This document shows positions 1 to 64,000 of a stretch of DNA of 64,000 bases, piece by piece. Where the stretch lies: assembly GCF_000340215.1 (NCBI RefSeq), contig NW_006921539.1, forward strand, positions 3,446,165 to 3,510,164. The letters run 5' to 3'. Source of the DNA: Pseudocercospora fijiensis CIRAD86 (lineage: Eukaryota > Ascomycota > Dothideomycetes > Mycosphaerellales > Mycosphaerellaceae). The notes below the pieces were generated by a model. That model was not told the DNA's origin. It saw nothing but the letters and a program-made list of their open reading frames with translations, and searched no databases. The position numbers and the translations under genes were made by a program. Position 1 is the stretch's first letter; every line of letters starts with the position of its first letter.

Positions 1-2273
1 AAGAGACTCTACTACTAGGCATACTAAGAGACACCTAGGTTAAACCCGAAACCATTAAAAGGATCCTAAAGAAAATTCTAGGTAATAAGGCACTAGGAGA
101 AGACAAGATCTATAACAAACTTCTAAAAGCATATAGGAAGGGGCTAGCCCTAGCACTAGCTAATATCTTTTTATAAAGCCTAGTACTAGGACACTACCTA
201 AGACTATTTAGGAAGTCCCTAATAGTAGTGCTAAGAAAGCCCTAGAAGGAAGACTACATACAGCTTAAGGCTTATAGACTAATAGCCCTACTTAATACAA
301 TAGGCAAGGTACTAGAAAAAATTATCGCTAAAAGGCTAATAACCTTTACCGAAGAAAGGAACATCCTTCCTAAAGGCTAGATAGGAGGAAGAAAGAAGAG
401 GTTAATACTAATAGCTATAGAACTAATTACAGAACAGATTAAATATATCTAGTACTATAGTCAAAACTAGGTAGCAACCCTCCTCTCCCTCGACATCTTA
501 GGAGCCTTTAACAATGTCTCCTATAAAAGGCTCCTATATATACTTAAACAGAAAGCTATACTAAACTAGATAGTCTAATTTATCTAGTCCTTCCTATAGG
601 AAAGATCAATATAGCTTATTCTAAGCAAATTCAAATTAGACCTAATGCTAACTAAAAAGGGAATCCCCTAAGGATTAATACTCTCCCTAATCCTCTTCCT
701 TATCTTTATAGCAGACCTACTCCTACTCCTAGAATCAAAAAACACATTAGCATTAAGGTTTATAGATAATACAAACATCCTAGCCTAGTCTAAGACAATA
801 GAAACCAACTATAAGATCCTAGAAGAGAAGTACTAGGAGTATAAAAAATAGGCAAGGAGGTATAGAGCAAAATTCGCCCTAGAAAAGTACTAGCTTATCT
901 ACTTTAGTAAGGCTAAATCAACCTATAATATAAAGCAATTAATCACTATCTAAGGCTTTGAAACCTAACTATTAATAGAGCTTAGGGTACTAGGGATCTA
1001 GCTAGATCTAAAACTAAATTAGGGACTATAAGTAAAGAAGGCAAAGTAGAGGGTAGATGCTAATATACAATCCATTAATAGGCTTATAGCCTCTATATAA
1101 GGGGCTATATTCGAGAAAGCCAAAGTTATATACAAAGCAATTATTAAGCTAGCAATGCTATATAGAGCACAGATATAGACAGCCTAAGAGAAAACACTAA
1201 AGAGGATTAAGCAACTAGTTAGTAGGTCCTAAACCTAAAGCCTAAAGAAAATCCTAGGAGTATATAAAACTATACTAACAAGGGTAGTAGAAATGGAATT
1301 AGGGATCCTACTAGTTAAACAATACTTCAAGGGACTAAGACACTAATATACAGCAAAGACAATAGAATACCTAGCCTAATAGACTATCTAAAAGGCACTA
1401 GACAAGATAAAAGCCTAGTGCATTAGGACTAGGAGGCGAGACAGACTATAAATAACTCCTTAGAAAGTTAAAGACCTAGAGCAATATAGAGTCTTAACAA
1501 GAGAAATGCTAGAGAAAGAGCTTTAAGGACCAAATATAAGGCTAAAGGAAGACAAGCTAAAGGGAGAGAAACAAAGCCTAGTAGAATCAATTGCTAGATA
1601 CCTATAGGAGCAGGAATAAAATAAAACATAAGTTAGACTAGGAACCCTAAAGGCACTAATCAAATTTAGTCAATACAACTACTAGCTCTATAAGGACCTA
1701 AACAGGGCCGAAGCAAGCCTAGCTATCCAAATCAGATCTAAACATATTAGACTCAGATCTTACCTATTTAGAAGAAACGTCCTAGGAATTGAAAGCAGAG
1801 CTTACTAATATAGCTACTAATCTTAGAACCCTAAGTATATGCTGCTAGTCTACCCTTAATAGTTAGAAGGCAGAAGTAATTAGAGACTAAAAGCAATAGA
1901 AAGGGAATACGATAAGCTAATCTAGAGCAAAGAAGACCTAAAGAGGATAGTAAAGTAGATTATTAAATAGGGATTTGTATAACAATTCGCACTAGTAAGG
2001 GAAACTAAGGAGTAGATAAGAAGGAGGGAAGAAGAGGGGGAAAGAAGGGTAGGGCAGCAGGCAAGGTAGTTAGAGGGTAACAACTATAATACTAGTATAC
2101 CCTAGAGGAAGGAAAATAAGGAAACGAGGAAGATTAGCACTTATAAATAGGACGGGAGGGAGGTTTTCACTAACTAAGTTAGTTTCCTACCTAAAACAAT
2201 ATATAGAAACAGACCTGCATAGGCCGAAAGGTACTATAATAGGCAAATAAAATATCTATCTATCTATCTATAT
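1..2273 (+). mobile_element. Tad1-type LINE relic, 5' truncated by window edge
   Basis: Reading TAG/TAA as former Gln/Trp codons gives one long frame of non-LTR reverse transcriptase. It includes a thumb/finger start near 90-330 (NKALGEDKI), the palm motif LLSLDI-GAFNNVSYKRLL near 480-535, GIP-GLILSLILFLIFIADLL near 660-725 and the catalytic box near 760, now FIDN in place of the family's F-DD. A C-terminal cysteine-rich knuckle follows near 1800-1850. Motif order and spacing match Tad1-clade LINEs of filamentous fungi. The element is dead: it has dozens of stops and a changed catalytic box. The endonuclease/ORF1 part lies left of the window. Sure of LINE; the Tad1 clade is by recall of the family. 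Confidence 0.85.
2254..2273 (+). repeat. CTAT-repeat tail of the LINE
   Basis: About four to five CTAT units end the LINE copy. Tad1-type LINEs commonly end in short simple repeats rather than poly(A), so this fixes the 3' end of the copy and its plus orientation. Confidence 0.7.
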
Positions 2274-2585
2274 AAACAGAAGTTTAATGCAGGGTGCCGG
2301 TCTCGTATCGCAAACGCGTCTAAAGGTAGTACGCGTCGGAGGTGTTAAAGGCGCGCTACGTATAGAAAGACATGTATCTAAGGTAAATGTATACGGCCTG
2401 TTTTAGTTAAGTAGGTCCGCCTCTATATAGCATAAAGCATTAACTCCTACGGACCGCACTTAGACTCTAACTCTTTAAGTCGTTACCCCCTTAACCCTTT
2501 TCTTTATTAAATAGTACTAATACGTATCGCTTCCGCCCTAATTAAAGCCGATTATCTCGAGTAGTATATAGCTTATAGTATACCT
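2274..2585. other. Spacer between LINE tail and DUF6589-like frame
   Basis: CpG-containing, CpA/TpG-poor sequence with no frame I can decode. It probably belongs to the 5' end of the following element. A short CCG trinucleotide run sits at about 2590-2605 just past it. Confidence 0.4.
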
Positions 2586-5500
2586 CGATTACCGCCGCCG
2601 CCGCCGCTATATCTTCCGGCGATAAAGATATAGGCGATGCCGGCTTGCCCGAGTATCCTAAAGCATTCGACGAAGAGATAGACGTCGAGGACAATATCGA
2701 GTAGTAAATCGACGCGATATCGGAGGGCTTCTAGCTTACGTTAATACGCGACTTAGAAGTTAATCTAATAGCTTTAGAAAGAGATCTAGCTCTTCTCTAG
2801 GTAGAGCGATAGATAGAAGCAAATCGGCGGGCGACTATCGTACGAGAGGCTTCTAGCGTAGGTCTCGTTAGTAATCCTATAGCTTAACCGGAAGAAGAGA
2901 TAGAGTAGGAAGATAATATATTAGAAGAAGATAATATCGATATTAAGTTAAGTAATAAGGACGAGGAAGATAAAGAGGAGGATCCTAATACTAATCCGGA
3001 CTATAAGCGAGAGTACTAAGTAATAGTAGAAGACGAAGAAGAAGAAGGATATAATAAGGTCGAGGATAAGAAGACTAAGGCGGAGCGCCTCGACCGCGAG
3101 AAGCGTATACCGACCGAGGAGTTCAATAAGGCTATAGAAGAGCTTAAGCGTTTAGGTATTAGTCCTATTAAGCTATTATAGAGATAGGCCGGTCTAAAAG
3201 GTACTTAGATATATCGACGCCGCCTTTAGTACATTATCGACGTATTTCCGGATAAGAAGCTATATAGTATAAAGAAGATGCGTAAGGAGCTTAAGCGTTT
3301 AATCGGCAAGTCGTTCTTCGCTAGATACGACCCGTAGTAGAGTATAACCGAATACGACCTAAATAAGGTAGATAATCTAGTTAAGAATACTACTCCGCTT
3401 TAGTATAATATACTAAAGAAGGAACTGCTCCCGAACTAGGCTAGCGAATATAAGCGGTACGCCTTTTAAGACGAGCGAGATATAACGCGCAAGCGTATTA
3501 CTATACTTATAGGCATTATTGTCCGCTCTATCGCATCTACTAAGGCCGCTCGTCTCTATAAGGCCCTTAGTATGTATCTTATCGCTAGTAGCTACCTACG
3601 CTATATCCTCGAGGTTCTTAATAATATAGGTATCGTATCCTTATATAAGACTATTTAGCGTATTATAGCTAAGAATACGAAGGCCTAGATAGAGGCAATT
3701 AAGACCCTTATATAAGATCTAGAAGATAGCTAGTAGTATATATACTAGGACAACTTCAATCGCTAGCGAGGAGTATATAAGCAGACTACTAGTAATACTA
3801 GCACCTTTAATAGCTTTACGATATCGTATATCGCCCGTAATCTATATATCCCGAAGGGTAGGTTAAAGTAGAGTATACTGCGATATAACGTTCCTCTAGA
3901 TCTAAGCGACATTATTAATAATATCGTTACCGATAAGTACGCCCGCTAGATCGCTATGTACTTTATAGACTAGGCGCTTAGCAAGCTCTTTAGAGATAAG
4001 ATCGATTATATTATAAAGCCCGAGAACTAGGTAGATACTAATTTCTAGCGTATAAAGTTCCCGTCTATTAAGCCGCTAGAGATAGATCCTCCGAAGGTAT
4101 TCTCTATACCGCTATCGATATACGACGAAGCTATAATTAAAGGCACGTATAGTATAGTAGACGACCTGTTCCTTAATTTTATAGGCTTTAATCGAGATAG
4201 CGACTTCTTTAAGGAGGCGCTAGTAATCGCTATTAGAGACAATATAACTAATATACGCAACCGAAGTACCTAGTTTAAGAGTATTAAGAGTAAGAATGCG
4301 TACGACACTCGCAAGTTCATCTTAGCATCCCTAGTATAGTTCTATACCTTTATAAATATCCTCTATAGCTTACTAAAGACCTACTAGGATAAGAATAAGG
4401 TAGGTAAAGCACTCGACTATTGCTTTTAAGAAGATGCCCGCTTCCTAAATTTGAAGCATCTTAGCGATTAATAGCCTAAGTTCTTCCTTACGTAAGGTCT
4501 TATTAAGACTAGCTTCGACGGCCGCATCGTTGCTATATTCGTATAGGAGCTAATCGATAAAGGCAAGATACTACCTATTCGAGGCGATAAGAACCGTCTT
4601 AACGCGATTAAGCGAGCTATTAAGAATATACAAGCTATCGAGTATATCTAGATCTAGCTAAAGATATATAAGAAGCTATTTACGGTTAACGCGTAGCGCG
4701 GTGTACCTAATATTGCTACTCTAGTACTAGTGCTATATCCGACTAGTGCTACTAGTACTACCGCAGGTATATCTAGAGCTTAAGGTCGCGATAGTTCCTC
4801 CTCTAGATTATTAATAACAGCGCTAGACCCTGCCTTTACTACTATATATCGCATACTGTAGATATACGTACTCTTCTTTACTACGAAGAAAGCAGTACGT
4901 AAGGCAGACATCGGTTATCTCCGTCGAGTTGTTAATCTCCTAATTTAGCCGTTCTTAAGCAACCGTTAGACTAACTATAGCCGGATACTAATCTATCTAC
5001 GTTAGTTATTAAGTAACGTAGCCGATAAGGTATTATAGGAGGCTATTCTTGCCTCTAGCGTTATCGTAGGCGATCGGAAAGGCTATACTCTCGCGTCTAA
5101 TAAGCTAGTAGAGTTCTATAACTACGACTACTTAGAGGATATTAAGAAGTACTCTAACTCGACGTACGATATTAATGCAACCTTCCGTAAGATAGCCTTA
5201 AACCGCGAAGCCTCTCGTATAGCGAAGAATATCTTCCGTAAGGGCCTAGGAGTTAAGTATAACGCCTATTACTTAAAGAAGGACACCTCTATTATAGTGT
5301 TTAACCTAGTAGAGCGAATTCTAACCGAGGGTTAGGCAGCTTAGCAGAGAAAGGATAGCGCTCTTTCCGATAATATCGAGCAGATTAGATATAAGAAGCT
5401 TACGGCCGCTATTAAAGAGTTAAATACTACTAACCTACGCCTATATAGAGGACGTACTAGACCTCTATTACGCTACGAGTACGATAAGGATGCTGCCGAG

Positions 5501-5686
5501 CGCGAACTAGGTAGTAGCGATCGTAGTACTCTAGCTAATGCTAGCGCGAATAACGAGGTATAGGCGATTCGTAGGGCTAATAGCTACTATCGGCTAATAG
5601 AAGGAGACATCGAAGAGATAGACCTAACTAACGAGGCTAGCGGCAGCCTCTTCGTTAGTGCTAGCCTAGATAGCGAGATATAAGGC
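2586..5686 (+). pseudogene. DUF6589-like fungal mobile-element protein, RIP-mutated
   Basis: Decoding TAG/TAA as mutated Gln/Trp gives one frame of roughly 1000 codons without an obvious frameshift. Visible pieces are an acidic region (about 2900-3070), a lysine-rich helical part with EELKRLGISPIKLL, the box YWDNFNRQRGVYKQ near 3740, and GTYSIVDDLFLNFIGFNRD near 4145-4200 followed by a YDTRKFILASL-type segment. That order resembles the DUF6589 family of fungi, usually found in repeat-like contexts; its biochemical role is unknown to me. The frame is cut at 5686 by insertion of G2-CD, and the displaced right part should begin at 48821. Family assignment is from recall and moderate. Confidence 0.5.
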
Positions 5687-5882
5687 TGTAAGAAGGGTAT
5701 ATTAGCAGGTAGATAGGGTAGTAGTAGGTACGAGTAGTATTCGATAAGGAGCTAGGAGGAGAGGGAGGAAGGCAGGCAAGTTAGCCTATTACTAAGCGCT
5801 AAGCCCTACCTAAGGCACTAAGACCCTAGCTTCACTTAGCCTAGTTATATGCTAATTACGTATAGCCTCTTTAGCCCTAATA
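5687..5882 (-). repeat. 3' LTR of G2-CD
   Basis: This 196-bp repeat is shared with 48620-48815 and, reverse-complemented, with 31859-32058 and 45513-45709. Ends are TG...CA type, partly changed to TA by RIP. The duplicated target AAGGC is at 5682-5686. Confidence 0.9.
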
Positions 5883-6329
5883 TACGCTTCCCTTCTAAAG
5901 GCCGCGCCCTCGTAGCCTATCTATATTCTACGACCTCTATTACCGCTAACTTAGCAAGTCTAATAAGCTACTTAGCCTACGCTAAATTGAACACTTAACT
6001 ACCTAATTATGTAACTATGTTAAACCTTACCTTTAATATAGCATAATGTCTAACTCTAACTACGCTATCCCTATATACAATAAACTATAAAGTAATATAT
6101 ATCTATAAGAATTGAGGGCCTTCGACTAATTACAATACGAGCGCGTCTTCCCTACTATAATAGGTAGACGTACGAGGTATTATAGCCCTGCCTCCGCTCT
6201 AAGTAATATCGTACCGAGTTCTTTGCGTCTACTCTTAAAAAACCTAGCAATATCCGCTTCCGAGGGTTTGTCCGCTTCCGAGGGTTATTATTCTTATTGT
6301 TCGTAGTTTCGCTAGCCCTAATTAGCTAG
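5883..6329 (-). mobile_element. G2-CD 3' noncoding region, distal part
   Basis: Matches 45080-45512 of G2-B in reverse complement. It is cut at 6329 by insertion of G1 and resumes at 18627. The matching uninterrupted sequence in G2-B (reading AATTAGCTAGGTTTAG) shows the pre-insertion site. No coding frame is visible. Confidence 0.85.
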
Positions 6330-6608
6330 TATTAGCTAGTAACCGGCCCTATACCTATAGGCCAGTTTTGAGCCTATATAAGAGGCCTCCTTCTATAGAG
6401 TAGATAGATTATCAACCTCGTATAGCACATTGTTTATATTACACTTCTATAATGCCTATATTGTAGGGCTCTAGTTATTAGCCTAAGCGACAGTCTCGTT
6501 ATCCTATCTTGCTAAACATAGCTGCCCGTATTGCTATAGGTTATATTACCCTCGGTAGCCTATACTATTACTATAAATAGTAGTAGTAGTATTAGTTTCC
6601 GTCCTTTA
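6330..6608 (+). repeat. 5' LTR of G1
   Basis: 279 bp, the same length as the 3' LTR. It contains a TATATAAGAGG-type promoter-like box near 6376, about where an LTR promoter would lie. The TG...CA ends read TA...TA after RIP. Confidence 0.92.
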
Positions 6609-7280
6609 TTAGAGCCGAAGGTAGGGCTATCTCTTTATATCTAACAGGTTCGGGTATATTAAAGGTAGTCTCTAGGTACGAATGGCTATAACCGAAGCGA
6701 GGGTACGATAAGAGCCTACGATACGGACGATACTAAAGTATCTTAAGAGGCCGTTACGACAAGTAGAGAAACCTCTTAACAAGGGCATCGCTTTAACCCC
6801 GAAAAGCTGCAAACCCTTAGGACTGTTACAGCTCAGGGCCCAGTCTATAACTATAGCTAGCTTCTAAGGACTCGGCTCCGGGTCGAAGACCTATTTAGTA
6901 CCGCTTGCTCGAGATAAGCTACCGCCCGCCTAAGGAGGAGATAGATTAATTACCTATCGGCCTTACTTAGTTTGCTAAGACTGTCTGTATAATAGCAATT
7001 TCTAGATTACAGGTCGGATGCCTAGGCAGTTCCCCTATTAACCGGGTAGACTATTTCGGGATTCGCTGCCTCGTTCGGATAGTGTTTAGCCTTCTACTAG
7101 AAAAAGAAGGTCCCCGCCCCCCTACCTAGCTAAAGGAGATAACGATAGTTAGTAAAGTAGCTAGTTTCTAGGATCTAGGTATAAATAGAGATTACAGTTC
7201 CTTCCTCCGAGCGGCTTTTGTCTAAATTTACTAAATTAAAGCTCCTAGGGGTGTCTAGGCGACCCCTAAGAGGCTAAACT

Positions 7281-7307
7281 CTAATACTACCCCGGGGGTA
7301 ATATTAG
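7281..7307. repeat. CCCCGGGGG palindrome before G1 gag
   Basis: Near-perfect 27-nt palindrome with arms CTAATACTAC and GTAATATTAG around CCCCGGGGG. The same structure recurs at the other frame boundaries. Confidence 0.85.
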
Positions 7308-7319
7308 AAGAAAACAGCC

Positions 7320-10310
7320 TAGTATACTATTTTCTCGCATAGCAACATCGAAACAAACCAAACCTACAATATATACTAAAAACACTTTCCTATAGCATTT
7401 TATTTCAACTACTTTATAATAATCGAATAAGCTCTAGCGAAAGCGAGCATTACGAATTAGCGGAATCTTCGGAATCTAATAACCTACCGGACCCTATTAA
7501 CGAAGAAATTAGGCGACGACTAGTTATTATAAGCGCTATCGAACTAGGGGCTATCGAGCCTTCTACGCCCGAGGCCCTTTACAATGTCGTTATAAAGATA
7601 ATTTAAGGGTAAACTAACCTTCTCCGTTAGAATAGGCGTCGCCCGCTAGAGCCGGGAAGCAGTAGGAACCCTTTGTTCGAAGGTTAGAACGCTACAGCGT
7701 ACGTAGAACGCTTTAAGGATAACTTAGCCGAGTACGGGCTCGAAGAGGAGTCGGACTAGTACAAGGTCCGGTCCCTTACGAGGACTACTATTACTAAGCT
7801 TTACCGAACCCTTAGAACCCTAGTTAGCTATTTAGAAAAGGACGACAAGTCTAATACCGACTAGGAGGTCTTTAAGCAGGCCTTTATAAGGGAGTATCGG
7901 GATCGCGATAGCCGTCGCATTAAAGGCAGTCGTACGTAGCTTAAGAACCTCTATATAGAGAGGCGCACCGAAGATAACGACCTAAAGGAGTACGTCCGCG
8001 AGTTTGTTAAGTTAGCGGACGGCATCGACTAGTAGGACCTCGAGAATTCTTAGAGAACGAGGCTACTCCTTAAAGGGTTGCTATAGTCTACGGCTAAGCG
8101 TGTCTTCCGTCGCTATAAGCTTAGCGAAGCTAATCCCGAGACCTTTAGGAAGTATAAAGAGGTCCTAGAGGCTATTAAGGACGATATTAATAGCTCCGCT
8201 AACGCAAAGAAGTTTATTTACGGCGAGGACCGGAATAACCTAGCCTAGGTAAGGAACGATACCTCGGGAACTAGAGGGCCTAAGTTTCTTCTTAAATCGC
8301 AAAGTAGTCCTAGTACCGTAACTCCTACTATTACTAAGTATTCTTAGGACGTTGCGGACTTAGCTAAATCCCTAGCCTAGCTTAACCTTAATGCGAAAGC
8401 ACTATAGCGAGTTAGGGAGGTCCTTAATGCTAGTATACTAAAGGATATACTACTAGTCTACTAGGTCTCCGATCCTAACTACCCTAAGGCCCCTTTAGTT
8501 AACGTCTACGCTATGCGGAAGATCTATTCTAACTTAGATAGCAAGTGCTAGATATGCGGCGGTTTCAAACATGTTTAATTAGACTACCCTATCTAGAAGG
8601 AGCTTCTTAAGAGGAAGCTCGTTATATAAGTAAATAGTCGGTTCTACTATACCGATACCGGCGATAAGATTGACTTCGAGTAGGATCGTAGAGCTCCGAA
8701 GCTGCCTTAACTTAGGAGTCTTCTAAAGAAGAAGTATAGTAGCAAGATCGAGTTTAAGGATACTAGGAATAGTACCCTCGCCGCTATTACTAAACGAGAA
8801 ACTTAGAAGGTTAGGGCAAAACAGGTTAAGGAGCGGAGCAGTAATAGTACTACTAAGCCTATTAAAGTTAACTTTGTGTCTTAGGACCCGGACGCAGTTA
8901 CTAATGTTTACGCGGTTACTAAGAACAGTATAGATGTCTACGCTACTACAAGGTCCTAAACTTAGTCGTCCTAAACCTAGTCCTAGGGCAAGGGCAAGAG
9001 CCCGTAGAACCCTACCCGCCCTAGTGCGGCAGCCCCTACTAGGATACTTAAGAAGCAGGCAGCTAATAAGGCTAAGAAACAGCGAGAATTAGTCGCTAAG
9101 ACTAAGACACTCTAGATAGCTAAAGACCGTATAATCCGAGCTAGTATAGCTACTCCGGAGGTACTAGAAACTCTAGATATCGATATAGAGGATGCTGCTA
9201 CCGACCTTAGTAGTACCCTAGGCCTAGCTAACCCGCCGGCCTATAAACGAAAGTTAGCCGACCTAAAGAGCTTTCGCTTTAATAGGTATATAAAGAAGTA
9301 TAGCGCCGGGCCTACTAACTCTTACGATACAAAGGCAAATGCTCTCTTCTAGGCTTTATAGTTCCTAGACCTTAAGTCTAACGTATCTATAGGGGAGCTT
9401 CTAGTATACGGTTTGCCTACTAACCTGTTCTAGAGCCGGATTCCTAACGATGCTACCTTTATAAAAGACCTTATAGCCCTCTAACGTAAATAGGGGCGAG
9501 AGGACTATATCGACGTCTCTTCCCTATAGTTCCTTCCTAAATTTTTAGGGGCCTAGGAGTTAGTAGAAGGCGAATTAGTAACCTACGAGAGCTAGGAGAC
9601 TATCGATAATGCTAACGAAGAGGGGATTAAGGAGATAGGCCGAGGGGATAATAATAATGCCGACTCTGCTTCGGTTTTAGTTTCTATTAAGGCTGTCCGA
9701 TTTACTAGCTAATAAATCGGTCGAGTAGGACCTCCTCGACTTAAGGAACTTTACTCTATCCCTAATAATATAGACCTTTCCGTAGTTACCCGTTCCTTTG
9801 CCGTCGTTCCCGCTATCTATATTTAAGTTACTATCGGAAGCTATAGCTAGTAGTTACTAGTAATGCTTAATAATGGTTTAGAGTTACTTATTATAAGTAA
9901 GCGCTAGGCTAAACAGCTCCGACTACTAATAAATAGAGATATTTCCCTTAGTATATAGGGAGTAAATAGGGAGGTTGCGCTAGTAGGTACCTGCTATAAT
10001 GTTATAGTAGACGCTTTCGGCATATGCTTTTCCTTTACCTTCTAGATTGCCGCTAACCCGAATACGCTAATTATTCTAGGTCGACTATAGTCTCGCATAA
10101 CCCGGGGTATCTAGCGCAACTGCGACGATAGCTCCTAGGAAGGAACTATCGCTAACTAGAAGGGCAACCGAGTCGTGTTTACTAGTTATATCGGAAACAC
10201 TAGCTACAAGTCCTACGAGGATATCCTTGCTACTTCTAAGCGCTCTTCGGGAAACGCTATAGCGCGGTTGTAAGACCGGCAATCTACGCTATAAGTTAAT
10301 ATAGCTTAAA
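7320..10310 (+). pseudogene. G1 gag plus aspartic-protease frame
   Basis: The decoded frame shows a capsid-like region (NPLFEG-NATAYVERFK near 7665, and a RRYKLSEANPETFRKY segment near 8110), a CCHC knuckle (C-ICGGFKHV near 8550) and a long basic linker. A retropepsin-like part follows near 9800-10080, where the catalytic Asp of the D-G motif is not intact (MLNNGLELLIISKR). The frame ends before the palindrome at 10522. Domain order fits Gypsy gag-PR. Many TAG stops come from RIP. Start position uncertain. Confidence 0.8.
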
Positions 10311-10521
10311 TAGGTTATATCTAGAGGTACGCCGCTCCGTACGACAAGGCTAGTTTCTAGGCTCTATACTAAGGAGGCGAATGCTCGAAGCGATAGCGAG
10401 TATAACAACCCGGTAACGACAACCTAGTACACGAATCTCGGTAATAATGCTATCGTAGGCATCGCTACTAGAAGCGGATCTACCCGAGCCCGAATCCGAA
10501 CTAACTAATTAGAGCGCTAAG

Positions 10522-10548
10522 CTAATGCTACCCCGGGGGTGTTATTAG
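10522..10548. repeat. CCCCGGGGG palindrome between G1 gag and pol
   Basis: Arms CTAATGCTAC / GTTATTAG around the same GC core. It sits in the gap between the protease end and the pol frame. Confidence 0.85.
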
Positions 10549-10559
10549 GAATCTAACGT

Positions 10560-13500
10560 TTTCGCCGGAATTATAAATTAGGATTACTAGCTATATACCT
10601 ACCGACTTAAGGAGACTTCTAATAAAGTTTACGCGCTATTCTATTACGCCAATCTCCGGGCCTAACGTTAAAGAGAGAGGGCTCGAGTATTACGAGCGGT
10701 TAGTATATATATCCTATATAAGAGGGTAGCTAATAAGATTAAGCCCGTAAAGGGTAGCGTATATATAACCGATAGGTCTAATCCTAGCGGAAATCCTAAC
10801 TAGCGATAAAAGTGCCTTAACCGCGAAGCGATATTAATACCTAGGGATAGTCTATACGACTAGAGGTATATTACTAAAAAGTTCTCTACTATTCCTAGGG
10901 GATCGAGGCTAACGCCGGAGAGACTAGCGAATATTAAACCTAGTATCGAGCTTTCGGATCTTAAACTAGATTTGCTATACGAGCTTCTATACAACCGCGA
11001 AGCCGTATTAGTATATAACTTTACGTATCTAGATAGGATCAACCCGGAGGTTGCCCCTCTATAGAGGATCCGAACGATCGAGTATAAGCCTTAGGCTTAC
11101 CTAGGGTTTAAGCTAAACCTAAGCCTAAGAGGTATAGTTAAGGACATAATACGGCAGCGTGTAAAGGCTAGCACCTTAGAGCCTTCCTATGCCTCGTATC
11201 GCAACCTATACTTCCTAGTTTAGAAAAAGACAGCTCCTAGGGAACTAAAGAAGTACCGTCTAATTAACGCTATATAAAAGTTCAACGTAGTTACGATTAG
11301 AGATACTAACCTCCCTCCGGAGACTAATAGGTTCTCGGAAGCTTTTGCTAACTGTGTTATAGCCTTACTAGTTAATGTTTTCTCGGGCTACGACTAGATC
11401 CCTCTCTATCCGGATAGCCGCGACCTTACTAGTTTCGAGATACCTCTTAGGCTATATAGACAAACCACCCTTCTATAAGGGGCAACTAACTCCGTAGTCT
11501 AGTTCGTTCGTATTATAAACCAAGTCCTCGCGGCCTATATCTCCTATATAGCGATGCCTTTCCTTAACGACATCGGCATTAAGGGCCCTAAAACTAGGTA
11601 CGACAATAAAGAAGTAGAGCCTAGCATCCGCAGGTTCTTTCTCGAATATATTTAGAACCTCGATAGTATCCTCTACGACCTAGAGCGAGCTAACCTAACG
11701 GTATATAGAGAGAAGCTTTAGCTCCTATATAAACGAATAAACATTGTCGGGTTTGTAACTAATAAGAACGGCCGCTATCCTAACAATATACGGGTCCTAA
11801 AGATTATATCCTAGCCCGACCCTACCTATTAGAAAGATATCCGGATCTGGCTTAGAGTAGTCTCCTACTTCCGTATCTAGGTCGAAAACTTTGCGTTAGT
11901 ATATAAGCCTCTATACGCCTTGCTTAAGAAGGATGCAGAGTTTAAATAGACCTCCGTTTACTAAGCCGCTAAGGATAAGGTTACTAAGGTACTTGTTAGC
12001 GCGCCTACGCTTACCTCTATTAACTACTCGGAAGGCGTAGGTCTACTAATTGTTACTATCGACTCGAGCGGGGAAGGCTACGGCGAGATACTAATATAGT
12101 ATAATCGTAAGGAGCCCTCCTTACGTTACCCTATCCGGTACGAGTCCGGTCTATAGAAACCTATCGAGGCCCGATACGATACTAGCAAGCGAGAGTGCCT
12201 TAGTGTCTATAAGGCTCTTAAGAAGTTCCGACCTTAGCTTTTTAGAGTGTTCTTTCGCCTAGAAGTCGACGCTTAGACGCTAGTCTATTAACTTAACCGT
12301 ATAGCCTCCGACCTGCCTAACTCTACGATAGCTCGGTAGGTTGCCTAGATCTATTTATTTGATTTCGACGTCTTCTATGTTCCTAGCAAGAAGTATACTA
12401 GACCGGATAGCCTTTCTAGAAGGCCTACTATAGACGAAGACATCGCCGAGATAATAGAAGAAGAGGATGTCGACGCGGTTATTAACCGCACCTTCTTTAC
12501 TGCCTTCTATATTAACGCTATGCTAGTAATTACTAGGTCTACTGCCGACGACTAACCTAGTAACTAGCCTAACGAAGACCCTGCTACTAACGGCGAGAAC
12601 TAGGACGATACTAAGGCGGGCGAACTAGGCAGAAATAATATCCTTAATAGGGTCTACTCCGACGACTCCTATAATATCGCCTACTTCCTTACCTATACGA
12701 AGAGAGCTCTTAGTCTATTAAAGAGTTAATACCGTCGGGTTATTCGCTATTCTCGACGATTCCTAGTTAAAGATCGAATCCTTTAGCGATAAGCGATAGT
12801 TAATGCACCTCTCTAGCGTGTTATTAACGATCTAGCAGCCCGATAAGAAATCCTTCGCTCCGTTTACGATAAGCTCGGCTACCGGGCGGCGGAGGGCACC
12901 TTCGATGTCCTTCGTCGACGCTACTAGTAGGACGGCGTATAGGCTAATATCTCCCGCTACTATAAGAGCTATCCTAAGTGCAACTTTAGGAATAGCTACC
13001 GGCGTCTAGGAGAGCTACGTATCCCTACTACCTAGTTAGTTAGGGAGCGGTAGTATAGCGATAGGGTCTATCTTAGCCGCAATAATAGCCTATATATTAT
13101 TCGAGAGGGTCTTTCTCGATAGCCGGAGGCCTATTATTTCTACAAAGGTTACGGTGCTATTAATGCCCGTAATATAGCTACCTTCCTATTTAAGGATCTA
13201 TTTTGCCGCTAGGGAACACCTTACGAGGTTATCTTAGACAACGCTACGAATAATATAGCTAAGGAGGTTTAAGCGCTACTTATTTCGTACGGGGCGAAGA
13301 ACGTTCGCATCTCCCTATACTATCCCTAGTCGAATGCTATTATTAAGCGCGGCTATCGGTCGTTAATTAATGCCCTATCTAAGATAACTAATAGTAGCGA
13401 TAGATTAGTTCCTATTTCTACCCGCGTCCTAGCCCTTCTCTAAGCGGACCGAACTACTATTATCGACACGACTAGACTTATACTAGCTAAACTTATAATT

Positions 13501-14270
13501 AGGAGGGACGCCGTTCTTCCTATTAAATTGTCCTATCGTACGCACGGCGTTTACGATTAGGGGTCTATTCGTACTAGGGCAGACCTTCTTACCCTATAGG
13601 CTAAGGCTCTTAAGGATATAACTACGACTTCTTAAAAGGGTCTTACTCGACAACGTCGGCTTCGGGAAGAGGCTAAGCAGTATTTTAATAACTATAATAC
13701 TATTAATTAGGAGCCTCTAAAGGTTAGCGATATAGTCCTTCTATACCGGTCCGAACTAGAGTATAGTTACTCCTATAAGCTAGCCTTTAAGTAGAAGGGT
13801 CCTTATAGAGTAAAGGAGGTCCTTTACTCGGGTTCCGTATACCTTCTTTAGGAGCTAGATAGTGCTACCTTAAAGCACTCTCACCCTCGGGCTAATCTAA
13901 AGAAGATCGTTAAGTTACGTAAACCTGCCCGCCCTCCGCCGACTAAGGAGGAAGTTAGTGCCTCTATAGACCCTCTACCGTCCTTAGATGCCTATCGGGA
14001 GGAGGATCCTGCCGCTATTATAGATCCTGTTCTACCTAATAACTATGCCTATCCCTAGATTCGTCTTAGTAAGTTATTAGGAATAACTTAAGAACAAAGG
14101 GAGGGTTATATACGGATTAACTATATATAGAGCGTTTCCGATATTGATTCCGATTCTAATAGTAAACTAGACTTCTAGCTATCTAACTCTAACTCCGAGG
14201 AACCTAACTAGTCTAGCGATAAAGACCGCCTAGAATTATAGCTAGACGACCCCGAGACTAAATAATTGCT
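10560..14270 (+). pseudogene. G1 pol: reverse transcriptase, RNase H, integrase
   Basis: Reverse transcriptase near 11160-11780 (KKYRLINAI, DVFSGYD-type palm as NVFSGYD, IAMPFLNDIGI in place of the usual Y-DD box). RNase H near 12040-12420 (VTIDSSGEGYG, YDTSKRECLSVYKALKKFR, then the usual exit PDSLSRRPT). Integrase near 12850-13500 (HHCC replaced, core RGTPYEVILDNATNN, YYP-SNAIIKRGY). The C-terminal tail has no chromodomain I can see, unlike G2 and G3. The frame is separated from gag by a palindrome and about 250 bp, so gag and pol are not one simple fused frame. Confidence 0.85.
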
Positions 14271-14530
14271 TGCTCTTCCTTACCTCTATCTGCCTCTACT
14301 ACGTTGCTTCCTTACTCTTATTAATCGTTCTCCGCGCTGTTAATGCAGTGCCGCCCTATACCTTTAGTCCTTACCTGCTATCCGTTCCTACTAATGTTTA
14401 TGCTCTCGTTTGTTACTTTTAGTTTATCTTGTTATTGTCCTTTGCTTTGCCTTTGCTTTCGATTAATATTACTATAACTTTATTCCTTTGCTCTTGTTTC
14501 CTTAGATAGAACTATACGAGGCGTGTTTTC

Positions 14531-14557
14531 CTAATAATACCCCGGGGGTAGTATTAG
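14531..14557. repeat. CCCCGGGGG palindrome after G1 pol
   Basis: Arms CTAATAATAC / GTAGTATTAG around CCCCGGGGG, some 250 bp after the pol frame closes. Confidence 0.85.
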
Positions 14558-14958
14558 GAAAATAGCCGAACCTAACCCTCTACCCTTCTAGGACTACTTC
14601 CCTCTAGGTTCCTAGACTCTAGTAACTATCCTTAAGTAGCAACGATAACAAGGTACTCTACTAGAGATTGTTCCTGCCCTAATTAGCATTAGTTACGTAG
14701 GACACTAAGAAAGGGAGGATCCCTCTCCCTTCCTAGCTCTTAGATAGACGTAGCAACCTAGGCCTATAGCCTCTAAGAATAGGGACCTTAGGCCGCTAAG
14801 CTTAGTGTCTAGAAGAAACAAGAACGCACGGGCTACGTTTATATGCCTACTACTATGAAAGGTAATGCTATATCTATAACGATAGTGCTATAGGCTAATA
14901 TAAGCTGCGCTAGGCCTAGGCGATTTGCTCCTAGTTGCCGAGTATCTCTAGAGAAAAG

Positions 14959-14985
14959 CTAATGCTACCCCGGGGGTGTTATTAG
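14959..14985. repeat. CCCCGGGGG palindrome upstream of G1 third frame
   Basis: Same arms as the copy at 10522-10548; lies about 420 bp before the third frame. Confidence 0.85.
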
Positions 14986-15409
14986 TCCCGCTAGCCTTAC
15001 TACTATAGATTACTACTAGGTACTCGAACTAACTAGTTACATTTCGAGTACGCGGGAATCTACGAAAGCTAGAGGTTAATAGAGGCGCGTAGTCGCTACT
15101 AGTAATTAGCTAGATCGATTATTAAACTTTAGCCTGCCCTACTAATAAAGGAGTCTCGTATATAGCTTTACTTTTTAGGGTCTATATATAGTCGTTATCC
15201 GTTTGCTTTACCGGAATATACGGACTATACTACCTTCGCACCCTATTTAAGGCGAGCTTTCTAAGCTCTTTCTTCTACTCGAATACTAACTAACTTACTA
15301 CCGCCTACCCCCTCCCCCTCCTTCTATCTAAACCCTTCAATTATTATTAACAAGCTACGAACGTTTTTGTAAACTCGTTACTAACTCCTTTCCGCTCCGG
15401 TCGACTAAG

Positions 15410-18160
15410 ATGTCTTCCGGCGCCCTAAATCCGCTAGGCGCTAGTAGTAGCAGCAACCTACTAGCCCTAAACCTAGGCGTACTAGTCCCGATCGAAGCCC
15501 CTTCCGACAGCGCCTTAGCTGCTATAACTAGCCTCGAGCACTGCTTCTAGATCGTTACCGCCCTTAAAGACCCTTAAGAGAAGATCTAGAACGCTCGTAC
15601 CCTACTACGCGTTATTAATAGGAATATTAAGAAGGCTACTATCTTAGTTACGTACGGTATAAACAACTTGCGTTAGTCTATCGGTAAGCGTATCTTTAAG
15701 CGCGAGGTCCTTAACGATATAGATATCGAATAAGCCTTTCCTATCGTCTATAGCCTCGAGACGGCCGGTACCTAGATTCGTTTGCGCTTTAAGACCCTCG
15801 ACTAGGCCTTCGAACATTAGGGAGGACTAAGCAGTCTTCCTAAGAGCCTTATTAACTTCGCCTACGGTAGACAAGAGCGTACTAAGCAGGTCTCTTCGTT
15901 CGTTAATAAGTATAAGGTCCGTCGTTAAGGCGCTAAGCATCTTTCCCGTACTATAATCTATCGTATGTCTACGGCTAGTAAGAAGGTAGGCAAGTAGTTA
16001 CTTAACTTGTCCTTTGCGCTTAACGACTTTACGACAGCCTACTAGAAGAAGCACTACGATGCGATTATCTAGGTCGATCTTAACGTATAGACAACTAAGG
16101 ATCTACTAAAAGAGAAGGGCTATCGTATTAATAGTATAGGCTTTATTATTAAAGGTTAAGAGGCTCCTATCGTTAATATCCTTAAACGTAAGGCTCTTCG
16201 CCTAGAAACCGAGGCCGATACGGCTGCTAGTCTTGCGCTCGCTATAGAAATGTAGGCTAAAGATCGTCGCTCGACCCGCAACTATAAGGTCCCTTAAGAA
16301 GTTTAAGACGAGCGCGCTAAGGCCGAAGCAGCGCGTAAGAAGGCATTACATGCTCGCTAGGCCCTCCGTAAGGCTAGTAAGAAGTACAGCACTCCTTCTA
16401 GTACCGACTATAGTACTAACTATAGTACTAACTATAGTAACTCAGATATTAATATGCTAGATATACTACTAGAAGATGTCTCCTCCGAAGGCTCCTTTAG
16501 CGAGCGTAGAGATAGAGGCCTCTCGCCGATCCTATTAACTAAGAACATCTATAGTTCTTATAAGGGCGACTCTATTACGCACCTTATTACTAAGATCGAT
16601 ATAGTTCCTAAAGCCGATATAGGCAAAGCTCCTACCGCCCTGTCTATCTATTAATAGCTCGACGACCTTAGTAAGCTAGGTAAAGAGCGGTTTACTATAT
16701 ATACTAACTATATTAAGAAGGCTGCTAAGGTCTGTAGTCTCTATGCTAGTGCTAAGACAAGTGTCCTTATTAGCCGCCTGTTAAAGATTAGACGTAATGT
16801 CGCTAATTAAGATGCCTTCGCTGCCCTTAAGGCTAATTAGGCCTATACTAACTAGTTTCCTAGACGCCCTATTGCCGCCCCGATATCTCTAAGACTCTAC
16901 GCGTTCAACCCTACTAGTACTATTACTCGCGCCCTTACGCTAACGGATCGCTAGAGCAAGTTCGTTACTAGCATCCTTAGCTAAGGCGTCTCCTTCGACC
17001 GCTTTCGCTAGACTAGCAATGCTATCTTCCCTTAAGTCTTTAGTTAGTTATAAGAGCCTCGTAGAGTACATCTTCCTTTCCTTATCGACCTAATATAGGA
17101 GGAGTTTGAAATGTACCTTTAGCACATACGTGCGATGCCTAAGGCTAAGTAGGAAGGCCGTAATGCCCTTTAAACTTATAGTGTAAGCAACTAAATCGTC
17201 CGCTAGTACCCTGCCCTATAGCTCTTAGCTGTCGCCCTTCGACCTAATTATATATACGAGCTTATCTCTGTCCCTAAGCCTACTAAGTTCTTTAAGGTTA
17301 GCGGTACTTATAAAAACTGTCCTTCTAAGGAGTCTGCTCGTCTCGGACAAGATATAGTTAAGCTCGCAGCTAGCGAGGGTGCTAGTTACCTACGTATTAA
17401 GGTCTGCCTTATATCTAAGGATAAGACTAGCTACTCTACTATTATCGAAGGCATATATTAGCCCGAGGTCTTTGCGAACTAGGTTGAGAAGCTTAAGGCT
17501 CGTAGCCTAGTCCTACTAAGCAAGATCGGTAAGCTTACTAATAAGCACCTTACCGACGACGACCTCGACTATATATTCGATAGTTAGCCTAATAGTAAGG
17601 GGCGTAAGGCGGAGTAGATCCTCAACCCTCTAAAGGAGTGCGAGGTCTCTATTTAGATGCTATACCTGCTATATAGTAATCTAAAGACTAAGAGCAACCG
17701 TATATTAATTAACCTAGGCTACTCTCGCGTTATTAACGGCACTAAGGTTAAGGGCTACGAGAACTTAACAGTCTCTTAGGTTGCTAAAGCGTACCGCAAT
17801 CTAACCGCCCTCCTAGCCTCTAACTCCTTCGTACTATTCGCTTTCTCTACGGCTATCTTAGTCGAAGGCCTTAGCTATATCTCCGACGCCCTAGTTAGTA
17901 GGATTCCTTAGTTAAGTTACGTTATTTAGAACGAAGTTGAACAGATCCTCTAGCTTAATAACGAGGGACTTAAGGAATATCTATACGATTAGGAGAAAGC
18001 TGCGACGGAAAAGGCTGTTAATCTCCTCGTTAATTAAGCTTTCTACGAGGGATAGTACTTCGGTACTAATAGCTTTAACGTATACGGAGGAGATTTCGAG
18101 AGCCGACTAGTAGATAAGGTTATTACTAGTAAGGATTACGGCGCGTTAAAGCAATAGTAA
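15410..18160 (+). pseudogene. G1 third long frame, unknown accessory protein (~900 codons)
   Basis: Starting at ATGTCTTCCGG near 15410, one RIP-decoded frame runs about 2.75 kb with no frameshift that I can see. It has a helical N-terminal half (ending in an Ala/Lys/Arg-rich segment near 16300-16380), a short Ser/Thr/Tyr/Asn repeat near 16400-16450, and a C-terminal half. I see no signal peptide, no membrane segment and no motif of gag, pol or env, and I do not recognise the family. It lies between palindromes at 14959 and 18214 and inside the LTRs, so it travels with the element. It could be captured cargo or a lineage-specific retrotransposon gene. Confidence 0.65.
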
Positions 18161-18213
18161 GTCTATATAGTGTTACTTAGGAAGTTGTTTTTGTATAATT
18201 ATAGTATCTAGGA

Positions 18214-18239
18214 TTAATGCTACCCCGGGGGTGTTATTA
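18214..18239. repeat. CCCCGGGGG palindrome after G1 third frame
   Basis: Arms TTAATGCTAC / GTTATTA around CCCCGGGGG, about 50 bp after the third frame and 110 bp before the 3' LTR. Confidence 0.85.
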
Positions 18240-18332
18240 CGGAGTTCTAAGAATGGCCTTAGCTAAGAGCGCTAAGGATGCATATATATTTGTTTTAAGC
18301 GCGCCTAATATAAAACGTGTCTAGTTAGACAC

Positions 18333-18347
18333 GAAGAAAGGGAGGGA
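18333..18347 (+). promoter_or_regulatory. Polypurine tract of G1
   Basis: GAAGAAAGGGAGGGA lies immediately before the 3' LTR, the expected position of the plus-strand primer for reverse transcription. Confidence 0.8.
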
Positions 18348-18626
18348 TATTAGCTAGTAACCGGCCCTATACCTATAGGCTAGTTTTAAGCCTATATAAG
18401 AGGCCTCCTTCTATAGAGTAGATAGATTATTAACCTCGTATAGTACATTGTTTATGTTACACTTCTACAATGCCTATATTGTAGGGCTCTAGTTATTAGC
18501 CTAAGCGACAGTCTCGTTATCCTATCTTACTAAACATAGCTGCCTATATTGCTATAGGTTATGTTACCCTCGGTAGCCTATACTATTGCTACAAATAGTA
18601 GTAGTAGTGTTGGTTTCCGTCCTTTA
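18348..18626 (+). repeat. 3' LTR of G1
   Basis: 279 bp, identical in layout to 6330-6608. It is less mutated at several sites (for example TGTTGG retained near 18609 where the partner has TATTAG), so the two LTRs took RIP hits independently. Confidence 0.92.
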
Positions 18627-18630
18627 CTAG

Positions 18631-19420
18631 GTTTAGTAGCCTTTAAGTGTCAATCTTATCTTATCTTTTTAAAAAACACAGCTCGTCTAGTTTCTATAGG
18701 TAAAGGCTATTATAAGTGCAGTAGTAGAGGTTCGCCTCGCTTAAAGGGTCGGAAAGATCGAGGAGTAACCTATTGTCCGCAAGATCGACCCCAGCTAGCT
18801 TAGCTCTATAGTTTTGCCCTTAGTTAGTTAATCTATTAAGCTACTCAATCCTTTTAAGCCTTAATATTTTAACTTAGCCTCAAAGTTTTAATTAAAGTTT
18901 TAATTAAAGGTGCCTTAGGCTCGTAGTATAGGTAAGGTTGTATCTATAGGCGTAGTAATAATAGCAAGTAATATTAACAATAGTAGCGCTAGCCGTCTTA
19001 GCGCTAACTTTACCTTGCTTCTAATTTCCTTCTTTAACTAATAACAACTCGGCAATACCGTTACTAATATAGCTATATCCTTCCTTTCTTAAATAGCAAC
19101 ACACTCCGTAACACTATTACTAATATAGCTACGCCGGCCGCGCTGTCGTTATTATTATTATTACTAACATTATTCGCCTACGCGCGCGCGCCGCCTCTAT
19201 CGACCGCCTAGGCCTTAGGGCCCCGATAGGACGTAGAAATAAGAGGGGCGCTAAGAGGAGGGTCTTATAGAGTATACTAGTAAGGAGGTAGATTCCTTAA
19301 AAGAGTAGGCGATTAGTTAACAGTTATAGCGCGTTTGTTAACGCTCGGTACGCATCTACTATAGTAGTATAGTCTTATTATCCTTTGTTGCTAACAATTG
19401 CTTGCCTCTAATTAGTTAGC
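18631..19420 (-). mobile_element. G2-CD 3' noncoding region, proximal part
   Basis: Reverse complement of 44330-45075 in G2-B. It lies between the end of pol and the 3' LTR, and G1 splits it from 5883-6329. The long untranslated 3' region (about 1.2 kb in total) is a property of the G2 family. No frame is visible beyond a short chance opening at 18561-18803. Confidence 0.8.
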
Positions 19421-19446
19421 TAATAGCACCCTAGGGATAGCATTAA
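19420..19446. repeat. RIP-changed palindrome after G2-CD pol
   Basis: CTAATAGCACCCTAGGGATA aligns with the G2-B copy at 44302; the CpG at the centre has become TpA. It follows the end of pol on the minus strand. Confidence 0.75.
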
Positions 19447-19449
19447 TCC

Positions 19450-22400
19450 TAGGCTTAGTAGTAACATTATAGGCATTATAAACTCTTAGCCTTCTTCGTG
19501 TTCTTTACGCTAGTCCAATACTTATCTAACAACTTAGTTATATCCTTAAACGAGTCTTTAGCCTCCTATAAGTCCTATTTAGGTAAATAGCCTTGCTATC
19601 TTAATAGGTACTCCTTCTTGCCTTGCCTAGTCCGGTGCTTTAGAATACGTTCTATAGACTATAGCTCTTTACTATCCGCTAGTATGTCTTCGTATTTAGT
19701 AGGGGCTTTATCCCCCTCGCGTAGGTAATATAGCTTAAGGAGGGATATATAGAAGGTATTATAGATAGTGTAATAAGGAGGAAGCTATAACTAATAGGCC
19801 TATACGGAGGAGCCCTTAACTTCTCGAATGCGGAATAGACTAATATATCTTAGTGCGAGCTTAGGCCTTGTTTTGCTATTAGGTAATAGGTGTTTGCGGA
19901 TACGGAGGTTCTTCGTACTAAGTATAACTATATCGCCTTGTTTAAAGGTCATTAGCGTATAGTGTTTGTTATAGTAGGCCTTCTAATAGGCCTAGGCCTT
20001 TGCTAGTTTGTTAGCTATTATAGCGTAAATTTCTCGCATCTTTTAAACCCTCTCTATAGCCGCTAGTGTTTTAGGGGCTTAACGCGCTTCCCTTTCCTTA
20101 CGCTCGGCCTCGAGCGAGGTAAATAGATCTTATAGTAAAGCAGCGTTTTAGCCTATTATAGCTATATACGGCGACACCTTAGTTAATAAGTAGATACTAT
20201 TATTGTATACGAATTTAGCTAGTTATAGGAGGTTAACCTAGTCGTTAGGGTTTTTATTAATATAGCTACGTAGGTACTGCTATAGGGTAGCATTTTGCCT
20301 CTCGGTTTAGCTATCTGTTTATAGATAGAATACTATAGACAGGCGATACTTGAGTCTTAGTTATAGGCATATCTTACTCTAATAATGAGATATAAATGTC
20401 GAGCCTCGGTTAGAGACTATCCCTTTAGGGGTCCCCTAATAGGTACAGAAGATATTGTTCTATAGCGCTTCTACTATATTAATAGTAGTCTAATCTTTCC
20501 GCGCCGGGATATATCGAGCGCCCTTAGTAAACTAGTCTATAACGACTAGGATAGCGTTAAAGATGTCTTTACTTCCTCTTCGCTTAGTAGAGGGAAGATC
20601 TGTAATAAAATCTATTATAAGCTCTATAAATGGCTTGTAGGGGATTGGCAATAAGGACAACTCGCTAAAAGGCTAATGCTTTAGTGCCTTAATACGTTAA
20701 TATACGGTACACGTGTCTATATAGTCCTTTATATCCCGCTTACTATTTAGCTAGTAGTATATGCGCGATAGTAGCTCGTGCGACCTCTCTATACTATAGT
20801 AACCGGCAAGCTTACTATTATAGTATCGCTTAAGAAGTTCTTATCTAATCGATTGTTTAGCGGGGATATAGTATCTACCCTTAAACCTTAAGTAACCTTT
20901 GTCGTCGATCGACTAATTACTCTTACTAGATCGAGTCTTTCGCCTACTTATAAGCTTGTCGATACGTTTAGTAGCAAAGGCGTCCCTCTACTAAGCCCGT
21001 AATAGCTTATCTATAAACGATTGACTATCCCTATTTATAAGGTTATTTAATAGTACCCTCGCTATTAAACGAGGTACGTATTATATGCATTTAATAGTAC
21101 TAGTAGCCGGATTAACTGCATTAGTGCTTTAATCGCTGTTACTATATATAGCGATATCGACTAGGGAGTTATTATAACTTCTCCTATCTATGTCCTTAGC
21201 TCTTGCCTTAATACGCACTATTAATATAGTAAAAGCATTAATATGCTTTAAGCCGTCGCGGAGTCCGGTAAGCCGCTTATCCTACGCGTACTTATTAACA
21301 ATACGGGCTATAGCAATCTTATGCTATAGGGTTAGAAACAAAGAATTAATGTATTAGGTTTCGCTGTCGTAATTAGGTCGCCTCGATAGGCTATCGGTAG
21401 GGTTACTTACGCCTAGCCGGTATAATATATTAAAATCAAACCCGGCGAGGTAGACGGCCTATCTTGCCTATCGACCTATAACCCTAGTAACCTTAGTAAT
21501 GCTACGGAGGTTGTTATAGTCCGTATAGACCTATATTATATATTAAGCCCTATCGAGGTAGTGCCTCTAGTGCTTAAAGGCCTCGACAATAGCTAGGAGC
21601 TCTTGCTCGTAGGTCTCGTAGCGACGCTTAGTATTAATTATCTTCCGCGAGAAGAAGGTAATCGGGTGCTAGTAATAGTTATTATCTGATTGCTAGGACA
21701 TAATAGCCGATATAGCGAACTGTAAAGCGTTAGTCTCAATTCGGATCTGCTTGTTTAGTACGAAATAGTATAATAAGGGGACTTTAGTAAAGCGTCGCTT
21801 TAGACCGTTAAAAGCGGCTTATACTCTATTAGTCTATTTAAACTCTCTAGTCGGGTTGGCCTTAGTTTTAGTAAGCTTAGTTAGTAGCATTATATGCCTC
21901 GAATAGCCCTTAATAAATCGGCGATAGAAGTTAGCAAAACCGAGGAACGACTATAGCTCCTTAATTGACGTAGGAATAGGCCATTTAGTAATGGTTTTAA
22001 TCCGATTAGGATTAGCCTTAACACCCTTAGTTAATACGAGGAAGCCGAGGAATAATACCTCTTTTATAGCAAAGGTATATTTAGAAGGAAGCCGAGGAAT
22101 AATACCTCTTTTATAGCAAAGGTATATTTAGAAGGCTTACAATATAAGCTATAGGCTCGTAGGCGATCGAGCACCTTACGGACTATAGCCTAGTACTCCG
22201 TAATGTTAGGTAAGTATATATAAACTAGGATGTTATCTAGGTAAACTATATAGAGGTAGTCTAGTAGGCCTAATAGGGCCCGATTAATATAGGACTAGAA
22301 TATAGCAGGGGCATTAGCTAGCCTAAATAGCATAACTAAGTACTCGAAATAGCTATAGCGAGTACGGAAGGCTGTCTTCTATTCGTCGCCCTTACGAATA

Positions 22401-24490
22401 CAGATGCGGTAATAGGCGTCCTTAATGTCTAATATAGTATAGTAGTAGGCACTAGAAAGGCGGTCGAGGGTCTTATTAATAAGCGGGAGTAGATAGCGGT
22501 CTTTAATAGTAATAGCGTTAAGCCCTCTATAATTAATATATAAACGTAGGCCGCTATCCTTCTTTAGTACGAATAGGATAGGTACACTAGTAGGGCTATT
22601 ACTATATCGAATTCGACTATTAGCTAGGTTTTCCTCTAGGTACTTACGTAGTATAGCAAGCTCTCGTTTACTAAGGTTGTAGAGGGGGCTAAAAGGAACC
22701 TCCTTACCCTCTATAATATCAATCTTATAATCCGTCTCTTTAAATATAGGCAATGTCGATACTAGGTAGTATTTAAACACATTAATATAGGTCTCTCGAA
22801 TAGGTTCTAGTATGCGCTTAAGTTGTTTAGGATCTATGCTATTAGGGGGTACTAGTTTATCGTTATTACTACCGAGTAGGTCGGCCGTCGGATTAGCTAG
22901 GGTTAGGTTGCTAATAAATAGGACCCTAATATTATTAAGGCACTCGCTAATATTAATATATTTAATGTCCTCTTTCCTAGCGATTCTAAATCGCTATTAT
23001 TAACTGCCTAAGTCTATAACTACAGCATAGTACTTAAGAATAGGGTTACTAATAACAATGTTAGATAGGAGGCTGTCTATGTCTACTACGTAGGTAGTAA
23101 AGTTTAGTAGGCGCTTATTGCCGAGGTCGTCTCTTAGGGCTATATAGACATAGTAGGCTCTATAGGTTAAGTGCCGAGCGTTATTAAACTAAGTAAGAGT
23201 TGGCAGGTTAGTCCTAGGCAGTTGTCGAAGGTCTAATTGCTTAGCTAGGCGATAGCTAATAAGGGCGCTAACTAAATTTCCTAGGTCTAGCGTAACCTTA
23301 GTCTTATAGTTAGTCCTATACGTATCCGATACGAGATAGGTACGTATAATAGCTAGTACAATATCGATAGTCTTACGCCGTATAAGGCTAATAGTTAGTA
23401 CGGCGCTTACTCTTTTTTCGAAGGACCGATAGGGGTAGTATTAGCGGCTAAAAGGTACTTACGGTGCTCGGCGGTAGTACGGTCGATTCGGGCCTAGTTC
23501 TTAGGTTTGTCGCATTAGCCTAGTAGATAGCTAGTACTATTACAATTAAAGCACTTCAATCTAGTTAGGGGGTTGCTATAGCCGCTCCTGCTGCTATTAT
23601 TAGTTAAGCGATTAGTACTATAGGGATATAAGGCCCTTCTACGGCCCCTATTACGGCCTCCTTTATATAGCCGCCGGCTACGGCTTCTTCTACGGTCGTT
23701 GTTACTATTCCTATTATTAGCATTGTTGTTCTAGTAGGAACCTTAGTTTCCTCCGCGGCTACTACGGTTGCTACGGTTAGTACTAGCTAGTCGGATCCTC
23801 GATTCTAGTCGTTACTAGAGCTAAACAGCTCGTTCGGCTGTTTCTACTTCGACTATAAATTAAATACGTATTAGATTAGCCTATTCGAATACACGGCGGC
23901 GGTCTAATTTAAGGATAAGCTCCTACCTAAGTTTTAGGCGTATCTTAGAGATCTATATAGAATTAGTCTTAGCCGGAAGATTATCCTCGAGGGTCTTTAA
24001 ATAGGCCTTAAATAAACGAGCCGATTAATTAGTCTTTTGTTTAGCCCGAAGGTACTAGTCCTAAGCGTGTTATTGCCTTAGTATAGGGTTCCTAAGGGTG
24101 TCTAGTATAATGGTTTTGTAGGTCTGCTACTAAACAGTAGTCTAGTCCTCTAGAGAGTCAAAATAGTTATCCTAGGTGCGTTTTAGGTCGCTATTAATAT
24201 ACTATATAGTATAGACGACTAGTAAATAGTCATTTAGTAGAGCCCTTAGTGCGTTTCGTTAGTTAAGCTTATAGTTACGGATGTAGTCGTTGTATTGCTT
24301 TCGACTAGAGCCGTTAAACACGGTATAGTCCTTAAGTTTAGTATCCTTCTTCTAGACTAGGACTAATAGTAAGGAAGGCCCTACTATCGGCTTAGTATTA
24401 GTTGTTAGGGCCTCCTAAAGGCGGCGAATTTCGAGGAGGTTATCCTTTAGCTATTGTTCCTAACGTAGGGCAGTAAGCCTATTTTAGGTA
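19450..24490 (-). pseudogene. G2-CD gag-pol (minus strand), gag N-terminus displaced
   Basis: Read from 24490 downward: C-terminal gag with a basic, Asn/Arg-rich knuckle region (about 24100-23500), retropepsin-like segment (about 23400-23000), reverse transcriptase (22780-22379 is still open and includes [20 protein letters not shown] and LDIKDAYYR), RNase H (about 21800-21400), zinc-binding and core integrase (about 21100-20200) and a chromodomain near 19600. The chromovirus order is clear. Nearly every former CAG/CAA/TGG is a stop. A 47-bp tandem duplication at 22041-22134 is absent from G2-B. The gag start lies at 48094-48420 across the hAT insertion. Confidence 0.88.
22041..22134. repeat. 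47-bp tandem duplication inside G2-CD pol
   Basis: Positions 22041-22087 and 22088-22134 are near-identical direct repeats. The corresponding place in G2-B (about 41700-41760) has one copy, so the duplication arose in this copy. Confidence 0.85.
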
Positions 24491-24496
24491 GCTTCT

Positions 24497-24516
24497 TAGA
24501 CCCCGTAGTAGTTCGG
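24497..24516 (+). repeat. Left terminal inverted repeat of the hAT element
   Basis: TAGACCCCGTAGTAGTTCGG, matching the right end in reverse complement over 20 bp. Target duplication TAGCTTCT is at 24489-24496. Confidence 0.93.
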
Positions 24517-24928
24517 GTTGGTTTGGTTTAGTTTACTAAGCCGAAACTCTAGTTTGGTTTAGGTTGGTTTGCTAAGCAACTATATAAGTAGCTGGTTCGA
24601 ACTATATAATTTATCGGTTTTTAAGAAGTGTACGAATGTATACGTAGCTTTAAGCAAGCCCTTTGTAAGACTTAGTAGTGTAGCCGGTAGCGTAGCCGGC
24701 ATTTTTAGTCCTTAGTACTTATAGAATTTTCGAATCCTACTTAGGCTACGTAGTTATATAAAGGTACTTATATAACCTTAAATCTATAGACAATTAGCTA
24801 AAGGCACTAACTAATTAAAAGCATATATACATACATACAAGGCATTATAGTTTAGTTCGGAAACTATACTCCTTAGGTATAAATTTTATCCTTTCGTTTA
24901 CGGTTCAATTCCCTAACTGCTTAGCAGA
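24517..24928. other. hAT left subterminal region
   Basis: Repeated GGTTTGG/GGTTTAG words (24510-24580) resemble the clustered short subterminal repeats that hAT transposases bind in other elements. A two-unit TAGCCGG cluster lies near 24671-24690. No gene seen. Confidence 0.5.
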
Positions 24929-25480
24929 ATGTCTTTATCTAGATCTAGGTAGAACTTATCGATTTCCCTAGAAGTCCTCCTCCTTAAGAAGTTTATATAC
25001 TTTCCTACCGAACTATTCGACAATATTAAGTACTAGGATAGCTCCTCCCTCGGTATCGGCATAGTATATAAAAGAGCTATAAGGCAGCTCTATAGAACGT
25101 TCTACTAGTTACTCGCTATACTAAGGCCGAATGCTAGTTCGTTCCCTAGAACTCTTAGTTATTTAGGAGATATAAAGGGTAGGGCAGGTAGTAACTTCGT
25201 ATTATATAAGGAGGTAGAGGCTGCTATAGAAGAGGCCTTTAACCTATAGAAGATAGTAAAAGATATAGAGGCAGCTACAGGTCTAGGTACCTAGTTGAAT
25301 TTCTAGTAGGTAGAGTATAAGGATATTTAGAGGGAGTATTAGGTAGAGTTGCGAAGGTAGGTATATAATATGCTCTAGAAAACAGGGATAGTGCCTATAA
25401 CTATAACTATTAGGCTCTTCAACCTTCCTTATTTTTCCCTGTTTTCTTTTTATAAAAATCTAAACTAATACAAATCAACC
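24929..25480 (+). pseudogene. Unrecognised hAT cargo frame, plus strand
   Basis: From ATG at 24929 a RIP-decoded frame of about 180 codons includes a Leu/Lys-rich start (LEVLLLKKFIYFPTELFDNI), a central Ser/Pro/Arg part and a Glu/Lys helix. I do not recognise it. It is the only cargo frame on the plus strand, facing the histone gene downstream. It may be an exon of a larger gene: a TAGCCGG-rich, intron-like stretch follows at 25516-25590. Confidence 0.4.
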
Positions 25481-25515
25481 GGAATATCTATCTTCTTTTA
25501 GTTCTTTAAAAACCT

Positions 25516-25590
25516 AGTAGCGTAGCTAGTAGCGTAGCCGGTAGCGTAGCCGGTAGCGTAGCCGGCAGCGTAGCCGGCCTTTTTACTCCT
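25516..25590. repeat. TAGCCGG tandem cluster
   Basis: Five degenerate 10-bp units of the form GTAGCCGGTAGC. A related, shorter cluster with the same right flank (CTTAGTACT) is at 24665-24715, so the two are paralogous repeats within the element. Confidence 0.8.
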
Positions 25591-25789
25591 TAGTACTAAC
25601 GGGATTTTAGGAGACTTCTATTCCGTACGGCTAATAAAGTATACTGTACTATATATATATACTTAGAGAGTATTTAGAGCGCGGTATATAGCGCCGTATA
25701 ATAGCGGCTTATTTCGTATATAGAAAAGCTTGCAGATAATACTACGAACATCCTTTCTACTAGAACATCTATCCTACCTAGCACCGTTT

Positions 25790-26476
25790 CGAATATAGAC
25801 ATTCTAGCCTTTTAGAATCTAATCGAGTGCTTTAAAATCCTTGTCTATAATCGTTATACGCTTCGCGTAGATAGCTATAAGGTTAACCGCTAAAATAGTA
25901 TTAGTATAGTCCGAAAAGAGGTAGAAGAGAAACATACATTCGAAGATACGAACTAGGTAGGCTTCTATAGCCTCTTAAAGGGCGCCTATCGCGGAGGCTT
26001 AGAAGCGAAGGTCCGTTCTATAATCCTAAGCAATTTCGCGAATAAGTCGTTAGAAAGGAGCTTTACGGATTAGGAGCTTAGAACTCTTCTAATACTGCCG
26101 AATCTAACAGAGGGCTACGGCTAAAGAAGGATTAGTAAAAAGACAGTAAGAATACCGGCTACGCTACCGGCTACGCTACCGGCTACGCTACCGGCTACAA
26201 ATAGGACTTACTTCCTAGGCGCTATCGACGCTTCGTACGATTGCTACTAGTAGTAGAAGCGCTAGTTGTCGTCTTACGTAGAGCCTTACCCGCCGTTGTC
26301 TTACGCGGAGCCTTGCTCGCGACGCCCTTTCTAGTACCGGAGCTAGCGGTAGCAGTAGCAGCCCTCTTACGTTAATATACTATACTCGTTCTACTATTTC
26401 CGGTCTTGTTACGACTAGTAGAAGCACTAGGTCCCTTCTTACGAGGCGTCGTAACTTAATTAAGTAGACTCGCTAT
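25790..26476 (-). pseudogene. Histone H3-like gene in the hAT element (three exons, RIP-mutated)
   Basis: Read on the minus strand. Exon 1 (26476-26212) decodes to a basic tail containing KAPRKTTAGKALRKTT, like the lysine/arginine repeats of the H3 N-terminus. Exon 2 (26120-25938) gives the histone fold with SSKLLIRKAPF-RLIREIA and TDLRF-ASAIGAL-EAIEAYL. Exon 3 (25889 to about 25790) gives NLIAIYAKRITI-DKDFKAL. Intron 1 (26211-26121) has GTAAGT, a TACTAAT branch site and TTAG, and holds TAGCCGG repeats. Intron 2 (25937-25890) has GTATGT, TACTAAT and TTAG. The 3' splice AGs follow T where C would be normal, as RIP predicts. The ATG has become ATA at 26476-26474. Frame and splice sites are otherwise intact, so the gene was whole when RIP hit. 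The C-terminal end is unclear and differs from canonical H3. Confidence 0.85.
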
Positions 26477-26999
26477 TGTAAAAGTCGTCGAATTAAGGAA
26501 AAAAGTGCGTTACGAAGGCGTACGAAGGCGCGCGCGGAGCGAGGGTATTACGGAGGTAGTAGATATAGAGCGTAGAGGTACAGGTATCGATACGAAGGTT
26601 GAATATAGCGGTAGTATCGCGGTATCGCTAGGCAATAGAGTAAGCTTCGCGTAAGCCTATATTATAGTAACGTTAGAGCAAGGAAAGAAGGCAGGTACGG
26701 CTAAAAAAGGCAGGTACGGCTAAAAAAGGCAGGTACGGGAGACTTTGAAATATAGCCGGCATATATAGCCGGTATAGTAATAGGCGAAAGCCTCCTTTTA
26801 ATAAATAGCCGGCGTAATAATAGTATCTTACTATAGTATAGATATTCTTTAGTAATGCCTTTACTAGCTATAGTAATCTTATAAGTAACCTAGGCCTATT
26901 ACTAGTAAATATAAGAAATATTAGGTAGGCTATACTAAACAAGCTAGTTATTTAGTAGGAAAAGGCCTACTACCGTCTCTATATGCCGGCTACGAGTGC
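26477..26999. other. hAT spacer with short repeats
   Basis: Contains three 17-bp units (GGCAGGTACGGCTAAAAAA, about 26692-26740), TAGCCGGC pairs at 26755-26780 and 26985-27010, and no decodable gene. Confidence 0.5.
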
Positions 27000-27660
27000 C
27001 GGCTATCGCTCTAAATTCAACTCCGCCCTATCTCGGAGGCTAAGGTACCGAGCGGAAACCCTATAGCTTATATTTACTCGGTTATCGCGGAGCGCTTATA
27101 GGTAAGGTATTAGAAAAGAGTATAAAAAGTACGAGAAGAGTATCCTAGGATATAGGTCGTAAGTAAATAAGAGTAGTACGCCTAGTTATTTATATAGTAC
27201 GTTACTCTATACGACTAAGAGCCTATATTATCTTATGCTTCGCTTATAAGACCTCGACTCTACTAGTATACTATCGATCTCTTCCTCGGTCGCTAATACG
27301 CTGTCTTAATTCTTCTTCGAGTTGCCGGACTTAGTACGTATCTATAGCTATACAATAGCGCTACGTATTATAGAGAATTTCTCGTTAAAGTTTCTCTCTC
27401 GTAGGCTTGCTATCTGCCTCGTAGTATAGAGGATCAAAGTACTAATACTAAAGAATCTCCTTATAGTTAGGATACTAGGGCTCCTTAGGACCTTTGTGTT
27501 TTAGGTCTAAATAGAGACGTATTATAAACGTTCTATCGCCCTTTCGCTTACTACCCGCTAGGTCGCGATATACGAAGAAACTAATCTAAATATAGCTCGT
27601 CTCTATAATAGCCGGGTAAATATAGAGCGCTAGGTTTCTACTTCATACCTTAGATTTAGG
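27000..27660 (-). pseudogene. Unrecognised hAT cargo frame downstream of the CenH3-like gene
   Basis: A RIP-decoded minus-strand frame (about 27590-27230 is the clearest) reads ISFFVYRDLAGSKRKGDRTF, then KHKGPKEPQYPNYKEIL, then RNFNEKFSIIRSAIV, followed by an acidic part. The spacing VYRDL...RTF..RL...KHKGPKEPQ faintly recalls fungal FluG-domain or tyrosine-recombinase-like proteins, but I see no catalytic R-H-R-Y set. It could also be a 3' exon of the CenH3-like gene, since a TAGCCGG-bearing, intron-like stretch lies between them at about 27665-27740. Confidence 0.4.
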
Positions 27661-27754
27661 GACGGCGCGGAGATAAAATTAGAAATGTAGCCGGTACCTA
27701 TAGCCGGTAAAAGGATACGAAAATAGGCCTCCTCCTAGGTTAATCTAACGACTA

Positions 27755-28410
27755 AATACAATTTCCAACTAATCCGCTATAAACCGACGCCGAATTTTAG
27801 CTAGAAGCTATATATCTTTATTTTAAAGAGTAACCCGCTTCGTATAGATAGTAAGGAGGTTTAAAAGCTTAAGCTCGGTTACGAGAAATGCCTCCGTAGC
27901 TTCCTAAAGAGCACTAATCGCCTTAGCCGTAAATCGTATACTAGACCGAAAATCTAATATAATTTCTCGGACGAGTCGCTAGAAGGGAGTCTTAGGGATT
28001 AAAAGCTCGGTCCCTCTTTTGTTTTAGAAAAGCCGGATCTAGCGAAGGGCAATAGTACCTAGTTTAAAGCGCCGCTTCTTTATCGTCGAGTCCTACCTTA
28101 TTCCCTTTCTTTTAATAGAAAGATAACTTTTCTTCGCAATAGTCTTCGTCCGCCTACTCTTTTTAGCCTTCTCCTATTTACCTATAGCCTTCTTATTTTT
28201 CGGTACTATTTTCCGAGGAACCCCCTTCCTTCGTATATACTACGGAGAGCCTTGCTCTTCCGATATCTCGTTCTCGCTACGGTCTCCCTATACTTAGCTT
28301 ACTTTACCCTTGCCCTTTAGCCTCTAAAGATATTTATCTACGCGTTTAGGCGACGAGGGTATATCGGTAGGACCTAGAAAATTAATAAGTATATAATCGT
28401 AAGGAGACAT
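27755..28410 (-). pseudogene. Histone H3 variant, CenH3-like, in the hAT element (RIP-mutated)
   Basis: From ATG at 28410 one intron-free frame decodes to about 215 residues. The first ~120 form a long, basic, non-H3 extension. The core follows: RRFKLGTIALR-IR, TELLIPKTPF-RLVREI, SSIRFTAKAISAL-EATEAFL and NLLTI-TKRVTL-NKDI-LL. The histone H3 fold is unmistakable. The long tail, EATEAFL and the LLT..KRVTL loop/helix fit centromeric H3 (CENP-A/CenH3) better than canonical H3, which has EA(V/I)EAYL and CAIHAKRVTIM. The insertion in loop 1 typical of CENP-A is not evident. A TAGCCGGC motif lies about 100 bp upstream (28510). Stops are all of RIP type; no indels are seen. Confidence 0.8.
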
Positions 28411-28789
28411 TAATGCTTCTTACCTTCTAGAACAAATAGTCTTCTATTAAACCGCCTTAGTAGGTTATCGTTAGATTCGAATAAAGGATAGTAGCTTAAG
28501 GAAAGGGAGGTAGCCGGCTTAGGAAGGCCCGAAGAGCCGAATCCTTAAGGTATGTTTATCTTTAAGAATATAGGGAAAGGGAAGAAGGAGAGGAAGAGCG
28601 AATAGAGAATTAGAAATAGTCCGTAGGTAAGCGGGGTCGGTTGCTATAGCAACTAGTCTATTTAGGTCCTAGGAATTCGAAACACATTTCGGATATATAC
28701 CGGCTATATATGCCGGCTATATTACCTTATACGTAAACGCTTCGTCTCCTTAAAGCTACTCTAAGCCTATATACGTTTCCGCTTCTCGA
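28411..28789. other. hAT spacer between transposase and CenH3-like gene
   Basis: Promoter-side spacer of the CenH3-like gene. Holds TAGCCGGC motifs at 28508-28517 and 28695-28720. No gene seen. Confidence 0.45.
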
Positions 28790-31085
28790 CCCGGTATCGC
28801 CTTCTACCTCCGCCCTCCTCCTCTTCGTTATCGCTAATTAGGGTTTCGCTTAGACTAAATTTCGTATTCTCTTCGCGCTCCTAGGTTTCTTCGATCTTAA
28901 GGTTTTCTAATTCCTCGATTAACTCCTTTAGTATAATCTTTAGTAACCTACCTTAGCGATTCTAGTAGAGGAGATAGTATCGGAATACTATAATAGATTC
29001 GAAAGTAGTAGGCGAGTATATTCGATTAAAGCGGCCCTAGTAACGAGCGATACTAAAAGACCTCTTATAGCCTATACCTACGCTTAGGATAGCGAGGACG
29101 TCCCGAGCGACCGACGCTATCGTTAGAAACCTAGGCTCTAACCGCTACTATATAGCGAGAATATCGTCTCCGAATTCGTCTAGAAGACCGGTAAGATCTA
29201 GAGATTATTAGCCCTCTTTCCGAGCCTACGGGTTTATACTTACTCGCGCGCCGATAGAGATCGAACTCTTCTTTATTTACTTTAGTAGTTGCTTCCTCTT
29301 CTGCCTCTACTTCCTACCTACGAAACAAGTATAATATCGGAGCCTTCTAAACCTTCTTTTTCTTTATAGGAGCTGTATTTAGACTAGTTTCTTTCTAACG
29401 CTCGTAGAATATCTTTTCTAGAATAGTCTAGTAATGCTTCGGCTATACCTCGTCCGCCTTCTATTCCGGCCTCTACTAGTATATATCCTTTTCTACCGGG
29501 TTAAGCAAGTATATAACGCTATAGATATCCCCGAACGAGTTAAAGGTAGCACTATAATATTTATACAACTTAGTATAGGAGGTATCTATAGCTTTCGTTA
29601 TAGCTACTTTCTAGGGAACGCTCTTCTTAGCTAGCTTAGCTACAGTTTCCTCGAGCTCGTTAAAGAGCTAGTTATAGTACGTAAAGACAAGGTAGATCGT
29701 CGGTCCTTAGGTTCTTCTAATCGTAGTAGTAACCTTCGCGTAATGCTTACTAATATCGACGAGATACTCTACTTAGCGCTATTCGGCGGCGGTAAGGCCG
29801 AGCTACTTAATACCCTCGGAACTCTAATAGATCTCGAGAGCGGTACGTAAAGTATATCCTCTCGTAACTATATAGAAAGTCGAATCGAACTAGGTCTTAA
29901 TGTCTTAGATAAAACGGAGTAGGCGCTAAGGAGGCCGCTTTTACTATCGCTTATTCTATGCGATATTCTAGGTATCGGTTTTAGGGCGCTCGATTAGGTT
30001 CTTTTAAATAGCCTTAAATCGGTTATATCTCTATAAGCTCGAGTTCGTATATATTGCTAGACGACGAAGCTAGAGAAAAAGAGTTAGAACTATACTAGGT
30101 TGCCGGCTATAGGTACCGGCTACGGACAAAAGTTATACCTTATATAAAACGAGAGCGAGGCTCTCTACCTTATCCCGTCTTATTACTATAATAAGTTTCT
30201 CGACTTTCGACTTTGCTTTATCCTTATCTAGGATCTTCTATTAGTTATCGTTTAATAGTGCAATTTTAAGCGTCTTAAAGAGGGCTCGGATCGCGATTTG
30301 AACTATATAAGCGAGGTAGGGAAACTTCTATAGGGATGTAACTAGTAACGACGTCGGCTCCGATTCGTTAGGGCTAGGGCTATTAATAGGCTCCTCTTTA
30401 TCGTTATTATCGTACGTATTATCGTACGTATCCGGAATCGTAGCGAGCTTAACATTCGGAAGATTAAGCTAGATTATAGACCTTATAATCTCCTCTACGT
30501 ACTCGACCCTATCGATACAATTAGTAATTTTAAAGACATATACGAGTAAATTGTATATATAACGCCTTATATAATATTCGATTATTACTAGCGTTATCCG
30601 TAGTAATCGAGATTAGTTTCGTTATTACGCTAACCCTATCTATTACTATATAGATAAGCTTCGCTATATCCTTACTAGTATAGGAACCTAGAATTTTAGG
30701 GAATCCGATTATAAGTTCCTAGAGTTTCTAATCCGAATTAATAAAGTATAGTATAATCGAGAGGAAGGAGGCTCTTATAGTCCGGCTTAACTAGCTATCG
30801 ATAGCAATAGCTACTCGGCGAGTATTACGGAGGATCTCCCGAATATCGTCTAACGTAGCCTCTTTATTCTTTTCGAATATAATACGCTAGGTTGTCGCGC
30901 CGAGAAATAGGGGAGGGTAGTTTATAAGATATAGGTATATCTTCTATATAGACTCCCTTTCGTAGAAGTCTTCCGGAAGACCGTTTATAGCTAGCATTTC
31001 GTTTACTAGTTGCTTAAAGTCTTCGGGGGAGAAATCGGTAGCCTTTAATCCTAGAGCTTCCTTAAGCGTAGCCTATAATAATTAG
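28790..31085 (-). pseudogene. hAT-family transposase (RIP-mutated)
   Basis: Minus-strand decoded frames give the RNase H-like core start RVAIAIDS-LSRT-RASFLS with the ITTDNASNN box (about 30850-30580). The middle helical part follows with GIK-LGLTAAE-R-VEYLVD and KVTTTIRRT (about 29830-29720), then DIYSVIYLLNPVEKD (about 29550-29500). The C-terminal dimerisation region has DILAI, FLTIASVARDVLAI and KRSFSIARY (about 29150-29020). This order is that of hAT transposases. One intron near 30135-30070 has a CTAAC branch site and contains two TAGCCGG motifs. A frameshift or second intron lies near 29190. It would have mobilised the element carrying it; it is now dead. Confidence 0.85.
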
Positions 31086-31109
31086 CTAAACCTCTACGGT
31101 TGATTTAAG

Positions 31110-31240
31110 TAGCCGGAATCTATAGCCGGAATCTATAGCCGGTAGCTATAGCTAGCAGCTATAGCCGGTAGCTATAGCCGGCAGCTATAGCCGGCAGCTA
31201 TAGCCGGTAGCTATAGCCGGTAGCTATAGCCGGTATTTTA
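31110..31240. repeat. TAGCCGG/TATAGCCGG cluster upstream of the transposase
   Basis: About nine near-tandem 12-bp units (CTATAGCCGGTAG) directly upstream of the transposase frame on its promoter side, the densest cluster in the element. Confidence 0.85.
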
Positions 31241-31299
31241 GAAGACGTACCTCTTTCTAGAACGCTATATCTATATTAACTCTCCTCTCTCCTTAAGAT

Positions 31300-31858
31300 T
31301 CCCGATACCGTTTAGAATAGAGATAGTTCGTAGGCGATAAGTTCCTATCCCCTAGTTTCGGGTATTTTAAGATTAAACCGTAGAAGTTGTAGACAATTAC
31401 TAGTTAACCTTTAAGTCGAGAAGTCGTATAACGGTGCAATGCCCCCTCTATAAAGAACTTCTAGAATGTGTCCGTTCGCTCCTTACTCCCCTATCGTATC
31501 GAGTACTTCCGGAGTTTATACTCCTTCGAACGTAAGTATAAAGGGAACTATATCTTATAGACCTATTAATTAAACTACTCTATATACTCGGGTTTCTAAA
31601 GATACGCCTAGCTAGCCTTTTCGAAGATTTCCGGGTTAATACTCGATATTCTTATATCTCCGAATAACCTTCTACTTAGACTCCGTAAAGGTAAGGACTA
31701 GGTAGTAGTACCCTATAATAAATTCCTACTACTAGGATTCGGAGAGGATAAATCTAGCCCTAATCGTCGTCTAGGACTCGATAGGCTCGAAGGTAAGTAT
31801 ACGACCTCCTCTCGACGTTGTCGTAATCTCGCTCGTATACTAGACTGTTTCGACTGTC
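31300..31858 (-). pseudogene. Unrecognised hAT cargo frame, split by G2-B
   Basis: Minus-strand frames decode at 31858-31640 (TVETV-YTSEITTTSRGGR, then an aromatic/basic part) and, in another frame, at about 31640-31330 (IFEKASQAYL, KEYKLRKYSIR). Removing G2-B and one target copy joins 45714 to 31858 with the frame kept (RKSNNETTVETV), so it was one gene interrupted by the insertion. No family recognised. Confidence 0.45.
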
Positions 31859-32058
31859 TATTAGGACTAAAGAGGTTATACGACGTAATTAGTATATAAC
31901 TAGGCTCGAGTAAAGCTAGGGTCTTAATACCTTAGGTAGGGCTTAGCGCTTAGCGTTAGGCTAACTAGCCTACCTTCCTCCCTCTTCTTTTAGATCTCTA
32001 TCGAATACTACTTGTATCTACTACTACCCTATCTACCTACTAATATACCCTTATTATA
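31859..32058 (+). repeat. 5' LTR of G2-B
   Basis: About 200 bp; matches the other three G2 LTRs. It is followed by TAGTATTCGATC, also present beside the G2-CD 5' LTR and the likely primer-binding area. Confidence 0.9.
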
Positions 32059-32438
32059 TAGTATTCGATCTATCCTTTAAGGGTAGTAGCTAGATAGTCC
32101 TTATTTTAAGCTTTTAGCGGTATAGCTACGAAAACTATCGATTTAACTATATTACGTCTAAAAGACAGAACCTATACGTACTATTCTATTAAAACAATCG
32201 TACTAATTATTAAGCAAGGCCTTCTATACGGCCTATTATACTAAGTTAAGCATACTAAGCCGATATCTACTAATTCCGCTATATCCGTATCTTAGGGGCT
32301 AATAATATATTATTAGTATCGCCCCTTATAATAGCCGGTTTATTACGAAATTATAACCGTACTGCCGCTAGTAGCGCTAGTAACGACAACGCTAGTAGTA
32401 TAGTACCTACTAAAGTGCCTACTAAAGCTCTTACTAAA

Positions 32439-32642
32439 TATTAAGATATTAATTAAATAGCTATCTAAATTAATAATAAGTTAAGGAAGGAAAGAAAGAA
32501 GCTCTTCTATAGAAGGGGCCTTTTATCCGCTCGGCGGAGGCCGCTTAGCGGAGTCCGTAGGCTTTAGATTACGTAATTTGGATTACGTAACCTTAAGTTA
32601 CGTAATCTCGAATTTTATATATAAGTCGCTAAGATCGTAATA
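32439..32642 (-). repeat. 3' LTR of G3
   Basis: 204 bp, differing from 38990-39193 by only a few C/T and G/A changes. Confidence 0.93.
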
Positions 32643-34356
32643 GCACTCTCCCTCTTCGTAGGCGACGTCTATAGCGCTATTACTTATTATCCTTAGATCG
32701 TTACAATTATAGCGACTAAAAGTAGTACGCTTAGTCGTATTAGTGCCGCGGAGTTAGTAATACGTAGCGGGCGCGGTTTACGTAGGTATCGATAGTAATA
32801 GTCTTCTACTACTTCTTACGTATTAGTAACGTCCTTAGCGGCTTCCTATATTAGCTTATTATAACCGATCTACTTTACCTTATATTATATATTGTCCTTC
32901 TTTCCTTTCGAGTCTAATATCTATTCTACCTTCTATTCCTCGTCGCTATCGATAATTAATAGTAGTAGCAGCTTATATTGCTAACTAGGTATACTCGCTT
33001 TAGGTACCGGTATAAGGAGCGACGTATAAAACACATTATATACTCGTATTAAGTTAGGTAGCTTTAGCTAGTACGCGTATAGTAATACGATTTTAACGAT
33101 CTTATATAGGCTAGAGTTCTTAACGTCGAGCTTAGCGTTTAGCCGATTAGTACTTATATCTTTAAGAGATAGAAATACCTTATTACCGACTTAGTATATA
33201 AGGGTAGGTCGATAGTATTAGTTAGTAGAGTCTTCTATATAAGATTGTTAGTATCTTATCTACTCGACGAGGTAGGCTTCGAGGGTCTAAAGATAGTCTA
33301 TCTAGGCCTAAGCGTCGTAGTTAATTAGTAGGTCCTCTTTCGGTAATATCGAAGGCTCGCTTTTAAGGCGCGGATTATAGCTATAACTAGCTTAGAAAGG
33401 TAATAACCTAGTAGTCTCGGATAGTACGTTATTTATTACGAATTCGGTAATAGGAAGCTATAAGCTCTAGTCGTCTTACTTATAGTTAATATATAACTAG
33501 AGGTATCTTTTAATAACCTCGTTTAATCGCTTAGTCTATCTATCGATTTAAGGATAATAAGTAGTCGAAAGGTTACGCTTAATATATAGGCGCTTATATA
33601 AGTAGTTCTAGAACTTAGAGATAAACTACGTACCGCGGTCTAAAGTAATAGTATTAGGAAGGCTATAAAGCTTCTAAACGTACGTAAGGTAGGTATTAGC
33701 GACTATCTAAGCGCTCGAGTATTCTTCCTTATATACGAATAGGATAAGATATCGTATCTTAGTTAATCGATCGACGACGATAAGAATCGAATTATAACTA
33801 GAGCTATCGGGGAGACTAGTAACGAAGTCTATTATTACGCTCTTCTATCGAGCGGTTAGTATAGATAGAGGGCGAAGGAGTCTATATTTCGCCTACTATA
33901 ACGATTTAGTCCGAAAATAGATATAGTAGATACCGATATATCGTTTAATATCTTTATATATTTACGGCTAGTAGTAACTATAGCTAGTAAGGTAGAATAT
34001 CTTTATAATATCGGAGTATCTAGTAGCGGAATAGTCGTAGTATACGCGGATAATATCGGTATAAAGTAATTTATCTATTTCCTTAGCCTCTAGTATATAA
34101 AAGTAATCGTAGTAGAATAGAAGATTATCTTTAATCTCGTAATCCGAAAGGGATAGAAAGAGATTATTAGAGGAATCCGACTTACTATAAAGGTATCCCT
34201 TTACTTATTAAAAAAGGGCGTCCTTAATCGAGGCCTCTCGAATTCGCTTAGTAATACTCTCGGCGTTAATTAAAGTCTCGGCGCTAAGGGATTCTATAGT
34301 AAATATAACTATATCGTCGCTAGTAGCGTCGATACGAGCTTTTATAAATTAGGGTT

Positions 34357-34388
34357 TACCCTAACCCTAACCCTAACCCTAACCCTAA
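34357..34388. repeat. Interstitial telomere repeat 1 (CCCTAA)n
   Basis: About five CCCTAA units, flanked on the left by AGGGTTTA and on the right by GGGTCG, inside G3 pol. Confidence 0.95.
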
Positions 34389-34469
34389 GGGTCGTTACTA
34401 TAAAAAACGTAAAAGTCGTTAAATCGTCCGTTTCTTCGAGGACTATAGTTATTTACCTTAGGGTTACGT

Positions 34470-34508
34470 AACCCTAACCCTAACCCTAACCCTAACCCTA
34501 ACCCTAAG
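34470..34508. repeat. Interstitial telomere repeat 2 (CCCTAA)n
   Basis: About six CCCTAA units in G3 pol, only 80 bp from repeat 1. It is preceded by the inverted fragment TTAGGGTTACG (34459-34469). Confidence 0.95.
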
Positions 34509-37149
34509 GAGAAGATTTTATAGATAGCGGATCGAAGGTCTACTACTAGGTTATATAGCTTTAGTACGAGTTAGTAGTTATACTTAATATATAGGTCTTC
34601 TATCGATAAAAGTAGGTTAGTAGAGTAATATATAAGCGAGTTCGGCTTAGCTTCTTATTTATTAAGGTAGTATATAATCTCGAAATTAAACCTACTAAGG
34701 AACTCGCTCTAGCGAGCTTAGCGGCGGTTAAGTTACTTAGTAGATATATAGAACTATAGGTTATAGTAATTAGTAATAATACGGATAGGTCTTTTATTAG
34801 ACCGATAGCCTTCTAATTCGGGTCTTTAAGACTCGAAAGCCTTAATAATAGCGAGAAGCTTTTTATCGTAGATCTCGTAATTATATTCGGCGGATATTAT
34901 TTTCTTTAAGAAGTAGGCGATAGGCTTCTATATACCGTCGGTATATAACTAAGATATAATACTAGTAGTAATATAATCGGAAGTATTAGTCTCGATTATT
35001 ACTAGTAGGTCTAGATTATAATAGGCTAATATAGATATAGAGGTAAAGGCAGCCTTAAGCTAGTCGAAGGCGTCTTAGTAAGCCGCTATTTATACGAAAG
35101 GAGTATCCTTATAAGTTAATAGAACTATAGGCTTTATAATTCGCGCGAAGTTACGGATAAAATAGTAGTAGAAGTTTATAAAGCCGAGGAAGGACTATAT
35201 ATCTTTAACGTTAGTAGGAATAGGCTAGTCGCGTATAGCCTCGATTTTCTCGTCGTCTATATAGATACTATCGGTACTAATAATAAGGCCTAGGTACTTA
35301 ACCGTTATTACCTCGAACTCCGATTTCGATACGTTAGCTCGTAATCCGGCCTTTAGGACCGCGTCTATTACTTAGCGTACGTAATAGCGGTATTCTTCGA
35401 TAGAGTTAGAATAGATAAGTACGTCGTCTAGGTACGTAGTATAGAATACATCGAGGAAGGGCCGGAGGGCGTCGTTAATATATTATTAGAAAGTTAATAG
35501 CGCGTTATATAGCCCGAACGGTATAACCTTATATTCGAAGAGGCCGTATCGAGTATAGAAGGCTATTTTCTACTCGTAGCCTAGTTCGATACGGAGTTAG
35601 TTAAATACTAAGATAATATCGAGTTTAGTATATACTACTATCTTACTTAACCGATCGAGTATCTCTTAGATAAGAGGGATCGGATATCTATTCTTTACTA
35701 TAATCTCGTTTAGCTTGCGATAGTCTACGTAGAACCGTAAACCTCTACCGGGTTTCTTAACGAATAGTACTAGCGAAGAGTACTATAAGGTTAATACTTA
35801 AATAAACCCCTTATTAAGGTTGTCCTTTAAATAGTTATATAGGACTTCTAATTCCTTATACGATATACTATAGAGCGGGCTATACGTCGTTTCCTTACCT
35901 TTAATAATATCGATATAGTAGTTTTACCTAGGTCGATATAGCGGTAGCTTCTTTATATCTTCCTACGAGAACAATATTAACCTACCGTAGTAGTACTAAG
36001 GGACTTTGTCGGTAGGATTAATATACTTCTTCTTAGCTATTTCTTTCTCTATATCCTATAGCGATACGGCGAATACGAATAAATCCTTCTTCTTTGTTTA
36101 CTAGTTAAAGACCTACGTACTTATAGGAGCTATAGTTATACCGGCGATATAGATAAGCGGCGGTAATAAACGTTTTAGCGCTAGTCGCGGCGATAGATAT
36201 AGCGGAGGTAAGGGCGGAGATAAGAACTATATCGATACTAACTAGCGCGTCGGATAGTCGCGCTATATATAATGCCTTTATATCGAGTCGATAAGTTTTA
36301 CCGCGTCGGTATCGTCTAATAGGTTATAAGCTAATTACTACTATTAATAGTATTATATTGCTATAGGCTCGGCGTAAGCTAGTATATTGTTATCTTCGCG
36401 ATCGGATAGGCCGTAGGTACGAACGATAGTATATAAGTCGTTATAGTATTCCTTATAATAGTTAGAGTTAAACTATACTCGGTTAAGCTTCTAGTCGATA
36501 CGAGGGTTGTGCCTATTAAGCTATAGGCGGCCGAGAATAATAGGATAGTATCCTAGCGTAGTAAGATAGAAAGCCCTATATTCGATATAGCTATTAATAT
36601 TAACGGTCGCTCTAGTATACTAAGTAACGTTAGCTACGAAGCTACCGTCGAAGGCAGTTAATCTACGAGGCTCCTTTAGGTTATAGATAGGGAGTTAGTA
36701 TTAGTACGCGTAATATAAGTCGATAAAAGATAAACCGGTATAACCGTAATTAACTATTGCTAATAATTAATATTCGATATCCTACCCTATATCTAGTACG
36801 CTAGACTAAGGTTTATTACAAGCCGTTAAAGTATAATATAAGACGAGATATTAATTATCGCCCTCGGGTATAATACTTCCTAATAATACTAATAAACTAA
36901 TCTTTAAATCTTTCTACTATCGATATTTCTTTCTATAATTAGGGTATAGGTTCTTCGGAAATAACGGTATAAGTAACTCTATCGGTATAGGCTCTTAAAC
37001 GCGACTTTATTTAAGAGCTATACTTTTCCCTCCTCGTCGCTACTATTAGCGTTCTTATTATTAGTAGGAGGTAGATTAGTCGGATCGGCGGCGGCGGTAC
37101 TAAAGGCAGAGACGTTAGTATTTAGACGATTACTACGGCCTTAAGCGTA

Positions 37150-38900
37150 GCGGACGAGCTCTAGATAAGTAGTATTAGAGCAGACGTAGTTACTACTATA
37201 GAAGCGGTATAAACCCTCGTAGCGACGGCGATCTCTCTCTTTAATCGTTACGCGGCGACGATTACCCTAACCCTAACCCTAACCCTAACCCTAAGTAGTA
37301 GAGAGGTCTATAGTATCTAGGTCGCGGATAGTCGTAGTCGTAGTCGTAGTAGTGCCGGGGTTGTTATTATTATTATTCGCCGAGGTAAATTGCCCTTAGT
37401 TATTACGCGGAGCGATATATCCTTATAGAGTGTACTAATTATTAGAGCCGCTAGTATTATTATTACTATAGTTAGCGTTCGAGCCTTAGTTAGTAGTATT
37501 GCTTAATCCTAGCTTAGTATTATCGTAGCTGCTTTCTACGCGATACTAGCGGAGCCGATTATCGATAATAGTTAGTCGTTAGTATAATACTAAGAAGTCG
37601 GTAGGCTTATTATATATATTACTAAGCGCTACTTTCAATTCGGAAGACAAGCTACGCTTAAGAGCGTTAACCTAAGCTCGGCCTTTATAACTAAGTAAGG
37701 CGTTAAGTCGATTAAACTCTATAAGGTAGTAAGCAAACTCCTTATTCTTCTACTTTAAGTTGTCTAGCTTATAACTAGTAGTAGCGACCTTATTAGGATC
37801 GCCGAAGGCATTAACTAATAGGTTGCAGAAGTTATCGAGGTTATCGAAATCTACGATTACGCCTTATTTATCGTAACGGACGTATAGCTAGACTATCGAG
37901 CGGGCTTTACCGGTAGTACGACTATACGTATATATTAACTAGTCTTATAGTATCGGAAAGCGATTATTATTAATTATTAACTTAATCGTAAGCTTAGTAA
38001 GGAAGGGCTTTAGCTTTTTACGGTCTCTATCGTATTTCTCGGGGTCTAGATACTTCTCGCTCTTACTATATCTAGTATAGTTATTATTATCGTCGATACT
38101 ACGGTTAAATCGAGAACGTCGGAGAGGCTTAGGTTAGTCGCGAAAGATAAAGGGATCGAGAGGTCGACGGAATAGAGGTTAGCTATTATCTAATATAAGT
38201 CCTCGACTAATTAGATTATATAATAAAGACGCTTCGGCGTCGCGACGAGCGCGAGCGGCTTATTTACTAGCTCGTCGAGCGATATCTTCTACGGAAGACT
38301 ATTATTATTATAGGCGAGCGACCTACTAAGCTAGGTTATTACGCTACTATTGCGTAATAACTAAGGAGTTGCGTACTAAATCGGCGGCTCGACGCTAGTA
38401 TTCTACTTTAGTCCGAGCCTATACTAGCTCGCTATTAAGATAAGTATTAGTCTTATAATAAGCTTATTATACCTATTCTAATATCTCTACCTCTTACTAG
38501 TATTGCTAACGAAGTGTAGCTACTAACTAATATAGCTTAGTTATACGCTAGAAGATATATTTAGCGGCCTCCTACTCGTTTACCCTATTAAAGAACTAAT
38601 AGAAGTCTTAGAGGCTACTAGGTAGCGGCTATCGTAGTACGCTATCGATGTCGGCGAGACTAGGTCGTAGACCTTGCAGTAGTTATAGTAGTTCTAGTAT
38701 ACCGTTTAACGGGGCCCTAGCTATTCCTACGTAGTTAGGCGTATTCGTATATTCCGAGCCGCTACCGCGATCGGTAGGCGGTCTTAAAGGATTTATAGCG
38801 AATCGGCGGTATTACTACGGTCGGGTAGCTTACTATACCTAATATAGATTAGTATATAGGTCTATTAGTACTATCGTATAATAGGGAGCGTAGAAGGGTA
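37150..38900 (-). pseudogene. G3 gag
   Basis: The minus-strand decoded frame has a helical capsid-like region and a serine/arginine-rich linker. A cysteine knuckle lies near 37230-37180 (YRFCSSNYVCSNT, cysteine spacing partly lost). A run of telomere repeats (37264-37294) sits just before the knuckle. Position and composition fit Gypsy gag. Confidence 0.7.
37264..37294. repeat. Interstitial telomere repeat 3 (CCCTAA)n
   Basis: Five CCCTAA units inside G3 gag, same orientation as the other two. Confidence 0.95.
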
Positions 38901-38989
38901 ATAGCGATCGCCGGCGGCGTAATTCCTTATATAGGTATATACGATAGTACCTACGACGTTATTATAGGTAATAAAGGAACTCGTTATTC

Positions 38990-39193
38990 TATTAAGATAT
39001 TAATTAAATAGCTATCTAAATTAATAACGAGTTAAGGAAGGAAAGAAAGAAGCTCTTCTATAGAAGGGGCCTTTTATCCGCTCGGCGGAGGCCGCTTAGC
39101 GGAGTCCGTAGGCTTTAGATTACGTAATTTGGATTACGTGACCTTAAGTTACGTAATCTCGAATTTTATATACAAGTCGCTAAGATCGTAATA
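38990..39193 (-). repeat. 5' LTR of G3
   Basis: 204 bp; the CTAAA duplication follows at 39194-39198. Confidence 0.93.
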
Positions 39194-39198
39194 CTAAA

Positions 39199-42100
39199 GT
39201 GCCTCCTACTAAAGGGCCTACTACTAAGCCTACTAAAGAACCTATAATTCTAGGTAATAACCTAGAATTGCCTATCGACGACATCCTTTATAATATTATT
39301 AACCGTCGATATAGCTAACTAGCCTTTAGGCCCTAACTAGTAGGGAGACTCTAAGAAGCTACCTAAAACAGGCTTACTGCCCTACGTTAAGAATAATAGC
39401 TAAAGGATAACCTCCTTAAGATTCGCCGCCTATAGGAAGCCCTAATAACTACTACTAGACTAGAACTAGTAGTAGGACCTTCTATTTAAAAGAAGGATGC
39501 TAAGCTTAAAGACTATACTGTATTTAATAGCTCTAGCCGCAAGCAGTACAATAATTATATACGTAATTGTAAATTAAACTAGCGGAATATACTAAGGGCC
39601 CTACTAGACGACTATTCGCTAGTCGTCTATACTATACAATATATTAATAGAGACCTAAAGCGTACCTAGGATAACTACTTTAACTCCCTTACTAATTAGA
39701 CCGCTATTTAGTAGCAAACCTATAAAACTATTATGCTAGACACCCTTAGAAACCCTATACTAAGGCAACAATACGCTTAGGACTAGTACCTTCGGGCTAA
39801 GCAAAAGACTAATTAATTAGCTCGTTTATTTAAGGCCTATTTAAAGACCCTCGAGGACGATTTGCTAGCTAAGACCGACTCTATCTAGATTTCCGAAATA
39901 CGCCCTAAATTGCGATAGGAGTTAGTCCTTAAATTAGACCGCCGTCGTATATTCGAACAGGCTAACCTAATACGCATTCAATTTATAGTCGAGATAGAAA
40001 TAGCTAAACGAGCTGTCTAGCTCTAGTAACGACTAGAATTAAGGATCCGACCTGCTAGCAACCGTAGTAACCGTAGCCGCGGAGGAAACTAAGGTTCCTA
40101 CTAAGACAACAATACTAATAATAGGAACAGTAACGATCGTAGAAGAGGCCGTAGCCGGCGGCTATATAGAGGAGGCCGCGATAGGGGCCGTAGAAGGGGC
40201 TCGTATCCCTATAATACTAACCGCTCGACTAATAATAGTAGTAATAATAGCTACGGCAACAATCTCCTAACCGGATTAAAGTGCTTTAACTATAATAGCA
40301 CTAGTTATCTACTAGGCTAATACGACAAACCTAAGGACTAGGCCCGAATCGACCGTACTACTACTAAATATTAAAAGCACCTTTTAGCCGCTAATGCTAC
40401 CCCTATAGGCTAACCTTCGAAAAAAGAATAAGCGCCGCACTAACTATTAGCCTTGTACGGCGTAAAACTATCGATATAGTGCTAGCTATTATACGTACCT
40501 GTCTCGTAGGAGATATATATAGGAACAACTATAAGACTAAGGTTACGCTAGACCCGAGAAATTTAGTTAGCGCCCTTATTAGCTATCGCCTAGCTAAGCA
40601 ATTAGACCTTCGACAACTACCTAAGACTAACCTACTAACCCTTGCTTAGTTTAATAACGCTCGGCACTTAACCTACGGAGCCTACTATATCTATATAGCC
40701 CTAAGAGACGACCTCGGCAATAAGCGCCTACTAAACTTTACTGCCTACGTAGTAGATATAGACAGCCTCCTATCTAACATTGTTATTAGTAACCCTATTC
40801 TTAAGTACTATGCTATAGTTATAGACTTAGGCAGTTAATAATAGCGATTTAGAATCGCTAGGAAAGAGGACATTAAATACATTAATATTAGCGAGTGCCC
40901 TAATAATATTAGGGTCCTATTTATTAGCAACCTAACCCTAGCTAATCCGACGGCCGACCTACTCGGTAGTAATAACGATAAACTAGTGCCCCCTAATAGT
41001 ATAGATCCTAAACAACTTAAGCGTATACTAGAACCTATTCGAGAGACCTATATTAATGTATTTAAACACTACCTAGTATCGACGTTACCTATGTTTAAAG
41101 AGACGGATTATAAGATTGATATTATAGAGGGCAAGGAGGTTCCTTTTAGCCCCCTCTACAACCTTAGTAAACGAGAGCTTACTATGCTACGTAAGTACCT
41201 AGAGGAAAACCTAGCTAATAGTCGAATTCGGTATAGCAACAGCCCTACTAGTGTACCTATCCTATTCGTACTAAAGAAGGATAGCGGCCTACGTTTATAT
41301 ATTAATTATAGAGGGCTTAATGCTGTTACTATTAAAGACCGCTGTCTACTCCCGCTTATTAATAAGACCCTCGACCGCCTTTCTAGTACCTACTACTATA
41401 CTATATTAGACATTAAGGACGCCTATTACCGCATCTGTATTCGTAAGGGCGATAAATAGAAGACAGCCTTCCGTACTCGCTATAGCTATTTCGAGTACTT
41501 AGTTATACTATTTAGGCTAGCTAATGCCTCTGCTATATTCTAGTCCTACATTAATCGGGCCCTATTAGGCCTACTAGACTACCTCTATATAGTTTACCTA
41601 GATAACATCCTAGTTTATATATACTTACCTAATATTGCGGAGTACTAGGCTATAGTCCGCAAGGTGCTCGATCGCCTACGAGCCTATAAACTATATTACA
41701 AGCCTTCTAAATATACCTTTACTACTAAGGAGGTAGCCTTCCTTAGTTTTATCGTATTAACTAAGGGTATTAAGGCTAATCCTAATCGGATTAAAACTAT
41801 TACTAAATGGCCTGTTCCTACGTTAATTAAGGAGCTATAGTCGTTCCTCGGTTTTGCTAACTTCTATCGCCGATTTATTAAGGGCTATTCGAGGCATGTA
41901 ATGCTACTAACTAAGCTTACTAAAACTAAGGCCAACCCGACTAGAGAGTTTAAATAGACTAATAGAGTACAAGCCGCTTTTAACAGTTTAAAGAAGCGAT
42001 TTACTAAAGTCCCTTTATTATACTATTTTGTACTAAACAAGCAGATCCGAATTGAGACTAACGCTTTACAGTTCGCTATATTAGCTATAATGTCTTAGCA

Positions 42101-44290
42101 GTTAGACAGTAACTACTACTAGTACCTAATTGCCTTCTTCTCGAGAAAGATAATTAATACTAAGCGTCGCTACGAGACCTACGAGTAAGAGCTCTTAGCT
42201 ATTGTCGAGGCCTTTAAGTATTAGAGGCATTACCTCGATAGGGCCTAATATACGATATAGGTCTATACAGACTATAACAACCTCCGTAGCATTACTAAGG
42301 TTACTAGAGTTATAGGTCGATAGGCTAGATAGGCCGTCTACCTCGCTAGGTTTGATTTTAATATATTATATCGGCTAGGCGTAAGTAACCCTACTAATAG
42401 CCTATCGAGGCGACCTAATTACGACAGCGGGACTTAGCAATCTATTAATTCATTGTTTCTAATCCTATAGTATAAGATTGCTATAGCCCGTATTGTTAAT
42501 AAGCAAGCGTAGGATAAGCGGCTTACCGGACTCCGCGACGGCTTAAAGTATGTTAATGCTCTTACTATATTAATAGTACGTATTAAGGACACAGATAGGA
42601 GAAGTTATAATAACTCCCTAGTCGACATCGCTATATATAGTAATAGCGATAGCACTACTACAGTTAATCCGGCTACTAGTGCTACTAGATATATATAGTA
42701 CGTACTACGTAAGACAGCGAGGGTGCTATTAAGCGAACTTATAGAAGGGGATAGACGAGCGTTTATAGATAAGCTGTTACGTACTTAGCAAAGGGACGCT
42801 TTTGCTACTGCTCGTATAGATTAGCTTAGAAGTAGCCGTAAGACTAGATCTAGTAAGAATTAGTCGATCGATACTAATAGCTATTTGCGCTATAAGGGTA
42901 GGCTCTATATCCCTACTAAGTATTCGATCCGATAAGAGCTTCTTAAGCGACACTATAATAGTAAGCTTGCCGGTTACTATAGTATAGAGAGGTCGCACGA
43001 GTTACTATCGCGCATATACTACTAGCTAAATAGTAAGCGGGATATAAAGGACTACGTAAATACGTATGCCGTATGTTAACGAGTTAAAGTACTAAAGCAC
43101 TTACTATTTAGCGAGTTGTCTTTACTCCCTGTTCTAAAGAAGCCTTTTATAGAGCTTATAATAGACTTTATTATAGGTCTTCCCCCTACTAAGCGAAGAG
43201 GAAGCAAGGACGTCTTTAACGCTATACTAGTCGTTATAGACCGATTTACTAAGGGTGCTCGCTATATTCCTACTCGGAAGGATTAGACGGCTATTAATAT
43301 AGCTAAAGCACTATAGAACAATATCTTCTACAGCTATTAGGGGACCCCTAAGGGAATAGTCTCCGATAGGGGCTCGATATTTATATCGCACTATTAGAGC
43401 GAAATATGCCTATAGCTAAGACTAAAGCATCGGCTATTAACAGCCTTCTATCTACAGACTAACGGTCAAATAGAGAGATAGAATACTACCCTATAGCAGT
43501 ACCTACGTAGTTATATTAACGAGAACCCTAAGGATTAGGTCAATCTCCTATAACTAGCCGAATTCGTATATAATAACAGTATCTACTTATCTACTAAGGT
43601 GTTACCTTATTTCGCTATAACAGGAAGCAACCCTGCGCTACTATAAGACCCCCTATCGCTCGAGGCCGAGCGTAAGGAAAGGGAAGCGGGTTAACCTAAG
43701 ACACTAGCGGCTATTAAGAGGGTTTAGAAGATGCGAGAAATCTATACTAAGATAGCCGAGAAGTTAACAAAGGCTTAAGAGTACTAAAAGACCTACTATA
43801 ACAAACACTACCTTCTAATAACCTTTAAGCAAGGCGATATAGTTATGCTTAGTACAAAGAACCTCCGTATCTGCAAATACCTATTACCCGATAGCAAAAC
43901 AAGGCCTAAGCTCGTACTAAGATATATTAGCCTATTCTGCATCCGAGAACCGAAGGGCATATAGGCCTACTAGTTATAGCTTCTACCCTATTACACTATC
44001 TATAACACCTTCTATATATCCCTCCTTAAACTATACTATTAACGCGAAGGCGATAAAGCGCCTGCTAAGTTAGAAGAAGTCTTAGCTAATAGTAAAGAAC
44101 TATAGTCTATAGAACGTATTCTATAGTACTAGACTAGGAAAGGTAAGAAGGAGTACCTATTAAGATAGCAAGGCTATTTACCTAAATAGGACTCGTAGGA
44201 AGCTAAAGCCTCTTTTGAAGACATAACTAAGTTGTTAGATGAGTACTAGACTAGTATAAAGAACAAGAAGAAGGCTAAGGGCCTATAATA
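39199..44290 (+). pseudogene. G2-B gag-pol, main part
   Basis: Decoded domains in order: gag C-terminus with an Arg/Gly/Asn-rich knuckle (about 40060-40330), retropepsin-like part (about 40480-40830), reverse transcriptase (40986-41459 still open, with [12 protein letters not shown], then LDN in place of the catalytic DD near 41600), RNase H (about 42050-42400), integrase (about 42950-43650, with DFIIGLPPTKRRGSKDVFNA and TNGQIERQN), and a chromodomain (about 44110-44250, ERIL-Y-TRKGKKEYLLR and GYLPK-DS-EA). A chromodomain places G2 among chromoviruses, which in other systems target heterochromatin. The gag start (about 32290-32438) is separated by G3. Confidence 0.9.
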
Positions 44291-44301
44291 TCGCCTAGGA
44301 A

Positions 44302-44326
44302 TAATACTACCCCCGGGGTGCTATTA
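44302..44326. repeat. CCCCCGGGG palindrome after G2-B pol
   Basis: TAATACTAC / GTGCTATTA arms around CCCCCGGGG. Same position, immediately after pol, as the copy in G2-CD, and the same type as the five copies in G1. Confidence 0.85.
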
Positions 44327-45512
44327 GCTAACTAATTAGAGATAAGCAAGTGTTAGCAACAAAGGACAATAAGACTATACTAGGCGCGCTACGACGCGTT
44401 AATTAATTAATCGTATGCTCTTTCAAGGACTCTACCTCTTTACTAACGCGCCCTATAGGTCCCCCTCTTATTCCTTTATTCTATTAAAGCCTCGAGGCCT
44501 AGGCGATCGGCGAGGACGGCGTCGCGCTTATAATAGCGCGGCCGGCGCGGCTATATTAGTAACGGTGTTACGGAGTGTGTTGCTATTTAAGAAAGGAAGG
44601 ACATAGCTATATTAGTAACGGTATTACCGAGTTGTTATTAGTTAAAGAAGGAAATTAGAAGTAAGGTAAAGTTAGCGCTAAGACGACTAGCGCCGCTATT
44701 ATTAATATTACTTGCTATTGTCGCTACGCCTATAGACACAACCTTACCTATACTACAAGCCGGAGCGTACCCTACCGGCTAAGTTAAAAGAATAGCTATA
44801 TTAAAGGTTTAATTAAAACTTTAATTAAAACTTTAAGCCGCTTAAAAGATTAAGCGACTAATAGACTAACTAACTAAGGGCAAAACTATAGAGCTAAGCT
44901 AGCCGGGGTCGATCTTGCGGACAATAGGTTACTCCTCGATCTATCTAACTCTTTAAGCGAGGCGAACCTCTACTACTATACTTATAATAGCCTTTACTTA
45001 TAGAAACTAGACGAGCTGTGTTTTTTGAAAAGATAAGATATGATTGACACTTAAAGGCTACTAAACCTAGCTAATTAGGGCTAGCGAAACTACGAACAAT
45101 AAGAACAATAACCCTTAGAAGCGGACAAACCCTCGGAAGCGGACATTACTAGGTCTTTTAAGAGTAGACGCAAAGAACTCGGTACGATATTACTTAGAAC
45201 GGAGGCAGGGCTACAATACCTCGTACGTCTACCTATTATAGCAGGGAAGACGCGCTCGTATTATAATTAGTCGAAGGCCCTTAATTCTTATAGGTATATA
45301 CTACTTTATAGGTTGTTATATATAAGGATAGCGTAGTTAGAGTTAAACATTGTATTAGAGGTGAGGTTTAACATAGTTATATAATTAGGTAGTTAAGTAT
45401 TCAATTTAGCGCGGGCTAAGAAGCTTGCTAGACCTACTAAGTTAGTAGCGATAGAGGTTAAGAATAGAATATAGACCGGCTACGAGGGCGCGGCCTTTAG
45501 AAGGGAAGCGTG

Positions 45513-45709
45513 TATTAGGACTAAAGAGGTTATACGTAATTAGTATATAACTAGGCTCGAGTAAAGCTAGGGTCTTAATGCCTTAGGTAGGGCTTGGCGC
45601 TTAGCGTTAGGCTAACTAGCCTACCTTCCTCCCTCTCCTCTTAGATCTCTATCGAATACTACTTGTATCTACTACTACCCTATCTACCTGCTAACATACC
45701 CTTATTACA
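45513..45709 (+). repeat. 3' LTR of G2-B
   Basis: 197 bp. The purine-rich GAAGGGAAGCG just upstream (about 45500) is the probable polypurine tract, also found beside the G2-CD 3' LTR. Confidence 0.9.
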
Positions 45710-45714
45710 CTATC

Positions 45715-46009
45715 GTCTCGTTGTTACTCTTCCTAGTATAGCGCCTAGTATATATATAATATCGGTCGGTATGTTTTAAGGTTTCGTACGGTAAGGTAAG
45801 GACTTAGGAGTAGTAGATATATACTAGTAGCTATAGGGAAACACCCTTTCTTTTATAGCATCGTATCGTTAGGAATAGCTAGGCAGTAAATAGCTAGCTA
45901 CCTTTTTTTTTGTTTCCTAGCTACCTAACTACTAGATTTTTTTTCCTAGCTACCCTAGCTAGCCTAACTACTAGAATTTCTTTCCTAGCTACCCTAACTA
46001 CCTAAATTT
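45715..46009. other. hAT interior right of G2-B
   Basis: 45715-45760 continues the split cargo frame of 31300-31858 (minus). 45890-46005 is a degenerate repeat of CCTAGCTACC-type units with short T runs (three to four copies). No further gene seen. Confidence 0.5.
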
Positions 46010-47420
46010 TGCCTTCTATACGGCGGCTCTCTCCTACTAACGGAACCGAGCTACTATACCTAACGAATCTAAGCTCGTTTTTAGTCTTAATCTATCCTCT
46101 TTCGGTATAAGACACTCGATAAGCAAATGCTTAGGCCGAGTCTAACTACGAAACCTAAGACTAACTAATAGCTCTATTAACTAATCCTAATCCTCGAACT
46201 CCTTCCGCTTCTTAGTAAAGACCTTAAAGAGCGCTCGAGCTTCTTCGGGTACCTACGGAGTAGTCGAGATAAAGCCGTATCGCTAAAATAGATAATCCTT
46301 CGGAGGCTTATATAGAGATTTAGAGAATTCCAACGCTAACCTATCCTACTAGTAGCTTAGATTCCGGATACAAGCCCTCTCTGCCTTAGTAAAGATTTTA
46401 TATAGTAGTAGTACTCTACCTTCGAGAAACGCTTTCTATTTAACTGTTAGTATCTACCGGCTACGAACGCCGGCTATATATACCGAGTATAGAATAATTA
46501 CCTATACCCCTTCCTCCTATAGTAACACTTCTACCGTCCCTAGATACCTAGCCCCGATCGCATTAATCGCAAGCTACTTTGCCTTTATAGACGTAAAGGC
46601 TTCGCTCTAATACTAATAAAGAAACTTCTACTCTATATCGAGGATATAAAGACGACTAGTCTCGATTCCAATCCTTGCTAGCTTTTCGTAGTAGCTTTAA
46701 CTATAATTTTCTAGATTAATAGGACTTATACCTTAGCCCTTTACTAGTATCTCGTCTCTTTAACTATACTCGATCTACTCCTAGCGCTTATCGTCTATAG
46801 CGTTAGGCCCTAAGACTATACCTGTTACTAGATCGACGTATAGTATCTCCTCGCTTTTTTTAGTTCCTTTATTCGTAGTATTAAGCTCTATCGCGGCATC
46901 CTAAACTCTAGCATTGTTGTTCTCGGCTATCTAAATATCTCCGTTACTATCGGTCGTATCGATAGAGATAGCGGCTATAGGTCTAAATGCTATTAGTTAA
47001 CGTATTAAAGAAAAATATACCGGCTATAGCTGCCGGCTACGGCTGCCGGCTATAGCTACTAGCTACGGCCGCTAGCTAGATTAACTTACGCTACTAGAAC
47101 TTTACGCTCGAAAACTAGCCGCAATTCTTTCCTCCTCTTAGCCTTCTCTTAGATTGTCTTCTTATTCTAACCTTCACTTTTTTCTATAGGCGCTAGCTAT
47201 CGATAGAATGCCTTATTCCGCGCCTTTCTTCTCTTATCCTTAGCTCTTTTATCCTTATCTATCTTGTCCTTTCTCTCGCGGTCTCGTACGGAATTCTTCT
47301 TCGTAGAGTACTCCTCTTTAGTCTTACGCTTTTTAGTTAGACGCTTAGGCAAAACAAACTCGCGGTCTTTAGTTCTATCTTCTATTTAGCGCGCGGCGCG
47401 CTTCTCTCTTACTATTGTAA
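46010..47420 (-). pseudogene. Unrecognised hAT cargo gene, three decoded exons with motif-bearing introns
   Basis: Exon A (about 47400-47090) is very basic (RDRERKDKIDKDKRAKDKRR). Exon B (about 46990-46520) decodes to AISIDTTDSNGDI, IELNTTNKGTKKSEEIL, and DLVTGIVLGPNAIDDKR. Exon C (about 46440-46010) includes PEEARALFKVFTKKRKEFED and TRPKHLLIECLIPKEDRLRL. The intron before exon C starts GTATAT, has branch TACTAAC and ends ATAG, and contains two TAGCCGG motifs. The intron before exon B likewise holds several. The basic N-terminus suggests a nucleic-acid or chromatin-binding protein, but that is inference and I do not recognise the family. Confidence 0.5.
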
Positions 47421-47544
47421 GGGAAAGGGGCAGGGGCGTAGCGTATAGTAGTTATTATCGGTATAGGTATAGAGGAAGAAGTTAAAAGTGTAAGAATATC
47501 GCGAAGCCCTAATTGTTGCCGCCTACGTAACGTTATATAGGTAA

Positions 47545-47880
47545 GCTTTCGCAACTACGGCAGCTACGCCCCGGCAATAGCAACTACGCCCTAGTAACGG
47601 CAACTACGCCCTAGTAACGGCAACTATACCCTAGCAACGGTAATAAAGCGTAGTAAATACAACCTAGTAACTATTATAGCCGGCAATCGTAGCCGGCAGT
47701 CGAATAAGAGTGTCCTTATAGCAAAACTACGCCCTAGCAACGGCAACTACGCCCTAGCAACGGCAACTACGCCCTAGCAACGGCAACTACGCCCTAGCAA
47801 CGGCAACTACGCCCTAGCAACGGCAACTACGCCCTAGCAACGGCAACTACGCCCTAGCAATAGCAAAAGAGCGTAGTAAA
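47545..47880. repeat. 20-bp minisatellite in the hAT element
   Basis: Unit AACTACGCCCTAGCAACGGC occurs in two blocks (about 47565-47640 and 47725-47865). Each block is followed by a related ~100-bp segment with two TAGCCGGC motifs (47677-47700 and 47897-47925), so the unit array plus its flank was itself duplicated. Confidence 0.85.
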
Positions 47881-47939
47881 TGTAATAGAGTTACTATTAT
47901 AGCCGGCAATCGTAGCCGGCAGTCGAATAAGAGTATCCT

Positions 47940-48065
47940 TATAGTAAAACTAATATAGTCTCTAGTTCAAACTAGGAATCTATATAGTTCGAAAAAACTA
48001 AACCGGAACTAGGGAGCTAGTTCGCCGCTAAGAAACTAAACTATATACGTTTAGTAGTTCGGAAA
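47940..48065. other. hAT right subterminal region
   Basis: Short AGTTCGAA/AGTTC words and AAACTAAAC words mirror those near the left end. No gene. Plausible transposase-binding region. Confidence 0.45.
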
Positions 48066-48085
48066 CCGAACTACTACGGGGTCTA
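48066..48085 (-). repeat. Right terminal inverted repeat of the hAT element
   Basis: Exact reverse complement of 24497-24516, followed by TAGCTTCT at 48086-48093. Confidence 0.93.
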
Positions 48086-48093
48086 TAGCTTCT

Positions 48094-48420
48094 TAGAGTC
48101 TCCCTACTAGTTAGGGGCTAAAGGCTAGCTAGCTATATCGTCGATTAACAATGTTATTAAGAATGTCGTTAATAGGCAATTCTAGATTATTACCTAGAAT
48201 TATAGGTTCTTCTTTAATAGGCTCTCCGGTAGGCTCTTTAGTAGGAGGCACTTTAGCAGGCACTTTAGCGGGAACTATACTACTAGCGTTGTTATTACTA
48301 GCGCTACTAGCGGCGGTACGGTTGTTGTTTCGTAATAAACCGGCTATTATAAGGGGCGGTACTAATAATGTATTATTAGCCCCTAAGATGCGGATATAGC
48401 GGAATTAGTAGATATCGGCC
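48094..48420 (-). pseudogene. G2-CD gag N-terminal piece
   Basis: Reverse complement of G2-B sequence around 32330-32438 plus 39199-39370, including a short Pro-Thr-Lys repeat (PTK units). It joins in sequence to 24488 once the hAT element and one copy of TAGCTTCT are removed. The leucine-rich frame open on the plus strand at 48151-48399 is only the antisense of this gag segment. Confidence 0.8.
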
Positions 48421-48619
48421 TAGTATGCTTAACTTAGTGTAATAGGCCGTATAGAAGGCCTTACTTAATGATTAGTACGGTTGTTTCGATAGAATAGTAC
48501 GTATAGGTCCCGTTCTTTAGGCGTAATATAGTTAGATTAACGATTTTCGTAGCCCTACTACTAAAAGCTTGAAATAAGGACTATCTAGCTGCTGCCCTTA
48601 AAGGGTAGATCGAATACTA

Positions 48620-48815
48620 TATAAGAAGGGTATATTAGTAGGTAGATAGGGTAGTAGTAGGTACGAGTAGTATTCGATAAAGAGCTAGGAGGAGAGGGAG
48701 GAAGGTAGGCAAGTTAGCCTATTACTAAGCGCTAAGCCCTACCTAAGGCACTAAGACCCTAGCTTTACTTAGCCTAGTTATATACTAATTACGTATAGCC
48801 TCTTTAGCCCTAATA
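48620..48815 (-). repeat. 5' LTR of G2-CD
   Basis: Same 196-bp length as the partner at 5687-5882, differing mainly by C/T and G/A changes. It is followed at 48816-48820 by AAGGC, the target-site duplication. Confidence 0.9.
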
Positions 48816-48820
48816 AAGGC

Positions 48821-49138
48821 TGTTTCTAAGGCTGTCGACCGGGTAGAAGTAACAATAGGAAGCTGTTAGAAATTTCCGTACGCGAATAGTACCGTAATGC
48901 CTCAAATCGCGTAGTTTAGTAGAAACGCGTTTAATCGACTTAACTCGTTAGCTTTAGTTTAACTAGAGTTAGGCCGGGGACTGCTTATTTATTAAAAGAA
49001 TTAATTATGCTTCTAGTACGTAGATTAAACGCTCGACTTTCAAACTTTATTCTTATTATCTAAACCTTACCTCGCTACCTACTTTTTACGCTTCTAACTG
49101 CGCTAATATAACGCTAGCGACGGTGAAGGGATATTAGC
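48821..49138 (+). pseudogene. Right flank of the element split by G2-CD
   Basis: The AAGGC at 48816-48820 repeats 5682-5686, so this sequence was contiguous with the DUF6589-like relic before G2-CD inserted. No convincing domain is visible; it may be the C-terminus or 3' untranslated part. Its right limit is a guess, set where G2-like 3' sequence starts near 49139. Confidence 0.45.
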
Positions 49139-49580
49139 ATATAAGAATTGCAGCCGTGCGTCTAATTACAATACGAGCGCGTCCTTCTACTATAATAGTC
49201 GGGCGTGAGAGGTGTTGTAGTACTGCCTCTGCTTTGAGTGTATTCGTCCGAGTTCTTTGCGTCTACTCTTAAACAGATAGACCTAGTAGTAGGGAATTGT
49301 CGGTACTATACTATCGAGCTTCTTCGGAAGTGTTATAGTTTCGTCGCTATTAATAACTAGGTTTAGTAGCCTCTAATTGTCTAATTAAAAAACTTAGTTC
49401 GTCTAGTTTCTATTAACTTACTGCTTTAGCGGTATAAGGAGAGTAAGCGTAGTAGTTATATTTACTTAGTTAACTCGTAATATGTCTCGAAGGGCTAGGT
49501 ATAACTATATTTAACCGCTATAAAGCCCCGGCTAATTCGCTCTATAGTTTTACTCTAGTATTGTCCTTTTAACCTACTAA
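49139..49580 (-). mobile_element. Diverged G2-family 3' end relic
   Basis: Blocks such as CTAATTACAATACGAGCGCG, GAGTTCTTTGCGTCTACTCT and TAGGTTTAGTAGCCTCTAA match, in the same order, the G2 3' noncoding region (6085-6240, 18628-18700) but with many differences. It is therefore an older or related family member. No paired LTR was found. Confidence 0.6.
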
Positions 49581-50249
49581 TCTCTATACGTATCTCTTTC
49601 TGTTTTGTACGCCGTTTACATTGCGCATCTAAGGTATAGCTCTTTCTGTTTTGTATACCGTTTACGCTACTTATAGGCGGTAGTTTCGCGTTCTACGTTC
49701 TACGTTCTACGTTCTACGTTCTTCGGTCGTTATATCGTACGCGACTAGTCTTGTCGTATATACGCAATTGCGGACTCGTTTACGGACTAGTTGTTATTAT
49801 ACGCGTATTAGACTTAGTCGTTTGAATATTCTAGATATTGTAGTAATATAGAGGAGGATATAGCGTAAACTCGAGGAAAGGATAAGGATGCCGAATCCCG
49901 CTAAGACCCCGGATTTACTATAGTAGAGCGCTTAATTAGCGGGATTAAACGTCGTAACTGCTTCCTTAATACTAGCTTTACGACTCTATATCACAATATT
50001 CGATTTTTACGATAGTACGATACCTAACTTAGCGAGATACGTCGATTAAGCATATTTCTAGTAACGGCACTAGCAAAAGTAACTAATACGATAACGATAG
50101 AGTCCTTAGGTATAGAGAACCTTCTCCGAGTGTCTAGTACTAAAAGCGTACTAAAATAGAGATAAGATAGATAGTAACGATAAGACGACTTCTTTTATAT
50201 ATCTACCTACGCTTCTAATATATAGAGAGTATAACTTAGTCCTCCTATA
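49581..50249. other. RIP-mutated sequence with no assigned gene
   Basis: Short direct repeats GTTCTACGTTCTAC (49691-49722) and a duplicated TATAGCTCTTTCTGTTTTGTA-like segment (about 49600-49660). Nothing decodes convincingly. Confidence 0.4.
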
Positions 50250-53200
50250 ATAGATACTTAGCCTCTCCTATCGCGAGGAAGCTTACCGTAATAAAGTCCT
50301 AGCAGCGACGACGATAGAGTCTTATCTATGCTCGACGACTACGGCTACCCTCTTTACTACCTATACGACTTCCTATACGGCTACTACTCGTTATGCTATA
50401 TAAGCCCTCTCCGCGCTTAGTTAGTCTATACTTACGACTACTACGAGTCGTTAAACTAGTAGCATTAAGGAGATGTTTAGACTGCTTAGTAGCACGAAGA
50501 GTCGCTTCTAAAGGACGTAGTAGGGTCTATATATAGCGTTGCTACGTAGTAGGAGATATATAGCGCTTATCTCTAATAGAAGTAGACGCGGTTAGACGAG
50601 TAGGGCGGTTACGAGTGCTCCTAGTATTTACTAAAGTGTCTACTTCTTCTATAGCGGTAGCGGTAGCGGTAGTCTCTCTCTCTCGAGCTTATCGGGCTTT
50701 ATTAGCGATCGCAAGCTTACGAGTAGATTCAGCCTAAGCGGACTTCTTAATAGCTTTACGTATCGCGGCCTAGCTATCGGCTTATTGCTATAAGCGTAAG
50801 CGTTGTATATATAGCCGGTCTAGATCAATCTGCTAGGTTTAGTCTCCTAGTCGCTAGCCTTCTCCGGTTAGAGTACTAGTATTAGCAGTTGCTATATTAC
50901 CGCTATTTTTAGTACCTCGTATAGCCTACTTGCCCCGAGACTTCTCGGACTTGCCGCTCTCGGCCTTCTTCTTCTTAGCCTCCTCCTATACGGCGTATAT
51001 ATCTAGAGCTATGCGATTTAACTCCCCGACTAAATTCTCTAGCTAAGCTAGACGGTCCTACCGGAACCTATCGATATTAGGATTATTCTACTTATCTAGA
51101 CTAGGCGCGATACTATAGAGATCCTTAACTTTTAAGTCTTTACCCTCTCTCTAAGCTTTAGCGGAATCTACGGAGATAAAGATATTATAGATACCGAAGA
51201 TAAGCTTGTCTAGTATAAAGAAGCTTATAGTAATACGGAAGCGTCGATTAGTATTAGGAAACATCTTGTCTGCCTATACCGATATCTACTCCTATACTAG
51301 TAGTAATATATACCTAGCGCGAGTGCCCTTCCGCGGAGGAGCGACCTTTATAATAAGAACTAGAGGAGCTTCGGTATCTATCTCGAGCGGGTCGTATACT
51401 TCCGAGTTACAGATATTGTAATACTATCCCTCTAGCGTAACGGTTAATAACTCGTATATACGCTTATCTTCGCCTAGGTAGGTATTAATTACCTTTCGAG
51501 GGCAGCGGTTAGATAGCGGCGGTAGTAAGTACGAGTTAAAAACGCTGCGCTAGATAATAGGTACGTTCTCGCGTCGCTTAAGCTCGTCTTTGTTCTAAGT
51601 AGACGACTTCTTCTAGCTAGCTATAGCAAACTCTTTATCGGTAGTATCGAGGGACTCTCTAGCGTCGGGAAAGTTATCGTTATTATCTTCCTCGCTTTTA
51701 CCGGCTATCTGCATTAGTCTTAGGCGGCTTAGACGTACTAGTATATTAGTTTAGGCTCGAGTCTAGATCGATATCGTAGCTACCGATACTATTCCTATAG
51801 TAGCATCTTTCTAATCGTTAAAAACCTAGTATAGTAGTAGAAAGATGCCGTATACCTGCCTAGCAATATTACGACCGCCGCGACTAACGCGCTATATACT
51901 ATCTTCGAGATCCTTCGAGATAGGGAACTTAAACTAGACTGCGATCTTAATGTCTAGTATATTTAAGCCGATACTTAGTGCTAGAGTACTCGCTATAACC
52001 CGGATTAGTCTACTACGCTTACTAAAGATATTATATCGCTCCTTTTAATCTACCTCTACGATATAGGAAGTATAGAAGGAGATAGTAATACGGACATCGA
52101 TACTACCGCTATTAACGATAGGATCGTAGGAGTACTTCTTGCCCTAGTCTAGGCAGTCCTTAGTTAAATATACTAGGCAGTTACGGAGGAATTTAACTAT
52201 ATCCTATACTAGTATATGTGCGTCTTAGAAGATAATAGTCTTATCGATGTTTATAGGTATCGCCTCTCCGTTAGTTACGCTACGCGTAATAGCGAAGAAT
52301 AGACTCTTATAGTTACCGCGATTCTTAAAAGGGATCGGCCTAACGATATATATAATATCTAGGCGATTAATGCTACTACGGAGGATCTTCGTTATATATA
52401 GACCTAGTCCGACTTCGCGGAAACCGGCTTTCTCTAGGATACTCTACTAGGTACCGGCTTCGATAGATAGAGTTATAGAGACTCCTAGCTAGACAATGTC
52501 GCGACGCACGATTAAGCGTAGCTAGTTAATTGCTATAAAGGCCTCGCGGAAGTTCTTCTATTTCTCGATAAGATAAACCTTATCGATCGCGACTAGTCCG
52601 ATACGACGACGTATATACGGCTTAGCTAGCAAGTCGCGAAATTCTAGTAGTACTACTTGCTCTAGGCCTATAATAATATACTAAACCTCGCCCTTCTTAA
52701 TCTTCTTATACTACTCTAGATCTAGCTTCTTAGTCTCGGTATTAATAACTATCGACTATACTAGCTTAATGTCCCTATTTAGATATACGACCGCCTCGTT
52801 CTACTCCTCCTCGAGACGGATAAGTAGGCTAATAATAATAGTTGTCTAGCTAGTTAGGAGGGAGAAAGACTAGAAGATAATACTCTTACCTTCGCTAGTA
52901 CGTACTACGATTACCGTATCTAACTATCCGAAGGAGAGCGCGTTAATACCGTCTACCTAGATATCGCGCGGCGAGTAGTCGTACTCTAGATATATCTACT
53001 TTAATACTCTAGTTAATCTAGCCTCGACAATATCGCGGTAAACATCGACCGACTATAGGCATTATATAGCATCGTATATAAGCTATTATAGCTACTATAG
53101 CGATATAGTCGGGATATTATTATATCTATCGGTAAAGTGCTATATATAATCTGCCTCGTCGTCGGATAGCGGTACTACTACTTCGATACCTTCTAGACGC

Positions 53201-53376
53201 GCGCGATACGATATTGCTATTATACTAGCAGGCAGTCGAGCCGGGTTAGCGCTAGTAGTAGTAGTATCTCTTCGAGGCCGACCTCGACCTCTACCTATTC
53301 CTCCTACGCTTCTACCTCTACCTCCGCCTCGGTTGTTATACGCTACGCTACGCTACGACTTCGTAGTACTAGGCAT
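50250..53376 (-). pseudogene. RecQ-like DNA helicase relic, RIP-mutated
   Basis: From ATG at 53376 a minus-strand frame decodes over about 3 kb. A Gly/Arg-rich N-terminus (GGGRGRSVGGIGRGRGRPRR) precedes helicase motifs: motif I VVVRTSEGKSIIF (Gly-to-Ser change in the P-loop), motif II AIDKVYLIEK in place of a DE-H box, motif III WLGVSITLS, and motif VI -RVSRGGR. A long basic C-terminal region with RCPRKVINTYLG and CNICNSEVYDP cysteine pairs follows. RecQ-type helicases of this sort occur near telomeres and in repeat-rich DNA of many filamentous fungi; whether this one belonged to a transposon or a subtelomeric gene family cannot be told here. Exact 3' end uncertain. Confidence 0.75.
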
Positions 53377-54335
53377 TCTTGTAACCCGACGAGTTGTAGT
53401 TTATATAAGGGTCGTAATCGCAATAAATAGCTTTAGGGTTATATAGAGAATCTAGTATAAAGGATATGTTTCCGAAGGCGCGTAAGACTTCTATAATACT
53501 CTAGATTATTCTTTTTAACAAGAAGAAGCAGTTAGAAGTAGTTGCGAGTACTAAGTAGTATCGAGTTAGTTACGCGGGCGACTAAAGCTTAAGTTTGCGG
53601 TAGAAGCGCGTTTATAGCGCGGGAGGCCAAAACCTAGTAATACGTTACTTTAATATCTAAGGCAACACTTAGAGGAGTTTTACGGTGCAAAGAAGGTAAA
53701 TACTATATATTTAGAATAGTAGAAATAGGTTTATAGCTATCTTGTTATATACTACTTCGTAGACTACTCTAGCTTTTACGATATACTAATGCTTCCTAAA
53801 AACACGGCGCAATTTCTTAAGTGCTAGAATAAAGAGTATATTATATTTAAACTAGCGCATTTAAAACTTTGCGCTTGTCGCTAGGTCGTTTAATTTTATT
53901 ACTTATACAAAATATACGTAGTTGCGTTGCTATTATATTCTATATATCTATATAATATCGATCTAGTAATAGATTTATAGAGTTTGTCGTTAGGCGCTCC
54001 GCTAGAGCCTTAGCAAAGCTAACCTAAGGCACTACGGAGCGGCTAAGAAGGAGGTAGAATTCAAGTTCTAAGATTTAAAAATACCGCCTTTAAGACTTCG
54101 ATCTTCCTTTTACTACTAGTAACCTCGAACGCTATATACGAGATAGATTATATTTAAGATATCTCGGGAAGCCTCTATAGATAATGTTAGCAGCTATAAA
54201 GCAGTCTAAGTGTTCTACGATAAGTTAAAGGTGAGCTTATATATGCAGTAAGAAACTATCCCCGCTTTATACTTCCGTAACAAATTGTTATCGGACCTAT
54301 AGCGTAGGTAAAAATTACTTCTCTAAAGCTGCCAA
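53377..54335. other. RIP-mutated sequence ending at the composition boundary
   Basis: About 950 bp with no decodable frame. CpA and TpG remain scarce up to about 54.3 kb and then become normal within roughly 100 bp. Confidence 0.5.
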
Positions 54336-54341
54336 TTATTG

Positions 54342-54431
54342 TGGTCTGACTTCTGTATAGCGGTAGCGCATGTGATTCCAGTCTTCTCTGGAGATTCTAG
54401 AAGGTCATCCGTTCAAATCGTATGTCTCGCA
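54342..54431 (+). pseudogene. Degenerate tRNA-Trp(CCA)-like sequence with intron
   Basis: AGCGGTAGCGCATGTGATTC followed by CCA at 54378-54380 resembles the D-arm and anticodon arm of fungal tRNA-Trp. GTTCAAATC (54411-54419) fits box B, with T-stem CATCC/GTATG (one mismatch). A 15-20 nt stretch after the anticodon could be an intron. The acceptor arms do not pair and the D-stem is poor, so it is probably a relic rather than a working gene. It sits exactly at the RIP boundary. Confidence 0.35.
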
Positions 54432-54826
54432 CTGCACTCTCGTGATTGATAACAACTCCTAACAAGTTCATCAAGGGTCAGGTTCAGTTGCGACTGAGAC
54501 TTGCCAATGGGATGCGTTCTTTTTGTCCAGGCACATATATCCCTCGTCACTCCAATGCTGTCATTCAACATGACCTATACTCCTTTTGCGTCTTGACGTA
54601 TACACGTCGAACAAGCGATTTTCTACCACGTTTCTCGCGAACACCGCCTGTCGATCCCGTTATTCAACCATTAGAGCACCGGGCCGCGGCCATCCGAATA
54701 TTTATGAACATGGGTACGCGTTTTCGCGTCGATCTTGAAGTTGGCATCTTTCAAACCAGTGTTTCAACTTTCAAGTCAAGACTATTCCAGACAAGACCAA
54801 CTTTAAACAACGACTGAGAATCGACC

Positions 54827-55399
54827 ATGCCGAAGCGAAAGACGGAAGCTGTTGATTATCTAGACACACCAACGAAAAGGTCTCGAATCAGTATTGCACA
54901 TTTGACAGAGAAAAGTCCTTACACAAAAACCAACAGTGCAGATGGAGAGCGAAGAGATGCTGCGCAGAAAACTCAATCGGCCGCTCAGGATGACCAAACT
55001 GGCGATCAGGATTCAAGAGTCTACGTGCTGGTCTACAAATCCTCGGCAAAGCACTGGGATGAGCCTGAAGTGGCAATTGAAGGTGTCTTCAAGACTGAAG
55101 CGGCAGCAGAAAAAGCATTCAGAAAGTCGTGTGCTTCTCATTGTGGTGAGTGTTAGGAAAATCTCAATATGCATTGATTCAAAGTCTGAAAATACAAAGA
55201 TGTGGAGCCATACGACCCGCCTTCCATTTCTCCTGGAATTCCACGGCACACACCTGGCAAGCCGGATCGTGTATGGGAATGCTCTTTCCAGCACGAAGAA
55301 TTGAGCTACACCCAAATATGGGTCGAGGAGCATATATTTGGCGATGCAGCCATTAATGCTGAGAAACGCGACTCCGAAGGCGACGAAGCTTCTTCGTGA
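54827..55399 (+). CDS. Unknown small basic protein, two exons
   Basis: Exons 54827-55145 and 55200-55399 join to about 172 residues. The intron (54 bp) starts GTGAGT and ends AAAG. The N-terminal MPKRKTEAVDYLDTPTKRSR carries clustered basic residues that fit a nuclear localisation signal. A linker and a folded-looking part (VYVLVYKSSAKHWDEPEVAI, an AEKAFRK helix) follow, continuing after splicing into DVEPYDPP and IWVEEHIFGD. The second half is acidic. No family recognised. The upstream CT-rich sequence before ATG looks like a normal leader, and base composition is that of host genes. First intact gene right of the RIP block. Confidence 0.65.
55146..55199 (+). other. Intron of the unknown small protein gene
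   Basis: GTGAGT donor and ACAAAG acceptor. Skipping it would end the protein at TAG after CGEC. Splicing restores an open frame of 66 further codons rich in sensible residues. Confidence 0.65.
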
Positions 55400-56127
55400 C
55401 TGTGCTCACCGATCGCGCGGGCTTCCATAGCACGAATCCGGCGCATCACACGTTGCGGATAGAGTCCTCCTTCGAAAATTTATGCATCGGTCGCAAGTCA
55501 GTTTCCAGTCCTTAAGAGACTAATGCTTGATGGATCAATATCTTCAGACCGGCTTGCTTGCTTCATCTGACGGAGCTTTGAAATCAAGCAACTCGTTGTT
55601 CTGGCTCAACATTGAAGACACGAGGCACCAAAGCAACCTCTCTTTTCCCATGGTCGGTATAAGACAGTCTCGGAATGCGCGTAACGGGGCGGACAGCACA
55701 ACACAGCCGTAAGAACGATCGACGAAGACCTTGGCCGAGAAATGCAGCTGGCAGAAGTAAAGGCATCTCAACACGCAAAATGACCTGAAGATCCGCAAAT
55801 ACCGGCTCATAATGCGAGGGGCCGAGATGCTTACCCCATCCATCCACATAACACGGCAGAACAATGCCTTTTGGAATGTGGCACAAGATCTTACAGCTCC
55901 GAGGAACCAACCAAAAGCTGTATAAGTGCTCAGCAGATGAAGCTTTCAAGTGGACATGGCATTCCAGGTTGCAAATCGAACAATTGGACGCGCAATAGAC
56001 TCAGCTATGTTTGAAGCCCCTTCCTGAGATGCGGTTCCTTCGCCACAGTGCCGATCGTATTGATTGCCAACGGATTCCTCTCACTGCACACGAGAGATCC
56101 GCAATGCAATGATGACCTCGCAACATA
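55400..56127. other. Intergenic, no convincing gene
   Basis: Normal composition. Overlapping antisense openings at 55544-55949 lack an ATG in a plausible place. I see no tRNA, repeat or conserved motif. Confidence 0.5.
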
Positions 56128-56929
56128 ATGTACATAGCCTGGGTGTGCAATACTCTCATTCTGCTTCTATGCGTTCTGACTCTACCGATCCTTGCGAAGG
56201 ACGACAAACCCGAGTGGCAAGCTCAGTACGAAGACTACATCTTAGAGAATTTCGACTTCAACGAACCGCGAATCACAGCTGGGGCGCAGCGATGGCAAGA
56301 CGCAAGACTCAGCAGGAGGCAAGCCGTTCAGGGAACCACAAGCTATCAGCAGACCGTGACGAGATCTTTCGTGGGCACCGATGGCTACACCACTGTTCCA
56401 TATGCTACCAACGGCCAGCAATGCTCAAGCATATCTCGAAACATGAATGTTGTCTACTCGCCTAATGGAATCCAATACTTATACATATGTGGCGGAGCTG
56501 TCTCAGGAAATATCAACTGGAACTACCAGGCACCCAGCTGGTCCTCATGCATGCCAGAGTGCGATACTTCAAATAATTGCACTGGTCTCTCGTACAACGG
56601 AGGGGCACTGTATGGCATGCAAAATGCTGCAGGTTCAGGTCGATGTACTTACAAAACCGATAATAGAGGCATGACTTTTACCACAACGAACACCAACCAG
56701 CTGGACTCTACAAGAGTAGCTGGAATGCAGAAAGATGTCTACATGAGGAGTATGTCTACTAGCGCATGAGGAGACTACTTGTTAACGTTGTGTAGCCTTC
56801 TTCCCAACCACCACCACTTCCACCACTTCCACCACCACTTCCACCACGACATACACATATCATCAGAACGGTGTTTACAGCTTTTGGCCGACGGTTCCAG
56901 CACCTCCGTGTGAACCCGGATTTTGCTGA
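56128..56929 (+). CDS. Secreted Apple/PAN-like six-cysteine protein with Thr/Ser-rich tail
   Basis: Exon 1 is 56128-56749 and exon 2 is 56796-56929, giving about 251 residues. Residues 1-23 are a signal peptide (LILLLCVLTLPILA). SRR at 62-64 is a likely Kex2 cleavage site. Residues about 90-190 hold six cysteines (99, 121, 141, 145, 151, 173) in an Apple/PAN-like layout (YLYICGG, SCMPECDTSNNC, GLSYNGG, RCTYKTD). N150 is in an N-C-T sequon. Without splicing, the frame ends at 56769. The 46-bp intron (GTATGT...TGTAG) instead adds FFPTTTTSTTS repeats and a C-terminal part ending PPCEPGFC. Apple/PAN domains bind protein or carbohydrate. Fungal secreted members can be wall or host-interaction proteins, but role here is inference. 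Confidence 0.75.
56750..56795 (+). other. Intron of the Apple/PAN-like gene
   Basis: GTATGT donor, GTTAAC near the branch position, TGTAG acceptor; 46 bp, typical of filamentous fungi. Splicing keeps the frame through 43 more codons with a clear Thr/Ser-rich linker. Confidence 0.7.
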
Positions 56930-57956
56930 TCATGGGTGTGATAGCCTTGCTGCGAGGTGCAAATACTGCGTCTTAACAGACAGAGGATGGACGGGCAATA
57001 TCCATTGCAAGCACTGGCTCCAAACGTGTCTCAAGTCCATACAATCTATTGATGGAGCATGCTACAGGAGAAAGTCAGCCAAGCACATGAATTCAGGGCA
57101 TATGTCAAAGAGCATCAATACTTCCTCTGACCTTTTCAAGATCACAGGCAAAAGACCAGCACACTCATGTCCAACCCCATTCACCAACTCAAAGTCCGGT
57201 CTAATCCCAATCCCTTCTCACCTCAATCCCACGACCTGACTCATCCTAGCCCTCTTCTCATCACTATTCTCCCTCCCAGCCCAAAAGTCCTTCAAATCAA
57301 TCATATCATCACCCATCATAACATCCTCTCCACCAACAAACATCCATCAACACATTCCCAGAAAGTACATCACTCAACCTCTCACCCTCACCTTCCATCG
57401 CAACCCCGCCCGTCCGGCCATTTAAGCGAGCGCAGAATCTAGCAGCAATAACATGTTACACTACTTACTCAACCTCTTAGGAGAAAGATACGGTAGCAAA
57501 ATCTTTGCATCACCCGAAATAATACGGGCTAGTATAAAAAAAATTCCAGGCCAGGTCAAATCTTCTTGATTAATTGATTGATTTTCGTTCAGGATATATC
57601 TCACTCTCAGTAAGTTTAACTTGATAAGAAGAATCTGGATCCAAAGCCGCAGGGAACGAGGGTAGAAATTCTTATGGGCGTGGGCATCTGTGTCTCGGCG
57701 GGTTGAGCGGAGACGAATTCGATAGGTCAGGATCTGGTCTGCGAACATTAAGAGCGCTGTGGATTTTCCATGGCGGTATGACTCTGACTCTGGAATTTGA
57801 AGGGTTCCATGTGGGTAGGCAAGAGATTCTGGGATGCTTAATAAGAGAACCATACTTCCATACCAGGATATCCCAAAGACTCCTAAACACAAATGCCCAT
57901 TGAGACTCTTCTTCCGAGCCATCTTCACTCGATCAACAGAGAAAACACAACCCACC
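56930..57956. other. Intergenic, pyrimidine-rich, no convincing gene
   Basis: Between convergent genes. 57170-57420 is C/T-rich low-complexity sequence. The minus opening 57461-57955 lacks an ATG at its start, runs on from the 3' end of the DJ-1-like gene and looks like untranslated sequence. Confidence 0.5.
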
Positions 57957-58742
57957 CTACCTTACAGGCTCCACATCCTCCAACCCCTCCGCAAAAGGAT
58001 CATCCTCCGCATTCTTCGCACGAATCCACTCCATACCCACCACAACTCCCCTCACACTCTCCTCAGGCAACAACCCACTCATCCAAGCCAAAACCCCATC
58101 CGCCCCAGCACTCACCCCACTCGTAGTCCAAACATTCCCATCACAAACCCATCTCGCATGCGAAACCCAATGCGTCTTGGGTCCCAACTTCGTAACAAAT
58201 TTCCAAAGTTCCTTATTCGTCGTAGCTTTCTTCCCGTCGAGAATCCCTGCGGCGGCGAGGAGACCAGCGCCATTACAGATACTGAGGATATATTTCAAAG
58301 GCTTCTTTCCCCCCTCGCCAGAACCGTGGTATGTGGATCGGATGAATTCGAGATATTCTTGCATGTGTGAGAGATCGGTTCCGTCTGGGAAAGGGGTGGG
58401 CGCAGCTCCGACGCCACCGGGGATAAGTAAGACGTCGAGCTGTGGCGCTGTCTCAAACGTGTGGGTTGGGAGGTATTTTTGGGCGTTCATGAAGGAATTT
58501 TCGCCGACGGAGATGGGATCGAGGGTTTTGCTGATGATGCTGAGGTTCAGGTCTTCGAAGCCTGGGAAGCGGGTGAGACAGTTTAGAGCTTCGAGGGGGG
58601 CGGCGATGTCGAGGACTTCGAAACCTGGGAAGTAGAGTGCTCCGAAGGATTTCGGGAAGTCTTTAATCTTCTGGTCTGCCATTTTGGAGGGCTTTTGTTG
58701 ATGATCGTTGTGATTGTGTCCTGGAATTGGCGAAATGGACAT
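57957..58742 (-). CDS. DJ-1/PfpI-family (class I glutamine amidotransferase-like) protein
   Basis: 261 residues. A flavodoxin-like fold is indicated by GALYFPGFEVLDIAAPLEAL (34-53), DVLLIPGGVGA (103-113) and the nucleophile elbow YILSICNGAGLLAAAGILDG (151-170), with Cys156 at the turn. This is followed by KATTNKELW and VCDGNVWTTSGVSAGADGVL (199-218). The layout matches the ThiJ/PfpI/isonitrile-hydratase-like branch, with D45 or E51 as the acidic partner of the cysteine. Members include chaperones, glyoxalases and isonitrile hydratases; which reaction applies cannot be decided from sequence alone. A second ATG at codon 21 (58682) could be the true start, as the first 20 residues are not part of the fold. 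No signal peptide; probably cytosolic. Confidence 0.9.
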   Translation of the reverse strand: MSISPIPGHNHNDHQQKPSKMADQKIKDFPKSFGALYFPGFEVLDIAAPLEALNCLTRFPGFEDLNLSIISKTLDPISVGENSFMNAQKYLPTHTFETAPQLDVLLIPGGVGAAPTPFPDGTDLSHMQEYLEFIRSTYHGSGEGGKKPLKYILSICNGAGLLAAAGILDGKKATTNKELWKFVTKLGPKTHWVSHARWVCDGNVWTTSGVSAGADGVLAWMSGLLPEESVRGVVVGMEWIRAKNAEDDPFAEGLEDVEPVR

Positions 58743-59251
58743 CGTTCTTGTTAAATGACCATGGGTGGATCTGGTACAGTGAGGCCTTATGAGTCCGATT
58801 CATAAGCTGTCGTATCCGTAGTTGTAGCAGCAATCTATCAAGGCCTACGTATCATGATGTCTGCTGGTTTGGGCCAGTTGCGGGAAATTGATAGGGCTTG
58901 GTGTCGAAAAGCTTCAGGACTGAGTTTTCTGTGAGCAGACACAAAGAGTTTCGTTTTACAGCACGATTGGAGCCGAGTCTGTATACTACCAGATCAAGTT
59001 CCTCATTCAAGCCTGTGGAGAGTGCAGAAGGATTCTCATCCCTGTCAGGGCTAGCACAATTTGGCCGAGTGCGGATGGCGTGTGGACTCTTGCAGTGCTA
59101 GATTCTTGCTCACGGCGACCGGTAGCTGAAGTCCGACCGGCTTACGCTAACGGATCGTGGAAATATCGTTGATGATGTTATAGCAAGCCGTCAATCAATC
59201 GGACGACTGGTGTTCCGTATGTTGGTATGCACGACATTCTTGCACGCTCCA
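58743..59251. other. Intergenic: promoter side of the DJ-1-like gene, 3' side of ORC4
   Basis: About 510 bp of normal composition between two minus-strand genes. No repeat, RNA gene or clear regulatory motif recognised. Confidence 0.5.
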
Positions 59252-61774
59252 TCATATCTCCTTACACCACCTCCCCCAAGCGCCAAGATCAACGCCAGAC
59301 ATGCCAATCTCTTCCAAAGCGACATCAACTCTCCCAGTCCCACCAGTCCTGCCATCCTCCATGACAAGCCCAACATCAATCAATTGATCCCAAGCACCTT
59401 TCGCAACTTCTTTGCCCCAGACTTTCGTAGTTGCGATTGCTCCGCTCGCACTGGCCTGCAATCTAGCTTTGCTTGCCAAGACTTTGTACTCTTCATAAGC
59501 AAGTGCGAATGAGATGACTTCGGTATGGTAGATGTTTGTGAGACGAGCGGCGCAGATGGTGAGAGCCAGCTGTAGTGTGCTCAGCGAGTATAGTAGAGAA
59601 AGCTTTGAGTCTGGTGCTTGCAGTGATGCTATTGACATGGAGTTCGAAAAGTGTTCCAAGATGTCCTTTGTGGTCGGCGAGTCGGTGGGCAGGGTCGCTG
59701 CCGTTAGCGAAAGAGTAGCGAAGAACTCTGGCGCGGACTTTGTGGTGTAATATAGGCGGCGAATGACAGAGCTGCATGCTTCGGACGCAATGGCCTTGTC
59801 CACGACGGCGTTCCAAGCAGCGACTGGCTGGAACTTCAAAGCTTCTGTCGACACGTCGAGAATGTCTGTTTCATCAGCTGTCAAGTCTTCTGATGAGATT
59901 GTCATCGCACTCCGACATATCGATTCGAAGCCTTGCAAGCTTTTTGCCATGCTCAGATGTACATATCGATGGCTGAATCGAGACTTCACCCGCTTTTCGA
60001 GACTCTCGGCGACATCAACTCTGGTGGTGAGGCCCAGCACTGCGATTGGCGCCTTCCGACTTTGCGCAATGTCGAATAAGTTATACAACAGCGTCTGCCG
60101 AGGATGACCTGCAAAGAGCTCAAACTCGTCGAGAACGAATATGACACTTTTGCTGACCTGGTCTGTCTCCAAACCTACCTCAGTAGGATGTGACAGTAAC
60201 GCAAGCAATCTGGTCATGGTATCGGCGTAATTCTTGGAAGTGCCTTCGTCTTCATCCAGCTCCATCTCCCTGCCAAGCTGCCTCCAGATTTCGCGAAGCG
60301 CGATCTTGTCATCAGTGTGAATGAAGCCGTTGAGGCGGACGGCGTGGAAATCTGCCGCATGTTTGGCGGCTTGCTCGCGGAGAATTTGGTCTACAAGCGC
60401 TGTCTTGCCACTGCCTCTGGCGCCGATGAGGAGCATGCTGTTGCTCTCGCCTGCAGTCACTGTCTGCTCGATAAGCGTAGAGACTTTCGAGTACTCATCA
60501 TCCAGGTTGGCAAGAGTCGTAGGTCGCTTCTTGGTAGCTTTTTCCAGCACGATTTTCTGAATGCACCGAATCTGTTCCGGTGAGAATTCTGGGCCTGCAG
60601 CCTTTGTCGCATTTATTGCCGTCGGCGCGCCTCTCGTCTTCTTTAGCGTCGTAGCCGTAGCAGCCTTCGGGCGAGGCTGGGGTACTGGCTTGATAGGCTC
60701 GACTTGGACTTCTTCATCATCCGACTCATCCACTTCCATGCGATTCTCAACATCACTCTCAGGAACTTCAAAGTCGTCAACAGTTCCGGCTGGCTTTCGC
60801 TTCCTCCGATCTAGTGGTTTGGTAGGACTAGGCGCAGGAACCGCCTTCTCCAGCTGTGTACTTCGAGATCTGGCAGATGATCTACGCTGTGATGAAGTCT
60901 TCTTCGATGGGGTGTGCTCTACCGCGTCGCTCATCAATTCGTCATCGCTTCGTTCTGCGACTTCTCTCCGTGCCTTCTCTTGAATCTCTCTAATCTCGTC
61001 TTCGAAGGTCTTCGGCTGAGCAGCAGCAGCCAACAAACCCTTCGACATGCTCGCAGGTTTCCTTCCCAGCGCTGGTGCAGGTATAGCCACTTCCACGGTA
61101 TCTTTCTCGTCCTCGCTCGCGCCTGCTCCCGCATCCCCTGCATTGTTCTGCTCGACCTGGTCATGCCCAGCTTCGCTAGCATCTGCGCTCCCACTTGCAT
61201 GGTCCGACTCTTCCTCCTCATCTTGCTCCTTGTATGCCTTGCCCGTCGTAGTACCTTGTCTTAACCGCGTAGCAATCCTTGGCCCTTCTTTGGCAGCATA
61301 CGTGCTCTTCCGTCCCGTCGCTGGCTTGAATGGGCTATTGCTGTTCCTTCCCTTAGATGCTGGCCCTGCTGATGATGTGGACCTCTGGTTCTTGAGGGGA
61401 TCCAGGTTCTTCTTCAACGGCGATGATGCCGCTGCAGCTGACACTGCTCTCGATCCTCCCGGTCTGCTCGCACCCACTGGTCGCTGCTTGAACTTGGGAG
61501 GGGCATGGTTGGCGCCCTCGATATCATCGTATACATCAATGGAGTCTTTCTTTGCTTTCCTCTTCCAGGTCTTCATCTTCGCCTCAAAGTAGATCTCGGC
61601 GCCACTTTTGGGAGGAGCATCTTTCGAGGCAGAGGCTTTTACCGCGGGAGAGGATTTGGCGCTCTGCTTCTCATATGTTACCGGTGTTCTGCAGTTGCTG
61701 GCCTGCGCAGGCGAGCTCTGGTGCTCTTCGTGGCCATTGAGCTTTCTCCTTTTGGGAGCCCTCGAGGTAGACAT
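59252..61774 (-). CDS. ORC4: Origin recognition complex subunit 4
   Basis: 840 residues, one exon. ORC4 is the AAA+-type subunit of the six-part origin recognition complex, which binds replication origins in the nucleus and loads the MCM helicase. Residues 1-390 are low-complexity, Ser/Lys/Asp/Glu-rich and probably disordered (basic start SRAPKRRKL). The AAA+ module starts near 400 (FSPEQIRCIQKIV): Walker A GARGSGKT at 451-458, Walker B VIFVLDEFELF at about 544-554, sensor region APIAVLGLTTRVDVAESLEKR about 575-595, and the ORC4-typical RVKSRFSHRYVHL after it. The C-terminal part (about 720-840) is the winged-helix region, with LALTICAARLTNIYHTEVIS. The N-terminal extension makes it longer than yeast Orc4, as in other filamentous fungi. 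Start ATG at 61774 is well placed. Confidence 0.95.
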   Translation of the reverse strand: MSTSRAPKRRKLNGHEEHQSSPAQASNCRTPVTYEKQSAKSSPAVKASASKDAPPKSGAEIYFEAKMKTWKRKAKKDSIDVYDDIEGANHAPPKFKQRPVGASRPGGSRAVSAAAASSPLKKNLDPLKNQRSTSSAGPASKGRNSNSPFKPATGRKSTYAAKEGPRIATRLRQGTTTGKAYKEQDEEEESDHASGSADASEAGHDQVEQNNAGDAGAGASEDEKDTVEVAIPAPALGRKPASMSKGLLAAAAQPKTFEDEIREIQEKARREVAERSDDELMSDAVEHTPSKKTSSQRRSSARSRSTQLEKAVPAPSPTKPLDRRKRKPAGTVDDFEVPESDVENRMEVDESDDEEVQVEPIKPVPQPRPKAATATTLKKTRGAPTAINATKAAGPEFSPEQIRCIQKIVLEKATKKRPTTLANLDDEYSKVSTLIEQTVTAGESNSMLLIGARGSGKTALVDQILREQAAKHAADFHAVRLNGFIHTDDKIALREIWRQLGREMELDEDEGTSKNYADTMTRLLALLSHPTEVGLETDQVSKSVIFVLDEFELFAGHPRQTLLYNLFDIAQSRKAPIAVLGLTTRVDVAESLEKRVKSRFSHRYVHLSMAKSLQGFESICRSAMTISSEDLTADETDILDVSTEALKFQPVAAWNAVVDKAIASEACSSVIRRLYYTTKSAPEFFATLSLTAATLPTDSPTTKDILEHFSNSMSIASLQAPDSKLSLLYSLSTLQLALTICAARLTNIYHTEVISFALAYEEYKVLASKARLQASASGAIATTKVWGKEVAKGAWDQLIDVGLVMEDGRTGGTGRVDVALEEIGMSGVDLGAWGRWCKEI

Positions 61775-62014
61775 GGGTCAAGATTGCTAGACCATGTGGC
61801 AGTGCCAGAGAAGCTTTATGTACTACTACTCCACGCGTAGTGAAGTCTCGAAGCGCGTGAAGAGCTTCTTTACCTGTTTCCGCTCATCAATATTTCAAGC
61901 GACGAAAGTAGCAAAAACGCGGAACGCGGCCCGCCCACTAGCGCTCCCGCTCGAATTTCTGCTATATCTTTGCTTCGCACTCTCTTCCTCTTCCTTTTTT
62001 CTTCAGTCGACTTT
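61775..62014. promoter_or_regulatory. Divergent promoter region between ORC4 and the next gene
   Basis: About 240 bp separate ORC4 (minus) from a plus-strand transcript whose pyrimidine-rich leader (CTCTTCCTCTTCC at 61980-61993) precedes a 5' UTR intron. No specific box recognised. Confidence 0.45.
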
Positions 62015-62081
62015 GTGAGTACCACCAGCAACCCCTACACTTTACAACATCAGCAACTAACGCATGCATTCCGCCCCACAG
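62015..62081 (+). other. 5' UTR intron
   Basis: GTGAGT donor (62015-62020), CTAAC branch site (62057-62061) and CCCCACAG acceptor (62074-62081), 67 bp. The upstream 120 bp contain no ATG, and an ATG follows the acceptor by five bases, so a real transcript starts here on the plus strand. Confidence 0.7.
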
Positions 62082-62086
62082 ACTTC

Positions 62087-62270
62087 ATGGAATCATTTCT
62101 ATAGTAAACGTCCACAACTGTATTCTTCAAAGAAGCTACAGACTCCAACCTGGCTGATGAGTGCTAACCGCGGCGCCTAAGAGTGATGCCGATGTGGTGG
62201 TCTTTTCCAGATTGCTGGCGATGATCTCGCCCTGCTTGAGCGTCTGGCTTCGGCCGGTTCCTGCAGGTAG
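62087..62270 (+). pseudogene. Broken or mis-sequenced first coding exon (unknown protein)
   Basis: ATG at 62087 gives MESFL and a stop at 62102. One frame over, YSKRP-LYSSKKL-TPTWLMSANRG reads well to 62177. One frame over again, KSDADVVVFSRLLAMISPCL reads on to a GTAGGT donor-like site near 62266. Protein-like sequence in three successive frames, directly after a textbook 5' UTR intron, suggests two single-base insertions in a once intact gene, or assembly errors. The opening continues to 62691, but the later part looks random. I do not recognise a family with certainty. Confidence 0.35.
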
Positions 62271-62699
62271 GTGCTGTCGGTCGTCTGACAGGTCATTTAC
62301 TTTGAACTTTTTTCATCAAGAGCTTGGTTCGCTGTGGACTGGGGCTTGGAGAAGAGGCGCGTGGCGGGATGAGACGCGGTATTGGACCGACCATGATCAT
62401 ATTCATCTGCTGGACTCCGGGATCGATGCGATGCTGGCACCACGAGGGGCAATCAAAATCACGGGCAAGCGTGCTGCCGCAACCGCTCATCGTGCGAATT
62501 TTGGAAGTTGCGAATTTCAGTGCACACCTCGACCTCACGACCGTCGCCTGTCCTCGAATGCAGAACCTCACTCTGTACCTAGTACGACCGGATCGCGTTG
62601 TCGCCCACATCTACTCTACCATGTGCGATTTGCAAAGCTAGCCGGATTGAAGGTGTTGGGCGCGAAATATGTCGGCAGAGCCGGAGTGTAATTCATAAG

Positions 62700-63720
62700 C
62701 ATGATCATTTCATGGTGGAACGAAAACAAGACACACAAGATGGCACTATCAGCATATGCATTCAGGACACTACTTATTCAAGGGCAATTCTCGGATTGCG
62801 TCTTGTCAGGATCTTCTTGCAGCGAGAGCGCTCTGGAATGATTCAGGATGCAGCAGATTAGAATAGCAGTAAGGCCTTCCAGGAAGATGTGGTACCGGAC
62901 TTAGCCTGCACGACGCGAGTGGTACGACGTGAAAGATCACAAGTTTGTCCCAAGCTCGGTGAGATCGATCGGAAGAATTCTGCCCTGCGACATCTTATCG
63001 CCTACCTTTCGAAATACCTACTCAGCTGGACTCGAAGCTTGATCATCCACTTCCTCCAAAATCTCAACACGTCTTGCATCTACATCCCGAAAGCTAAATC
63101 TTTCTCCGCTGATATCTCGTCTTTGACATCTTCAACATTCTTCAGACGATCTTGGGATGCTTCCGGCTTCTCCTGCTGCTGACCGGTCACATTGCATTGG
63201 TCCGTGATATCGGCTTCTGTGGCCATGTGCTACTCTAACCAGTGCGCATTCCATCATGGAACTCGCGCTTTTGACAAGATGGTGCACAAAGACCATCGAG
63301 GGATATCTCGGAATAACATGGTACCTCGAGTCACGGAATCTGATAGCGGGCTCTTCCAGTTGGTCCAAGAACATCAACGAATGCTGCTCGGCGGAAGCAT
63401 CAAGACGCGAAGCTGGCGCGGTGCATCAAGAACTTAATGGAGGATCTCTGTAATTTCGAATTCCAATCTGCTATCAGCTCCAGCTACTCGATCTGCATCC
63501 TGGCCAAACAAACCTATCCAAGGCAACACTGATTCACCCCGACCAGAGCTCATCGAAGCTCAAACATGAGCATGGCTTACTTGTCACTCCTCTCTGAGGA
63601 GCTGATGTTCAAAAATCGAGGACGAGCCTAACCGAGAAGTCGTAGCGGTGGTGTCAATGCGAGCTGTCATGATTTTCATGTGTCTTCTCAGCTGGAGCGC
63701 TCGAAGAAGCTGCCATTTTC
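62700..63720. other. No convincing gene
   Basis: Normal composition; only short overlapping openings on both strands, none with sensible protein character. Could hold a further exon of the preceding broken gene or the 3' region of the partial gene at the right edge. Confidence 0.4.
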
Positions 63721-64000
63721 TCATTCCTTCTCTTTGTTCTTTTGCTTCTTGTACGGCGGCGACTTCGAAGTGCCGCGCCCAGTGTGCTCTCCGCGTGGTG
63801 GAGTGGACCTCGCGCGCTGCTGTGGGTTAAAGGGCATTGTGGACATCTGTGTACCAAAGGGAGCTGGGAGCGCGCCCTCGGTAGGAAGAGTTGCAGCACA
63901 TACCTCGTCCTGGGCCTGCAGCCTATGATCTTTTGGCGATCCTGAAGTTGAATTCTCCTCGCGAGGTTGAGCACTTCGAGCAGAACGTACGGGTGGCACA
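63721..64000 (-). CDS. Partial gene at right edge, low-complexity C-terminus
   Basis: The minus-strand frame enters from the window edge and ends at a stop near 63721 after KSPPYKKQKNKEKE. The visible 92 residues are Pro/Ser/Arg/Gln-rich (GTQMSTMPFNPQQRARSTPP) with a basic end, like the disordered tail of a nuclear or RNA-binding protein. A GTATGT-like donor near 63900 leaves open that part of this is intron. The folded part, if any, lies outside the window, so no function can be given. Confidence 0.4.
   Translation of the reverse strand, partial: VPPVRSARSAQPREENSTSGSPKDHRLQAQDEVCAATLPTEGALPAPFGTQMSTMPFNPQQRARSTPPRGEHTGRGTSKSPPYKKQKNKEKE

What the first reader, a model, noticed from the sequence alone, without database searches (positions are those of the whole stretch)
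24497..48085. A hAT DNA transposon that carries two histone H3-fold genes, one canonical-type and one CenH3-like
Seen: 20-bp inverted termini plus 8-bp duplication TAGCTTCT define a hAT element. Inside it, beside the hAT transposase, two separate minus-strand genes decode to histone H3 folds (25790-26476 with H3-like tail and two clean introns; 27755-28410 with long tail, EATEAFL and LLT..KRVTL). Both have only RIP-type damage and no indels, so they were intact when mutated. Known: I am not aware of DNA transposons carrying H3 or centromeric H3 genes. Inference: the element may have encoded its own nucleosomes, to mark its chromatin, survive silencing, or act at centromeres. Simple capture of host genes is the alternative.
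Basis: partly seen in the sequence, partly recalled or inferred. Interest (0 to 1): 0.95.

Follow-up and report, generated by a model that had tools for sequence, protein, structure and literature searches.

The report
Transposon carrying two histone H3 genes
A jumping-gene family in a fungal genome, now silenced by mutation, carried two altered copies of the DNA-packaging protein histone H3 next to its transposase, and kept them readable while it split into several subfamilies; that is unexpected for a DNA transposon and hints that such elements may shape their own packaging.

Summary
Window 24497-48085 is a hAT element (20-bp inverted termini, 8-bp duplication TAGCTTCT), canonically about 9.57 kb, split here by a nested 13.85-kb insertion. 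On one strand it carries a hAT transposase and two histone H3 genes. Both score as H3 with stops as X (PF00125: window H3a 9.1e-27, a sister copy's H3b 3.7e-23). This is no one-off capture: of 150 histone matches scored (772 candidates), 148 are RIP-damaged, and 73 of those 148 have H3a at the expected place downstream (mirrored control 0). Both genes recur in four diverged subfamilies; the transposase was seen in three. All 11 coding gaps in two overlapping comparisons are multiples of three. H3a exon 3 shows excess silent change; exon 2 changes faster than the adjoining intron in 5 of 6 pairs. 'CenH3-like' is not supported: loop 1 has H3 length, the CenH3 tryptophan is absent, and the best tree separates both genes from CenH3. 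Among scored matches only host H3 and CenH3 lack stops. My reading: the element encoded its own H3 variants, most likely to modify chromatin and blunt silencing. Anatomy is near certain; function is inferred. Print could not be checked: the paper tools failed.

The parts
24497..24516 (+). left 20-bp terminal inverted repeat TAGACCCCGTAGTAGTTCGG
   Evidence: 393 exact copies in the genome, reversed control 0
48066..48085 (-). right terminal inverted repeat
24489..24496 (.). left target-site duplication TAGCTTCT
48086..48093 (.). right target-site duplication TAGCTTCT
24497..31858 (.). first part of the hAT element
   Evidence: colinear with complete copies L039, L040, L041
45709..48085 (.). second part of the hAT element
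31859..45708 (.). nested 13,850-bp insertion (not part of the element), itself composite; holds a reverse transcriptase fragment at 40845-41459
   Evidence: absent from the three complete copies; ends about 95% alike over 198 bp; RVT_1 E 0.0024, below its cut-off
30533..31066 (-). hAT transposase, piece 1 (RNase-H-like part with TIDS and TTDNASNN contexts)
   Evidence: the L040 version matches an open 798-aa hAT ORF of the same genome, E 1.7e-12
29350..29889 (-). hAT transposase, piece 2
28956..29204 (-). hAT transposase, C-terminal dimerisation domain
   Evidence: the same stretch of copy L051 scores PF05699 23.9 bits
27772..28410 (-). H3b: divergent histone H3 with an N-terminal extension of about 85 residues, single exon, stops of RIP type
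   Evidence: sister copy L044
26212..26476 (-). H3a exon 1 (tail); putative start ATA, read as a RIP-changed ATG (inference)
26121..26211 (-). H3a intron 1, GTAAGT..TAG, 91 nt; same phase as host H3 intron 2, one codon further
25938..26120 (-). H3a exon 2: alphaN, alpha1, loop 1, most of alpha2; the fast-changing part
25890..25937 (-). H3a intron 2, GTATGT..TACTAAT..TAG, 48 nt
25807..25889 (-). H3a exon 3: end of alpha2, loop 2, alpha3; the constrained part

Best explanation
Shown: this is a hAT DNA transposon family whose full copies encode, on one strand, a transposase, H3b and H3a, in that order. H3b is a single-exon H3 with a long N-terminal extension; H3a is an H3 with two introns. The histone pair is present in four subfamilies (the transposase was seen in three) and stayed in frame while the spacer between the histone genes turned over. 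Neither is a CenH3 by loop 1. Inferred: a fungal H3 gene was captured once and duplicated (tree branch uniting H3a with H3b 90/93, not starred; both read IYAK or IYTK where host H3 reads IHAK). The proteins entered nucleosomes, since many residues that contact DNA in H3 (recalled) are kept, and served the element by changing the chromatin on which silencing acts: nucleosomes with variant H3 and altered tails would carry or read silencing marks poorly. H3a exon 3, which holds the H3-H3' contact and the Asf1-binding face (recalled), was held more constant while exon 2 diversified, as expected if one face serves assembly and the other evades a changing host factor. RIP then inactivated every copy scored. 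I put the anatomy and recurrence at 0.97, selection on the histone genes at about 0.7, and the anti-silencing role at about 0.35.
For: Recurrence: 40 near-full-length 2.76-kb matches among the 40 scored of 501 candidates, the window's own included; 148 damaged matches among 150 scored of 772 candidates; H3a 1.9-2.5 kb downstream on the same strand for 73 of the 148, mirrored control 0 (both lists capped). Subfamilies A (L039-L041), B (L048), C (L049), D (L050). Target-site duplications: 4 of 5 examined copies exact, the fifth 7 of 8. Frame kept: A-B coding gaps 5 of 5 multiples of three, other gaps 7 of 37, Fisher p 0.0009; A-C 6 of 6 against 11 of 27, p 0.011; A is in both comparisons and at least two gaps are shared, so they are not independent. 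A-B spacer between the histone genes 41-46% alike, windows over the genes 75-88%. H3a exon 3 (22-24 codons), transversions only (insensitive to RIP): omega 0-0.22, p 0.0008-0.029 in six non-independent pairs. Exon 2 differs more than intron 2 in 5 of 6 pairs, p 0.00002-0.016, sixth p 0.099. Host H3 against the element folds: omega 0.40-0.67, p under 0.05 in 6 of 8 comparisons. Canonical splice sites give an uninterrupted H3-length fold.
Against: Transversion tests on H3b, on the H3a tail and on H3a exon 2 show no significant constraint (omega about 0.4-3.3); in pairs with B, exon 3 of H3a also has amino-acid changes; host-versus-element ratios partly reflect constraint on the host gene. No intact copy was found, and only 150 candidates per search were scored. 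No transposase piece was found in the fetched 9.9 kb of D, and the left ends of B and D were not seen. RIP blurs all comparisons; intron 2 has few RIP targets, so it may look slow. Two 373-bp TIR pairs, too short for histones, also exist, so histones seem not to be needed in cis for movement. No expression, localisation or function data. Other species could not be searched.
Confidence: 0.5

Rival explanations
1. Passenger: an H3 gene was captured and duplicated early, and rode along without a function for the element.
For: H3b, H3a exon 2 and the H3a tail show no significant transversion constraint between subfamilies; gene capture by DNA transposons is well known (recalled).
Against: Both genes are kept in four subfamilies; 11 of 11 coding gaps in two overlapping comparisons are multiples of three, 10 of the 11 in histone exons; exon 3 of H3a has excess silent transversions.
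Confidence: 0.25
2. Interference: the variants act in trans on host chromatin, poisoning H3 deposition or histone-modifying enzymes so that silencing and RIP are weakened genome-wide, rather than marking the element itself.
For: 373-bp TIR pairs too short for histones exist, which a trans effect allows; divergent tails with partly kept modification contexts (RRTKTIAKKS in H3b, GKAPRKTTAGKTPRK in H3a of B); fast-changing exon 2 fits a conflict with a host factor.
Against: No direct evidence; I saw no classic blocking substitution (such as K to M, recalled) in the tails as read.
Confidence: 0.25
3. Centromere-type variant: one of the genes replaces or mimics CenH3 to place or protect the element at centromeres.
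For: H3b has a long N-terminal tail; the loop-1 region of H3a changes fast, as loop 1 of CenH3 does (recalled); H3a with CenH3 as one clade is not rejected (AU p 0.12).
Against: Loop 1 has H3 length and no tryptophan in H3a and H3b, unlike host CenH3; the best tree separates both from CenH3, and H3b with CenH3 is rejected (p 0.02); copies lie on many contigs.
Confidence: 0.05
4. Artefact: histone resemblance by chance in AT-rich RIP-mutated DNA, or a mis-assembly.
For: Heavy mutation; 10-14 stops in H3b of each of 33 copies.
Against: Pfam and PDB matches of 1e-23 to 1e-33 with stops as X; 393 TIRs, and five copies with both termini and target-site duplications on five contigs.
Confidence: 0.01

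Closest known systems
hAT superfamily DNA transposons (fungal type, such as Restless; recalled)
   Same: 8-bp target-site duplication, short inverted termini, transposase with RNase-H-like part and PF05699 dimerisation domain
   Different: carries two further genes, both histone H3 variants, and dispersed GTAGCCGG arrays
Canonical histone H3 (host gene L042)
   Same: whole alphaN-alpha1-L1-alpha2-L2-alpha3 fold, H3-length loop 1, a phase-1 intron one codon away
   Different: 46-63% identical in the fold; extended or rewritten tails; H113Y in both, L126A/T and C110I in H3a, C110L in H3b (host numbering, read)
Centromeric H3 (host CenH3 L047; S. pombe cnp1)
   Same: divergent tail; fast-changing alpha1-L1 region in H3a
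   Different: no loop-1 insertion, no RWQ motif, separate in the best tree
Virus-encoded histones (Marseillevirus, Medusavirus, bracovirus H4; recalled)
   Same: a mobile genome that brings its own histones
   Different: here a cut-and-paste DNA transposon with H3 variants; no other core histone found in six frames of copy L040
Gene-capturing transposons (Pack-TYPE elements; recalled)
   Same: host-derived genes inside terminal repeats
   Different: a pair kept beside the element's own transposase through subfamily divergence

Membership tests
hAT transposon | 8-bp target-site duplication | tested here: met
   5 copies examined: 4 exact, 1 with 7 of 8
hAT transposon | short terminal inverted repeats shared by copies | tested here: met
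   20-bp repeat, 393 exact in the genome, reversed control 0
hAT transposon | transposase with hAT C-terminal dimerisation domain | tested here: met
   PF05699 23.9 bits over 21.4 in copy L051; 5 of 84 genome-wide PF05699 matches lie 1.0-1.3 kb upstream of a listed H3b copy on the same strand, mirrored control 0 of 84, and one more lies beside a subfamily-B copy; piece 1 matches an open hAT ORF, E 1.7e-12. Against: the first six-frame Pfam scans of L040 gave no hAT hit, nor did two single-sequence and two profile searches of the PDB
hAT transposon | DDE catalytic triad | tested here: inconclusive
   two aspartates in hAT-like contexts (TIDS, TTDNASNN; contexts recalled) read by eye; the glutamate was not located
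histone H3 | core histone profile match, H3 nearest | tested here: met
   PF00125 E 3.7e-23 (H3b of L044) and 9.1e-27 (H3a of the window); best PDB matches are H3
histone H3 | complete histone fold through alpha3 in one frame once introns are removed | tested here: met
   stops of RIP type are read as X
CenH3/CENP-A | longer loop 1, with the conserved tryptophan | tested here: not met
   present in host CenH3, absent from H3a and H3b
CenH3/CENP-A | groups with CenH3 in a tree | tested here: not met
   not grouped in the best tree; H3b with CenH3 rejected p 0.02, H3a with CenH3 not rejected p 0.12
CenH3/CENP-A | centromere localisation | not testable with these tools
   no chromatin data

The most novel reading that the evidence does not exclude
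A DNA transposon that builds its own chromatin. H3a and H3b, changed at the H3-H3' contact (L126 to A/T in H3a, C110L in H3b, H113Y in both), may pair preferentially with each other to form element-specific mixed nucleosomes, directed to the element by dispersed GTAGCCGG arrays, and hide it from silencing; exon 2 of H3a evolves in an arms race with host chromatin factors.
Probability: 0.15. Interest if true: 0.97.

Novelty: new variant of a known kind. Interest (0 to 1): 0.88.

Why it matters
Silencing of transposons acts through histone H3 and its marks. An element that carries its own H3 genes, keeps them in frame across subfamilies and diversifies one surface would show that transposons can contest the nucleosome itself. 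It would parallel viral histones in a cut-and-paste transposon, give a natural source of H3 variants, and make testable whether mobile elements contributed to histone-variant evolution.

Tried and rejected
CenH3 identity for H3b was tested and rejected. A one-off capture was rejected. Further core histones in the element: none in six frames of L040 at E 0.1. Two other open stretches in the element (a plus-strand one near the left end and a minus-strand one upstream of the transposase) gave no Pfam match over a cut-off. hAT signature in the PDB by sequence: none. Relatives of the H3b fold in viral contigs: none confirmed. Sliding-window period-3 test on A against B: too few transversions, 2 of 29 windows under p 0.05. 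Structure prediction was not run, because it needs a read-through of a damaged gene.

The protein database was switched off, so relatives in other species could not be sought.

Species: not named by any tool.
Full report
What was checked. The window lies at G000:C8:3446165-3510164 of a 73.9-Mb, 30-contig genome with no name. It is heavily RIP-mutated: TpA/ApT is 1.75-2.18 in the 13 blocks of the first 52 kb and 1.32 in the next, against 0.58 and 0.55 in the last two. The termini and the 8-bp duplication are as reported.

The real element. Three complete copies (L039, L040, L041) of 9,565, 9,579 and 9,598 bp, each with exact 20-bp termini and 8-bp duplications (GCCGAGGA, AAGGTATT, TCGATTAG), map onto window 24497-31858 plus 45709-48085. 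The middle, 31859-45708, is a nested insertion. So the element is about 9.57 kb.

Genes. On one strand lie the transposase (pieces 31066-30533, 29889-29350, 29204-28956), then H3b (28410-27772), then H3a (26476-25807). The transposase is hAT: the dimerisation domain of copy L051 scores 23.9 bits (cut-off 21.4) with PF05699. Of 84 genome-wide PF05699 matches, 5 lie 1.0-1.3 kb upstream of a listed H3b copy on the same strand, and none in the mirrored position; a sixth lies beside a subfamily-B copy (C17). Their scores are near the cut-off (18.5-22.9 bits). Piece 1 of L040 aligns with an open hAT ORF of the same genome over 170 columns, E 1.7e-12 in a one-subject BLASTP without composition correction. 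Earlier six-frame Pfam scans of L040 had given no hAT hit.

The histones. The window's own H3b stretch passes PF00125 at 80.6 bits. With stops as X, H3b of sister copy L044 scores 3.7e-23 and the window's H3a 9.1e-27; H3b of L044 also touches the CENP-T histone-fold model, below its cut-off. Against the PDB the best matches are H3: 5.7e-27 for H3b of L044 and 3.7e-33 for H3a of L039. H3a has two introns with canonical ends (GTAAGT..TAG, GTATGT..TAG); splicing gives an uninterrupted fold of H3 length. Its first intron has the phase of the host H3's second intron and lies one codon further on, which fits capture of an intron-bearing gene, though the shift leaves independent gain possible. H3b has an N-terminal extension of about 85 residues, followed by RRTKTIAKKS, which resembles the H3 start ARTKQTARKS (read).

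Not CenH3. The host's H3 (L042) and CenH3 (L047) were found without stops in the matched exons. Host CenH3 has the longer loop 1 with RWQ; H3a and H3b do not. In a 15-row tree H3a (98/94) and H3b (100/100) are each one group, CenH3 is another (99/97), and H3a plus H3b sit together on one side of a 90/93 branch. H3b with CenH3 is rejected (p 0.02), H3a with CenH3 is not (p 0.12), H3a with canonical H3 is rejected (p 0.02). The tree has 90 columns and long branches, and H3a_D is flagged as long.

Recurrence. A search with the 2.76-kb histone region scored 40 of 501 candidates, and all 40 were nearly full length at 97-100% (the window is one). PF00125 found 772 candidates and scored 150: host H3 and host CenH3 without stops, 148 with stops, which are TAG or TAA except for one TGA. 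Their shape and length fit H3b; I did not read each one. An H3a query scored 150 of 792; beside host H3 the listing shows 149 damaged matches. Joining both lists, 73 of the 148 have H3a 1.9-2.5 kb downstream on the same strand, and none in the mirrored position. As both lists are capped, 73 is a lower bound. Subfamilies: B (L048; aligned parts 76-83% to A, right end seen), C (L049, complete, 9,143 bp, duplication 7 of 8), D (L050, both histones and the right end; no transposase piece found in the stretch fetched).

Selection. RIP makes ordinary dN/dS unreliable, so I counted transversions only. H3a exon 3 (22-24 codons): omega 0-0.22, p 0.0008-0.029 in all six pairs (not independent; the pairs with B include amino-acid changes). 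Transposase: omega 0.27-0.83, p under 0.05 in 3 of 6 comparisons. H3b, the H3a tail and H3a exon 2: no significant constraint, omega about 0.4-3.3. Gaps tell more: A against B, 5 of 5 coding gaps are multiples of three, all in histone exons, against 7 of 37 elsewhere (p 0.0009; ends and the 6.3-7.2-kb spacer left out); A against C, 6 of 6 (five in histone exons) against 11 of 27 (p 0.011; gaps at 6460-6900 left out). The two comparisons share A and at least two gaps. The spacer between the histone genes is 41-46% alike between A and B and 75% between A and C. H3a exon 2 differs more than the adjoining intron in 5 of 6 pairs, A-D being the exception. A against C it differs at 41 of 180 sites, against 8.6% of the background outside the named genes, introns and spacer (p 1e-8). 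By eye the fast sites lie around the start of alpha1 and in loop 1, between anchored motifs (PF.RL.REI, EAIEAYL). This resembles the loop-1 evolution of CenH3 (recalled), without the CenH3 sequence marks. Intron 2 offers few RIP targets, which may exaggerate the contrast.

RIP. Over 33 A copies 390 of 421 variable columns are C/T or G/A; 31 of the 33 have no gap against the window copy (which is one of them), one has one gap base and one has 33. This fits a burst from an intact source followed by RIP (inference). No intact source was found among scored candidates.

Mechanism. Many residues that contact DNA in H3 are kept (R69, R72, F84, K115, R116, T118 by host numbering; contacts recalled). 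Exceptions: R63 is lost in H3b (P or L) and in H3a of B, C and D; R83 is P in H3a of B; K64 is R in H3a of D. At the H3-H3' contact (recalled) position 113 is Tyr in both, 126 is Ala (A, B, C) or Thr (D) in H3a, and 110 is Ile in H3a and Leu in H3b. Nucleosome entry is therefore plausible, not shown. The most likely service to the element is to weaken or evade silencing; whether at the element or genome-wide is open. Two 373-bp TIR pairs suggest that movement itself does not need histones in cis.

Limits. One genome only. No protein database, no papers (calls listed under Tried and rejected). No expression data.

Noticed in passing
window 24497-31858 and 45709-48085; L039-L041, L048, L049, L050: AGCCGG/CCGGCT occurs at 3.2-3.9 per kb in five complete or near-complete elements (reversed control 1-3 each) and 2.3 per kb in part of D; about half of successive spacings are 12 or 13 bp (18 of 36 in L039; none in D), in introns and spacers too; about 0.5 per kb outside. 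GTAGCCGGN5GTAGCCGG: 270 in the genome, reversed control 0. Possible binding sites of an element protein.
   Followed up: partly
G000 contigs C11, C12, C17, C20, C23: The 12 subfamily-B matches of 300 bp or more at 87% or more identity (40 of 763 candidates scored) lie on small contigs, none on C1-C10, which hold 83% of the bases; a 133-bp fragment at 87% lies on C14.
   Followed up: partly
G000:C13:388970-752368: Seven matches of about 80-84% to the B query cluster within 363 kb of one contig; the one examined (L049) is subfamily C.
   Followed up: no
G000:C1:8853279-8853651 and C2:581713-582085: TIR pairs 373 bp apart: MITE-sized copies with the same termini, not read (100 of 393 places listed).
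   Followed up: no
L052:17-2413 (G000:C2): Open 798-aa hAT transposase ORF of another element; dimerisation domain without stops.
   Followed up: partly
window 31859-45708: Nested insertion with ends about 95% alike over 198 bp, an internal 204-bp direct repeat and an RVT_1 fragment; 39331-45070 matches window 18627-24517 at 85%, and other parts match the right flank, so the element seems to sit in a relative of the retroelement that later entered it.
   Followed up: partly
L040:9191-9501: About 20-bp tandem repeats (AACTACGCCCTAGTAACGGC type) and a 143-bp duplication near one end of the element.
   Followed up: no
window 56116-61777: Ordinary genes in unmutated DNA: ORC4 (59252-61777), DJ-1/PfpI (57957-58799), a PAN_1 match below its cut-off (56116-56769).
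   Followed up: no
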